Shown here: one piece after another, positions 1-64,000 of the stretch
Layout of the letters: the number at the start of each line of letters is the position of its first letter
How positions within the stretch are numbered: the stretch's first letter is position 1
Assembly (NCBI GenBank): GCA_017506865.1
Contig: JAFCMP010000412.1
Span: 248,001 to 312,000 of the forward strand
Source of the DNA: Tribonema minus
Lineage: Eukaryota; Sar; Xanthophyceae; Tribonematales; Tribonemataceae
DNA: 64,000 nucleotides
Reading direction: 5' to 3'
The notes under the pieces: model-generated
What the model was told of the DNA's origin: nothing
Seen by the model: only the letters and a program-made list of their open reading frames with translations
Database searches by the model: none
Made by a program: the position numbers and the translations under genes

Positions 1-664
1 ACCATCAGCGTGATGACATGTCCGACTGCGTTTTGACATACATGTTATCAGATGACGATGACATGAGCTGATGAGCCAGCAAAACAGCAGAGACATCATC
101 ATGGCGCAATGATCAACAGGACCGTCCACTACTTGGAACTGCAAGCAAGTAGGTTGGTGTGCACCTATGGATGCACTAAAACGCTGTGCTGATGACAACA
201 TGTTGCTGCCGCCTTGCTGAAGAACTGCAATCGCCACTGAGATTGGACAGAGACGCTGGTGCAATGTAGGTGCTGCATGCATTATCAATTTGAGAAAATG
301 CAACAAAGTACAGGCAATGGCAGGATTGAAAACAAGGTCAACCAAACGGGAGACGCAACAGCAGGTGAGGTGTGTCTCAGCTCCATACATTGTTCATGCA
401 GTAGCCTCAAGGTGTGTCATAAAGGGCCTCCGACAAAAAGCCATGCAAGCACGGCAGCACCCGCATTGGCCTCTGCACATATCATACATGTCATATGAAT
501 CACTAATTTCACACCTTGACCATTAGACTGCGCATCCTGAGCACCTGAATTGCTTCGGCCTCAGTGCCCTGGGCAACAATGCGCAAGCAGGCGTAGCAAC
601 GAAAGCTGCAAGACAGCAAGCCACCCTGTGCTTTTGTTAATGTTCCCACAGCTGCTGCTGTCGG
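1..664. other. No gene seen
   Basis: I see no convincing coding sequence or RNA gene in this stretch. The short open frames have no recognisable protein character and no splice-linked continuation. It is the sequence downstream of the armadillo-repeat gene, which is read on the minus strand and stops at 665. Confidence 0.4.
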
Positions 665-1822
665 CTATTGCACACTCTTTAGCTTGGCAATAACGTCATC
701 CGCGTTGCTCAAGAGTTGTGCACTTTGTGGGTAGCGTCGCGCGGCAGCGGCGACTGTTTCCAGCGCACCGCAGCGGAGCAGCAGCGCACAGTTGGCAGCT
801 GAGCTGCTTGATAGGTGCCTGATTGCCGACAAACCGTTTTTGGCGACAAGGTCATGGTCTGGATAGGCATCAACTGCTTCAACTGCTGTTGCGCACGTTG
901 GGCCCAGGTTGTCACAGTACCCTGAATGGCAAATCAGGACGCACAATGCTGAGAGAGCTACCGTGATTCTCAGCGGACTATGCATGCATTGGTTCAGCGC
1001 GGCCACTACCAGCTCGCAACTGCCAAGGTCAAGTAGGTGCCTGCTGTATGCATTTCTGCCGATTTCAAGTTTTGTGACAATCACAATGCCATGAAGTTGG
1101 ATGTTGGCATCTGCTGGAAACGAACGCATGGCTCTGATCACGCCTGGGCCAGGGTCTGCAGCGCACAGCCTGCTGTTAACTTCCTCATTACCTGGAAGCA
1201 TTGATAGCGCTTGAACACAGGAACGCTGCACGTCCAGGTCATCCGCATAGGCGTTGAGCGCCTGCACTACTGCTTCGCAAGCACCAACAGCACTGAAGTG
1301 AACGCCGTGCTGTCTGGCCAGGCCTCCGATTGCAGTCAGAATTGCAAGCACAATAGGCGGCTGATCAATGTTGTCTGACAGCAGTTCCACTACTATTCCC
1401 AAGGCATTGCTGGCTGCTATCGCTCCTTCATTTTCCGAAAATGTAGCAAGTGCGGCAATTGTAACTGCTGCAGCGGAGCGCAAAATGCGGTCTACGGTGA
1501 ATTTGCGCAGTGCTGACGCAATCACTTCAAAAGCTCCTTCGTCCGCCAGAGCCTTGCTGTTGGCAGCATCGTCCACCGCAAGCAGTCCGATTGATACGGC
1601 CCCAGATTGCTGCACCTCAGCATTATTGGCGTGGTCCTTCATAGCACCCACCACAGTCTGACAGGCGCCCGCCTTTCCCAACTCGAGCTGGAGAGCCTTC
1701 CGCTCCTCATGAGAGGCGGTCACTAGTAGTCGTGTCAGCGCCCGCAGGCCCCAACGTGCGATCGAGGCGCGCCCAGTGTGCGCCTGCAAGCATGTCAGCA
1801 CCGACAAGCAGGCTTCGCTCAT
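665..1822 (-). CDS. Armadillo-repeat protein
   Basis: An uninterrupted minus-strand frame ends at a stop at 665. It is built of alpha-helical repeats of about 42-45 residues with the armadillo pattern of small and hydrophobic residues (for example QQSGAVSIGLLA, RSAAAVTIAALA, VQRSCVQALSML, AKNGLSAIRHLS). About eight repeats fill the roughly 385 residues from the first ATG. Proteins of this type, including the ARM regions of LRRK-like and similar protist proteins, act as protein-binding scaffolds; no catalytic domain is visible. The frame stays open upstream of the ATG at 1822 to about 1861 and contains possible splice acceptors, so an additional 5' exon is possible. There is no signal peptide and no membrane segment. 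The family call is firm and the specific partner is unknown. Confidence 0.75.
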   Translation of the reverse strand: MSEACLSVLTCLQAHTGRASIARWGLRALTRLLVTASHEERKALQLELGKAGACQTVVGAMKDHANNAEVQQSGAVSIGLLAVDDAANSKALADEGAFEVIASALRKFTVDRILRSAAAVTIAALATFSENEGAIAASNALGIVVELLSDNIDQPPIVLAILTAIGGLARQHGVHFSAVGACEAVVQALNAYADDLDVQRSCVQALSMLPGNEEVNSRLCAADPGPGVIRAMRSFPADANIQLHGIVIVTKLEIGRNAYSRHLLDLGSCELVVAALNQCMHSPLRITVALSALCVLICHSGYCDNLGPTCATAVEAVDAYPDHDLVAKNGLSAIRHLSSSSAANCALLLRCGALETVAAAARRYPQSAQLLSNADDVIAKLKSVQ

Positions 1823-1949
1823 TGCGCAGGCTGGCCGCTTGCTGAACGCGCCTTTGTGCACTATCGAAGCAAAGTGAGTTTAACTGTCAGTTGACGTGCG
1901 GATCACAGATTCATCATTCGTGAATTTTCATGGCTGGCACTTGCCAAAC

Positions 1950-2283
1950 TGTTTGCAACGACTGGCCTGGGCTGGCTGCAGCTGAAGACATGTGCAACAT
2001 GCGAGGCTTGCAGAGCTGCCAGTGCATGCTGTCACACTGGGCCGTGTATGCAGTGAGCACGCATCAGGTTGCGGTCGGTTGAATTGGCGACTCATGAGCA
2101 TTGCACTGCCATGGCTACCTGTTGGTGACTGCCTTGGGCTGACTGCAGCTGAAGACATATGCGACATGCGAGGCTTGCGGAGCTGCCTGTGCATGCTGTC
2201 ACACTGGGCTATGCATGCAGTGAGCACGCAGCAACTTGTGCTAGGCTGACTTGGCGCATCGTGAGCGTTGGACTGCCATCTGG
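1950..2283. repeat. Two-copy tandem repeat, 167-bp unit
   Basis: The segment containing GCAGCTGAAGACAT followed by CGAGGCTTGC and CATGCTGTCACACTGGGC occurs from about 1950 and again 167 bp later. Similarity extends over the whole unit, with roughly one difference in six by eye. Boundaries are approximate. No coding function is apparent. Confidence 0.8.
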
Positions 2284-3271
2284 CAGCAGGTGCCATGGCA
2301 ATGCGTTCTTCAAGAGGCCAGGTGATTTCAACAACGCACTGGTGTCAACAGCATCATGTGGTATGAGAGCAGCTGAGGCGCATACCGAGCTGGCACAGCA
2401 GGACGTGATAGCACACTTCTGATATCGCCATATAACCTGCATGGAGTAAGCATTCCTCTGGACAGTGTATGTGTTTGAAGCTACATAATGTGGTATTAAT
2501 GTTACATTGTGTGCTGAACTCCTGCTTTGCCCTGCTTGTCAACATACACATCCGCAGTGTGCAATGAAGAAGCGTCGGGTGTGGTTATTCATGCCTTTGA
2601 TAACCCCAGGCGGTGGAGCAGTCATCACAGAACTCACAGTGGAGTCGCGCAGCCCTTCAAACGCACGAAATGGCTTCATCGCACACGTCGTCACATGTGC
2701 CGCCTCCTGTGCCTGCTTCCTCTGCTGCTGTGCACTGACAACGGTGTGCCTGTCTGCATGACCAGCTTTCCAACATGTTTGCACTACAACAACCCTGCCA
2801 TCAAATTTCCACAGCTTGTGAGCAAACACAATGCTCCTGTTGCTTTTGTAGCACCATGGCGCACTCTATCTGCACGCGTCCCTAGGACTTTCCCCCAGCC
2901 CGCAGGGCTATTATTCGTTTACGGTTTGTAATTTTCTGGTGTTGGTTGAAAATTCATTCAGTATTGACTTGGCAGCGCTCCCAGATCGACACACAGATTG
3001 AGATGTGTGGACGCTGCTGTAGCCTGTGTGTACATGTGTGTGCTTCATCACCCATCTGTGGGTGCACATCAGTGTGCCCTAATTTGTGCGTGATAATATG
3101 CACAAGACATGACAAAATATGGCACATTCAAACAAAGGCACAAGCATCTTCGCTCATGCTGACATGACGAGCAGGCACCATGAAAGCAGGCTGGGGATGT
3201 CAATACGAGAACGCAATGGATATTGGCACAGATGTGGACTTCCATACCAAGTATAACGCGTAGCTTCCCCT

Positions 3272-3291
3272 CCCCCCCCCCCCCCCCCCCC
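3272..3291. repeat. Poly-C tract (20 nt)
   Basis: An uninterrupted run of 20 cytosines, read directly. Runs of this length are prone to length errors in sequencing, so the true length is uncertain. Confidence 0.8.
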
Positions 3292-3605
3292 ATCTCCAAG
3301 TCTCGGCAGTGGGCCTGCTTGCTGGCAAGACCGCGCACGTGCAGCAAAGCCGCACCTGCGCGGGAAGGCAGAGAACGGCTGCCGCCGTAGCACAGGAAAC
3401 ACTCTATATATGAATGTGTATAGCCGAAGAAAATGCCCCCGTGGCTACACCCTGCAAAGCCGCCGCCCCCTCCCTCCATCCCATTACCACACCATCTTCT
3501 GTGCTTATTCTCTTCTCCTCGATTCGCGAAGGACCGAGTGGGTCCCCTTTTTTTGCAGTCCCCCCTGCCCCTCCCCCCCCTGCTGTGTGCCTGCGGGTGA
3601 TGCGT

Positions 3606-6600
3606 CTATCCCAGAGTGCAGTTGAAGCCAAACTTGGGCTGCATGTCCTTAGCGTTGACTTCAGTGGCAGCGCCAATGATGAGGCCCTGTGTGCACCTGT
3701 ACACGCGCCAAGCAGAGAGGCAGCAGCGCTCCAGAGGTCAAGTGTACTGCGTAAAGCAGTACACGCATAGGCTGGCCTCCTGTGAAGTTGGCATGATGCT
3801 GTATGGGGGCCCGGGTGCCACCCAAATGCAGACTATGGGCATTCGCTCCTCTGCACCAGCAAAGCAACATGAACTGACTCATATACCAAACTATGACCTC
3901 AGGCGCATGCATGTGCGGAAGGCGAGCTGCACTACGCAAGCCGTAGGTCGAGTGCAAGCGCATAGTACACGCCCCACCCCCAGCTGCTTTTGACGGGCTC
4001 TGAATAAGCAGCGCTGCATGGCTGCACGAGACCACGCCGTCATCGTCTGTCGCAGAGTACGCCGCAAGCTGAGTGTTGCTGCTGCACACAAGCTCGTAGG
4101 CATGGCAGCAGTTCCAGGCGCACTGTACCCCTTCTCATTTTGACAAACGCGGTTAATGGCTGGCGCACTCACTGGGATCGCGCACAGCGCTGGGTGCTGA
4201 GGCTGCGCCTGACCTGTCACTACCATACATACATACATGCTCATTGGATACTGTTCGCGTGCTCGCCGCGCCCTGCTTGTGTCTGTCATCAAGCAACAAT
4301 GCTGGACGAGCGCGTGCCGCGTGCACGGTATCGTTGCAAGCCTGCCTCGGCGTGCAGCGTCGTGCGAGCCCGAGCACGATCGCGCCCGCACTACAGCACA
4401 CCGCATGTAATACACGCTTCAAGCACATAACCACGTTCATCCTAGCCATGCACGCATTCGCCAACTGCACATCGGCGTACTCACTTGTGCTGAACGGCCG
4501 CGTGCAGCATGCCGTCGCTGGTCGCCTTGGCGCGCAGCGTCGTGTTGGGGTTGCACACGTACTTGGTCCCCACCACAACACTCTGCGCGCCCGTCTCCGG
4601 CGTGAGCGACGCGAGGACCACGGCAGTTACGTTCTTGGCGGGCGCGTACGTCGCGCTCAGGTTGTACGTGGCCATCTTGTTGGTGGTGGTGAGGGCCGTG
4701 AACCAGCCCGTGCCGCCATACGCGACGCCGGCGTTGTAGTCGCTGAGCGCTGCGGGCTTGTCGCCGGGCAGCTTGGCGCTGCTCAACGAAGGCGGTCAGC
4801 GGCAGGTGCGGCAGCGAATGACACAGGATTTGGTGAGTCTTGGAAGCAACGATGATGGGCTTTTGGTGAGTCTTTGCAGTGACAGTGAGCGCTCGAGGTG
4901 AAGGATTGGCTGCGGCGTTGTAGTCGCTGAGCGCTGCGGGCTTGTCGCCGGGCAGCTTGGCGCTGTTAGGCGGCGGCGCAGCAGCGGCGGCAAGGGCAGC
5001 AGTGAACAATGAGGTCTTCGTGCAGTTGATTGCGGTGGAGGTGAAGGCGGTGTCTGTGAGGCTGACGCGCATGTACTGCTGCTGCAGTAGCGAAGTTGAA
5101 GCCGGGCAGCTTGGCACTGTCGCAGCGCGGCGGCGGCGGCCATTGTCAGGCGGTGGCAGGCGCGGCAGCGAAAGAGACTCATCCAGTTGGTGTTTGAAAT
5201 GACGATGGGAGAGCAAGGTGAGGGCAGTGTCTGTGACGCCGGTATATGTGCTGCGGCGTTGCAGTCGCTGAGCGCCGCGGGCTTGTCGCCGGGCAGCTTG
5301 GCGCTGTTGCATGTCAGTTTGCTGTGGCGGTGCGCGAGGCAGCGATGGAGTTAGACTCGACTCCTTTGTGTATGGATCTTCCTATGAGTGCTTGGCGCTG
5401 TTGTAGAGGTTGAGGCGAAGGCGGTGTCTGCGAGGCAATCGCGCATGACATACGGCTGTAGTCGCGGAGTGCTGCAAAATAGTCGCAGCCGGGCGGCTTG
5501 CTTGACAGCGCGGTCATTCGGGGCTATGGCAGGTGCTGCAGGTGACTGAGGTGCAGCAATAAGACGCGTTTGGTGAGTCTTGGCTCCAACTTCAAGCGCC
5601 GCTCGGCAGCATTCACAAACATCGTGCCACATGTTCACGGTACATGTCATTGCTGCACCAGGACTGCTCGGTGATGCGACCTGAGCCATGCTGTTGGGGC
5701 AAGACCACAGTTGGTAGATACGTGATGTTTCTATTGCTGCTGAGCACTGTTGGTGCATTGCCACCTTCGAGTTAAGCTGATCCTGGGACACCTGAGATGT
5801 TACTACGGTGGGCCTTTGTACTGCAGTCAATGCCAGTGAGCATGTCACTGAGCATGACCGTGATACCCCTGCCAGACTTTGCAACTACAAAAGTGAAAGC
5901 GAACGGCCAGCGAAAATGCATTCAATGACCATTCATACATCGCCGTACTTGATGTCACACTTTGGCATGACGCCATTGACAAACACGTGCCAATCTGAAC
6001 CCTGAACCTACTTGATGCATACGCGGCCTGCCTCTCTGCTGGCTCCCAGCAGTCGTGTCACAAATTCTTTGAGAAAGTAACTACATGCTGCTGCGGTGCA
6101 GGGAGGGCATACACATAGTTCTGAGGGCAATGTCCACAAGAAAATAGCCAACCAACAGACCTGACAAAGCCACCATCATGCCGCAAAGGAATACCACACC
6201 ACACAGCTCAGAGCTGAGGGCTGCTACACTACGCAACTTCAACAGAGGCTTTATCAGACCTGATGCCATGGTACGCAGCTGGGCGCTGTCACACACACCA
6301 TTATTGCGTACATGAACTTTGACAACCTGTACAGACCGGACGATGCCGCCAGCGTTCAGACACACGACCACCATCGGATACTGTCGCAGGCACTTGCCAT
6401 ACATGCAGGCAGTTTGAACAGACCTGCTGATGCCGACAATGTTCACGCCTCAGAGTACGCTACCTGAGCATCGCCACGCTGCCACTGAATATACATATTA
6501 AACTTCACAGACACTGATGATGCCGCCAGCGTTCATGCCCCAGCACACCAGCTGAGCACTCGCACTTCACAAGGTCAACAGAAAAAGATATCATAACTTC

Positions 6601-9014
6601 AACATAACTCTTTGCCCTTACACTTGTTGTCTGAATTGACCTCATGCCGCCGCAGGTCACGCGCCGTGCCGGAGGTGACCATCACCAGTGTACATATGGT
6701 GGCCAACTTCAACCAACACTGTTTTGAACAGAACTGGTGATAACGTCGGCATCTGCGGCCCTCAGCTCAGCCGCCGCACTCAAACCTTCAATGGATAATC
6801 AGAACTTCAACAGATTCAATTTCCTTCTCTTGACGCTCATAAAGTGATGGAGCCGCCAGCGTTCACGCCTCTGGCGGCCCCTTGGCGACTGTGGTCACCC
6901 TTGGATGCTGGAGTGTCACCTGACTGTTGCAGATTGTGACGGTCACTAGAGCGACCAGCAGCCATACAAACGTAGCCAACTTCAACAGTCACTTTAGAAC
7001 AGACCTGATGATGCCGCCAGCGTTCACACCCTCGTACGCCACCCATGGCAAAGGTAACCACCAGTGATCATCACTGCCAACATGGCAACTTCACTTCATA
7101 CCTTAGAGAACGGATATCATAATTTCACAAAGTTCAATTTGCTTCTCTTGACACTTCAAGACAGACCTGATGATGCCACCAGCGTTCACGCCCTCGTACG
7201 CCGCCGTGGCGGAGGTAACCATCTTGGTGGCCTCCACGTCCATGTCCGTCTTAATAGCAAACCCAGCGCCCACATACTCCGCTCCCACATCGCCCTTGAT
7301 GGCATCATCCACCTGGCGGTGTCATCGGACACGTAGAGGGAGCAGCGAGGGCGGGAGGATGAGTTGTTGGCGCTGCAGCCAGCGCGAATGAAATTTTTGC
7401 GTTACTAGGGCGCGCAAACCACGTGCACTGGGGCTGCGGCTGGGTGCAGCGATGCGTACCGCGGACATGTTTCAATGTTGGGTTGGATTATCAGTGTGGG
7501 GGGGAAGTGATGCGAATTGATTTTGACAACAAAACAACGAGACTTGCCATCGACGAGACCGCTGCTCAGCGCACGCATTAGTGCGTGTGGTGACACCAAA
7601 ACCTCCAATGATGAATACATAGGACACTGTGTGGCCAGAGCTTGCCTTGACGGTCGACCTTGAGACCCTGGGGGAAGTCTCACCAGAAATCATCACTTGC
7701 CCTACCATGTGCGAAGGCCATCTACCTCGCCAAACACAACACCACCAGTACACGCTGTGCTCTGTGCGCACTGCGTTTGGCCCAGTCTGAAGTATGGCGA
7801 CCCTGCCCGAAACAGCACCGGTACACTGTACTGGACATGAACTCATATTGCACTGTGCAGTGCAACGGCGTACCTTGGCGGTGAGCTTGAGGCCAGGTGC
7901 GAGGCCCGCCAGCGAGCACTCCACGGTCTTGGCCCCGTTCTGAGCGATGGTGACCTTGTCCAACGCAAAGCCCGAGGGCTTGTGCGCGTACTTCAACTGC
8001 ACCTTGCCCGCCACGGCGCTGCCCTTGTGCTCATTCTCGATCGTGAAGTTGACGTTGTGCGGGGTGGTGTGCTTGACCTTAACCGTGCGCTTCAGGCTGA
8101 AGTCATCGGTCAGGAGGTCTGCAGAAGAAGCGGCGTAGTGCGGATTTGTTATGATAATTCTATGTGATCATTATTTTATGGAAGCAGTTCAGGTTCAGAT
8201 TACACAGCTTGACCTGTGCCAACATTGTTGGATGCAACACATCTCACACCTTTCAAACAGAATAAATTCACAGATGACTGCTTTACTCAGCTGACTGCTG
8301 AGCAAGTGTCATGCAGCTGTATTCGATGACTCTGCTGCTGTAACGTTGCCAAATCGTTGCAAGATTTGTCCCACGCCTTGTTCTGCTAGCGCAATCCGAA
8401 GCAGAGTTCCGCTGCTGCAGCGGTGTTTCAGTGTGGGATCTCTAGAACACTGAAAAATGCTCGCACGGGAGCTCGTCTGCTCATAGCACCGCTGTGAAAA
8501 AGTGAAGTTTAGGCAGTCACAGTACTGGCTCTGCTCACTGTGACAAAAGGTTGGCGTTTATGCATGGTTACGTAGCCGAATCCTTGGCCGCCGTTGATAC
8601 GTTCTCCGCCAGTGCCTCACCGTTGACCACCTTCGTCAGGTCCTTGTAGAAGGGAGGGACAACCTGAAAGAAAGGCGCAGGACAAGCAGCATCATCAGAA
8701 AGCTTGACGTCATGACTCTGCGGCGGCGCTGGCATGCTGACAAATCCGCGCAACACAAAGTATGTGTTGCACAGCACAGCTACATCAATGCGCAATAAAA
8801 CCATGTCAGCAGTAATGAGATCTATTGATAAAGCCGACGCCTCATGAGTCAAGTGAAAAGGCCTGCCAAGCCTCCCTGCTCGTCTCGCCTCGCACTGCTT
8901 TCGGCAAACGGCGTCTCTGAGGCGCAGATGGCGGCAACAGCAATCGCACACGAACTCACAACACGAGCGAAAGCAGAGAATGGACAATGCGACGCTCGCT
9001 TGACCACTTACCAT
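3606..9014 (-). CDS. VDAC: Mitochondrial porin / voltage-dependent anion channel, seven exons
   Basis: VDAC is the beta-barrel of the outer mitochondrial membrane that passes metabolites and ions. Exons on the minus strand, 5' to 3': 9012-9014 (only ATG, followed directly by GTAAGT), 8621-8663, 7874-8118, 7167-7312, 4485-4778, 4252-4282 (tentative) and 3606-3686, ending in TAG. All phases join without a break and give 280 residues, the usual porin length of about 275-285. The N-terminus reads VVPPFYKDLTKVVNDLL, matching the porin N-terminal helix. The middle has GLKLTAK and KYNAG-like ALSDYNAGVAYGG. The C-terminal strands include VVVGTKYVCNPNTTLRAK and TEVNAKDMQPKFGFNCTLG, where family members have TKAxxxxKFGLxL. 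The 31-nt sixth exon rests on phase and splice consensus alone (donor GTATCC). Introns 3 and 4 are filled with decayed exon-junction copies, described separately. A TATA-like element lies 80-90 nt upstream of the ATG. Confidence 0.87.
4913..5510 (-). repeat. Copies of the VDAC exon 5 head inside intron 4
   Basis: The first about 50 nt of VDAC exon 5 (coding AKLPGDKPAALSDYN at 4730-4778) recur in the same orientation at 4913-4966 and 5251-5306 with few changes. More decayed copies lie near 5099-5125 and 5455-5510. The copy at 4913 still reads AKLPGDKPAALSDYNA. All lie upstream of the live acceptor in transcript order, so they are removed with the intron. Confidence 0.85.
6190..7110 (-). repeat. 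Serial copies of the VDAC exon 4 tail inside intron 4
   Basis: The end of VDAC exon 4, including GTGAACGCTGGTGGCATC and its donor, recurs in degenerate form at about 7004-7050, 6850-6880, 6510-6540, 6420-6460 and 6330-6360, with weaker traces to about 6190. The spacing is about 155 bp between the copies nearest the exon. Each unit also carries intron sequence containing AACTTCAACAG and TTCTCTTGAC. The copy nearest the live exon (7004) is the best preserved. Confidence 0.8.
7640..7690 (-). repeat. Decayed copy of the VDAC exon 3 tail inside intron 3
   Basis: Read on the minus strand, this stretch matches the last about 35 nt of exon 3 (coding GLKLTAK): GGTCTCAAGGTCGACCGTCA against CCTCAAGCTCACCGCCAAG. 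It lies about 190 nt into the intron. I first took it for an exon, but the join from exon 3 to exon 4 is in phase and gives a normal porin without it. Confidence 0.55.
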
Positions 9015-9087
9015 GATTGACTGCGAGGATTAGGTGGTTCAGCGAGCTTTCGAAATTTGGCGATCCCGAAATATTGGTGGTACATAC

Positions 9088-9112
9088 CTACGGTATATAT
9101 ATCCTACCGTAG
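9088..9112 (-). promoter_or_regulatory. TATA-like element inside an 8-bp inverted repeat upstream of VDAC
   Basis: The arms CTACGGTA (9088-9095) and TACCGTAG (9105-9112) flank an alternating TATATATAT stretch at 9094-9102. The centre is about 85 nt upstream of the VDAC ATG, a reasonable distance for a TATA box with a short leader. Promoter function is inferred from position and composition only. Confidence 0.4.
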
Positions 9113-9139
9113 GCATCAGACAACATTGATTTACCTCGT

Positions 9140-9267
9140 GTACTTTTTATTAATTCTCGCTCAGGGCGCGAAAAAGCCCAGATGATTGGCATCTAGCTGT
9201 AAGGAATCTACATGTCGTATGACAGTCTGAAAGTGTCGCAACGACAACCACTCAAACGCCGCCGCCG
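9140..9267 (-). mobile_element. 5'-truncated LINE tail, 128 bp
   Basis: This 128-bp segment appears identical by eye to 10828-10955, the 3' end of the LINE remnant below. It contains the end of the reverse-transcriptase frame plus a short 3' tail ending in AATTAATAAAAAGTAC on the minus strand. Extreme 5' truncation is typical of target-primed reverse transcription. The close match to the second copy suggests recent insertion. The adjoining 9268-9320 carries a related but diverged tail (listed next). Confidence 0.75.
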
Positions 9268-9320
9268 TGTACTTTTATTAATTTCGCTTCGCAAGGGGCG
9301 CGAAAAGCCTCGTGTACCTG
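9268..9320 (-). mobile_element. Second, diverged LINE-type tail fused to the first
   Basis: The stretch begins TGTACTTTTATTAATTTCGC and continues with a GGGGCGCGAAAAG segment. This repeats the layout of the 128-bp tail (GTACTTTTTATTAATTCTCG, then GGGCGCGAAAAAG) with changes. CCTCGTGTAC occurs on both outer sides (about 9134 and 9309), which could be a target-site duplication or part of the tail. Confidence 0.5.
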
Positions 9321-9345
9321 GTGGTGCCAAACATCGGACATGCTG

Positions 9346-9415
9346 TGTTTACAAGCATGCAGCCATGCCTTCCTTGGTCATGTTTACAAGCATGCAGCCA
9401 TGCCTTCCTTGGTCA
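9346..9415. repeat. Tandem duplication, 35-bp unit
   Basis: Two adjacent copies of a 35-bp sequence beginning TGTTTACAAGCATGCAGCC and ending TTGGTCA. They are identical by eye. Confidence 0.9.
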
Positions 9416-9849
9416 CATAAGCAGTCAACACACCGCATTATAATGTGTGAGCCATGTGTGCTGCGTCCCGCAAAGTTAATCTTTTCAATGCTGCTTGGTG
9501 CCGCACCCGGGCAGCACCCTTCCCAGAACAGTCTGTATATACTGACCAGAGCATTATAAAAATGCACATACATACGGTAGACAAACCCTGCCAAAGCTGC
9601 TGGGTCATGTTCCGTGACAAGAGACCAGATTGCAGTTGAGAAGAAGCTGGTAAAGGAGGCCAAATTGCATCACTTGTGTGTAAATGTATTGACAAGTTTA
9701 CAACATGTGATGGTTTCGCTGTTGTACAACAGAGCACGCATGTACTTTTATTATATTCCACTTGTGGCTGTGGAAATGCCATGTTGTAGGTGTGTCGCCT
9801 TGTTCTCACTCTTGGATGTAGCATGCAAAGCTTGCACGCCACACCCCGC

Positions 9850-10509
9850 CCCCCACATCACCCCCAACAAAGCACCCGCAAGCGACTGTCCCCCACATAC
9901 TAGCAGGGATACCAAACAAAGCTGCAAGACTCTCCCCCCACAGACAGACCCGTCTTAGGGCCACCCAGCTCCACGCAGACTCCATCTCAAAGTTTTCATG
10001 CAGGCCAAGGTCACCATAATGGGCCCTGAACTGGAGATTGTGGCTATCTACGTGAACCCCGATATCATAAAGATAAGCAGAGGGAGTCACTGGGCGCCAG
10101 GCGCTGACGCTAGAAAGAAAGGCTATATAACTAAGCAAAGCATCGCCTCCTTGATGAGCGGGACGGTGGTTCACCGGGCCTCCCATATCACCCCCAACAA
10201 AGCATCCGCAAGCGACTGTCCCCCACACACTAGCAGGGATACCAAACAAAGCTGCAAGACTCTCCCCCCACAGACAGACCCTTCTAAGGGCCACCCAGCT
10301 CCACGCAGACTCCATCTCAAAGTTTTCATGCAGGCCAAGGTCACCATGATGGGCCCTGAACTGGAGATTGTGGCTATCTACGTGAACCCCGATATCATAG
10401 AGATAAGCAGAGGGAGTCACTGGGCGCCAGGCGCTGACGCTAGAGAGAAAGGCTATATAACTAAGTAAAGCATCGCCTCCTTGATGAGCGAGGTCACGGC
10501 TCACCGCAG
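9850..10509. repeat. Tandem duplication, 330-bp unit
   Basis: Two copies about 330 bp apart; for example CCCCCAACAA occurs at 9861 and 10191. The units differ at only a handful of positions. Because 330 is a multiple of three, frames run through both copies on each strand. The plus frame carries MGPELEIVAIYVNPDI, faintly like an endonuclease-fold strand. The minus frame carries RAHHGDLGLHENFEMESAW. I recognise neither as a known protein. The array lies between two copies of the same LINE tail and may be part of a mobile element. Confidence 0.75.
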
Positions 10510-10827
10510 GCTGCAAGCCTGACAAGATATTGCCATTTACCGCTGCTAGTAACTTGTGGTTGGTGCCGTGGCGTGCAGCCGACTCCGCTTGCTCTCCAAG
10601 CACGCCAAGCCGCTCCCTGTCCCTCCTCCGCACGCCAGCCAGGGCTTCCGAGACACCACCACACGTTTGAAGTTCTCTCGAAGGGGCTACGCACGCTGGC
10701 ATCACCTGGGGGCCGCTGGTGCTAGCTCCTGCAAGCCCTGCAGCCCAGCCCACCCACCAAACCAGCCGCATTCGCTGCCACGCCTTTCGGCGTTAACGAG
10801 CTTGGGCAAGATGTACCTCTACCGCAT

Positions 10828-11582
10828 GTACTTTTTATTAATTCTCGCTCAGGGCGCGAAAAAGCCCAGATGATTGGCATCTAGCTGTAAGGAATCTACA
10901 TGTCGTATGACAGTCTGAAAGTGTCGCAACGACAACCACTCAAACGCCGCCGCCGCCAAATGGCATCTCGGGGTCCTCCCCTACGTCCTCCTCCATGTGC
11001 CCCCCCCCTGGATTCTGCCATGTGTGTCATGACACGGCCAGAGTACGCCATGTGGAGCGCTGCCGGCAGTGCCGAGCGTAAGCGCGCCAGGGCGATGCCC
11101 TTGAGAGCTTTAAAACGCGCTCCTCCGGGCACTGACATCCTGCTGGCATACTCCGTCGCCACAGCCTCCAGCAGCTTCCGCCCCTGCTCCCCGATGCTGC
11201 CAAATGACCCTATTGCCAAAGTGGCAAGTTTGTAGCAATTCTGATCATAATGACCAGAATAGTGGGTAGTCTTGGCGGCCTCTTGGTCGCGGCAGCATCG
11301 CTCGGGGTCTGCTGCAGTCTTCGCCGCCCGCGACGCCACCTGTGCCTCGAAGCAGGTAACGTCCACCATGAGCGGTAGGTGGCGTGTCAGGTCGTCGTAG
11401 CCGGTCACCGGGAAGGCGTCGGCAGGCAGCACGATGTCCATCCTGCGACTCTCCGGCGGCCCGGCGGACCCCAGAAACGGCGTGTAGTCCTCGTCCACCA
11501 GTCCCGTTTTGAGGTATTGCCGCAGGATGCGCTGCGTGGCCCTCCTGACGCTATTGTGGACGATGTACCACAAGCAGTGCAC
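10828..11582 (-). mobile_element. LINE (non-LTR retrotransposon) 3' remnant
   Basis: A minus-strand frame of about 228 codons stops at 10896. It resembles the region after the reverse-transcriptase domain of non-LTR elements: a HxxxxxxL...C/H segment, then the pattern around LMVDVTCFEAQVASRAAKTA and TLAIGSFGSIGEQGRKLLEAV. Comparable elements have DVTVV...A..KAA...FVPLAVETFG...EA. No reverse-transcriptase catalytic motif or endonuclease lies upstream in this frame, so the element is 5'-truncated or broken near 11582. The 3' tail (10828-10895) is shared with the copy at 9140-9267. The exact 5' end and target-site duplication were not found. Confidence 0.7.
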
Positions 11583-12153
11583 AGTGCCTGTGCCGCGCGA
11601 TACCTAGGTAGCGTACCACACCAATGACCTTTGAAGCCCTTGCATGTGAATACATGCACCTCCATTGCTGACGGCGACAAAGCTGCTCTCTGCACTTTCT
11701 ACGACACCACATGCCGTAGACCATGAACCCCATACATGCGGCGTCACTTCCACATAAAAGCCAGGTCTCGAGGCCCCCACGATCGACTATCAATCAACCA
11801 CTTTTTGTGGCGTGAGGCGACCTGGCAGACTTGACTTCGTACAGGCAAGCGCCAGCCCATCGACCGGGCACCGACGACATTGTAGCGCAAGATGTGGCCG
11901 CTGCTACCAGCAACAGGCAACATAGACGCCAGACGTGGAGTGGGTGTTGCGGCAGCGGATGACCAATGCCATCCAGGCGACCGCTTCCCCCCCCCCCCAT
12001 TCGCCGGCACGTGTGCCAGGCCTCCACACCGCGCGGCGACACACATTCCCCGCCCCCTCTTCCAACTCAGATCAGGCATCAGGTCCGCCCAGGGGGGCAA
12101 GCCCACCCGCAAATCGCAACGGGACCCCCGTCTCTCATCCCCCCCCCATCCCC
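11583..12153. other. Spacer between the LINE remnant and the golgin gene
   Basis: No gene is supported. C-rich tracts at about 11989-11998 and 12140-12170 lie just downstream of the golgin stop codon. Some sequence next to 11583 may be decayed LINE. Confidence 0.35.
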
Positions 12154-15100
12154 TCAGCTCCCCGCCCCCCCGAGCAGGCCGCCGAACCCGGTGAGCCAGC
12201 GGTGCGCGCTGCCCAGCCGCTCGCGCTCGCGCCGCTCGTGCGCGGACGCGATTTCGCCGTCGGTGAAGTGCAGCACCGCCGCCAGGGCGCGCTCCATGTT
12301 ATGCCGCGCCACCGGGTCCTCAGTGCTCAGGTACTTGAGCAGCAGGTTGCGCACGTAGAGGAGCTTCACGTCGTCGCCCACGCCGCTGCCGCTGCGGCTG
12401 CCGCGCTCGTCTGCGCCGGCACCAACTGCGGGTGCCTCTAGGCCGCCATCGCTGCCGCCGCCGCTGCCGCCGCCGCCTCTGCCATTGCCGCCGGTGGCGT
12501 CAGCGGCGCCACCGTCACCATTGACGTTGACAGTAGTGGCGCCGCCGTCATCGCCGCCACCACCGTCGCAGTCGCCCTTTTCGGCCTGTGGCGACAGCAG
12601 CGGAGGCGGCGGCAGCGGCGGCGCGGCAGCAGCAGCAGTGGCCGCGCTCAGCAGCTCCCGCATGGCGCGCTGGTGGTACTGCTCGTACTCGCGCCGCAGC
12701 GCCGCGCAGCGCGCCTCCAGCGCCGCCACGCCCGCCTCCGTGAGCAGCTCACCGCGGCAGTGCTCAAACAGCGCCGATGCCGCCTGCGGCAGCGCTGCGC
12801 AGCGCTCGTCCTCCTGAGCGCTGCTGCTTGTGTTACCGCCTGCTGCTGGCGCTTTGGTGGGATCGACTGCGCCCCCTTCGACCGCCTGCGACTGCTGCTC
12901 GCGAGCCGCTGCCGGCTCTGATGCAGAGGACAATGGTACCGGCGGCGTGGTGCCGTTGTGGAAGGTCGGGCTGGATGTGGAGCTCGCCACTGGAACTTCA
13001 AGTCCGGGCAATGGGGGTGCCGCCGTCTGCTGCAGTCGCAACAGAGCTGCGTCCTTCTCCTGATGGGCTTGTTCGTAGCGCCGCTGCCACTGCGCCGCTG
13101 CCGCCGCTGCTTCTGCCTCTTTGCTGGCCTGCCGCTGCCGCTCTGCCTCCATCTGTGAGAGCAACAGAAAAAACACATCGAAATTGATGTGCATCAGGCA
13201 TGAAGTTGAAGGCTGGCAGCACATGGTGCATCATGAATGCTGCATCGCTGCTGCTGTGCAAACAACACCAACATTCGCACATGAACATCAGCTTCTTTCC
13301 TGCTGACGCTCGCGCAGTCGCTCCGCTCAGCCAGAGCCTATATTTTACACCAATGGTTGTACTGTTACAGCAGGTGATGAAGCAGAGTGATATGACTACA
13401 GCAAGCAGTTACTACGTTTACTACGGCGAAGCCTCGCATCCTGTAGCTGCACCGACACGACCTCTACCAAGCCGTACACTTCGAGGTACGTCAGTGCGCA
13501 CCAGTGCCTCGTGGTCGTGGCGAAGACTCGCGTCCTGCTGCTGCAGCTGCACGTAACTCCAAACAAGCGCCTGGACTATGCCTGCACAAGTGGCGTGCCG
13601 ACATAAAGGCACTTGCAGCTAACCACTCCTTGTCAACTAGAGCTCTACGACCTTTTGATTCGTTTCTACATAACCTCTACCAGCCCGTACCCTTCGAGGT
13701 ACGTCAGTGCGCACCTGCGTCTCGTGATCGTGGCGAAGCCGCCCATCCTGCTGCTGCAGCTACGCATTACATCCAAATGAGCGCGTGGACAATGCCTGTG
13801 CAAGGCGCGCCAATACAACCCCTCTACCAAACCGTATCCTTCGAGCTACGTCAGCTGCGCACCTGCGCTTCATGATCGTGGCGAAGCCTCGCGTCCTGCT
13901 GCTGCAGCTGCGTGCGTAGCCGCTCCACTTCGTCCGCCAGCTCGCGCAGCCGCCGCTCCTTAGTCACGCCCGCCGCGGCCGCAGGCTGTGGTGCGTCACC
14001 GGTTGTGCGCGATGCACCAACTTCAAGTTCAACTGCGGGATGCGGTCTGCGGACGGCGGGCGCGCATGTCGCGCCCTGCACGAGTGCGCAGCATTCAGAA
14101 GGGGGTCCGGCAGTCAGAAGTGGTGCAGACTTGCGATGCAAGCGGGCCGCGGCAGTAGAAGCTGCAGACATTAGGTATAAACGCCGCCGTATCCCCGCAG
14201 GCGTGGCGTCGGTATGCTGAACGCACAACACCCCTTCTTGGGGCGATATGACCCTTGCGCTTCTGTGTGCTGCGGCACACCTCACCACCTGGCATCTACA
14301 CGCCATACCGCAAGCATATAAACCAGTGTCAATGACCTCAAGTATGTGCTCACACTTCAGCACCTGTGATGCATGCACAAGAGGCAGGCAAAACCGGCAT
14401 GGCATATGCGGTGGCGAGGCGTCCTCCACCAGAACCCAGCCCGCGTTTAGCTTGAAGAGCCCCGTTCGCATGTCCGCACGCTGGTACGGGCATGGTGCAG
14501 ACGCGTTTCTGTGTCAGACTTGACACACATATGCATACACCACTGTGATGAGACGCCTGAAAGTCTCACCCTGGTGGTGCGCGGCGCTGCTGCTGCTGCT
14601 GCCGCTGCTGCTGCTGCTGCTGCTGATACGAGCGGCTTTGGTCGCGGCGTTGGGCCTGTCGTGCTGGGCCGTACTGCCGTTGGAGTGCTCCTATGAACCG
14701 CCTGTCGCACCACGCATTCGGCACGGCGTGGTCAGATGGCCAGGTTGCTGGGGGTTACAAAATGCATACTCAGCATGTGGTGATACGGCATCACACGCAC
14801 CTCGGCAGGGACAGCCTCATACAGTATGGTGATGCTCAGCTGAATCACTGAGCAACTTGTTCAGGCAGTACGCTTTGCAGCAGCACGCGTTGAACGCACG
14901 CGATCTGGTGACGACTCGTTGACAGTGCTATCCAGCCCAACAGGCGTGACTCTACTGTGAAATGAGAGGTTGAAAGGGTCAAAGGTCCCTGACGTAGGAA
15001 GCAGTGTAGAGTGCATGAAAGTTACAGAGGTGCGTTGCAGCCTCGGATTCGGCACGCTGTGCTAGAATGAATATTCTCGGCATCAGTGCACTGCAACATG

Positions 15101-16075
15101 ACCTGTGAACTGCTGGACCAGTGCTGGTATGCTACCACGTAACGGCGGATGTCGTGCAAACAACTGCCTGCTCTCACCCAAAGCACATGCACCCTGATAC
15201 CCGAGGTTCGACAGGCACTAGCTGCAGCTGCAGCAGCAAACACCAACACCTCATGCGAACCGCGTGCCAAGCCATGTTGTTCGACATGCGGCATTGCTGT
15301 GAACGCGGTCAAGACTTCCCGCCGCAACGCCATGCTCTGCGCGCTTCACACATCGCCACATCAAGCACACCATCCGTACCTTGCTCGCCGACAATGGAAG
15401 TCCGGGTTTCTTTCCAGGCGTCGCCACAGGCGGCGCAGCAGCAGCGGCCTTCCTTGCATTAGGCACGTCACGCCTCAGCTCGCCTGCGCCTCGTGCGGTC
15501 CGGTCTGTGATGCCGGCGCCGGCGTGCAGCGAGGCATAGGAGCTCTTGCGGCTGCTGGATTGCGTCGGCGCTGCCGCGCCCGCGCGCCTGCCTGCCGCCG
15601 CCTGTACGGACGCCGCAGAGCGCACGCTGTTGTTCCTCGACAGCTGCTGCCTGTGTCCAGGAGGTGTTGCACTCGTGCGCCGAGTGGCTGCTGTTGGCGA
15701 CAAGGGCGGTGTCCTCGAGGGCGCAAGGCTCAGCAGTGCGGGTGTCTCCGACTCCGCATCGACTGGCGATGCTGGTGCAGTCGATATAGACTCATGTACT
15801 CCTCCTGCTGCTGCTGGTGGTGGTGGTGTTTTGTGCTCGTTTTCGGCGACAGATGCATCACCAACTTCCAGTAAGCGGCAATCGCCAAGTGTGGGAGAAG
15901 GGGCGTCACAAGCCCCGCTTGCGCTGGCTCGGTCGTCATCGTCTGCGACGATCGTAGTCCATGTCAACTTGCCATTGACAGGCTGATGTATACTTTCGCG
16001 ATGCTGTTCCGTACATGTGTTAGCAGTAGCAGCGGCCTTGCGCTGCCCCTGAGGGGTGCCGCTGATGCGTTGCAT
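12154..16075 (-). CDS. Golgin-like coiled-coil protein with C-terminal GRIP domain
   Basis: GRIP domains anchor golgins to the trans-Golgi through Arl1-GTP. The last exon (12154-13152) ends with a GRIP-type helix set: VKLLYVRNLLLKYL, MERALAAVLHFTDGEI, then a Gly-rich tail. The family pattern is YLKNVLLKYL and a hydrophobic segment with F(S/T)xxE. Ahead of it are coiled-coil segments (ADEVERLRTQLQQQDARLRH; MEAERQRQ). Proposed exons, 5' to 3': 15380-16075 (ATG at 16075, low-complexity Ser/Ala/Pro N-terminus), a poly-Gln exon ending at 14570 with an unresolved start, 14046-13863, and 13152-12154. The last two join in phase and continue the coiled coil. Linking the first exon to the rest rests on strand, position and phase, so two genes remain possible. 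The intron 13153-13862 contains repeated copies of the exon 3 tail. The gene is head to head with the helicase, 118 bp away. Confidence 0.65.
13410..13771 (-). repeat. Three copies of a golgin exon tail inside the following intron
   Basis: The live exon end at 13826-13920 (coding QLQQQDARLRHDHEAQ plus donor and early intron) recurs at 13678-13771 and 13466-13557, with a shorter, worse copy at 13410-13465. Each copy keeps CGTGGCGAAG and CATCCTGCTGCTGCAGCT or a close variant. In transcript order all lie after the live donor. Confidence 0.85.
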
Positions 16076-16193
16076 GATGAGTTAAGGTAAAGACTGGCTT
16101 ATCAGCAAGTATCCTGCCAATTCATCTACTAGTACTCCAAACACACACACCGCGCTGAAACTGAAAACAGCCAGAGGAAGTCACCTGTTGAAG
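16076..16193. promoter_or_regulatory. Short shared spacer between divergent golgin and DDX51 genes
   Basis: Only 118 bp separate the two start codons, so both core promoters and leaders must share or overlap this stretch. It contains ACTAGTACTCC and an (AC) run at 16139-16149. I see no clear TATA box. Confidence 0.4.
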
Positions 16194-19100
16194 ATGAGGT
16201 TCTCCTGCGAGAGCGCTCAGCTCTCGAGAGCTGAACACACCTTGCAAATGGGCAAGGCAAGGCTCGGCAATGGTGCCGCCGCGCGTGAAACGCAGGACGT
16301 GGCGCGGGGTCAGAAGCAGGCACGAAACCGCGCTGTCACCGCGGCTGCTGCCTCAGGCACCAGCAAGCGCAAGGCGCCCTCGCCGCCACAGAGAATCCAC
16401 TCAAAGCGTCAAAGGCATGCTGCTGTTGTCGACGGTCAACAGCATCGCAGCAAGCAAATCAATGGCCTTGCTACTCACTTTGAGACGTCGAATGCAGCTC
16501 AGCAGCTACTTGCCACAGAAGGTGGAGAGGACGACGTGGAAGGCGGTAGCAGCGAGGACGACGTAGCACCAGGTGGTGATGCAGCAGACAGTGCAGATGA
16601 CAATAACGATAGCGCTGACATCCACGCGGAGCTGGGCTGTCATGTCAGCAGCGATGATGCATCAGACTCTGCCTCAGGCTCCGCCATCTCTGAGCACGAT
16701 GATAACGACGACGCTGCCGACTCGGATTATGGCGACGCTGCACCACCAGCAGCACCGCAACCACTGCCTGTCGCAGCTGCACAGGACGAGAGCGACAGCG
16801 ACAGCGATGGCGCGTCTGGCCCTGCAGGCGGATCCTCCCGGCCTGTGGAGGAGGTGGCGGAGGAGTGGGGCCTGGACCCGAGGCTGCGGCGCACGCTGCG
16901 GACGCAGGGGGTCACTCACTTCTTCCCGATACAGGTAGGGGCTGCCTATAACGACACGCGCCTTAAGCTACGTTGCGCAGTCTTAAGCCATATTCCTCGA
17001 ATGAGTCGAAGACACAGTGAGACGCGTGGCTGACAGCAACCCAGGATCTCAATTCAAGCACAGGAGCCCAATGCTAGCCCTTGACATTATGGCAGTCTCC
17101 CCTGCCCGGCATTCACGCAGACAGAGACGCAGCAGCTGACTGCGAAGCACCGTGGCCAGCGTTGCCATCGACGAAGAGTATGAAGATTGTTGTCTCTACC
17201 ATATGCAGCCTGCACAACCAGGTGTGCACAAAGCCAGGGCACCTGATGACTAATTTGATTAAGACCATCGCCGACCAAAGGGCCTGCTGCCCAGCTTCCT
17301 GACTGGCGAGCGGTGCCTGCCGCCCTCGTCAGTCTCATAGTGTCTGTCGTGCGCGCTGCCTTGCTCATGTGCTGGCAGAATGTGCGCAAGCTGCAACGAT
17401 CAGACACGGTGCCCTGCTCTGCATGTGGTGCATGATGAAGCCGGTCGCCACAACGGGCCATCTGTTGGGCAATTGGCTTGACCATGCACCGTGCGCAGAG
17501 AAGGGCACTGCGGCTAGTGATCACACAGCTTGCGAACACCATGACTGCAGCAGGTGCCATGCGCTGTGGACCTTGCATTTCTGCCTGCAGCTAACGAGCA
17601 CGGCAGTTCGCACTGCGGCGAGTGTCATGCTGTAAGCCTGCTAACAGTGTCATGCTGTAAGCCTGCTAACTGCAGCGAGCAGTACTGACCGGTCATAAGG
17701 CTGCGTAGCAGGCCCTATCAGTTGGCGATAGTCTTCGATAAGACAGTTGCCATATGGCACAGCGTTGTGCGTGCCTAGTTGTACAGGCTGCGGATAGCAG
17801 ATCTGACCGTCTCAATGACGTTGATCATGGAGGTAAGGCTGGTTGCGCTGCTCCGCTTTCTGCCTGCTGGGTCTCTGTGTGAGTGAACGCTGGGCAGGAG
17901 AGATTGCCAGGCTGTCAAAGCTAGCGTGTTTGAAGGAGCAGCTGCCCCTTTTGCAGTCTTTGCACAGTCTGGATCACTGTGCCGGATGAGGAGCGTCACA
18001 GGCGGCAGTAGGCAGTTCGCACAAGGTGGCAGCGCACGCGTGGAAGGGGCTTGACATGGATGCACTCTACGTTGACAAACGGTGACGCATTGGCGATGGC
18101 GTTGCTGCAATGTGCAGGCAAGTGTTGTTAGGACTCCTACAGCATGTTGACACTTCAAGTCATTCAGGCAGTAATTCCCAGGCCGCATGGCAAGAGCATC
18201 AGCGCAGCTTGGGGCAGCAGTGGCGTTCGCAACGTGTCCAGATACTGTATTCTACTGACTACGTTGTTTGTCTACCAGGTAGACACGTGCTGTACACTGG
18301 CACTGAGCGCAGGCAGGCATCCATCTGCAACATGCATGTGCATGCCCGCAGGCCCAACTTTCATATGAACCTGCAAGGACCTTCTGCGCGCGAATGAATG
18401 CTGTGACATATGCCTATGACGCTCCGCACGCAGGTGAGCGTGGTGCCGAACATTACGGCGATGGTGCGGCTGCATGCAAACATATCATACCCTGAAGGGT
18501 ACCCATCCATCTGCCTATCTAACCAATAGGTTGACACACGCCGCGCTCACACTGCACGCAGACAGGTCTCCATCAACAGCACCTACGTACCTACACACAC
18601 ACACACACGGCTTTCATACGCCCTCGCAACACTCCTCTGCGCATGACCTTTGACGCTACACACATACTCAGGGCAGGTATCTATTCATCAACATGTACCT
18701 ACCCCTATGCCGCGTGTGCAGGTGAGCGTCGTGCCGGACATCATGGCGACGGCGCGTCACAGCCACGTGCAGGCGCGTGACGTGTGCGTGGGCGCGCCCA
18801 CCGGCAGCGGCAAGACCCTGGTATACGTCCTCGGCGTCGTGCAGGCGCTGCTGCCGCGCCGCGTGCGCCGCCTGCGCGCGCTCGCGCTGCTGCCGAGCCG
18901 CGACCTCGCCACGCAGGTATGTATGTATGTAGCGTGGTGACAGCGTGTATACGTCGAAGTATTTGTTTGTGGTTGATGCCGTGCTTGCATGTATATACTT
19001 TTAGAATGTATGCAACAGGTGTACTGCGAAGTATTTGAAGATGATGCATGCGTCCATACGATGTACATGCGTACTCCCTTCAGAAAATGAGGTTGCACCG

Positions 19101-21059
19101 TCCCGCAGCATGTACGGGTAGTACTATCTGGTGCGCTTGCATGCTTTGCCCCCCGTGTCGGGGTCGGTCTTTAGCTCCCATGATGAAACCAAAATGCCAA
19201 ATTTGCAGTTTTCTCCAACTCCTACGCTAACCCTAACCCTAACCTAACCCCTGACCCTAGCGCAGGTCCATGGCGTCTTCACTACGTACTGCACTGGCAC
19301 GGGGCTGCGCGTGGGCCTCGCCATCGGCCAGAGCAACCTCCTCGACGAGCAGCTGTCATTAGTAGGCACGACAGCGCTCAGCAACAGCCCCGTCGCCGCC
19401 GCACGCGCATGGGTGGGGGGCAAGAGCGGCGGGCTGCGCGCCCCCCCCGCGGGGGCTTTCGCACGGGGTATGAGCGCTGCCGTGCCGCTGGGCGGCGTCA
19501 GCGAGGTTGATATTCTGGTGGCGACGCCAGGGCGGTTGTTGGACCACTTGGAGCAGACACCGGGGTTCACGCTGCAGCACCTCATGTATCTCGTGGTGGA
19601 CGAGGCGGATAGGCTGCTCAATCAGAGCTACCAGGACTGGGTCGGGCGGGTGCTGGAGGCGGCGTACCGCGCGCGCGAGGGAAGCGTCACCTGCGGCAGT
19701 AGCAGCTCACCAATAAGTAATCCGTCGGTAGCAGCAGCATCGCCAGCAGCAGCAGCACTGTCCAAAGAAGGCGCCGCGGCGGCCGACCATACGGCAGCAG
19801 GCGGCAGCAGCGAGGCGGGCGCAGCCTCCGCGTCCGCCGCCACTGCAGCGGCGACAGCGGCGGCGGTCGTGATACAGCCCACAACAGTGCGCGGCCGGCC
19901 GGGCGCCGCAGAGGGGCGCGTCACCGGCCCCATTGCGGCGACGCTGCCGCTGCGCAAGCTGCTCTTCAGCGCGACGCTCACCAACAACCCGCAGAAGCTG
20001 GCGAGCCTCGGGCTGGCCAACCCCGTTTTCTACACGGCACGCGAGGGGCGCGGGCGGCAGCGGCAGCGCGGCTCAGCTGCTGCTGCGGCAGCGGGCTCGG
20101 TGGCGGCACCAGAGCAGCGCACGGACAGGTTCACGCTCGAAGCGCGCGACGGCGGCGACGGGGAGGCGGCAGACGCGTATTCCACACCTGCGTCGCTCAC
20201 GGAGCGCACGCTCCTGTGCGCCGCCGCGGAGAAGCCGCTGCTGCTGCTGGCGCTGCTGCTGCGCGGCCCCGTGCACGGCGTGCTGACCGTCGTGTTCGCG
20301 TCGTCCGTGGACTCCACGCACCGCCTCGCGCGCCTGCTTCAGCTGTTCGGCGTCGCCGCCGCGGAGTTCTCGAGTGCGCTCAGCCAGAAGCAGCGCGCCG
20401 CGCTCGTGCGCCGCGCCGGCGGCAGTGGCGGCAGCGGCGGCGGCAACAGTGGCGGTGGCGGTGGCAGCGGCGGTGGCGGCGGCGGTGGCGGTGGTGGCGG
20501 CGGCGGCGGCAGCGGCGGCGGCGGCGGCAGCAGTGCGCTGAGCGTCGTGGTGTGCTCGGACGGCATGGCGCGCGGCATGGACATTGCGGGCGTGGGCTGT
20601 GTGGTGAACTACGACGCGCCGACGCACGCGCGCACGTACGTGCACCGCGTCGGCCGCACGGCGCGCGCGGGGCGCGCGGGCCTGGCGGTGACGCTCCTCA
20701 AGCGCGGCCAAGTGGGGCAGTTTGCTGCCATGCGCGCTAAAGTAAATGCGGTGGAGGTGCCCGGGATGGCTGAGGCACCGCCTACCGATGGGTTGGCGGC
20801 GAGGTACCGGCGGTGCCTGAGGGAGCTGGCGGCGGTGCTGGAGGCCGAGAAGAGAGGGGAGCTGGGGGCTGCCGCGCCTGTGGGGGCGCTGGATAGCGAT
20901 GACGAGGAGGGGGACGAGGGGGGAGAGGAGGGGGGTGATGGAGGGGCGGGTGGGAGTGAGGGTGGCGGGGTGGAGGATGAGGGCGAGGAAAGTGCTAGCG
21001 ATGATGGCTCTGCATCAAAAAGTAGCGATGCGGAGAGCGGTAGAGCTGGGAGTGAATAG
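16194..21059 (+). CDS. DDX51: DEAD-box ATP-dependent RNA helicase, DDX51/Dbp6 type
   Basis: DDX51/Dbp6 helicases act in early 60S ribosomal subunit assembly in the nucleolus. Exons 16194-16934, 18722-18916 and 19266-21059 join in phase to about 909 residues. After an acidic, Lys-rich N-terminus comes the Q-motif region (GVTHFFPIQ), then APTGSGKT (motif I), LLPSRDLATQ (Ia), ATPGRLLDHL (Ib), VVDEADRLL (II), FSATLTNNPQKLASL (III), VVCSDGMARGMDI (V) and HRVGRTARAG (VI). LTNNPQKLASLGL and RDVCVGAPTGSGKTLVYVLG are characteristic of the DDX51 branch rather than other DEAD-box families. Low-complexity Ala and Gly inserts interrupt the two RecA-like lobes at about residues 440-510 and 690-720 (a Gly/Ser run), and the tail is acidic. 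The start is the first ATG in frame; one at 16248 is also possible. Intron 1 holds an inverted duplication and a copy of the exon 2 head. Intron 2 ends in telomere-type repeats just before the acceptor. Confidence 0.9.
17040..18080. repeat. Inverted duplication in DDX51 intron 1
   Basis: The segment at about 17040-17420 matches the reverse complement of about 17660-18080 over several hundred bases with clear divergence. Examples are CCTGCCCGGCATTCACGCAGA at 17103 against the complement of the stretch ending near 17900, and TCGCC..GGGCCTGCTGC. The plus arm reads CSLHN and the minus arm RSAIRSLYN in matching frames, so the ancestral sequence may have been coding. It could be a non-autonomous element or a gene fragment duplicated head to head. 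Confidence 0.65.
17621..17670. repeat. Tandem duplication, 25-bp unit
   Basis: AGTGTCATGCTGTAAGCCTG followed by CTAAC occurs twice, head to tail and identical. It lies between the arms of the inverted duplication. Confidence 0.9.
18432..18480 (+). repeat. Copy of the DDX51 exon 2 head with an intact acceptor
   Basis: CGCAGGTGAGCGTGGTGCCG and the following 30 nt repeat the start of exon 2 (18716 onward) with several changes. The copy would read VSVVPNITAMV, against VSVVPDIMATA in the live exon. The CAG acceptor is kept, so it is a potential decoy splice site about 290 nt upstream of the real one. Confidence 0.8.
19229..19262 (+). repeat. Telomere-type CCCTAA repeats at the 3' end of DDX51 intron 2
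   Basis: Three to four CCCTAA-like units, some imperfect, run directly into the acceptor that starts exon 3 at 19266. The C-rich strand serves as the pyrimidine tract. Confidence 0.85.
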
Positions 21060-21352
21060 GCACAGTTTTTATCCTGGCAAGGTTGCACAATTTTTTGTGT
21101 TGCTTGATTTTCTGCGGCATGCTGTTGGTGGTGTTCATATTTGTGTGCCTTTTTACCTTGCTCGTGGCCGTTCAGACACGCTAGGATGCCCACTCAACCT
21201 CAATATGAATTCAACACAACTTCATTCGAAATTTCGAACCACCCGCCCGCCAATATCGTAACTTCAAACCCTAGTACAAACCCTCCTAAGCTACTGGCAA
21301 GCCAGGAGCAAGGACTGTGCAGGCAGCTTGGCTTATCGCAGCGAGCGGGAAG

Positions 21353-23446
21353 ATGGCTGACGAGTGGAAGGGAGGAGATGCGGTAAGTTTTGCGCTTTTT
21401 GTTGCAGTTGCATAGTTGTGCTACATGATCTGACCACAGCAAACGCGAGGATTCGTGGCCTCGCAGCGCTGCTGCGTGCAGCCATCACGCTTTATTGCTC
21501 CGTGGATGAATAAGAACTCTGAATTAGCACTTTGCTTGTAATGGCATAGCAGGCTTTGCGGTTTGAACTGTGTAGCATGTGACATGTTGCACAAAACCCG
21601 AAAAGCATCAACTGATCATTACGAGCGAGGCGGCTCTGCTCTGCGGAATGGCACAAGCTGCTTCAGTATGCATTCGCAACTGATGCTCAGCCGGTCGGTC
21701 CACCGGTCGTGTGCTGCACCCACATTTATTGTGCCTCTGGGGGCAGGTGAAGTTGTTGGTGTAGCGCACGTCAAGTGTTGTGGGTGATATGCCCGACATG
21801 CTGGTTTTTGGATGAGCTGCGGCATTTGCGCAACAGCTGGCTGGGAACTTGCTGACGTCTCAAAAAGTTCTGGACGCTGCACCTGCGCAGCAGTGTGATC
21901 CAGTTAAATGGCCACTTGCCCTTCAGGCACGGTGGTCTGGACGGCACGTTCCACCTTCATGCCATCGCTGATGGATGTCAACAGCGGCCGTTCTTGGTGC
22001 TGAACGCCTGGTGCTGAGCACATGCTTATAGACTTTAACCCTTATATCAACCCCTGATACTTTGCACGTAGCAGTATCAGTTAATTCAGATTTCCCATAT
22101 GCGGCCACTGCACATGTTGTGTCACCAACATCTCCTTACAATGAGCCTCTCATTGTCGAGAGCAGCACAAGAGATGCTGTGCCTGAGAGCAGCACAAGAG
22201 ATGCTGTGCCTGTCAACCCTTACTTGAACGTTCTGACTCACGTCGCGGCGTGTGCACGTCAAATAGGCTCTGTCTGGGCAGGAGAGTTGGTGAGCACTGA
22301 TGCCTGCTCTGTGCGCGCACTGTCACACTCCGCTGTGACGTGCATGTGGCACACATGTACATGGTGCATGCTGATGGGCCAAGGTTGAAGTTAATGGTCA
22401 ATGTTGAAGTTGGGGTAGTGGACATCACGCCGTCCTGTTCAGAGGTAGCAGATAGCAACGGGCAACAGCAGCACAACATGAGGCCATAGAGTCCCGATCA
22501 GTGCAAGCAGTCGCGCATGTTGTTGTAGGGTCTGACAAAAGCTGTCATGATGGCAGCTGCGTGGGGCTGCCTCTGATTTTCACGTACCTGGCTCTATTGC
22601 TGTCCCACTTCATGCTTTACCCAATTGCTGATAGTTTCGATGCAGCCAGCACAGCAGAGACAACAAACAGCGCGGCACAATAACAACTGGCGTATGCCTG
22701 CCGTAGCATGACATGCTGCTAACATTGAAAGCGGCCCTCAATCTGCCAACGTTTGCATTGGACGTATGCACTTTTTCATCGTTTGAAGACCCATTACCGT
22801 AGCGCGGCGCCCATTGTTACTCACGCGATTGACGCCCTGCGGCTCTCACGCACACGCGTTCCAGGAGGAGCTGCGCGAACAAGACCGCTTCCTCCCGATC
22901 GCCAACATATCGCGCATCATGAAGAAGTCACTTCCGGACGCGGCCAAGATCGCCAAGGATGCAAAAGAGACGGTGCAGGAGTGCGTGAGCGAGTTCATCT
23001 GCTTCATCACGAGCGAGGCGTCCGACAAGTGCCAGCAGGAGAAGCGCAAGACGATCAACGGCGAGGACATCCTGTGGGCCATGTCCACGCTCGGCTTTGA
23101 CAAGTACGTCGAGCCGCTCAAGCTGTACCTCGCCAAGTACCGCGAGTCGGTCAAGGGCGAGAAGCCCGAGAAGAAGCCGCGGCGCGAGGAGGAGAGCGGC
23201 GGCGGGGGCTCCATGGCCGCCGCCGCAGGCGCGGCGGCCGCGGGCAACAGCGCGGCGTACGCGGCTGCATACGCCGCCGCCGCCGCTGCCGCCGCCGCCG
23301 CCGCGTCGTCGCAGCCCGCGGGGGGGAGGCCGGGGGAGGGGAACGCGGCGATGGAGATGGCGGCGCTGCAGGCTGCGCAGGCGGCGGCGGCGGCGGTGGC
23401 GCAGCAACAACACGCGCAGCCAGGGGCGCCGCCTGGGCCAGCCTGA
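21353..23446 (+). CDS. NF-YB: Nuclear transcription factor Y subunit B (HAP3), histone-fold
   Basis: NF-YB pairs with NF-YC through a histone fold and, with NF-YA, binds CCAAT boxes. Exon 1 (21353-21382) encodes [10 protein letters not shown] and stops at GTAAGT. Exon 2 (22865-23446) continues in phase with the conserved core [21 protein letters not shown], then the segment containing [19 protein letters not shown], then [19 protein letters not shown] and [15 protein letters not shown]. This core spans about residues 14-105 and is nearly canonical. The C-terminus is a poly-Ala/Gln/Pro tail of about 95 residues, replacing the variable activation region of other family members. The total is about 204 residues. 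The single 1.5-kb intron holds a 27-bp tandem duplication at 22158-22211 and AACTTCAA-type motifs near 22384-22412 but no detected exon. Confidence 0.93.
22158..22211. repeat. Tandem duplication, 27-bp unit, in the NF-YB intron
   Basis: Two head-to-tail copies of GAGAGCAGCACAAGAGATGC plus TGTGCCT, identical by eye. Confidence 0.9.
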
Positions 23447-24557
23447 TGTTGCGCCGTGACCGCCCCCCCCCCCCCCCATGTTGTTTTTCTTGTTTGTCTC
23501 ATTGGGGGGGGGGGGGGGGGGCTTCCGGAGGGCCGCTTTTTGTACATGGTGCATTGCACAAAGTGGTGTTGGCTGTACGCTCTGTGTACAGGGCTGGCGT
23601 ACATGAAGAGTATAGATTTTGGCGTTGACGCTTTGCTGCAGGCGTGCGCGTGTCGCTGTGTTGCCCGCTTTTCCTGCGCTTCGTCAGGCGCGCCGCTGCG
23701 CGTGTTGCTTTGCAATGCACCTGCTGCGAATATGCTGCGTCAAGGGCGACCAAGCACATGTGGCTATTGATAATGACATATGTGTGCTGGTGCAAATATA
23801 GTTCTGACTCGTCGTCACCCACTGGCTGCGCAAATATGGCGGCATGCAGCATACTATAGTACACACACGTCCTGGCTTAGAAGGTCATCAATTATCTTCA
23901 ATCTGCACAGTGGCTCTATGTGATTCTAGCGCTTGTGGTCAGTGGAGCCACAAGTGTGAGACCACGTGTTGATGGTTGGTGCAGATGACTCAGAGGTCAT
24001 GGCAGCGGGCTGCTGCCGTCAAGACCAGGTGGAGCCCTGCAGTCGTGCCTTGTCAGCACCCGCGCGCTGCGCACATATGGTGGCATACTCTGATGCAGCA
24101 TTTGAAAAAGTACATGCAATAATGCTAGCCAGGTCGTCACTCTGTCCCAATCAGTCAGGTGTACGTATGTGTATTGATTGTAATGCAATCAGTAGGAAGT
24201 CATGGCAGCAGCCTGCTGCCGCCGTGACCATCTCAAGCATGACATTGCCACCCACATGTGCCAGCTGCAGGTCAGTATGCGCAAGCTCATGGCGACTCAT
24301 CGCCTGCTACATACACACAATGGTTCACCGTGCATTAAAAGCATGCCTTGAATTGGTACATACACATGGAACAACTTGCCATTCAATCTCATTGTTGAAT
24401 TACGCAATTTATTGCATCAGTTGTCTGCCCATGGCTACTGCAAATTGCATGCATTACTGCACATGGCAACCAAGTCACGCAAACCCAATCAGAAAAGCAT
24501 TTGATGAACTGAAGTTGCAGAGGTTTTTTGAATGTTGTGCTGGATGCCAGCCAGGTG
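23447..24557. other. Convergent spacer between NF-YB and the methyltransferase gene
   Basis: The two flanking genes end toward each other, so this holds both 3' regions. A poly-C run lies just after the NF-YB stop (about 23462-23477) and a poly-G run at about 23504-23521. They are complementary and could fold or confuse sequencing. A segment with TCATGGCAGC and GGCTGCTGCCG near 23997 recurs in altered form near 24199. No gene is supported. Confidence 0.45.
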
Positions 24558-25520
24558 TCATTCCAATGCGAAATAAAATACGGGAAATATCTCTTCAGGA
24601 AAAATAGAGGCCTCTCGTCGCTGCAGCACGACATCCATGTCTGCGTGCTTGAAGAGGCTCCGGAAGTACGCAACGCTGCGCGCGACGCTGCTGTCGTCGC
24701 TGTCTAGAACGAATGCGCTGGAGGCACCCGCATTACCGCCGCTATCTTCGCAGCTGTTGTCTGTGCCATCGGGCGCGTCCGCGCTGCCGTCGCAGCTGCA
24801 GCAGTTGTCCTTCAGCACGAGTACACCGTGCGGCCGCAGCGCCTGTCTACACCGCCGCAGAAACTTCACAAAGTCTACGTCCGTCAGGTGCCCGACCACC
24901 CACTGCACCCAGATCACGTCGTACGTGTCCGCGGGCGGGCAGAAGTCCTGCAAGCCCATGCAAATGTACTCCACGCAGTCGCGCAGGGGTCCCAGAAACC
25001 TGGGAGCGGCCTCCAACAACTTGGGGCTCTGCTCTACCATGTCTACTGCGTCAAAGTGTTGCAATAGAAAGTCGCGAGTGATACGGCCTATGCCCGCGCC
25101 GCAGTCAGCCGCTCGCTCGCAACCTAGCCCCGGCCGCAAACTCTTCAGCTCTGCCAGGAACTTGGTGCTTCCTGCTATGTCAATGGGGCTGAGCTCCCCG
25201 TAGCCTCCGAGCACGCCTTCGATGGTGCTCGGAGATGCCTCCCAGTAGTCATAGGCTTTCTCGTAGAATGAGACGCCGACACCAGGATTCTGCTGTCGCG
25301 GCAGTGGTGGCTCTGCAATCCCTGCTGCTGCTGCTGCTGCTGCTGCTTCTGCTTCTGCAGCGGCATCATGTTGCTCCAGCCCCAGCTGCTCCAGCCACAT
25401 TTGCTTGACGCTGCTGTACTTGGCTCCACCCGTGGCGTAGCCTCGCACGGGGAAGCCAGACAGCTTCAGATCCCTGTCTACTTTGTCAGCCAGGTCGCAC
25501 ACCTGCTGCTTGCGAGCCAT
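24558..25520 (-). CDS. NTMT1: Alpha-N-terminal protein methyltransferase, NTMT1/METTL11 family
   Basis: These SAM-dependent enzymes methylate the alpha-amino group of proteins beginning X-Pro-Lys/Arg after Met removal, including ribosomal proteins. This is an intact single-exon frame of 320 residues. Seen in order: YWEASPSTIEGVLGGYGE and DIAGSTKFL (substrate-side N-terminal segment); DCGAGIGRITRDFLL (SAM-binding motif I); VDMVEQSPKLLEAA (motif post I); YDVIWVQWVVGHLTDVDF, almost family-identical; RCRQALRPHGVLVLKDN; and the C-terminal IFPEEIFPVFYFALE. It is about 100 residues longer than the human enzyme because of an N-terminal extension with an Ala run and a Ser/Gly/Asp insert after the KDN motif. 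The gene starts back to back with the J-domain gene, 633 bp away. Confidence 0.93.
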   Translation of the reverse strand: MARKQQVCDLADKVDRDLKLSGFPVRGYATGGAKYSSVKQMWLEQLGLEQHDAAAEAEAAAAAAAAGIAEPPLPRQQNPGVGVSFYEKAYDYWEASPSTIEGVLGGYGELSPIDIAGSTKFLAELKSLRPGLGCERAADCGAGIGRITRDFLLQHFDAVDMVEQSPKLLEAAPRFLGPLRDCVEYICMGLQDFCPPADTYDVIWVQWVVGHLTDVDFVKFLRRCRQALRPHGVLVLKDNCCSCDGSADAPDGTDNSCEDSGGNAGASSAFVLDSDDSSVARSVAYFRSLFKHADMDVVLQRREASIFPEEIFPVFYFALE

Positions 25521-26153
25521 TGCTGCTAGTTCGGGATCCCCAGACGATGCTGCAAGTGAGCGTGAACCGGCTGACGCGAGAGCCGGCGCGTGTTGATTTC
25601 TGCAGGGAAAGCAGTGACTTCAGCAGCTGACTTGGAAGTGTCGTACTGCGGCCCGGCTCGCGAGCTTCGTTCACTTTCAGGATACTTGCGCACTGCCGCC
25701 TGGCACGCGACGAGAGTGGGCAATAGACCAACCACGGCTGGCAGCGGCCTCCAAGATTACGAGGAAACGAGCGCACTCATCTGGCGGGAGGTGCGTGATC
25801 AGAGGCGATAGCAAGCTCCACTGGCCTGAGTCTGGATCGGGCCTTGTGTCACATTTTGGCTGTCTGTGAAAGCTGCGCGTGTTACTGCACCGCAGCAAAG
25901 CAAGTGTTTGACTGCACCTGGCTTGCCCATTCTCAAGGCATGAGTGATTACTGAGGCAAGAAGCCTCTTCACTGGGCTCCCTGCTCGGCAGGGCAGAGGA
26001 CTGGTGCTCCTCGTCCACGACCGTCTTCAACTTCCCTCCACGGTGCGCGCCGCAGGCGCTGATCAGGCTGGTTCACAGTAACCTTGATTATCATGCCTTT
26101 GACTATCTGACAAAACCTGCTGCTGACCGCTTTGCTGCGGCAGGGAGGTCGCC
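25521..26153. promoter_or_regulatory. Divergent upstream region of NTMT1 and the J-domain gene
   Basis: The spacer separates two start codons on opposite strands. A plus-strand frame ends at 25811 after SALIWRE and a GTGCGT donor-like site. A GGCAG acceptor lies at about 26138-26142, just before the J-domain ATG. A spliced, non-coding 5' leader for the J-domain gene is therefore possible, because the phases do not allow a coding join. AACTTCAA-type sequence occurs at about 26028. Confidence 0.4.
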
Positions 26154-29100
26154 ATGACCCTTGACAGGGCGGCGACAGTCCTGGGCCTCCCTCCCGACGC
26201 AGACCTGGACTCCCTCAAGGTACTGTGCGCAGAGTGCTTGCCTGTTTGAAGGAGAAATTGCTACTGTTGAATCTGCGATGTCCTGCCCTTAAATGTCTCG
26301 CTTGCAGCCGACTCTGCCTCTGACTGTCTGTGACTTCCTCCGGCGCGCCGGCAGGCGCCTGTTACACTCCTGCCGAAGAGTAGCCACCAGATCCACTTAC
26401 ATGCTGCCCATGCTGATAAAATGAGCAAAAATGCGCTCACGCTCAAGCCTTCCACCCACATTTGTACGAGAAATCGCTCATGTTTTGTGACGCCGGTGTC
26501 GCCTGCTGCTCCGCCAGGCTGCCTACCGTCAGCTGGCCATGCAGTGGCACCCCGACCACTCCCCGGAGCAGGCGGCGCGCTTCCAGGAGGTCTCCGTCGC
26601 CTACACGCGCATGGTCAACGGCGCGCAGCACGAGGGCGGCGGCCCGCACCAGGGCGACCTGGACGAAATGCGTGAATTCATGGGCATGTTCATGGGCATG
26701 TTTGCAGATCTACAGCTCCAGGGCCCGCCCGCCGGCACCTCGGTGTCCTACTCCATGCACGACGCCAGCGGCGGCGCGGCCCCCGGCGGCGGCGGCGGCG
26801 GCAGTGGCGGCGGCACAATGCCCGCCGGCATGTTCATGGAGGGGCTGCCGGCGGAGATTGCGCAGCTGCCGCTGCCGTCCAACGCGAGCATGGCGCTGCA
26901 CCTCATGTTCGGCAACGGGCACCTGCAGGAGCAGGCGTGGCTGAGCGGCGAGGAGGACGACGTCAGCAGCGAGGAGGAGGAGGACGACGACGACGACGAT
27001 GAGGTGAGCGATGCTGCATGTGCTGTCTGTCGTGCACGCGGCGGCGATGCACGCCGTTGCTTGTCCGTGTGTGTGAGAGTGCCGTTTCTCTAGGCTGGTT
27101 GCGCTGCATAGTGTCAGCGCGCATGCTATGACAACGTGTTCTCATGACCTATTCTGCTTTAAGTGCGGCATTAGCTGGCACAGCAGCTGGATCACCGCGG
27201 CTGCGGCTGCTCAAGCGGCCGGTCTGAGCAGTCCCCAGTTTGCAGCGACGCCTCAGATGCCCTTATGCGTAAGTCATGCGGTAACCCCGAGAGCAGCGCG
27301 TAACGCGCCCGCCCCCCCCCCCCCCTTGTCGGTCCCCACCGTAAAGGATGGCGACGATGACGACGAAGACGATGACGACGGCGAACTCGAGGAGTTCGAA
27401 GAGAATGGCGCATCCGAGCACGGACACCACCATCACCACCACGAGAACTGCGGCGGCACCTGCGCTGCCGCCGCCGCCGTGCCGCCGCCGCCGACCCAGC
27501 ACATGTGCTGCGCCAAACACGCCGGCGCGCCCGCCAAGCGGTCCGCGCGCCCGTACGCGGTGTTCGACCACGCAGCCGCGGCGGTGGCGGAGGCGCAGGC
27601 GGCGGCGGCAGCGGCGCAGCAGGCGTACGAGGGCGTCGCGCAGCAGGCGTACAACGCGGGCAACGGCGGCGGCGGCGCGCCGCGCAACTATGCCGCGGAG
27701 GCGCGCGCGGCGGAGGCGGCGGTGGCGGCGGCGGCGCGAGAGGAGGCGGCAGCGCTGGAGGCGCTGCGGCGCGCGCACAAGGCCAAGCGGCGCGCCGACA
27801 GGGCGCAGCGGCGGCACGAGCGGCAGATGGCGGCGGCGGCGCGCACGGCGGCGGAGGAGAGCGCGCGGCTCAAGGCCGAGCAGGAGGTGGGCGCGGCGGC
27901 TGTCGGGCCATGTTTGTGTGCTAAGTGTGCTGAGACTGTTATGCAGCACGGCTGCTTCGCTTGATATGTGCATAGTCCCTCTTTGAGCATGCAGTGCTGG
28001 TGTTGAGGCAGATTTCTCGAAAAAGTACAGTCAGGCGTTAACATCTGTGGCAGAGTCATCTCATGCCGCCTGTGGTCATGCAGCAACTGCCCACTGCAGC
28101 AACAGCTAGCGTGCCAGGGGCCGTCGCCTTCCTCTCTCAAAGCGCACAGCAAGTAGCGGAGAACGGCGGTGCTGCCCACACATCTCCGTCACAGAGCGCT
28201 GAGCAACGCGGCCGCGCTGCTCGCTGCTGCCGCCGCCGCGCCGCCGCCTCTGCGCAGGAGCGTGCGGAGGTCGAGGGCGCGGCGCGCCGCCGCAAGGAGG
28301 AGCAGCGCCGCAAGCGCGAGGCCGCGCGCGCGCAGCGCCAGCAGCTCTTTGCCGCGTGCCGCGAAGGCGCCTTGGAGGAGGCGCGAGCGCTGCTGCAGGG
28401 GGGCGCAGAGGGGGCCACGGTCGCGGAGCGCGAGCACGAGGGCGGCAAGTCGGGGCCGTCGCTGCTGCACGCGTGCGTCACCACGGAGGCGCTGCGGAAG
28501 GAGGGGGGGGACGCCGCTGCGGCGGCGGCGGCGGCGGGGCGGCTCGAAATAGCCAAGCTGCTGCTGGCGTGGGAGGCGTCGGCCGCGGCGGTGGACGTCG
28601 CGTGCGTGGACGAAGACGGCCTCACGGTGAGCCGCTCACCTTATGCCTAATCCTAACCCTAGGCGTTTCGTGCTGATGGTGGTGGATCTGGCTTGCGCAG
28701 CGGCCGGTGATTGAGCTTGCATTGAGGGGTACTGCCATCGCAGCATAGGCCAGTGCGAAGCAATCAGCACAGCTTGACTCGCCTGTAGAGACGATGCTAC
28801 GCGGCCTCATGCAGTGGTGCTGCGCCATGTAGATCAACTGCATGTGGCGGTGGCGCCGCGTGCAGCTCTCGTCTGTTCAAGGCATTAACACGATGCCAGA
28901 CCTTGCACAGCGTAGGCGCCAGCTCGCCGCACTTGTCTCTGAAAAGCACCATCGCAAAATGCAGTCGCTATGAGCGGGGTCTCTACTCTAGATCAGAGGC
29001 TGTAGGTTCGCCCCCGCTCCCCCCCCCCCTCCAAAATACTGATCAGTATAGACGCGCGCCAACGTTTTTGCCCATTCCTTGTGCGCTCACGCCCACGCTT

Positions 29101-32100
29101 GCTGCCCGCAGGTCCTCCACCGCGCAGCAGAAGCGTGCGACGTGCCGCTGCTGCGCGCCCTCCTGGCCGACCGCGGCGAGTCCCAGCGCCCCGCGGTGAC
29201 CCCCCAGATCCTTCTCAACGAGCGCTGCCTCGCGAGGGGGTGGACCCCCCTGCACTACGCGGCCTCCAGGGGGAGCACGGAGGGGGTGACGGTGTTGTTA
29301 GGAAAGGGGGCGCCTGTGGGCGCGCACGCCGCCCCCCCGAAGGCGCCTTCGGACAAGGGGGCGACCCCTCTCGACCTGGTCAAGCAGCTGGTGCAGCGGC
29401 AGGGGGGGGGGCGGCGCAAGGGGGGCGGGAGCCTGACGGAGGTGGAGCGCGTGCTGCGGTCGGCGCTGAAGGAGGCGGAGCGCGCGCGGGAGGAGAGGGA
29501 GCAGCGCGAGCGCTGCGCGCGTGAGGCCGCGCAGGTGAGCGCGCTGGGGACACTTCAACTTCAACCTGTAGCGACTCAAACTTGTGGTGCTTTGAAAGTC
29601 AATTCTGTCCAACATTTTGTGGAGTTGCGCGATGCGGCATGGACATTGCTGTGTACCTGGAGGGCTTGTGTGTGTTGTGTGAGTGGAGCAGTGCAGGCAA
29701 CAGCAGTCCCGTAGCTCTGTTGCTGCCGTCGTATGGGATAGTGCTCAAGTCATTCGTGGAGTCAGAGAATGCTTCAGCTATGATGTAAGCATTGTGCTAG
29801 CAACAGTCATGAAGCAGGTAGAAGTAGTTGAAGCATTCAGGCCAGGCCAGCGTGGCAGCCATGCTTGGTGGTTCATGAATCACGAGTTTTGTTACCATGC
29901 TCATTCGTAATTACCAGATGGGAGATAAATGTGAACGCTGCTACAGTCACCAAGGTCTACATTTGCACATCATTGGTAGGGTCCAGAGAGCACAAATATT
30001 GCGGTACAGGTACAGCCTCTCAGGTTATTGTTGCATGTCATCGACATTACAGTAACTGCAAGGAGCCATGTGCTTCATGCCCAATGCATCAAATGGCAGT
30101 GTGCTCTTGACAACAAGCTACTGGGCCGGCGCCACCAAGCTCCAAATGTGTCACAATCACAGCAAAGTAACCTGCTGCGCTGCACCTGACAGGTGTGGTA
30201 CAGTAGATGGCCAGCGTGGAGAATGTTCACAAGAAGCTTGCACTTCTTCACTCTTTTAAGCATGTTTGAGGTGAATGCACTGAACGAAGAGTGCGATGCT
30301 GTCACCTCTGCTCTGCACTCGTATGCAGGTATGCCTTTTTATCCCAGTCAACAGACACTACACCCCTTCAGTCCTGCCGTGCTCAATCGCGCATGTAGCT
30401 ATCGATAGCTGACTACTTGCATCTGCCTATGTACCCACAGGCGCAGGAGGATAGGCGGCTGCGCGACCGGCAGCGCCTCGAGCGCGCGCTGCTGGCCAAG
30501 AAGCAGGCGCAGCTGCGAGAGCGTGAAGAGCGCGAAGCAGAGCTCGAAGCCAAGGAGGAGGCGCTGCGGCAGCAGGCCAGCAAAACAAAGCTGAGCGCTG
30601 CCGCCGCCGCCGCCGAACACGCCTCCGCCGAGACCCCTGGCAAGAAGAAGAAACGCGCCAAGGGGAAGAAGGGGGGCGACGGGAGTACTCCCGACAAGCC
30701 CGCGCCTGCCGCAGCGGCGCCGGCGCCGGCGCCGGCGCCGCTGCTCGCGCAGCCCAGCAGGGCGGCGGCGGCGGCGGCGGCGCAGCGCGAGGAGGAGGCG
30801 GCGGCGGCGGCGACGGCGGCGCTGTCGCTGTCGCGCGACGATCTGTACGCGCAGCTGCTCACCATGGGGTTCGACGAGGCCAGCATCGATAGAGCCGTGC
30901 TGCACGCGGGCAGGGACGTCAACAGCGTGCTGTCGTGGCTGTGCGAGCACCCGGACGGGGCGGGCGACGGCGGCGGTGGCGCGGCGGCGGCGGCAGCGGC
31001 GGCGGCAGCGCCGAGCGCCGCGGAGAAGGCGGAGGCGGCGCGCAAACACAAGGAGGAGCTGCGGCGCATCAACAGGTGGGCTGAGCGCTGCTGCCTGCGT
31101 GCTGCGGGCGCTCTCATTGCGCCTTGCGTTCTGTGCTCGATCTCGTCGCGGCTTGCGTTTGCTGCCGTGTGCGGCGGCGGCGCCTGCGCATCATGGTGGC
31201 GTGCTGCGTGTATCGTGGCGGGAGGCAGGGGTGGTGTGGCAAAACATGGCTTGTGTAATGCAGGTGATGACGCAGTCGCTGACGCGACGTGGTGCTTGCA
31301 CATACGCTGCACCCGAGCCGGCTGCTCACACATTGGCGCAGGCGCGGCAGAGCGTAAACCGGGTGACACCTACCCCAATATGGGCTCCATGTCAGGCTGA
31401 TGATCGCAACCCATGCTCTGACTGGTGGCTCTCCTTATGGAGTACAAGTACTGCTTCTGAAGTAGCACTCGATGCATCCGACAGAATGGAATGGTTGCTG
31501 CTCGAAGCATGTGCTTCCCAGGTGCGCATGCTGCTGCGCGTGCGCAACGCCAGCTGACCCGCGCGCCGCCTCATCGCTGGCGTGACCGCCGCTGCCGCGC
31601 AGGCAGTGGAACCAGGCGTTCATCGCGCGCCGCGCAGAGGAAGAAAAGGCGCAGCGCGCGGCCAAGGAGGCGCAGGAGCGCAAGATGGAGGAGCAGCTGC
31701 GGCGCAAGCGCGAGAGGGAGGCGGAGGCAGAGCGCCTCAAGGCGGAAAAGGCAGAAAAGGCGACAGCGCTCGAAGAACAGCGCAAGGCCGCGCCCCCTCC
31801 CCCGCACCCCGCACCCCCCGCTGTCGCGCCGCCGCTCGCCGCCATTCCGCGCCTGCCGCCGCCGCCGCCTTTTCAGCCGATGTTCGTCCCCTCTCCCGGC
31901 GGCAAGAGCGACAGCGACAAGTGGGACGGCGGCAGCGGCGGCAGCGGCGGCGGGCTGCACCAGAGCCACAACGGCGGCGCGCACCAGCACAGGCAGCCGC
32001 TCCAGCAGCAGCAGCAGCAGCCGCCGCCGCCGCACTATCCCGTCCCCCCCCCGCCGCCGCCGCCGCCGCCCCCACCGGAGCTGCTCATGAGCAATAAGCC

Positions 32101-33463
32101 GGGCGCGCCCATTAGGATCCCTATTTTTGCAATGCCGCCGCCTAGGGGGCCCCCTGTCGCCCCCCCCCCCCCGGGGTACCCGCACCCCCACCTCATTGCT
32201 CACGCGCCGCGCGGATTCCAGGGCCCGATCCAGTTCCAGCACCGGCGCACGCCGCCGCCGCCGCCGTTCCCGGTGCACATCCAGTTTGCGCCGGGGTTCG
32301 TGCCGCCGCCGCTGCCGCCGCGCCTCGCGCCGCGCGGCTGGGCTGTTGCGCACTCAATGCCGCCCGGCGAGTGGATAGAGCTGCCGGTGCCGCCGCCGCC
32401 GGAGTTCAGGGCCGTGGCGTTTGCGCACCCTGGAGAGCCGCTGCCGCCGGGCATGGCGGCGCCGGGCGTGCCGCCGCCGCGCAGCGTGGCGCATGCACCG
32501 CCGCCGCCGCCGCCGCAGTTCGTGCTCAAGCGCGCGGACTCGCAGCAGCAGCAGCAGCGGCAGCAGCAGCAGCAGCAGGCGGCGGCGCAGCAGGAGCACG
32601 AGCAGCAGCAGCAGCACCTGCAGCAGCAGGCGGCGCTGCGGGAGTCGCTCAACGGCGAGCTGTCGGCGGACGCGCGCGAGTTTGTGCCGTACTTCCGCCC
32701 CGCCGCCGCGCGCGCGCCCATCGCGTCCGCGCAGCAGCAGCAGCAGCAGCATCGCTCCGTCGCCAGCGACAGCCCGACCGGCGGCGCAGCGGGCGCCAGC
32801 GACCCTCCGTCGCTCGCGTCACCGCTGACAGGCATCGTCTCGCCGTCATCCAATGCCGGCAAGCCCGCCGCCGCCGCTCCCGCAGCTGCGACGGTGCTCG
32901 ATGGCTGGTCCTCCACGTCCACAGCCGGGCGCGCCACGCCCGACATCGGCGGCGGCGGCGGCGGCGGCGCCGCGGCGAGTGCCAGCCTCTGGGGCGCCGC
33001 CGCCGGCTCCGCAGCGCCCGGTGGCCTGGCCATCTGGAGCATGGACGCGCAGCCCGCCGCTGCCGCCGCGCTTAGCGGCGACGCCTCCGCGGCAGCGCTC
33101 AGCCTCGACCTGAGCTCGCTGAGTCTTGAGGGGCTGTCGTCCGCGCTGGCGGCGTCGGCGGAGTCGCTCGGCGCAGCAGACGCCGCGGCGGTGGCGAGCG
33201 CTGATGTGGCGGCGGCGGCGGCGGCGGCAGCACAGGCCGGCGGCAATTGGGTCGGCGGCGGCGGCAGCGGCGGCAGCAGCGTCAGCGGGGCGGCTCACGC
33301 CCCAGCGCTGCCGTTTTCGTCCGTTGCTGGTGCGTTTGGCGGCTGGACATCGGCTAGCTCGCCCCCTTCGGGGCTGGCGGGACTGGGGCTTGCGAGTATC
33401 GGGCTGGGCAGTTTGACTGGGGAAGAGGACGCCACCAGTTTGACCAGCAGTAGCGCGCGATAG
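26154..33463 (+). CDS. Multidomain J-domain / ankyrin / UBA / PAM2-like protein
   Basis: Exons 26154-26219, 26518-27003, about 27347-27886, 28258-28626, 29112-29534, 30441-31075 and 31603-33463 join in phase to about 1459 residues. The J-domain spans exons 1-2: MTLDRAATVLGLPPDADLDS, then AAYRQLAMQWHPDHS with the HPD motif needed to stimulate Hsp70 ATPase. An acidic stretch and a His/Cys-rich stretch (HGHHHHHH, CCAKHAG) follow. Exons 4-5 carry about four ankyrin repeats (GWTPLHYAASRGSTEGVTVL). Exons 5-7 form a charged coiled coil that runs across two introns. Exon 6 has a UBA domain (LYAQLLTMGFDEASIDRAVL to SWLCEHP). Exon 7 is Pro/Gln-rich and contains LSADAREFVPYFRP, which fits the PAM2 motif bound by the MLLE domain of poly(A)-binding protein. 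Inference: a chaperone co-factor that bridges ubiquitin and mRNA-bound complexes. The start of exon 3 is uncertain (the acceptor AAAG is atypical). One gene rather than two is supported by phase and by continuity of the coiled coil. Confidence 0.75.
28644..28666 (+). repeat. Telomere-type repeat just after a donor site
   Basis: CCTAATCCTAACCCTAGG lies about 20 nt downstream of the exon 4 donor of the J-domain gene. Confidence 0.6.
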
Positions 33464-34449
33464 AGGTTTTTGGCTTATGACAGTCTACTAGTACCGCCAG
33501 CGAAGCGAGGGGGCCGGAGAGGCGAAGGGGGGCGCGGTGGTTGCGCATGCCACACACGGGTGTCGACATAGCAGTGCATATTCGCTAGCATCATCAGCGG
33601 GCTGTTTCCATTTGCGGTTTGCATGCGCTCCACGTGGCTCAATGCATGATCTGCCTTTCAATCTTGCTGCATGTGTTGCTGCTGTCTATCTGGTGAAGCG
33701 ATGATGTGATACAGCGACGCAGTGGTATGTATGCTAACGCAAGTGCGCAGCAGTGCTCAACACTTCAGACTTCATGGTGGGTACAAGAGCTTACGCATGC
33801 ATGTATGTAGAGGTTCCCAGCGTGTTGGTTTGGTTTGAATGCCCTTGGCACTCCCTCCACTTTGAACGCAAGTGCCTGATGCAGGTTGCTGACATCTAGA
33901 CTCCATGGGTGCTGCAGGCTTTGTTTGATACAGGCGTCTTTTGTGTCTAAGCTTGCTGCTGTTCATGACCACGCATCTATTGTGCATGCAGATTTGCCCT
34001 CTGAGTGACATGCATCTTCTGATGGCTCCCGTTTGCAGCGGGAGCATCGACAGATGTTGGGACCAAACAGGAAAAGTCAGAACTGGAAACTCTTGGTGCC
34101 GGGTGAGGGGCGCTGCAGCGAGCAGGCCCGGACAAGGAGAGAGGTTCACAACATGTTGGTCGCAAATCATGCCTCATTTACAGGGCACCATTTTTTAATG
34201 ATCATCTCCACGGCCCACTAAGACGGCCTTGGTGGCAGTGACTTGGACCACACATATAGACTATGATATAGTACATCCAAGAGTGAAAACAAGGCGACAC
34301 ACGTACAGCATGGCATTTCCACAGCCAAGTGGAATATAATAGAAGTACAGAGGGCAGCGGCAACAGGGTCGATGTTCTGCGTACACCCTTAGCATGTACA
34401 TTCAAGGACACAGAAACATACATATATCAAGTACACCAACAAAAATACA
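33464..34449. other. Convergent spacer, no gene seen
   Basis: This lies between the 3' ends of the J-domain gene (+) and the coiled-coil gene (-). A segment matching GTGGAATATAATAGAAGTAC in reverse occurs at about 34329. The same short sequence recurs near 9738 and 58760, so it may be an end of a small dispersed element. Nothing else is supported. Confidence 0.4.
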
Positions 34450-37324
34450 TCACGAGCTCCTCCGCCAAGGCCATACTGCCCGCCAAATCCCCCTGACTGC
34501 TCTGCCCCCCCACCACCCTGACCCCCCCTGTGCAGCACTGCTCTCCCCACTACCCTCACACTCAACACACTCAGTGTTGAACGGCTCGGGGCGCATCCTG
34601 GTGCCCGCTTCTATGTCGGCGATTACAGCCTCTTCCACCCCGCTGGCTGTCGCTACCGATGGCAGCTGCAGGTGTTGATACGTCTGAGTTTCTGCGTTGA
34701 AGGCTTTTTCTGCTGCTGCCGCTGCTGCCGCTGCCGCGTCTACTGCCGACGCAATGTCGCGTTGAAAGGCAGTGATGGTGTCGGTGGCTTGCGCTTGCAG
34801 TCTTCTGGCTCTGCTCCTTGCCTGCTTGCGGGGTCAGCCATGGGGGTATGTTGTCAGGCAACCCATGTATACTTCAACAATCGCCACAACTGATAGCACT
34901 TCTGAAATGAGGCATTATTGTCAAGTCCCCACGTGAGAGCGTGTTTCATTGGGATGCTCGAAGTGCACATGCCTTCCAGCTGAAAAAGGCATACTACATG
35001 CATCGTGCGCCATGTATTCCGAGCTGCACCACCATAAACCGCCAACTTCAGCGTGCATCAAACCTCAAGCGGCCTCGCATGGCACGCTCACATCAGCATG
35101 CTCACGTGCAGCGCACGCACCGCAACGGTTGTTTTGATCACATCGCGCAGTGCTCAGCACCCGCCCAGTGTAAGCAGCTGCGGCATGCGTCCGGTGCACA
35201 TGTCACCGTGCATCTGCCCTTTCGTGTGCCCTCTTTTGAGTCTCGACGAGATTGCTCGTCAACGCACGAGCCCGACACCACGCAACTAATTAGATTGTGC
35301 ACACCCTGAAACAACCCCCTAAGACCCCCCGCTGAGCCCTGATCGCCTTGCCCTACCCCTAAACCTACCCCCTGAAGCACTGGGCACTGCACTAACCCTA
35401 ACCCTCACCTCGTTGGCCAACACGGCCGCCTGCCGCTCCTGCCGTATAAGCTCCAGCTGCGCCAGCGTCCACTGTGCCTCCTCCAGCCCCTCGCGCCGCC
35501 CCCTAAACTCCGCGCGCACCTGCCCAATAGCGTGCCACCACCGCCCCAGCTCCCCTCTGTCGCGCTCCAGCAGGGCAACCTCACGCCTGATGTGCGCCAG
35601 CTCCAGGCACGTCTGGATGTACCGCCCTGCTACTGCACTGCTGCTACTGCAGCCGCCACCGCTGCCGCTGCCGCCGCTGCCGCCACTGTTGTCGGCGCCG
35701 CCGCTGTCGCCGCCGCCGGCGTCACTGCACATTTGCCTGAACGCGACGCGCGTCAGCGGCGCTGGCGTCAGCAGGCAGTTGTCCAGCGTAGTGAGCTGAG
35801 CGCGCTCGAGCAGCGTCGCCTGCAGCGGCAGCAGCAGCTCATGAGTGTGAGGCGCGCGTGCTGCGCCGTCAGCGGTACCCTCCCCATCTCCTGCCGCCTG
35901 CGGTCGCCGCCAGAATGCGGGAATGCGGACTGTGACTTGTCCCCACAGTGAGTCTGAGTCTGGCACCACGTCCAGCCAACCGTCACGGACCATCTGGTGC
36001 AGCTGATTGCCGGTCACGGAGCATGTAGCGAGGAGCTCTGGCACGGCGGCTGCGCTGCGCTGCTGCTGCTGCTGCTGCTGAGCGTTGCCTTGCTCCTGCG
36101 GCAGACTCAGCTGGCCCAGCACCTCCCACAGCGGCACGTAATGCTGTGGTGGTGGCGGCTGATCAGGCTGTAACTGTCGTGATGGCTCCGCTGGTAGCAG
36201 CAAACCCCACTCGCGCAGCAGCTGCTGGCGCCTCTCTTCAACGATGGCGCTGGCTGCCGCATGCAAGTCATACGGCGCCTGCTGCAGGGCTTGGTGGTCG
36301 ATGCTGCCGTGTGCGCCGCTTGCACTGATGATGTTGCTCTGGGTGTTGCTCTGGGTATTGCTGCTAATGCTGTCAAAGCTGCTGCCATCATCATCACCAT
36401 CACCAACGTGTTGGACGCCCGGCGCAGTACTGCTGCCGCTGCCGCCGTCACTGTTGCCCTCAATCACAGCGCCGCTGCCAGCAACATCTTCAAACCCAGC
36501 AGTTGCTGCTGCTGCTGCTGCTGCTGCTGCCGCTGCTGCTTCAATATCACCTTCGCGAGGCAGGCTGGCGTTCGGCCCAGCGTCAACTGCTTGCCCCTCA
36601 CTACCTGCAGCAGCGCTCGACATTGCTCCTGGCAGCAGCGCCGCAAGGATATCATAGTCGCCGCACGAAAGCCCCGCAGCCAGTCTGACTGCGCGCGCCG
36701 TGGGCTCCATGCTGGCATCGCTCAGCGCAGAGCGCGTCAGCTGCTCAGCAAAGCGCGCGCTCGTGTGATGGGTCCTCAGCAGGAGTATGTGCTTGGAGGC
36801 GCCGTTACCGCTGCTGCTGCTGCTGCCATAGGTGCTGCTGCTGCCGTTATCGTTGCTGCCGCCGCCGCCGCCATCGCCAGTGCCTGCGTTGATGCCAGCG
36901 CCGCTGCCGCTGCCGCCATCCGCCAATGCTGGTGACTGGAGCATCACTTCATCAACGCTATTGTAGAACTGAGCAGCTGATGCAAAGGTGACGAGCACCT
37001 GCAGCAGCCCCTCGTCGGCCAGCGCCATGCACAGCTGCAGCGCGCCGCTGTTCGCGTCAAGTCCGCCGCTGCCGCTGCCGCTACTGCTGCCGCCGCTGCT
37101 GCTGCCACCGCTGCTGCTGCTGCTGCCGTTGCCGCTGCTGCCGCCGCTGCTGCTGAAGTCAAATCGCACCGCCAGAGCGGGGCTGTGCATCACTTCAACT
37201 GTTGAAGTTTCTGGATCAGGTGGCGTCACTTCATCCAGTGCCTCTTGGGGCGGGTGCCCCCCTTCCTCGACTGTCTCTGAGCGGTGCTGCTCTAATTCTT
37301 TGGTCGGTGCCGATGCACGAAAAT
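34450..37324 (-). CDS. Unrecognised protein with low-complexity middle and C-terminal coiled coil
   Basis: Two exons are visible: 35409-37324 and 34450-34821. They join in phase (LANE then ARSRARRLQAQATDTITAFQ), giving a continuous helical C-terminus that ends at a stop at 34450. No ATG opens the first exon, and a CCAG acceptor precedes it, so at least one 5' exon is missing from my model. The protein alternates ordered stretches (LQLCMALADEGLLQVLVTFA; HILLLRTHHTSARFAEQLTR; WLDVVPDSDSLWGQVTVRIP; ELAHIRREVALLERDRGELG) with long Ser/Gly and poly-Gln/Ala runs. I recognise no domain. There is no membrane segment. The intron begins GTGAGGGTTAGGGTTAG, a telomere-type repeat directly at the donor. 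The coding call is good and the function is unknown. Confidence 0.6.
35338..35408 (-). repeat. Telomere-type TTAGGG repeats at the 5' end of an intron
   Basis: On the minus strand the donor of the unrecognised coiled-coil gene reads GTGAGGGTTAGGGTTAG. Further TAGGGG-like units follow over the next 60 nt. The repeat overlaps the donor itself. Confidence 0.8.
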
Positions 37325-38949
37325 CTGGACACACCAAGTGGGAGGAGCAGCCACGTATGAGCTACAATGAGCACAAGGCGAAGCCATGCCAATGAAATAC
37401 TTTAGACATAACCTTGGGACTTCTGAGGCTCTTGGGCCTGCATAGCATCAGTTGTGAACTTGAAGAATGGCCAGCGTTCGAGTTCAGTATCCTCAAACTA
37501 GAATGATCTGATAGTCTGCAAATCGGACATCCAAGCAGCATCATCAGGCCCAGCGCATGCCCCCATAAGCTGCATAATGACTTACACAATCATACTGTAT
37601 TACCTCTTCAAGCCCATGGGGCGAGTTGTATGAGTTTTCCAACCCTCACAAGATGCTGCCCAACCCTTTTTCGTGTCATGAATACTATCCAGCACGCTGT
37701 TGCTTGCCTTCCTCCTCGACGAAGAAAGCTATTTTGATAGCTTCATTGGCTGAAGACAACCTACTGCCAGCGCCTGCTGATCAGTCAGAGTGCATTCTGA
37801 ACTCAACTGTTGTTGTGCGAGTCACTTCCGAGCAATCATTTTCAAGTTGTTGTTTTCAAGTCTGAAACTGCTGTGAAGCATGCTGCTTTGTTTCAGGCCC
37901 GGCAGTTCATGATGTCGTCAGATAAGCTAGAGTGACTCAAACGTTGATGTACCCCACCCTTATTTTCTCCATATACTTGAACATAGATGGCGCTCCACCA
38001 TCACATTTGCCCGCTTCTTTGCGGCCACCCATGCACTAAGCTTGCTGGCTCCAGCCACCTTCTCACGGAAAACGGCTGGCCTGGCCTTTGTCAAGAACTG
38101 TATGCGAGCTGTACATTGCCTGGAGAGGATGGTGGCCTCACGAGCTTGGCAATGGGTGCCAGAATGACATCTGAGAATGTACATTCAGGTGCCGCCGGGA
38201 CACGGAGCCAGCAGTCAGAAAGACAAAGGGCATGGCGAGAGGAGCACACACACAGGGGGGAACATGACCTAGGGGGGCAGCTTGAGGACATACATGAAAA
38301 CAGAGCCCAATTTGGCATGCGGCAGGCCAGGATGCCGGCGCCGAAGCAGTATCGGCTGACTTTGACAGTGGTGGGCAGCCTATCGACGTTACTGCGCGTA
38401 TTCGAGAGGTGCTGGCATTCTGCCCAAGGGGTCAGCGTTATACAGGAGCTGATCAGATATGCAGACAATGCGGGCGCCCGCGAACTACATAAGCTTCTGC
38501 TTGGATCATCGGATGCTTGTCACGACGTTGCTGCCACAGCCTGTGCACGCGTAGTGCCAGCCCGGCGCTGCTGGTGTACAGCAGTCCTGCAATTGAAGAT
38601 GGTGATCTTGAGGAGATGCAGCAAATCTTGCAATGCTCACTTCAACAAGAACCCTTGTCAGGGCATAGGATCTGATGTACAGCAGCCCAGCAATGGACTG
38701 CTGTACATCAGCAGCAATGGACTGCTCTACATCAGCAGCGCCAGACTTTGGTACTGCTGGAAGGTGCCAGTTGATTATATGCCCTGAGAAGGTACCTTGT
38801 GGAGGTTCGCTGCCTCTCCTCCCTCCAGATCCCCATCTTCAATTGCTGCGCTGCTGTATGTCAGCAGTGCCAGGCCCTGATATTATGCAAGTGCAGGGTG
38901 TAGCAGCGACGCAGTGCCGTGCATCCGATACTCCAAGCAAAAGCGTCCT
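37325..38949. other. Region without a clear gene
   Basis: This probably holds the 5' end of the coiled-coil gene to its left and the 3' end of the next minus-strand gene. A plus-strand frame at 37987-38787 is open for about 266 codons, but its composition is not coding-like and part of it is one arm of an inverted duplication. No gene is called. Confidence 0.35.
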
Positions 38950-39020
38950 CCTTCACGGGTGCCCGCATTGTCTGCATACCGAATCAGCTCCTCATATAAC
39001 GCTGACTCCTTGAGGGCAAA
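38420..39020. repeat. Inverted duplication with coding-like arms
   Basis: The plus strand at about 38420-38670 matches the minus strand at about 39020-38775. Both read GTCAGCGTTATA, then GAGCTGAT, then TATGCAGACAATGCGGGC, then GCAATTGAAGATGG. The right arm on the minus strand reads KESALYEELIRYADNAG; the left arm on the plus strand reads QELIRYADNAGAREL and AIEDGDLEEMQQIL in another frame. The right arm may belong to the minus-strand gene at 39356-40050. Between the arms is a short repeated palindromic run around GGACTGCTGTACATCAG (38690-38745). Confidence 0.7.
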
Positions 39021-39355
39021 TTGCCCCTGATTTCGCCCTCATGAAGCAACTCGCCCAATGGGCCTGATTATGGATAATACGGTCATAGCACTGCACCAAA
39101 ATGAGGCACTGGCGGAACACATTCCTGGAGCCATGTGTCTCTGTGCTCTGACCGCCACCTACTTCAACGATGACCCTGTCAGCAACAGCGGACATTTGCC
39201 ATGCGCTCCTGATGAGTTGCAACTGCAAGCTCGCAGATTTCATATGGTGTGCTGCTGCATTCTCTTCCTGTCTGAATCACAAGGCATCCACGCCTTTAAG
39301 AACACAACTCAAAAAACTCAAAAGACTCCCTTATAGATAAGAACTACACGCTTAC

Positions 39356-40050
39356 CTCGTACAGCAGCGGCAAGCCCAAGCTGCGCCGCCCGCGCTCCAT
39401 CCCTCCCGCCAAGCTGCATCACATAGCTGGCGATGTAAGCGGTAGCACGCTCCAACATGGGCAGCGCATGTGCTCCCGGCTCTGCGCTCGCCAAGTAGCG
39501 ATGAATGCCTTGGGCCAGAGCTGTGCCTTGATCGCACCTGATGACAGGCATATGCTTTGGTATAACGTTGGCCTGCAGGCTGCCAGCGAGGGAGCAGAAG
39601 CGGAAGCGCAAGCACGGGCATGGACTTTACGTGCTGCAGCGTTTGAAGATGGCATGCATTGGCGTGCACGTGGGCACTGTGACACGGTTGAAGCATCAAG
39701 CATGATGGCGTGCATGGGAGCTTGTTGGTGGTCCTTCAACCCCAACACAATTTGGTAAAAGAAAGGGCCACGACGCACCTCTCGTGCAGATAATGCGGAG
39801 CCACCAGCACCGTGGTACGGCCACGAGCAGCCTCCGCCAGAGAGCCCTCTGCTTCTCCATCGCCTTCATGAAGATCATGAGAACTTGATTCAAGGAATGA
39901 CTGCAGCAATCGCTTTTTGGTTGCAGAAGCTGCTGTTGCCTCGCACCAGGACTGAATCTGATCGTTTCTTACTGCTGCCACTGATGCTGCTGCAGCGACA
40001 GCAGCTGTAGCGCCAAAGGCACCGACTCTTCTCATCTGCGGTGACAACAT
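39356..40050 (-). CDS. Unrecognised protein, two exons seen, 3' end unresolved
   Basis: Exon 1 (40050-39779) begins MLSPQMRRVGAFGATAAVAA, an Ala-rich, Arg-containing N-terminus that could be a mitochondrial targeting sequence or membrane anchor. Exon 2 (39537-39356) follows in phase: RCDQGTALAQGIHRYLASAE, then MLERATAYIASYVMQLGGRD. It ends at a GTAAGC donor. A further exon containing ALYEELIRYADNAG near 38960-39030 is plausible, though its acceptor is weak. I recognise no family. The start lies 296 bp from that of the MORN gene on the other strand. Confidence 0.45.
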
Positions 40051-40346
40051 GCGACACCACAGTGTTCCTGCCCTTACAAAAGCTGAAAATTTCCGCTGAA
40101 GGCCTGCACTACCAGAAAGCAGCAGTATCGCTTGCCGCCGACTCGCTAGCCAGCTTCCCGTTGTCAGTCAAGGCCACCTGTCAACCAGAACTGCAATTTA
40201 ACTTCAACTTCAACTCTTTCACTTCAACTTCACTGCAACGGAAAAGTTCAACTCTCGAGGAAAGAAAGGAAACGTAGCATCCTAAGCACCAGCACCTGAA
40301 GCCGCTCTTGCCAAACTTAGTGTTTTGGAGCTGGCCGAAAGTCCTC
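40051..40346. promoter_or_regulatory. Divergent upstream region with AACTTCAA-type repeats
   Basis: The stretch separates the start codons of the unrecognised minus-strand gene and the MORN gene. At 40197-40237 it carries a cluster of ACTTCAACTTCAACTC followed by CACTTCAACTTCAC. The same motif occurs in the leader region of both GST genes and inside many introns here. Promoter function is inferred. Confidence 0.4.
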
Positions 40347-43300
40347 ATGGCGACTGCTGCAGGGCAGGCGAGCCTGCTTGCCGCAGTGGAGGCCAAGCGC
40401 TCGAAGATAGAGGTCCCGCCTCCAACTCTAAAGAAGCTGGAGCGAGAAGCAGAGAGGAAAAAGGAGTTCTGGAACCAGAATGTGATCATCAAGTGCGTCG
40501 ACGCCAACGGCATCGCCGTGCCCAATTGCAGCTGGCGCCTGCAGAGACGCAAGCTGACTCCTGACTTCATCAAGCTGCTGTGTCAGCGCTGCCCCCTGGC
40601 CATCAACATTGACTACCTGAGAGATGCCGCAACGGCCGAGGTGGTGTGGCTGGAGGACATGCAGGCGGTCTGCAAGCCCGCCCCCTGGGCCTACACCGTC
40701 ATCCCCAAAGAGGAGCGCAGGGTCGCGGACGACAGGGCCGACGCGCACTACGTCGGGGACACGCACCTGATGCTCCTGCAGGCACCGCTGCGCACGGAGA
40801 ACGAGGAGTTTGACGTCACGCCCGAGGACATTCGCGCGTGGCTCCTGTTCGGCTTGATGGAGGAGGACGTGGAGATTAGCGGCGCGAGGGACCTCATTGC
40901 TCAGATGACGCAGCAGATGGAGGCGCTGGACAAGAAGCTCGGCAGGGTCGCCGCGGTGCAGCACGGGCACACGGAGGCGCAGCAGGAGGCGGCGCGCGAG
41001 GCCATGTACGCGACCATCGTCATGGAGAAGGAGATCCTCGCCGCGAGTCTCAAGGCGAGTCGTGCTTACTTTTGTGAGGTCTGCTGAGACCTGCTGCAGA
41101 TATGTGCTGCGCACACGCGTCATGCCAAAACCGTGTGGTTGGCGACCATTGTGTCGCCGCGAGTATCATTAACTTCAAGCGTTCCGCGTGCAGCTTCCCG
41201 CGTGCAGCCTTTGCACACTCCACCAGGCATGCGCTGCGACAACTGCCCATGAAGCTGCCATTCGGCATCCACTCATTCAACCCCCAGGCTGCTGCAGCTC
41301 CTCAAACGCGAGACTCATCGCGGCCTCTGCCCCCCCGCCGCAACACAGGAGGCCGCAGACGTGCTGGCGTCCATCACGGAGGCGCGCCGCGCGACGCCCT
41401 TCGCGCTGCGCCGCAGCGCCATCGACGCCGCGCGCGCCACCTGCACCTACCTCATCACCGTGGGCGGCGCCGCGGGCCCCGCGCTCGAGGACGCGCTCGT
41501 GGCCAAGCGCAACTGGCCGGGCATCAAGCTCGCCGTCGCGCACGCGGAGAACCCTGCGTGGGCGGGTCGCGGAACGGTCCCGGATGGTTCCAAGGCGTAC
41601 CTCCCGTGCTACACGCGCCACGGCGCCAACATGCGCGGCGCGGCGCTGTGCCGCCTCGCGCACGGGTTCGGGCAGCACCGCGCCGTGCGGCCGCTGCGCG
41701 TGGCAGCGGCAGCAGCGCTCAGCGGTGCAAGGACCGACGGCGACGAAAACGACGACCCGGCATTCAGCCCGCCGGGCACGCCGGGCAGCAGCGCTCAACA
41801 ACTGCAGAGTGGCAGCGCTCATTCACCGCTTTCGACGCCGGCCGCCGCTCCCGCCGCGGCGCCGACGAAGCGCGGCGGCGGCGGCGGCGGCCTGCTGCGC
41901 GACATCGGCAACCTCGCGCGCACCGTGGACGCCATGGTGGACACGGCCGCGGAGACGCTGGAGCGCGTCGCGACGGCAGCAGGCGGCGCCCGCGCCGGCA
42001 ACACCAAGACAGCAGCGCCGCCATCGCAGCGCAGCGGCGGCGGCGCGCCCTCGCCACGCAGCGCGGCGCGGGCGGGGGACGGCAGCAGCGGCGGTGGCGG
42101 CGGCGGCAGCGGCGAGGAATTCTTGGAGCACGTTCCGTTCTGCGGCGCGCGCTTCGCCTTCTACAGCGGGCAGTTCCACGAGGGCACGCGCACGGGCGCG
42201 GGCGTGCTGTACGGTGAGGGCGGGGCGCTGTGGGGGGCGTTCGAGGGGGGGCACGCGCGCGGCGCGTGCGGCGAGCACCGTTCCGACGGAACGCGCCTCG
42301 CGGGGGACTGGTCCGCGGCGGCGCGCCTTCCGGTGGAACCTTCCAACCCGTACGCGATCGGCGTTCTGGATGGGGCCGCGCGCATCGTCTTCCCCGACGG
42401 CGCCGTCTACGAAGGTGAAGTTTCCGCGGGGAGGGTCTCGGGGGAGGGGACGTACTGCGGGCCTGGGGGGGAGATCACGACGGGGACGTTTGTAGATGGG
42501 GTGCTGGAGGGCTGGGGGGAGCACCAGGACACGCTTGGAACGGTCTGGGAAGGTTCCTGGAGGAACGGCGCGCTGCACGGTCAGGGGCGCGTCGCCAGCG
42601 CCAAGTGGGGGTCGTACGCGGGGGACTGGGAGGGGGGGGTGCGGTGCGGCAAGGGGACGGCGGTGCTGCGGGATGGGTCCATGCACACGGGGTTTTATCT
42701 GGATGGGGAGCGCTGCGGTCCGGGCGTGCTGCGGCGCGGCAACGTGAAGACGGTGTACGACGCGCACACGGGGGGGCAGCGGCCCATGGCTAACAGGGTG
42801 TACGAGGGCACATTCAGGTATGTAGGTTTGGTGATTCTCTAACCCGAAGTGCCGCTAGGGCAAGGAACTGGTTGCGCTGAGTCGGAGGGCTTCAAGATCG
42901 TTCCTCGACAAAAGCACTTGTGTCAGAAGAGGAAATTGTCAATTCACACTTGAAGTATGACGTGCGGTTTGAGCGATGGCAACCTGTTTTGACACGCCAA
43001 CCTCGGGCACAGCATCATGATCAATCGCCACATCCTATTAAGACCGGGCTTCTACTATATGTCGCTTGCCTTTAGACCTTTCCACTATATGCAGGCAGCG
43101 GTGCGCGGCATGTGAAGTGCGCCGTGAGCAAGTTGACAGACTATACATACCTTACCTACCCCTACCCCCAACTGCTGCCCATCTGCTGTGATCGGACAGC
43201 AGAACGACGTGCCGCCATCGCATTCAGGGGTAGCGATAGATGTATAGAATCAACGCATCTGTCGCACAGGCGGCCAGCATGGTCGCACCACGTGTACCAA

Positions 43301-46300
43301 AACATCTCATGGCAATCACCAATCGCTTTCGCCCAGGGGGGGCGGCCTCGAGGGCGGCGGCGCCGTGACCGTACACCGCACGCGCCGCATGCACTGCGTC
43401 GCGGCGCGCGAGGGGGACAGGTGGGGGCGCGGCGCGGTGCGGACGGCGCGGCGGGAGGCAGCGGCGCGGCGCGCGGCGGCGGCGCGGCGCGAGTTCCTGG
43501 CGCGGCTGGAGGCGCTCGTGCGCGCGACGGCGGAGGCGGAGAAGCGGCGCGTGGCACGCAAGCAGGTGAGCTGATCGGCAGCTGAATGTTGATGTTACAT
43601 GTTGAAGTTTTCTGGTTGAAGTTTCTGGTTGAAGTTGGGATACAGCGCGGCGCAGCGCAGTTGCTGGCGCGGCTGGAGGTGCTCGTGAGGGCGACGGCGG
43701 AGGAGGAGAAGCAGGTGGGGACTGAGCGCTGTGTGTGCGGTGATGGGGTGATGGGAATATGGGAAGTTCAGTTTTCAAGTTTGATGTTGAAGTTTGCAGT
43801 TGAAGTTGTGGGTAGAGCACGGTGGCGCAGCGCGAGTTTCTGGCGCGGCTGGTGAAATGCTGGTGCGAGGAGCGGCAGAGGGGGAAACGCGTCGCGCAGC
43901 GCGCAAGCAGGTGCGCCTGAGCCGTGCTGCGCTGCTGGGAAGTGCAATGACGAAGTTAGAATGATTGAAGTTGTGGGCTAGGAGCGCGGCGCGCGCAGCG
44001 GTTAGTTTTGCCAAGGGCATGAAGAAACCCAGATTTCTAGTCTACTTGATGCGTTACTGCATGGGTTGATGCTGTACAGTAGATCAGAACGTACCTCTCT
44101 AGCAGCTGAAGGCTATGAGCCCACATCACCTCAGCATCGCTTCACGTTCTACATGCACTTGACAGACTTTCCATGCTGCTTCTACTGTGTATGTGTAGCC
44201 CCAACTCTGACCTAACCCTAACCCTCACCCTAACTCAGGTGCGGCGCGCTGAAGCCGACATTGTGGCCGACTACCATGAGCCCTTGACGCTGGAGCACGT
44301 CCGCTCGGTGAGTGCCAAGTCGACTTCAGCATCAAGTTGTTGAAGTTGACTCCACCCTGGGGTGCTTTGATCCGTGCATTGTGTGTTTTTAGTGAGTGGC
44401 CAGGCATCTACAACAAGGTGTTGTCATTAAATTCAACTCCAACATTGTCGCTCTGATCTTCAACACATGCCAACACATGCACTCATTGTGTTCTTCGACA
44501 GGCATCTGCTCTTAAGGTGGAGTATGTGACTCAAGCACTCAAGTGTCACCACCACAACTGTCAAAACCACAACGAACGTGATGCGTGATAGATCAGAGCA
44601 CCTCTCTTGGAGTCTATTCCGACTCATGAGTCTTGCAGCACCTCTAAAACAGACCCCAATCCTCAGAAGCGGCGTGTGAACTGTGAGCCCCCTCCCCTGC
44701 CGTCCCCCGCCGTGTGGGGGAGGAGGAGCACCTCACACCTGAGCGTTGACTATACATCGCTTGAGCGTTGCCACACACTAAGTGTGAGCGCTGCAATGTG
44801 GAGCACAATGCACGCACTGAACCGTGCGCTCGCTTGCGAGCCTACACTTATTATATTTGTTTATGGATGAATGATTGCGCGGTCAATGAAATGCAGGTAC
44901 ATTCGTGCTGAGCATTGCTGCAGATGTATGCGCGTATGCACGCATCTTTACAGAGCGCCATGCTCGTACTGGGCGCGGTGCTTGACGCCCCTGCCCACTG
45001 ATGTGATGACGTTTACGATGCTGCAAACCACAAACGTGAAGTTCCACTCACTGCGTGCTCAGCCTGCTGCTTTGATGCACCTATATGCAAGACGCAAAGT
45101 GTGCGTATGTCGCTCAAGTGACCTGACCTCTCGGCTGTTGTAGATGGTCAGCGCTCGCAATTGCGGGATTTAGCAAGTACACTTCACATGATGCACATCA
45201 TTGGTGCTGATTATTCCCACGGAGTGTTGCAGGTAATGCCCTCACACACGGTGTCAGAGGTAGGGCAAGGGCTCCGATCAGCGCTAGGGCTACGGCACAG
45301 CGCACGCCTCCCCACCTCACAGTCCTCATCGCCAATGGCGCACCATCAGCAGCTACATATGCCACGAGGCAGCAGTGCAACCACACCGCCTCTGAAGCTG
45401 AGCGCTGCTGTCACCATGTGGAAAAGACCAATGCTTTTATTCTAATTGAAATATTCTAAAGACATAGTCTAATTTCTATTAGTATATCAGAGTGAAATTA
45501 ATTGTGTAATTTATATCTGAACGCAAGAGTACCTTAGAATATTGTTGTTGTTATACTTATAAATAAGTTCTACTCATTTTTGTTTAATCTGCACTTCTAA
45601 TACTTACCGCAGGTGTACGCGGAGCGCGACGCGCGCATCAAATCATACTGACTGAGCGCTGCCGCCGCCGCCGCAGGTGTACGCGGAGCGCGACACACCG
45701 TTAGTTGCCAGATCTGCCACGAGGCAGCAACGCTAATGCTGAGCGCTGCTGCCACCGCTGCAGGTGTACGCGGAGCGCGACGCGCGCATCGACCAGGGCG
45801 CGCGCCTCACACGCCTCGCCGTCGATGACCCCACGCCGTTGGCGGTTGCGGAAGACGAGCTGGACGCGCTGGCGGAGGCGACAGCGCTAGAGGAGGGTTT
45901 GCATGGAGGCGGCGGCAGCGGCGGCGGCGGCATGCGGCGCACGATCGCGGGTTCGCTGGTGCAGAGCTACTACGAGGAGATGCAGGAGGTGCACCAGCTG
46001 GTGCCGCTAGCGGCGGTGCGGGAGGGCGCGGAGGTGGGGACGAGCGCGGGGTGTTGGGGTTAGGGCTAGGGTTAGGGCTACGGTTGTGCTGAGGGTTAGG
46101 GGTAGTTTTGAGGATGAGATTTGGGATGTTAGCTTACGTGTAGCAGTTGTGTAGAGTTGACTGCTCGAGTGCACACATGCGCTCACTGCAAAGGCGCAAG
46201 AGCCGCAGCGCAATGAATGTAGTGCTTGAATGCGTCCACCATATGCTGGAGCCACTAGGAAGAGATGCAGCAAGTGTTACAGTTAGGGGTAGGGTTGAGC

Positions 46301-46942
46301 GGCTTGCGCCGCTGACCAGTCTGCCATGGGGAGCCCAAATGGAGAGACAGGAGGGTCAGGCATTGATAAAGCAATTACGGCTCGTGTGCTGGTGTAAGGA
46401 GTACATCAGGCACCAAAGGCAAACATAGGCCTGGCTTGCTGCAGTGAAGGGGGAGTGGGCGGAGGTGGTGGACAAGTGACAGCGATGGGCTAGAACTCTA
46501 TGGGCCCGTCTCTGTGAGGTTCGAGATGCAACGGGGAAACGCAGCAGGTGCACCAGGTGGGTCAACTAGTAGTACATTGGCTAAGGCTAGGCGTTGAACA
46601 ACGTGGATCGTCAAGGCCATAGTTGAGCGCTGAGGCAGCAAGCAGCCTGAGTGGTCACGTGAACAGATGTGTGTACTTCAGCTGAAGCAAGTACTCATGC
46701 ATTATGAATATGTTGTGTACTTTGGAAGTATCCATGGACGCATGTATCAACACGGCAGGTGCACCAACCGGCGCAGCTGCCTGCTACATGGTGTGTTGGG
46801 GGGGGGGGCATACAGTCCGTGTCTTTGTTGAGCTGCAAAAAATGCGTGTTCTGATGCAAAGTGAACTTGTCGGCTGCATGCACCTCTGCAGGCGGACATC
46901 AGGGCTGCCATGGAGCACGAGCAAACGGTGGTCCAAGGCTGA
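40347..46942 (+). CDS. MORN-repeat protein with unrecognised N-terminal region
   Basis: Exons 40347-41054, 41349-42817, 43337-43565, 44239-44307, 45764-46033 and 46892-46942 join in phase to 931 residues, with a stop at 46940-46942. The first intron has a GC-AG donor (AAG|GCGAGT). Residues 1 to about 380 form an ordered region I do not recognise (EFWNQNVIIKCVDANGIAV; RLQRRKLTPDFIKLLC). After a low-complexity linker come about eight MORN repeats, roughly residues 490-710 (YSGQFHEGTRTGAGVLY; AVYEGEVSAGRVSGEGTY; WEGSWRNGALHGQGRV; YAGDWEGGVRCGKG). MORN repeats bind membranes or act as scaffolds in cytoskeletal and ciliary proteins. The C-terminus is a charged helix (RREFLARLEALVRATAEAEK) and a Tyr-rich stretch (LVQSYYEEMQEVHQL). 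Introns 3 and 4 hold copies of exon junctions; intron 4 also holds an AT-rich island. An upstream in-frame ATG exists at 40308; I preferred 40347 for its context. Confidence 0.75.
43655..43917 (+). repeat. Two copies of the MORN-gene exon 3 tail inside intron 3
   Basis: The exon end at 43495-43565, coding LARLEALVRATAEAEK, recurs as CTGGCGCGGCTGGAGGTGCT at 43664 and as CTGGCGCGGCTGG at 43840, with spacings of 167 and 176 bp. Both copies keep a CAG|GT site after the tail. Between them are repeated TTGAAGTTT motifs. Confidence 0.85.
44208..44238 (+). repeat. Telomere-type repeats running into an acceptor
   Basis: CCTAACCCTAACCCTCACCC followed by TAACTCAG ends intron 3 of the MORN gene, directly before exon 4 at 44239. 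Confidence 0.85.
45434..45606. other. AT-rich island in an intron of the MORN gene
   Basis: About 170 bp are roughly three-quarters A+T by eye, against GC-rich surroundings. The island begins near TTTTATTCTAATTGAAATA and ends just before TTACCGCAG, the acceptor of the first exon 5 head copy. The change of composition is abrupt on both sides. It could be inserted organellar DNA or another foreign fragment; no protein or RNA is recognised in it. Confidence 0.6.
45611..45763 (+). repeat. Two copies of the MORN-gene exon 5 head with intact acceptors
   Basis: CAGGTGTACGCGGAGCGCGA occurs at 45610, 45674 and 45761. Only the last is the live exon start at 45764. The first two are followed by stops in the reading phase of the exon, so their use would truncate the protein. 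Spacings are 64 and 87 bp. Confidence 0.9.
46050..46112 (+). repeat. Telomere-type TTAGGG repeats near a donor
   Basis: Beginning about 17 nt after the donor of MORN-gene exon 5, the intron reads GGGGTTAGGGCTAGGGTTAG and continues with degenerate units. A further GTTAGGGGTAGGG lies near 46283. Confidence 0.75.
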
Positions 46943-48764
46943 TGAACTGCTGATGAACTGGGTGTGGACTGCCTGTACAATTCATATCCGGCAGCACTGA
47001 GAGCACCAAGAAATCCGCTCTAGTTAGGCAGGCAGGTATGCTGCACTGCGCACCGCTCGGGACGTCTTGCAGCGAGCGCACTCTATCCATAGTGCGTCAC
47101 TATATATAGCGTGTACTGCGGCGCGTTAGCGAGCGACGTGATAGCCAGCGCTCAACGCTCTTGATGATCATGGCTGCAGCGCCATTGACTCGTGACTGGC
47201 GTTGCAGTGCAGTGAGCGGAGTCATCCCGATTGTACAATGGGGGTACGTGTGACTGCGCTCACCCGCATGTGGTCATGCAGAGCAGCAGGCAAGGTGTCA
47301 CCCGTAGTAGGAGGTAGAGGTTCGTTGTGTCTGCATCTGTTCGACAAGTTGTTTCTTTGAAGCCATTGCCGTTGCATGTAGCGGGCAGTGTGTTCTGCAG
47401 ACACACCAGCAAAGCCTGCTCTGCGGGCTTTGCCTTACACGGGTAACACTTGATGTCGTGGTTGTGCGCTTGCCTTCAGGTACTGCAAGTAGGGCCAGAC
47501 TTGGTGCACTGCTGGCAGTTCAATGAGCTCTGTCCAAGTGGGTCACTGCTGGCCGCTGGTAAATGATACTTAAAGTTTACTGACAGGTGTATCTTCATCT
47601 GCCCACTGCAGCATCCTAGCATGACTGTTTTGTCACGTGCTCCACTGGTCACGTTTTGTCACGTGCTCCACTGGTCACGTGCCTGCATGCTGCGTGCTGC
47701 CACGGTGGCGCGCACATTGTGTGCACGCAGAAACATCCGCGACTGCATGCACGTCAATGTGCTCAAATGCAGTGTGCTGCTCTTGGAGCGGGCGACGTTC
47801 CATACCTGCGACCTAGCCACCCTAGGGCACACGGGGGCTAACCCAAACCCCCTAACCCTAAGGATCTGGTCGTTCTAACGGTGATGCGAAGGTCGGTGAT
47901 GAATGCGCACAAGACACCAAGTGTATGGCGCTCACAGCACATCAAATCTCAATCATGCAGTACTTCAAACCTGTTGTCGTAGCTTCGCGAGTTCTCAATG
48001 CCGAGGGCTTGCCAGTGGCAGAAGATGGAACTTCCCTGCGCTGCTTGCCCTTGCAAAATGAATCAGTGTTGAGTGAGATCTGGTGGTGGGATGTCTCCCT
48101 GCTGGCCAGCAAGCCTCCCGCTGGCCGAAAGTCCCCGTGTTACGATGCCACCTAAGTAATCAAAATGAAAAGCTCCACCTGAAAGTGCCGTGTAGTGCGT
48201 ATACTATTGCACATATCTGCCCCCTGCAGCAATGCGCCGATTGTGTACATCGTACTTCTCCCTGGTCTCGTATGTCAGAACTCGTGACTCGTAGATGACT
48301 TTGGCAGCGACGCACTTGATCGTGAAGTAAAAGTGTACCATTGACCTGGGGAAAAACTGTAGCTTGCGAAAAGGGGCATAACAAATGTGTTTAGACACCA
48401 TACTTCCGCACTGATCGATATGGGGTGCCAGCGGGCCAGTATCGCAGATTTTGCCGGGCAAAGGGCTGCTGCAGTGTGTAATTATCTCCCGCGATCATAT
48501 CTCAATGCAGTGCTTTCGGACGCTAATGCTCCCATTAGCTATCAAATAACTTTGCGTGCTGGTCTGCAGATCTCATTGCAGACACTGTACCACATACTAG
48601 TATCTTCTAACATTTGCAACAGCGCCTTTCTGAAAGGTTTTGAGCCTTTGAAAGTGCTGCAGTATGGGTATGGAGCTGGTCATGAAGAGCTATGGTAACA
48701 GAAAGTTACCGTTACAACTGGGAGGACAGGCGAGTCACGCGTGAGAACCAAAGATCGCGTTGGA
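46943..48764. other. Region without a resolved gene
   Basis: Most of this stretch shows nothing I can support. A possible terminal exon on the minus strand lies at 48204-48345 (listed separately). Degenerate CCCTAA units occur at about 47833-47863. A 22-bp direct repeat (GTCACGTGCTCCACTGGTCACG) is found at 47631 and 47656. Confidence 0.4.
48204..48345 (-). CDS. Possible terminal exon of an unrecognised gene
   Basis: After a CCCCAG acceptor, a minus-strand frame reads MVHFYFTIKCVAAKVIYESR, continues with TYETREKYDVHNRRIAAGGR and ends at TAG. Codon choice and composition look like real protein, unlike the surrounding frames. I found no convincing upstream exon and do not recognise the family. 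It could be the end of a gene whose other exons lie among 48346-48760, or a gene fragment. Confidence 0.35.
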
Positions 48765-51519
48765 ATGAATCGGCCCACATGGAAGAGACAAAGCAGCACC
48801 GACCCAGGTCTGATCATGGCATCGACCTGCGACGTTGTATCAGTAGCGGAGTGCGACGACGACGACCGTCGGAGTCGGCGGCAGGAGGATTGCCAGCAGC
48901 TGCTGCCTTCAGCGAAAGTCCGCTTGCGCGAAGCGACACGCGACACGACGCTGTTATGTGGCATGACGGACCTTCTGCCTGGGCTTCTGTTCCTGTCTGT
49001 TGTGGGGATAACACTTTGTGCCGTGGCCAAGTTCTACATCAACTCGCTAGACGACTGGTGGTGGGCAGGTGAGTGTACACACAGTGGTTCTTCTACTGCT
49101 CCTGTTGCTTCGCGCGCTGCCTGCCGTTAACTGCTGATGCTGTGTGCATATGCATGAATATGATATCTTATCATTTCAGGAAGTCGGGCCTTAGGTCAGT
49201 CAATGCAAGCAGTCGCTATCAGACCTCTGCACGCTGCACGCAACCAGAATGCTCGTGCTCGACACGAGCGTGCGTTCCGTTTCAATTGCGCATTCGCACA
49301 TGAATCAATCACGAGCAGTGGGTTTCCGTCGCTCTCAGCCACGAGGCAAGTTGATCTATAATTGAAATGAAGATATGGCCTGCAATATTCACTATTCATG
49401 TACAGGTCAAGTGCAGGTTCCCTCCCGCTGCGGCAGTGGAGCTGCTGCAGCATCACGATGCAATCACCATCATGGTTTGCACACGGCACACTGGACTCAT
49501 GAGGTCACACGTGAGTCACTCGCCCCTTGCTGCAGGCTTTTTCATGCCGTGGCAGCGCAACGCCATCATTGACGTGCGCTACGGTCACAGTGCATACTGC
49601 GTCCTGGTACATAACCAGCCCCCCTCGCACACCTCCAGCTGCCAGCCGTACAATATGCCCCCCCAAGACGCTGTGCTGGCAGGCAAGAAATTCTTGAGAG
49701 TTGCACACACCGCACAGCTAGAATCTCAATGTGTGAGTCTTGTGCATGTGAAATAGCAAGAAGCGTTTGCATTGTTGTTTCCCCACTCGTCTGTTGTTGG
49801 GGCCATTTGATCTGATGGACTTGTTGAGCAGCAGCGCATTGCACCATGTAATGCGACTGTACATGCAAGAAGGGGGCTTGAAGCCCTCGACATACATGCA
49901 CAATTTTTTTTGAACTTTCGGGTATCAGCAGTGCTGTTCCACATGAAGTCATTGTCAGATGTGTGAACATCAACAAGCAAGGACTATCCCCAGAGCCCCA
50001 TCAACTGTTCCATACAAAGTGTACGCAAGTCAGATGCCTCTGATACCTGAACTACTCGCCTACCCCTGGCGCGGCAGGCGTGGGCAGCGGGAGCGTCGCC
50101 GCCTGGGCGCTCACGGCGCGCATCGTGAGCTTCGTGGCGCTCTCCTTCCACCTCGCGTCAGCGCTCCTCTGGTCGCTGCTGCTGCTGAGCCCTGACACGA
50201 TGCTCGTCGAGTTCTGCGGGCGCTGGTGCCGCGCCATCTGCGTACGCGCGTACGCGCTCCTGTCGCTGCTCCTGGGCGCGGCCCTGCTGATGTCGGTCGT
50301 CGGTTTCGGCGTCACCGCCAACGGCGCGTTCAGGGCGGCGGTGCGGTGGCGCGGCGACTCCGCGGTGGTTCTCGCGCCGCTGTGGTGCGCTGTCCTGTAT
50401 TCACTTGACGCAGCCGTTCTCATAGGTGAGTGATGAGATTAGATACTGCTTGAAGTTAGAGCTGAAGTTCGGGTTAGCGGTCGCGGCGGTGCTCGCGCCG
50501 CTGTGGTGCGCTGTCCTGTTTGTACTGGACGCAGCCGTGCTCATAGAGGAGTGATTATTAGGTACTGCTTGAAGTTATAGTTGAAGTTAGGTTGACGACT
50601 GTTATAAATCAGGAGGATTGGCAGCGCCCGCACCCTGCAGTGCGCAATCTCTGTGTAAAAGCTGCCTTACTGGTTGGTGAGTGATGGCAATAGATTTTGC
50701 TTGAAGTCAGCATTAGGGTTGGCTAATATGCAACTAGGCTGGCAGTACGCGCGCTCTGCGGTACGCATTCAGTCCTGTTTACGCTGGACGCTGCCGTTCT
50801 CAGTAAGCAATAGGGGTATGAAGGTATCTGGTTGCTTCACTTGGACAAACTTCAAGGACGAAGGGTTAGGGTTAGGGTGCATTGTACAGCTGAGCGTATT
50901 TGCGCTGAGCGTTGTAGCGCATGCCGAGCGCTGTGACATAAACTGAGCGTTGTGTAGCACATGCTGAGCACTGTGTGGTGCACGCTGTGCATGCCGAGCG
51001 TTGCTGTGTATGCTGAGCATTGTGGCGCACGCTGAGTGCGCGCGGCCGGTTGTCTCAGTCGCGTGCGTGCGCAATGGTCGCTGGCGCATTTCAGCGCGCT
51101 CGCAAAGAGAGTGGCGCAGGCCAGTGGTCAGCGTGATTAAAACTGAATCGGAAGTAGGGTTAGGTTGCACAGTAGCATGCCTCAGAATGCCTTTGCGCAC
51201 TGTTATGAACGACAAGCTTTCTTGCACCCGACTTTACCCAACTCATGGATCACGACTTCTGCAATGCGTGATTTCAGGAATGGCCATCAATCTGCTGTGG
51301 GTGGGGCACGCGGCGGACCACGCGCTAGCAGCAACCGGCAGGGACAAAGCGGACAGCATGGCGAGCGCTGACACTGCAACTTCAACATTGGCAACCTCAA
51401 CATCAGCGCTGCCGCCCAGCGAAGCGCCGCCGTGGGCTTGGGAGGTGGAGCTGCAGCCGGTCAGCGGGCGCGGCATCCTGTTGGCACGAGGCACTCAGAC
51501 GGATGCCTGGTTTGTTTAA
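48765..51519 (+). CDS. Unrecognised membrane protein with four predicted helices
   Basis: Exons 48765-49068, 50078-50425 and 51278-51519 join in phase (all phase 1) to 297 residues. A charged cytosolic-type N-terminus precedes helix 1 (LPGLLFLSVVGITLCAVA) and a WWW-containing loop. Helices 2 and 3 lie in exon 2 (IVSFVALSFHLASALLWSLL; AYALLSLLLGAALLMSVV). Helix 4 is split across the last intron (PLWCAVLYSLDAAVLIGMAI). The C-terminal tail of about 65 residues is hydrophilic and ends in DAWFV. I see no catalytic motif or known signature. The last intron holds three decaying copies of the exon 2 tail. The first ATG in frame was used as the start. Confidence 0.6.
50480..50830 (+). repeat. Three copies of an exon tail inside the next intron
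   Basis: The end of exon 2 of the membrane-protein gene, from CTCGCGCCGCTGTGGTGCGC through its donor and GCTTGAAGTT, recurs 121 bp downstream at 50492. There are about a dozen changes, and the donor is destroyed (ATAGAGGAG). A worse copy spans about 50600-50720 and a third lies at about 50745-50822. TTGAAGTT accompanies each unit. The order of decay follows distance from the live exon. Confidence 0.85.
50864..50880. repeat. Short TTAGGG run
   Basis: GGGTTAGGGTTAGGGTG lies in the last intron of the membrane-protein gene. A single further unit occurs near 51150. Confidence 0.7.
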
Positions 51520-51653
51520 ACCAGCCATTCGGGTCCATGGATGATACCGCTGGTTGATACCTGCTCCCCCCATTCAGCTGCGGTTTAAGCCAGTCATCCG
51601 AGTGCATGGATGATACCGCTGGTTGATACCTGCTCCCCCCGTTCAGCTGCGGA
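51516..51653. repeat. Tandem duplication, 69-bp unit
   Basis: ATGATACCGCTGGTTGATAC, then CTGCTCCCCCC, occurs at 51541 and 51610. The two 69-bp units differ at about five positions. The first copy begins at the stop codon of the membrane-protein gene, so the unit contains its immediate 3' flank. Confidence 0.9.
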
Positions 51654-53593
51654 CAAATCGTTCTTGCAAGCTGCAGCCAGATGACAGCGATTGGTGCTTT
51701 GGCGGCCAGTGACCAATGAGGAGGTGGCATCCATGTAGGGTCGCGGGTTTTTAGACAGCATCTCAGCATACTTCGAAGCACATACGCTCTGGTAACGGCG
51801 TGAATGTGCGCAAGGTTGGCGATGATATATGTGAAGTGCGTCACCTCAACACAGGGCACGTCACCTCAACACGAAGACGTGGCAATACGTTCATGGCACT
51901 GCATGTCAGTTTTGTGCGCAGCGTCGTCTTGCCGCTGCCCTTCAGTGGTGAATCTGCCAGTGCACCACCAGCAGCAGCAGTAGCGGCAGGAGCCAGGGCA
52001 GTGACTCTCCTCTCTTACACTCCACTCCCAGTGACTCTCCTCTCCCCCCCCTCATGTCGGACTGTATTTGACGCTCCGTCGTTTGCATCAGATGGGCATT
52101 TGTTCACCGCCCAGAGATGCGCGCACAACACAGCCGTACGCACCACAATTTTGTACAGCAAAACAAATGCGTATTCAGGTCCTGTCACTCCCCGCTTGTC
52201 GTGCCCTGCGTTGTTGCTTGCTGGATGTGTTTGTGTGAGGCCGCCTTTGCAACCTGACAGCGGCTGTTGCCATGGTTGGTTTAACATCCAAAAGGAGCGC
52301 CCACTGCCAGCTCCCAGTGAAACGCATTTGCGCAGTGGCCACTGTTGCACACTGACCATTTCTTCCGCCACGGGTGTGAACTTGACATGCGATAGTTGAG
52401 GTTGACGCTCCAGTCGTGGGCACGTCGGCGCTTGGCGTCGAGGCAAGCGCCGCGCAGCACGGCTTCGCGGAGGCAGTGCGGCGTGCGCGCGCGCCACCCA
52501 GCAGACATTTTATTTGCCGTTGAGCACTGCCACAAGCGCTCTTCAGGCATACATCACGCCGCCCGCATGCTGAAGTGTTTGCAAGTATCTGGTACTGTGT
52601 GCACAGTGGGTGAGTAAGTCGTGCAGCGGATATTGACCGCCATTGAATTCTCCTGCCACTGCGTTGATGCTCGACTCGTGAATGCACGTGGTGCGTGCTG
52701 CACAGACCCAGAGCCAAATGTGGACGTGGTGACAGAACAGAGAAATTTGGGTGGTTATGCATAGGGCACACATGCAAGTAAAGCATGTGGCATCATACTC
52801 CGTCAACAGTGTGTGTGCGGGGCCCGCACACATTGCAGCACAGATATATGCAACAGCGCCATGAGGGGAGAGAGGCATAGACTAGGCAGGCATGCATCAG
52901 CACCTCAGTATCAACAACCATGCCTCCATTATGTGAAGGGTGCGCTGTCGATGCGCACATGTGCACCCGCCTGCACAACCTTCATGCCAAGAATCCGTGC
53001 CGGGCTCTCATGCCTAGCGCTGTCGACATTCCAAATCTAGTGACGATACGTCACCCTCCCTGAGTATTCGCTGTCATCTCTGCTCAAATTGGTGTGCTAT
53101 CACTGTAAGGAGCGAACATCAGCTATCACGTCAAGCATCCTCGCCGTGTGCACAGATTGAGCGCTGCTGTAGTAACGCTTAGCGTCATCGCATCCTTCTT
53201 CATGGCTTGCACACCTGCCCCAGCAGCAGCACGCTGGCGGCTGCCAGAGAGGCGCCAGCAAAACTGCCACGGGTTGCACTCTCACACAATTCTCAGGTCG
53301 TGCCTATCATAGCGGGGCTACAGCATGCTACGGCACGCAGCATCACGGCGCCAGACTGCAATGCAATGCTGCAGACGTGGCGCTACAGTGCCGCTGGTTG
53401 CACCTGGATGTGACAGCGCTGTGCAGCGCCATCCACTCTCATGGCAACCAGCACCGTGCCATCGCACAGCTGCGTTCTCCTGCGCCAGGTGCGGCCGCTG
53501 CTGGGCTCGTGCAGCTGTTGCTCGCAACGCTGCCACCGCCGCAGCCGCCGCCGCTGCGTCCAGAGTTGATGTGTCACCTTTATCACCCCCGCA
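51654..53593. other. Region without a supported gene
   Basis: The frames here are short or of non-coding composition, and I found no spliced model. The flanking genes end toward each other across this region. Nothing specific is seen beyond scattered short repeats. Confidence 0.35.
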
Positions 53594-54619
53594 TTACCCC
53601 TCGCTGTCGCTGCCGCTGCCGCCTGAGCCGCTGCTGCCGCCGCTTCCATTTCCATCTTCCGAGTCGCTGCCACTGCCGCTGCCGCTGCCGGAACCGCTCC
53701 CGCTGCCGCTGACGGAGCCACTTCCGCTGCTCCCGCCATCGCTGCCGCTGCGGCTGCGCGTCCTGCTGCCATCATCGCTGCCGCTGCCGCCGCCGTCGCT
53801 GCCGCTCTCGGACGCGCTGCTGCCGTGCGACGCGCGCCGCCCGCGCCGCAGATGCTGCGCGATGTTGTGCAGCGCCGTAAGCTTGCGCCGCAGCCCCAGC
53901 TGAGCCATGGGCACGCCGATGCAGTCCAGGTCCTCCGCGCTGAGTCCGTGCGCCGCGATGAAGGCGAGGTCATCATAGCCCGCCGCCGCGAACGCGCGCG
54001 CGTACGCGCCGCAGCCCAGCGAGCGCAGCCACGCCGCCAGCGGCGCGCGCGCGCCCTCGCGCGCCGCCGCCGCCTCCAGCAGCGCCGCCACGGCGGCGTG
54101 GCGGCAGAGGCGCGCCGCGTCGAGGGGGGTGAGCGCGCCGTGGGCGCTGGGGGCCAGGGCAGAGGCGCCAGCGCTCAGCAGCTGCTGCGCGCAGTCCGCG
54201 TGGCCGCTGCAGGCGGCGTAGTGGAGGGGCGTCATGCCGTGGGAGTCTGCGGCGCCGGCATCGGCGCCGGGCGCCGCCAGCAGCGCCGCCACGATGTCCG
54301 GGCTGCTGCCGTAGCGGGCGGCCACGTGCAGGGGTGTGTGCCCCGGGAGGACTTTGCTGGTGGCTATGGAGTCCGGGCGAGCGCCGTGTTGTAGCAGAAA
54401 GGCGACAGCTGCATGGTTTCCCTCTGCTACTGCCAGGTGCAGGGGAGTCCACTGTTCGCCTGCCAGTCTCGCGTTCGCCCAGTCGCTGCTGTTGCTCCTG
54501 TAGGCCCATGAGGCAGCTGCAAGCAAGTCGCCAGTGCGTACTGCAGCGTAGGGAAAGAGTGCTGTGACTTTGTTTGTTCCATGTTGATTGGCCCCTGCTG
54601 CAGCAGCTGCAAGCGACAT
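53594..54619 (-). CDS. Ankyrin-repeat protein with SAM domain and Ser/Gly tail
   Basis: A single intact exon encodes 341 residues. Ankyrin repeats occupy about residues 55-195: EQWTPLHLAVAEGNHAAVAF, GHTPLHVAARYGSSPDIVAA, GMTPLHYAACSGHADCAQQL and ALTPLDAARLCRHAAVAALL. A SAM domain follows at about residues 196-260 (LAAWLRSLGCGAYARAFAAAGYDDL, seen in parts; GLSAEDLDCIGVPMAQLGLR; RRKLTALHNIAQHL). The tail is almost entirely Ser, Gly and Asp. ANK-SAM proteins are adaptors whose SAM domain can self-associate. The gene lies back to back with GST1. A truncated, damaged copy of its 5' part lies at 59057-59330. Confidence 0.88.
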   Translation of the reverse strand: MSLAAAAAGANQHGTNKVTALFPYAAVRTGDLLAAASWAYRSNSSDWANARLAGEQWTPLHLAVAEGNHAAVAFLLQHGARPDSIATSKVLPGHTPLHVAARYGSSPDIVAALLAAPGADAGAADSHGMTPLHYAACSGHADCAQQLLSAGASALAPSAHGALTPLDAARLCRHAAVAALLEAAAAREGARAPLAAWLRSLGCGAYARAFAAAGYDDLAFIAAHGLSAEDLDCIGVPMAQLGLRRKLTALHNIAQHLRRGRRASHGSSASESGSDGGGSGSDDGSRTRSRSGSDGGSSGSGSVSGSGSGSGSGSGSGSDSEDGNGSGGSSGSGGSGSDSEG

Positions 54620-55179
54620 GTGCTTGCTGGCGCTGTGTCTTGCGTTCAGTGGGTAGGTTGCGATGCGGATAGCGCAAGCACTCGAGGCAATGCTATTTTG
54701 GAACAGAGGAGTGGCTTGTCATCTACGCACCGCCTCTCGTACCACTCCTGCGCAAATTTTTAAACTAACACAACTGCCTTCAACTTCACACCCAACTTCA
54801 CACCCAACCGCCGCTTGCCGGTCAGGCCGGCGACCCGATGTCCCGACGCCCGACGCCGTTGCAGCCCGGCTGCTCACTCCACTCTCTGCTCCACTAAAAC
54901 CCAAAAGAGGTGAGGGCCTCGCGCTGCGCAGATGTTGTGATGTGTAGTGTACTGCTTCGAATGAACGAGCACACGCTCGGGGGCGGCGCGCGTTCGGTGT
55001 TTTCCTGCGATTGGATGGCAAGTCCTGTCGCGTTCCTGCTTTGCACGGTTGCGAAGCATGCGGCAAAGGCACAAACCTCTCAACATTGTACAGTGTACAG
55101 TGCATACAGTTGCTCATTGGTCACTGCCTGGCTGGATGTCCTTCTACGCGCTCTCTGTGTGCGTCCCAGCCCGCAGACG
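54620..55179. promoter_or_regulatory. Divergent upstream region of ANK-SAM and GST1
   Basis: The stretch contains CAACTGCCTTCAACTTCACA and a second ACTTCAC motif near 54780-54805. A related element sits at the corresponding place in block B (59456-59480). This conservation across the duplication fits a regulatory or leader role, but no core promoter element is clear. Confidence 0.4.
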
Positions 55180-55257
55180 ATGACTTCCCTCAACGCCAAG
55201 CTCGCTGCCTGGCTGAAAGTCCTTTACGCTCCGTGCGCGTCCCAACCCGTGCAGACG
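55122..55257 (+). repeat. Tandem copies of the GST1 coding start, 78-bp unit
   Basis: GACGATGACTTCCCTCAACG at 55177 is repeated as GACGATGACTTCTCCTAACG at 55255, exactly 78 bp on, keeping the frame. A third, older unit precedes them (from about 55122, CTGCCTGGCTGGATGTCCTT). The same arrangement exists before GST2 (59819 and 59897), so it predates the block duplication. Confidence 0.88.
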
Positions 55258-58200
55258 ATGACTTCTCCTAACGCCAAGCTCGGCGGTCCTGTCAAGCTCT
55301 CCTACTTCAATTTCGTCCCTGTTGGCGGCCGCGGCGGGCAGGTCCGCTTCCTGCTTCTCGCTCTCGGTGAGTGTGATGTTTGAAATGTGTGTCCCTCTTG
55401 GACATTGGTTTCCGTAGCGCCTGCGCATACTGGGTATCTGACTAGCGCTCCCGCGCCGATTGGCGCTGCCTGCCGCGCAAGTCGCAATGTGCTGAGTTGG
55501 TTTCTGGCTCGTTTGCTCGCACGCATACATATGCTGACTGACCGTATGTCACATTATGTGGCTCGCATTTATTCGAATGCATACGCCCACATCTCCCCGC
55601 ACACGCTGCGAGGTGGGCCGCGCCAGCACACTGCGACAGTGCTTGTGACTGCCTGCGGCTACTGTGCCATGCCCCTCTCCTCTCTCATGTAGGCATCGAG
55701 TTCGAGGAGGACCTGTTCAGCTTGGACGAGTGGCCGGCGCGCAAGCAGGCGCTCATTGACAGCGGCGACAACCCCTGCGGCGCCGTGCCCATCCTCCAGA
55801 TCGGTGACCTCAAGCTCTTCCAGAGTGTCTCTTTGGCGCGCTACGTCTGCAGCGTCACGGGTGTCGGGCCCACCGAGCCGATCAAGATGTACCAGCAGGT
55901 GTGTGTGTGCCGCGTTGCGCGTCTGGTGTGCTGCTGCGCGACACGGCCTTCTGCGCAAGTGTCGCAATCACGTGCACTTGCAAGCGTTAGTGCTTATTGC
56001 AATATAGGGCTGCCGGGAGGCTCACAGAGCAGCTCACCATGTACCAGCAGCTGCGTCTGAATTACTCTTGGTGTTGCGCAATGCTGACTTACAGGCTGTC
56101 ACAACAAGTAGCATGGTAATTGACATGAATGCTTGTGTATAGCACTGCCATGGCGGTCAGGCCGCCTGAGCCGCTCAAGAATGTACCAGTGGGTGCGTGC
56201 GCCGCTTTCCACGCTGTCCAGGCCTGACTCGTGGGTTTTCGTCACAACGTAGCGTGATGGTGCTATTGTGGAAAATTTGCAGCATCACCTTCACCCGTAG
56301 CATTACCAGTGTCAGTCGTTCAGGATGTACCAGAAGGCGCGTGTTCCGCGGCGCCGCATTTAATGTTGTTAACGTGCTGTGCGACATCGCCCTCCTGACA
56401 TGTATTGAGCTACCGGGGTTCGCACTGCCCACAGCAATATTGCTTACAGGCCTGCTCGGCCGCTCATGTTATTGCTGGCAGCATTGCGTCCGCGCATTCT
56501 CAACCCTGTGCTGCGCCTGGTGACTCTCCCTGCATTGCAGGACGCCCTCGGCGACGAGTACTCGACGTGGCGCGTGCAGTGGATCAGCGCTGTCTTCGCT
56601 GCGGAAGACAAGAAGGCCGCGCTGGTCGCTGAGTACGTGGCAGCGCTCCCCAAGCGCTACGCCATGTTTGAGACCATGTACACCAAGTTTGCCACTGGGA
56701 GCACGCCCTACGCTGGAGGTGCGTACTGGCCTACTCAAGGAAGCAGCACCTTGAGTTTATCTGCACATTAAATGCACTTTTATCAGTTCTTGGTGACAGC
56801 GCAAAAAGTCGAGATGGCTCAGGTTACGCTTGCTACTAGGGTCTACATGTACCTTGTCACAGGGTGCCTCAATGCATAGTGCCGAGCGCTTCTAACCAAC
56901 ACTGCATTTACTTCAGAAGAAAACATACATCTGGAAATATCCACAAATTGGTGGCAATTACTTGCAACTATACCCATTTACAAGGGTGGTGGCCACTACT
57001 GGCGCGCAGTTAAAGTGGCAGTGCCCCTCCCGCACTAAGCTGCAATCGTACCAATGTAAAACAGGTTGCACTGCTGCGCAGTTTTGAACATAACATGGGT
57101 CATCAGCTGGCATGTTCAGTGCACTGCCTCTTCAGTGGCTTGTTGATCATTTTGAGTGACTGGACACACAGCTACTCTGTTCGACCTATGACGATGCATA
57201 GCATTGAAGCTCTCACACACAAATTGCCACTGAACATACGCCTTACTGTCAGCAGCTCTAGTAGTTGCTGTCGGCTGAGCAGATGACTGTCAAACTCACA
57301 TAATCTGGTGTGGACAAGAATGAAGTTAACATATATGGGCATCGAGTGGTGCTGCCATGCACACATGTGACATGGCGTGCATTTCAGCCTATTCCAGCAT
57401 ACCTCAAATCTTTGCATCTACTTGTACTTCTATATCGGTTGACACTTTATAACTTGATGTAGCACATGAGCCATAAAGCGCACAAAGTATAGCTCACATA
57501 CTTCGGCAGCGGAATGGCTGCTTGCACCCCCCGCTGACATGACATCAAGTTGGTGAGAAGCATTTTGAAGCTTGCATGTCCTCAACAGCTGTCAGTACTT
57601 CAAACTCTTGTATACACCAGCGAAGTGTGTACCATAGTGGCTATGAGGTGCCTTTCTGCTCCAGGGGAAGTGTTCAACTTCCCTTTGCGGCGCTTGCTCC
57701 TTGGCACTGACAACAGGAACCCGCAGAAACCCGCAATCACCTTGTTCTTTTTCTGTATAGGCGCCTGGTGGCTACGGATGCTTTGGTGAGCAGACTTGCA
57801 CGCAGACGCACATAATCTTACCACCACTTGATCAAACCTGCCTCCAAGTACGCAGTTCTACTTCGATAATCATTGAGTGCCGCCAGGTAAGGCTTCGACC
57901 GGCAAGTAATGAAGTAATGAGCTCAGAACTCAACATTGAAACGCCTCAGCAAATGTACTGTACCGCTGTGCAGCAGATCCCATGCCACACCCATCGTGGG
58001 CACCCACTTGCGCTTGGCATGCAGCTACTAGTAGTACATACAGATGACACCCTTTTTCTTTTTTTGCCAAGGCTGCCATTGACGCATGTGCCCCGCACTT
58101 CCTCAATGCTTGTTGCGCAGGCGGCCCCCTGCCGCTGCACGGCGACATCTGCGTCTTCGCCCAGCTGTACGACGACCGCGCCACCAAGGTCGCGGCGCCC

Positions 58201-58296
58201 GACATGCTGGAGCAGTACCCCAAACTCAAGGCCCTGTACGCCGCTGTGGCAGCGCTCCCCGATGTCGCCGCCTGGCTGGCCAAACACGCCGCCTGA
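55180..58296 (+). CDS. Glutathione S-transferase, sigma-like (copy 1)
   Basis: GSTs conjugate glutathione to electrophiles; sigma-type members include prostaglandin-D synthases. Exons are 55258-55366 (or from 55180), 55693-55898, 56541-56718 and 58121-58296, all in phase. The core protein has 222 residues, or 248 if the upstream in-frame ATG at 55180 is used. The N-terminal thioredoxin-like domain has KLSYFNFVPVGGRGGQVRFL, with the Tyr at the catalytic position of sigma GSTs, then CGAVPILQIGDLKLFQSVSL with the cis-Pro, and a QS pair contacting glutathione. The helical C-terminal domain includes YSTWRVQWISAVFAAED and GGPLPLHGDICVFAQLYDD. The extra N-terminal 26 residues (MTSLNAKLAAWLKVLYAPCA...) arise from a duplicated start region. 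Intron 2 holds three decayed copies of the exon 2 tail. The gene lies in block A of the tandem duplication. Confidence 0.9.
56010..56345 (+). repeat. Three decayed copies of the GST1 exon 2 tail in intron 2
   Basis: The exon 2 end, GAGCCGATCAAGATGTACCA with GCAG and donor, recurs as CACCATGTACCAGCAGCTGC near 56034, GAGCCGCTCAAGAATGTACC near 56168, and GTTCAGGATGTACCAGAAGG near 56318. Spacing is about 140-150 bp. GST2 has no such copies in its intron 2. Confidence 0.8.
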
Positions 58297-59056
58297 GCAT
58301 CAGCTGTAGCGCAAGCTGTTGGACATATCCGACAGCGGTACCATAGCGGTAGCGGTTGCGACTGCCATGGCAGTTGGGGTGCAAAGGCGTCGATACTGTA
58401 CTACTAGTAGGTAGGGTACCCCAGTGTCGACAGTCATTTCGTTTTGTCATATGAGTGCGTGATGCCATCCGGCTCACTCCGCTCCAGCGCACCGCACCAT
58501 GCCGGCCAGTATATGTAGGATTTAGGGTATACTGCCTCAAGATACTCTGGCAATAATGTTGCTGCAATGACCAAAGACAGGCTGCCCAGTCGGTTTGGTC
58601 GGATGCCGTCCGTAGTTCAACTAGTTATGTACGAGTGGCCATACCACATCGCACTTCGCGTTTTAGCATTACTGATCAGGCACTGCTGCATCCAGAGGAA
58701 GGTGGCGGTAACACAGCAGCATTTTTTCAATCATTACTTTTGCACCTCCCTTTCCATGTGTACTTTTATTATATTCCATGTGTACTTGTGGTGGCATGTC
58801 TCTCTCGTTGCAAAAACCTGCATCTCTGCACTTTTAGGCTCTGTGCTTGCCAACTAGGAATACGCTGATGTGTATGGCAGGTACTTGGTGAAGGTCTGTG
58901 AACCTCCATAAAGGCTTCAGGCCAACCTTTTCCACAACCATGATTTCATGACAGACGGCTACCATGTGTTGTTGCTCGGTACACGTTCAATTTGCATTAG
59001 TTGATTTGGCGGGCGTAGCCGCGCCGTCTCAAGCGGAACCTGCTGCGCTGTGTTGT
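58297..59056. other. 3' flank of GST1 and junction of the two duplicated blocks
   Basis: Most of this stretch has a homologous counterpart at about 61946-62715. No gene is seen. GTGTACTTTTATTATATTCC at about 58757 recurs near 9738 and, reversed, near 34329. Confidence 0.5.
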
Positions 59057-59330
59057 GTGACCGGGGAGGACTTCACTGGCGGCTATGGTGTCCGGGCGAG
59101 CGCCCGTGTTGTAGCAGAAAGGCGACAGCTGATGGTTTCCCTCTGCTTCTGCCAGGTGCAAGGGACCACTCTTAGCCTGCCAGCCTCGTGTTCGCCCAGT
59201 CGCTGCTGTTGCTCTTGTAGGCCCATGAGCTGCGAGCAAGTCGCCAGTGCGTACTGCAGCGTAGGGAAAGAGTGCTGTGACTTTGTTTGTTTCGTGTTGC
59301 TTAGCACCTGTTGCAGCAGCAGCTGCAAGC
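59057..59330 (-). pseudogene. Truncated copy of the ankyrin-SAM gene 5' part
   Basis: The copy matches the reverse strand of 54345-54619 (first about 90 codons of the ankyrin-SAM gene) at high identity. It has several small insertions and deletions that change frame, the start codon is replaced (CCAGTC where the gene has CATGTC-type sequence), and everything after the second ankyrin repeat is missing. It is the left edge of duplication block B and cannot encode the protein. Confidence 0.85.
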
Positions 59331-59818
59331 GACTGGCCTTGCTGGCACTGTGTCTTGCGTCAGTGGGTAGGTTGCGATGCGGATAGCGCAAGCACTCGAG
59401 GCAATGCTATTTTGGAGCAGAGGAGTGGCTTGTCATCTACGCGCGCGCCTTCGTTAACACTTAACTTCACCCCCCCAACTTCACAACCCACAACCGCCCC
59501 CAGCCGGGGTCCGGCCGGCGACCCGACGTCCCGACGCCGTTGCAGCCCGAGTTTCATCCTCACTCCACACTCTGCGCTACAGAAAACAAAACAGGTGAGG
59601 TAAGGCTGCGCAGATGTGGTGGTATGAAGTGCTTTGAATGAACTCATGCCCAGCGCGCGTGCTGTGTATCCTGCGTTGCATGGCAGTGCAGTTCCTGTCG
59701 TTCCTGCACGGTTGCGGCAAAGGCATGTACCTCCCCAGCATTTACCCTGCATCCAACTGCTTGCTGCCTGGCTGAACGACACTTCCGCTCCGTGCGCGTC
59801 TCAACCCCTGCAGCGACG

Positions 59819-61945
59819 ATGACTTCCCTCAACGCCAAGCTCGCTGCCTGGCTGAAAGTCCTTTACGCTCCGTGCGCGTCCCAACCCGCGCAGACCATGG
59901 CTTCCCTCAACGCCAAGCTCGGTGGTCCTGTCAAGCTCTCCTACTTCGATGTCCTCCCTGTTGGCGGCCGCGGAGGACAGGTCCGCTTCCTGCTTCTCGC
60001 TCTCGGTGAATGCGACGTCTGGAGTGCGCGTCCATCTAATCATCGGTCGTCGTCACGCTGTAATGCTTGCGCAAACGCCGGTCTGACTCGGACGATGTCA
60101 AGCGTCCTGTCAGGGGGACACAGTGCGGAACTGGTGTTCTGCGCTGCACCGACAACACCTTCCACGCATCGCGAGCTGAGCGCTCCTGCACCGCTTGGCG
60201 TTACCTAAAGAGCAATCACGAGCGTACGACCACTGGCCAGTTCCATGTCACGCGTATACACACAGATATTCTGACGCGCATATATACACATACACGCACC
60301 CACATTTTTCACACTATGTGCTGTGCTGCGCCAGCACACTGCGGCAGCGTAACAACATATCAATGCAACGTCAAAACTCAGGACGCGCTGCGGCTGCTGC
60401 GCCGCACCCCCCTCCTGTCCCAGGCATCAAGTTCGAGGAGGACCTGTTTGGCTTTGACGCGTGGCCGGCGCGCAAGCAGGCGCTCATCGACAGCGGCGAC
60501 AACCCCTGTGGCGCGGTGCCCATCCTCCAGATAGGCGACCTCAAGCTCTTCCAGAGCGTCTCCATGATGCGCTACGTCTGCAGCGTCTCGGGGGTCGGGC
60601 CCACCGAGCCGATCAAGATGTACCAGCAGGTGCGTGTGTGCCGTGTCGCATGTCTGGTGTGGTGCTGCACGAAATTGCCTTCTGTGGTAGACTTTTAGTG
60701 GCATAATGTAGTGTGTTTGCTGCATGCGTCTGCAGGCCTCCAGGTTGCAATTGCCGACAAACCAAAACGTTGCGCCGTTCGGCTGCAAACTTCACACTTG
60801 CACGGCGTCACACGAGAACACCTGTGTCAAAGCACTGCACAACAGCTACCGAAACATGTAAATACACATTGCAGCGTCCACGCATTCTCACCGCTGCGCT
60901 GCGCCGGTGACTCTCCCTTGATCGCAGGACGCCCTCGCCGACGAGTACACGCAGTGGCGCGTGCAGTGGATCGGCGTCGTCTTTGCCGCGGAGGACAAGA
61001 AGCCCGCGCTGCTCGCAGACTACGTGGCAGCGCTCCCCAAGCGTTATGCCACGTTCGAGGGCATGTACGCCAAATTTGCCACCGGGAGCACGCCGTACGC
61101 TGGAGGTACGTGCTGGCCGAGGCAAAAAAGCAAAATAGTGTATCTGTACATTAATTACACGTACTTGTCATGACTTTGAGACATGTACCTGATCCAACGA
61201 ATGTTAAAGCCCATTTGCGCCTTTGTTTCTCTTCAGTGACAATGAGAACGCACAATCAAATTGGTATTATGTTTACGGTTGCATGGTGCTGCGGATGCTT
61301 TTGTGGACGGACGCTTTTGTGGCCGGACTTGCACACAAAAATACACAATCTGGCCACTGCTGATATCATAACATTTTCTTACAGTTTCATTTGATGATCA
61401 TTTAGTGCCGCTACGTGGGGCTTTGACAGATAAGTGATGGATTGTCACATACTTCCCGCCGCGGGCGCCAAGGTGCGCGAGCTCGTGCTGCCGACGCTGC
61501 GCGTGGTGCAGGACCACCAGGTGAGCCCCCGAAGTATCAATACACTTCCAGAGTATCAATACACTTGAAGAACACTCGAAGCAGCTGAAACGCTTCGAGA
61601 AGTGTTCTGTACCGCCTTCCAGCAGCTTCCTTGCCACATATAGCAGGGACACCCACTGGCACTCGACGAGCAACTACAAACGGCTTCCTTCAAAAGTTTG
61701 CGAACTTGAATTCATCAGCACTCCCACTGACACAGCGTGTGCCCCTCACTTCCTCCACTCATCGCGCAGGCGGCCCCCTGCCGCTACACGGCGACGCCTG
61801 CGTCTTCTCCCAGCTGTACGACGACCGCGCCACCAAGCTCGCGGCGCTCGACATGCTGGAGCAGTACCCCAGGCTCAAGGCGCTGTATGCCGCTGTGGCA
61901 GCGCTCCCCGACGTCGCCGCCTGGCTGGCCAAGCACGCCGCCTGA
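59819..61945 (+). CDS. Glutathione S-transferase, sigma-like (copy 2)
   Basis: This is the paralogue of the preceding GST with identical exon lengths and phases: 59897-60005 (or from 59819), 60424-60629, 60928-61105 and 61770-61945. It has KLSYFDVLPVGGRGGQVRFL with the catalytic-position Tyr, CGAVPILQIGDLKLFQSVSM with the cis-Pro, YTQWRVQWIGVVFAAED and the C-terminal LPDVAAWLAKHAA. Differences from copy 1 are conservative and the frame is intact, so both look functional. The second in-frame start 26 codons upstream is also kept. Intron 3 contains a GC-rich exon-like island (61456-61521), described separately. The last about 67 bp, including the stop, are repeated just downstream. Confidence 0.9.
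61456..61521 (+). other. Orphan exon-like island in GST2 intron 3
   Basis: A short GC-rich segment reads GAKVRELVLPTLRVVQDHQ and is followed by a good donor (CAG|GTGAGC), inside an otherwise AT-richer intron. It has no counterpart in GST1. As a 48-nt insertion from GTGCGC it would keep the reading frame but in another phase. It resembles a fragment of a coding exon from elsewhere. Confidence 0.5.
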
Positions 61946-62064
61946 GAATCCGCCGTTGCGCAAGGTGCCGGCAACATCAACAGGGGTGTCATGATTCAAG
62001 CACGCCGCCTGAGCATCAGCCATAGCGAAAGCTGCCGGCGATGTCAACAGTGGTACCGTAGTGA
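61931..62064 (+). repeat. Tandem duplication of the GST2 stop region, 67-bp unit
   Basis: AAGCACGCCGCCTGAGAATC at 61931 recurs as AAGCACGCCGCCTGAGCATC at 61998, followed by similar sequence. Only the first is in frame with the GST. Confidence 0.85.
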
Positions 62065-63014
62065 TACTGTATGCTATAGCTCCGCGGTTGCGCCTGCCAG
62101 TGGCGGTCGGGGTGCGAAAGCATTGTTGTGTGTGGGGGGGGAAGTCATTCTTCAGGGCGGTCTAGGGTTGGGAGGTCATTTCGTTTTGTCATATGAGTGC
62201 GTGATGTCATCTGGCTCGCTGCGCTCCAGCGCTCTGTACCATGCCGGCCAGAATATGTAGTCTAGAGGATTGAGGGCATACTGCCTCAAGGTACTCCGGC
62301 GATGATAGTTCTGCGATGGTGTGCCAGCGATACGCTGCGCAGTCGGTTTGCCTGAATGCCATCCGTACTTCTATATGAGCGGCCCAAAAAGGGGGAATTC
62401 AGCATCGATGATCAGGCAGCGCTTCATCTCTTGAAAGGTGGCGGTGAAATTGCAGAAATTCTTCAATGGTTACTTTGCACCTCCCTTTCCATACTTATGG
62501 TATGTCTATATTTCTTTTCAAAAGCTGCCCGCACCTCTGCGCTTGTCAGGCTCTGTGCTAATGCTAAGAATACTTTCATGTGTGCAGCAGGCATTTGACT
62601 AGTTAAGAAGGCCAGTGAACTTGTGCTACAAGGGCTTCAGGCCCTCCTCCCTACAATCATTGCGATTTCAGGACAAATTGCACCATTGTTGGTGTTCGGT
62701 CCGCGAACACTTTGCATACATGGTTTGGAGCATGCTAGCAAAAGGTTTGAATTGCAGGTGTCGATTCAATCTCAACAAAACTCGCTTCCTGAACTATGCT
62801 GTTTGCATCACTCAATCAGCTGTTGAAGTTCGTGCGCTTCTGTTAGCACAAACCCCTCTGGCGCTGGTATTTCTATTGAGCAACCTCAATCCGACTGCCT
62901 GGAGTTTACTCAAGCAGTTCAGGTGTACATAGGTGTAGCTAATCTCATCGGATACTAGGTGTTGCCAACATCTAGCAGATCGCCTGCTAACGCCTGGCTG
63001 GCACTGCAAGCATA
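62065..63014. other. 3' flank of GST2 and upstream region of the CCCH gene
   Basis: To about 62715 this is the duplicated 3' flank. From there to 63014 it is the upstream region of the zinc-finger gene. No gene and no clear promoter element are seen. Confidence 0.45.
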
Positions 63015-64000
63015 ATGTTTGGCAGAGGCGGTCGGACGTTCGGGCAAGGCCAGTGGAGCTCCGGCAATAAGCAGCAGCAGCCGCCACAGCAGCAGCAGCA
63101 GCAACAGCAGTACGGTGATTCGAGAGGTGATCGCAGCACCTCCCGGCGCGGTGGCAGCAGCAATGGCAGCAGCAGCAGAGACGTGTGCCCTTTCTTCTTG
63201 AGAGGGCACTGCAAGTTCGGCGATACCTGCCGAAACTCGCACGACACGGGCGATGGCGACCACCGAGCGGCCAGCTCCGGCAGGCGGGATGACGGCGGCG
63301 GCAGGGGCCGAGACCAGAGCGACAGAGGCGGTGATCGCTACGACAGCAGGCGCGACGGGGGTCGTTCTGGAGGACAGAACTACAGCGACTACGCCGATCA
63401 CCGCGGCGGCAGATCGGGCAGGGGTGATGACCGGGACCAGTACAGCGACACCGGCGGCGGGCGCAGCGGCGGGGGGCGCTTCGGCAGCGGCGGGCGGTTC
63501 GGTCAGAGCGGCGGCGGAAGGGACTCTTCTCAGCAGGATCATGACGGCCGAGGCAGCGCTCGTCAATTTGGCAGCGGCGGCGGCTTTGGCCAGGGCGGCG
63601 CCAGGGACCAGCAGAGAGACTACGACAGCGGCGGACGCAGCGGAGGCCGTTTCGGCAGCGGCGGGCGGTTCGGGCAGGGTGGCAGCGGCGGCGGCGGCAG
63701 CAGAGATGGCGACTCAGGCCGCGATAGGAGCGGCGGCGGCGGCGGCGGCGGTGGCGGCTTTGGCGACGAGCAGCAGAGCGGTGGCGCCAACTGGCCTGGG
63801 CAGTCTGCTGGCAGGTCGCAGTTTGGCGCTGTTAGAGCTTTCCCTTCGCAGCAGCAGCAGCAGCAGCAGCAGGGCGGCTTTGGCAGTGCTGGCGGCTTCG
63901 GCAGCGGCGGTAGCGGCAGCGCGTTTGCGGCGCAGTCGAGTGCCGTGCAGTTTGGTGCAGGCGCTCAGCACGGCGGCGGCGGTGGCGCTGTCAATGCGTT
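63015..64000 (+). CDS. CCCH zinc-finger protein with FG/GFG repeats, 3' end outside the window
   Basis: An open frame from ATG at 63015 runs past the window end, giving 328 codons so far. After a poly-Gln stretch, a single CCCH finger reads CPFFLRGHCKFGDTCRNSH at about residues 57-75 (spacing C-x7-C-x5-C-x3-H). It is followed by an Arg/Gly/Asp/Ser-rich region with repeated RFGSGGRFGQ and GGFG units, shifting to GSAF/AVQFGAG. One N-terminal CCCH finger followed by FG-type repeats is the layout of the mRNA-export nucleoporin NUP42 (NUPL2/Rip1 group). RGG-type RNA-binding proteins are an alternative. No intron was detected in the visible part. Confidence 0.7.
   Translation, partial: MFGRGGRTFGQGQWSSGNKQQQPPQQQQQQQQYGDSRGDRSTSRRGGSSNGSSSRDVCPFFLRGHCKFGDTCRNSHDTGDGDHRAASSGRRDDGGGRGRDQSDRGGDRYDSRRDGGRSGGQNYSDYADHRGGRSGRGDDRDQYSDTGGGRSGGGRFGSGGRFGQSGGGRDSSQQDHDGRGSARQFGSGGGFGQGGARDQQRDYDSGGRSGGRFGSGGRFGQGGSGGGGSRDGDSGRDRSGGGGGGGGGFGDEQQSGGANWPGQSAGRSQFGAVRAFPSQQQQQQQQGGFGSAGGFGSGGSGSAFAAQSSAVQFGAGAQHGGGGGAVNA

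Follow-up and report, generated by a model that had tools for sequence, protein, structure and literature searches.

Where do the partial copies of exon edges in these introns come from, and do introns lengthen by acquiring them? In the window, the whole stretch of 64,000 nucleotides from the Tribonema minus genome analysed here, the initial annotation had noticed at least seven introns in six unrelated genes that carry partial copies of an adjoining exon edge. It proposed that serial tandem duplication across splice junctions, acting genome-wide, expands introns and leaves the protein unchanged.

Sample and Exon Models

The survey covers 264 kb, namely the window and 20 evenly spaced 10-kb stretches of the same genome. 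Exon models, and with them the splice sites presumed to be in use, are predictions of a gene finder that was trained on the DNA analysed; it calls too many short exons and called some of the copies as exons. Exons were filtered at a length of at least 60 nt with a score of 8 (178 of 316 kept) or at least 90 nt with a score of 15 (135 of 316), and low-complexity queries were excluded from all counts. Homology supports the spliced VDAC and GST models (Pfam), and only single exons in DDX51, the MORN gene, and the golgin, whose GRIP domain lies in the exon after 13863-13985. This support does not extend to the junction exons of the last two genes or of the membrane-protein gene, and exon 43337-43565 of the MORN gene has no Pfam match. 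The VDAC protein found no match among solved structures with phmmer, its only match being the one in Pfam, and an Rfam scan of the window returned none.

Exon-Edge Copies in the Window

For the introns listed in the initial annotation, each 60-nt exon edge was locally aligned to its intron and to 400 length-matched random segments of introns from other loci; "MORN introns 3 and 4" and "DDX51 intron 1" were matched to coordinates by assumption. All nine edges gave p = 0/400, which bears out the listed cases. The best scores were 210 (exon-3 tail) and 250 (exon-4 head) in VDAC intron 3, 135 (exon-4 tail) in VDAC intron 4, 192 for the exon tail in the last golgin intron, 122 for the exon head in DDX51, 165 and 136 in the MORN gene (introns 43566-44238 and 44308-45763), 241 for the membrane-protein exon tail, and 124 for the exon tail in GST1 intron 2. 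Inverted edges scored 44-74, close to the null means. Among the 25 edges tested, p = 0/400 was found for 11, these being the nine listed and the first-exon heads of GST1 and GST2. Of the other 14, one stood at 5/400 and 13 were not significant, some of them from the same genes; hence copies are absent from some edges. One such edge is the head of VDAC exon 5, with no copy in intron 4 (p = 271/400).

Table 1. Exon edges and their copies in the window (coordinates in window positions; alignment scores in parentheses)
Feature	Coordinates	Strand	Basis	Individual copies and remarks
VDAC exon 3, tail copied (donor side at 7167)	7167..7312	-	gene finder; spliced VDAC matches Porin_3	
Five relics of VDAC exon-3 tail, intron 3	6424..7062	-	alignment scores, array	7005-7062 (210), 6845-6903 (133), 6648-6683 (98), 6514-6549 (126), 6424-6464 (95); the two below 100 are weak
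VDAC exon 4, head and tail copied	4485..4778	-	splice ends by eye; Porin_3 match	closed by the gene finder at 4484 on TGA
Three relics of VDAC exon-4 head, intron 3	4913..5500	-	alignment scores	4913-4962 (250), 5254-5303 (232), 5453-5500 (117)
Relic of VDAC exon-4 tail, intron 4	4300..4363	-	score 135, p = 0/400	
VDAC exon 5, last	3606..3696	-	ends by eye	
Golgin exon, live tail, donor at 13863	13863..13985	-	gene finder	
Golgin exon-tail relics	13425..13764	-	alignment scores	13715-13764 (187), 13502-13557 (192), short 13425-13453 (109)
Relic of head of DDX51 exon 18722-18916	18434..18470	+	score 122, p = 0/400	called a small exon by the gene finder
MORN-gene exon, live tail, donor after 43565	43337..43565	+	gene finder	
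Relics of tail of MORN-gene exon 43337-43565	43673..43910	+	alignment scores	43673-43714 (165), 43859-43910 (143); called exons by the gene finder
Relic of head of MORN-gene exon 45764-46033	45613..45641	+	score 136, p = 0/400	second head copy near 45677 with a junction-spanning query
Membrane-protein exon, live tail	50078..50425	+	gene finder	
Membrane-protein exon-tail copies	50488..50802	+	alignment scores	50488-50546 (241), 50745-50802 (136)
Copy of GST1 first-exon head, upstream of the exon	55180..55213	+	score 101, p = 0/400	
GST1 exon 2, live tail	55693..55898	+	spliced protein matches GST_N, GST_C_3	
Three relics of GST1 exon-2 tail, intron 2	55998..56336	+	alignment scores	55998-56050 (110), 56142-56189 (124), 56286-56336 (85); 114, 133, 111 with a junction-spanning query
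Corresponding copy upstream of GST2 exon 1	59819..59852	+	score 127, p = 0/400	
GST2 intron 2, shorter paralogous intron	60630..60927	+	no copy at score of at least 80	

VDAC introns 3 and 4 are common to both VDAC paralogues, and the introns of GST1 and GST2 correspond. GST1 intron 2 is 642 nt long and has three relics, whereas its GST2 counterpart is 298 nt long and has none. The identity of the GST1 relics (about 0.75) and that of introns between the GST paralogues (0.61-0.68) leave gain in GST1 and loss in GST2 indistinguishable. Unequal copy number within paralogue pairs speaks for duplication, but its polarity needs an outgroup. The copy of the first-exon head that lies upstream of both GST1 and GST2 is shared, hence it is probably older than their split.

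Frequency, Side, and Geometry across the Sample

Among the 140 introns between well-scored exons in the 264 kb, 26 carry exon-edge copies (17 tail, 13 head), and one carries an inverted copy. The phenomenon is not confined to the window, as copies occur in 20 of 100 introns elsewhere, at 8 of 19 loci; none was found at the other 11, and the hits are clustered, many falling in three of the loci (L012, L013, and L015). Tail copies lie on the expected side in 17/108 cases, on the far side in 1/104, and inverted in 0/108; for head copies these figures are 13/111, 0/111, and 0/111. With a looser setting, wrong-side matches rise to 9/138 tails and 9/143 heads, and at scores of at least 115, predicted exons no longer than 94 nt account for 12 of 15 wrong-side matches. 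Self-alignment places the copies far above random draws from mismatched introns, and together with the side and orientation tests this rules out a chance origin.

The initial annotation had stated that exon-tail copies always follow the donor and exon-head copies always precede the acceptor. The counts largely agree with this, but the statement fails as a rule tied to splicing. If an exon tail is copied locally, the copy can land only in the following intron, so its side shows locality and not direction by splicing. We therefore reject the side rule as a sign of a splicing-directed process, as it is mostly geometry.

The matched segment crosses the junction in 44 of 50 cases (26/28 donor-side, 18/22 acceptor-side) and so reaches into existing intron sequence, which favours lengthening over intron creation. 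Serial copies are present at 25 junctions. Direct duplications spanning donors and acceptors in serial arrays are thus found as proposed, with the reservation that 28 of the 50 matched pairs have 19-903 nt of unmatched DNA between the copies and for those pairs do not demonstrate strictly adjacent duplication. The 68 junction events have a median spacing of about 176 nt, and 60% are spaced 60-210 nt; the 65-210 bp unit suggested earlier is therefore typical but not exclusive. Copy-bearing introns are also longer (median 710 vs 545 nt, p = 0.007).

Repeats in many introns could also stem from mobile elements of the introner type, or from some other dispersed family with exon-like edges; PMC9860276 reports introners from about 5% of the species searched. 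A dispersed repeat that often occurs in pairs is present in the window itself (1960-2279, 77 matches). However, every array matches its own exon, and when four copies were searched in the 158-Mb genome, the best candidates scored lay only at the copy's own locus or, for VDAC, its paralogue. Such an origin is very improbable.

Copies Decay as Noncoding DNA

Mismatches between copies are spread evenly over codon positions (122/560, 115/568, and 126/570; p = 0.72; copies below 72% identity left out), whereas those between live exon and copy are richer at third positions. As a control, each of the four GST1-GST2 exons shows one codon position in excess. Internal gaps are found in 40 of 59 copies. 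The copies decay like noncoding DNA. This bears on the view that they are alternative or duplicated exons in use, or remains of recent whole-exon duplications, a view supported by the gene finder, which calls several copies exons, and by the 63-nt in-frame copies in L013, which retain both splice sites. Against it, besides the lack of third-position bias among copies and the gaps, junction shifts are multiples of three in only 26 of 68 cases, about one third, and most segments are part of an exon only. We reject coding or alternative exons in bulk and consider this reading improbable, but individual copies may be exons, the 63-nt ones among them.

The relic splice sites are often intact. GT is kept in 30/41 donor copies and AG in 31/35 acceptor copies, compared with a dinucleotide background of 0.63, in alignments anchored at the junction, which inflates the central positions (copies below 70% identity and exons scoring below 12 left out). 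No selective removal of relic sites is seen in these copies, GT retention being about that of neighbouring positions and AG retention, if anything, higher. In donor arrays, the exonic parts of the copies are more alike than the intronic parts in 33 of 40 pairs, and in acceptor arrays in only 26 of 49, pairs within one array not being independent. Simple decay accounts for only part of this exon-side likeness of donor copies.

Are Splice Junctions Special?

Duplication events per 10 kb number 2.97 in intergenic DNA and 2.52 in introns, with median shifts of 179 and 194. Wholly within exons none was found, low-complexity in-exon repeats, which exist, being left out. Because intergenic and intron rates and spacings are similar and exon interiors have no events, the pattern is best explained by ordinary local duplication of short segments, with selection acting as a filter; we give this reading a probability of roughly 0.74.

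Splice junctions might instead be hot spots of duplication, where breaks or R-loops, for instance, cause the live edge to be copied repeatedly. The 68 junction events exceed a rough expectation of 24, an excess that is unexplained, and exon-edge rates are 5.3 (1.65-19) and 3.9 (1.2-16) times the intergenic rate, with wide bootstrap intervals. The better agreement of donor copies on their exon side points the same way. Yet these counts are inflated by exon constraint and false exons, and the slow change of the exon copy in part makes junction duplications more conspicuous. On the intron side the rates are 3.25 (0.84-12) and 2.7 (0.64-13.5) times intergenic, with intervals that include 1, and spacing is much the same away from junctions. 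Among the youngest age-matched pairs (t = 0.05) the excess is small (tail 3/111, head 3/116, intergenic 21/1551, deep intron 19/1266); it is about 1.5 to 4 fold at t = 0.08-0.1, and at t = 0.13 all classes are near chance. We regard hot spots as unlikely. The same judgment applies to a broader proposal, in which junction hot spots would turn introns into arrays of decoy sites and an outermost-site splicing rule would tolerate the near-intact decoys; we think it rather doubtful. Of the genome-wide junction process first proposed, its occurrence elsewhere stands, but a special status of junctions is not supported, intergenic and intron rates being similar.

A Proposed Model of Intron Lengthening

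Under selection-filtered local duplication, short segments would be duplicated frequently throughout the genome, with shifts mostly of about 60-210 nt. If such a segment includes a donor or acceptor, splicing from the first donor to the last acceptor, the outermost sites, would preserve the mRNA, and the superfluous exon edge would become intron sequence and then drift. Repeats of the event, together with array expansion, would leave serial relics and longer introns. Duplications within exons would be purged by selection, while intergenic and intronic ones persist. In the genes checked, homology continues straight through the copy-bearing junctions, which fits the claim of an unchanged protein. 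The model suggests that the outermost sites are those used in RNA and that introns show net growth through time. The ratchet named in the initial annotation would further imply that growth is irreversible, but deletions may shrink introns. At the DNA level, slippage or end joining followed by unequal exchange would be the plausible mechanism. Against the model, the relic sites are near-intact and their presumed non-use is unexplained.

Comparison with Known Systems

Intron length is usually credited to mobile elements and to small insertions and deletions. Here, part of it derives from the gene's own exon edges, a contribution seen in 26 of the 140 introns sampled. Each relic stems from a known exon under constraint, which makes it datable and its splice site traceable; as many relic sites are intact, these arrays are a natural experiment on how the spliceosome chooses among near-identical donors or acceptors in real genes. 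Among the matches listed from open-licence PMC papers, we recognised no description of serial intron growth by junction duplication. Intron lengthening by edge relics is reportedly not part of the study of internal gene duplications. That study, as cited in the available part of PMC4974935, likewise has splice sites duplicated, but there it is entire introns, together with flanking exon, that are multiplied or newly made.

Other systems share features with these arrays. Haematococcus lacustris, a green alga, has minisatellite-like short tandem repeats in complex patterns in its genome, which in the excerpt of PMC7617258 have no stated tie to exon edges, unlike the copies here. Direct repeats near intron borders are also reported in PMC11782384, where the accessible portion compares the two borders of one intron and gives lengths of 4-30 bp (mean 11.4), whereas here one border is repeated over tens to hundreds of nucleotides. 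In the potato RdRp gene, according to the section of PMC4974935 at hand, a tandem duplication likewise spans the boundary between an intron and the next exon, but as a single event giving a new intron, whereas many junctions here have serial copies and none needs to be new. A further parallel is intron gain by tandem duplication around AGGT, in which, as far as the available text of PMC3443670 goes, the duplicate likewise supplies splice sites and the protein is unchanged. That process makes a new intron out of an AGGT segment within an exon, whereas here an existing intron lengthens across a live junction.

Exon-Edge Copies in Introns

The initial annotation had proposed that introns of several unrelated genes carry partial direct copies of an adjoining exon edge. 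These copies are indeed present in all the introns listed (VDAC introns 3 and 4, the golgin last intron, DDX51 intron 1, MORN-gene introns 3 and 4, the membrane-protein last intron, and GST1 intron 2), each beating 400 of 400 random draws. Among the 25 edges tested in this way, 11 lie beyond 400/400, one gave 5/400, and 13 are not significant.

The wider sample comprises the window (contig C412, 248001–312000; 59% G+C) and 20 further 10-kb stretches, L009–L028, of which 14 come from contig C334 and 6 from C412 (264 kb in total). Judged by its genes and codon usage, the DNA resembles that of a green alga. Exon models come from a simple hidden-Markov gene finder trained on the sampled DNA itself, with some genes checked by homology. 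The spliced VDAC matches Porin_3 (E 6.5e-20), a search of solved structures with VDAC giving no match, and the spliced GST1 protein matches GST_N and GST_C_3; helicase, MORN, GRIP, and ankyrin/SAM domains of window genes were found in single exons. Homology to solved structures runs continuously across copy-bearing junctions in an isopropylmalate-synthase-like protein (L015), a fructosamine-3-kinase (L028), and a diaminopimelate epimerase (L021), whose spliced sequences were checked. In the last training set of the gene finder (window and L009–L028), GC replaces GT at about 15% of donors, which may reflect either a genuine feature or noise of the gene finder.

A looser count compared the last 60 nt of each exon with the next 1.5 kb (score at least 110), the expectation being taken from mismatched pairs. 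Exon ends (tails) have direct matches downstream in 28/140 cases versus 0.35 expected, with one inverted match in 140, and exon starts (heads) have direct matches upstream in 24/144 versus 1.2 expected, with no inverted match in 144. Direct matches on the wrong side (9/138 tails, 9/143 heads) mostly involve very short predicted exons. With stricter exons and threshold, tails match in 17/108 cases on the right side, 1/104 on the wrong side, and 0/108 inverted; the figures for heads are 13/111, 0/111, and 0/111, and only 1 of 101 mid-exon queries matched. Copies occur in 26 of 140 introns of the whole sample and in 20 of 100 outside the window, spread over 8 of 19 loci. The median length of introns with a copy is 710 nt, versus 545 nt for the others (p = 0.007). 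Four copies were searched against the genome (158 Mb in 554 contigs) and, among the best candidates scored, matched only their own locus or that of a paralogue.

Anatomy and Decay of the Copies

Once extended, 26 of the 28 copied segments on the donor side and 18 of the 22 on the acceptor side span the junction, and unmatched DNA separates the two copies in 28 of the 50. When the query itself spans the junction, copies turn up at 28 donors and 25 acceptors, with at least two at 16 and 9 of these, respectively, and a maximum of five at a donor and eight at an acceptor. The donor profile peaks in the exon's last 50 nt (0.189, downstream) and the intron's first 50 nt (0.116), and the acceptor profile in the exon's first 50 nt (0.150, upstream); baselines are 0.015–0.031 for deeper exon (downstream, donor profile) and 0.035 and 0.031 for intergenic DNA.

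Copy-to-copy mismatches fall about equally on the three codon positions (122/560, 115/568, 126/570; p = 0.72), whereas mismatches of a copy with its live exon favor third positions (180/1131, 198/1136, 247/1141; p = 0.001), and 40 of 59 copies have internal gaps. Hence, constraint acts on the live exon, and its copies drift. Among the 41 donor and 35 acceptor relics checked, removal of splice sites is not visible: GT is preserved in 30/41 and AG in 31/35, and 19/41 donors and 23/35 acceptors reach at least the lower-quartile score of live sites. In donor arrays, copies are more alike in their exon part than in their intron part (0.75 versus 0.61; 33/40 pairs), which would be explained only in part if the live edge, itself under constraint, were copied repeatedly; acceptor arrays show little difference (0.71 versus 0.66; 26/49 pairs).

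Arrays and other repeats in the sampled stretches
Location	Feature	Details
L012	acceptor array	copies at -135, -282, -444, -588, -747 (junction-spanning query)
L015	donor array	copies at +149, +298, +552, +690 (junction-spanning query)
L013, 8479-9338	exon end in five copies, ~140-350 nt apart	two later copies 63 nt long, with open frame and both splice sites; perhaps real repeated exons
Window, 1960-2279	tandem pair of a dispersed repeat	85% alike, shift 167; repeat has 77 genome matches, often paired ~180 nt apart
Window, 9132-10955	possibly a mobile element	bounded by two 136-nt direct repeats (98.5% alike); contains 330-nt tandem pair (96%) and 328-aa open frame on minus strand
Window, 38414-39025	long imperfect inverted repeat	68% to own reverse complement over 646 columns; could form a hairpin
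Window, 46057-46105	telomere-like 12-nt unit, in gene region	four imperfect copies
Window, 54335-62717	tandem duplication holding GST1 and GST2	also includes adjacent sequence of an ankyrin/SAM gene

Comparison of Paralogues

The VDAC and GST paralogues differ in their copies, which may reflect gains or losses: intron 4 has four exon-4-tail relics in VDAC2 (the paralogue on contig C513) and one degenerate relic in VDAC1 (the window gene), intron 3 has three exon-4-head relics in VDAC1 (~2388 nt) and two in VDAC2 (~607 nt), and GST1 intron 2 (642 nt) has three tail relics versus none in its GST2 counterpart (298 nt). A first-exon head copy is common to both GST genes, and VDAC2 also shows a second-order duplication (292 nt, 93% identity). 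The DNA directly upstream of the live exon 4 of VDAC2 aligns with stretches before the VDAC1 relics (75% over 236 columns, 68% over 455), and not with the stretch preceding the live exon of VDAC1. Judging from these alignments, an acceptor position may be live in one paralogue and have turned relic in the other.

Duplication at Junctions and Elsewhere

Of 128 duplication events, 68 touch a junction, 32 lie within introns, 25 are intergenic, and 3 are at gene edges; none lies wholly inside the 52.9 kb of exons, low-complexity sequence being dropped. Rough arithmetic gives ~24 expected junction events, the observed 68 being inflated because the exon copy changes more slowly and because of arrays and false exons. 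Relative to intergenic DNA, rates are 5.3 (1.65–19) and 3.9 (1.2–16) times as high at exon edges, and 3.25 (0.84–12) and 2.7 (0.64–13.5) times as high on the intron sides. Event densities per 10 kb are 2.97 in intergenic DNA and 2.52 in introns, with shifts similar to those of junction events. When pairs are matched for age, the youngest show little junction excess and those of middle age a moderate one; at t = 0.1, the counts are 14/111 for exon tails, 9/116 for exon heads, 10/113 for intron heads, 9/105 for intron tails, 54/1551 for intergenic DNA, and 69/1266 for deep intron. Because similar events occur outside junctions and the youngest pairs show little excess, we favor the view that the copies stem from local duplication of a general kind, with selection as the filter; a twofold preference for junctions is possible on top of it.

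Relation to Known Modes of Intron Gain

Among the open-licence PMC papers listed, none was recognized as describing how existing introns lengthen serially by junction duplication. The sources consulted present the creation of new introns by tandem duplication as established (PMC3443670) and describe, in potato, one tandem duplication that spans an intron-exon boundary (PMC4974935).
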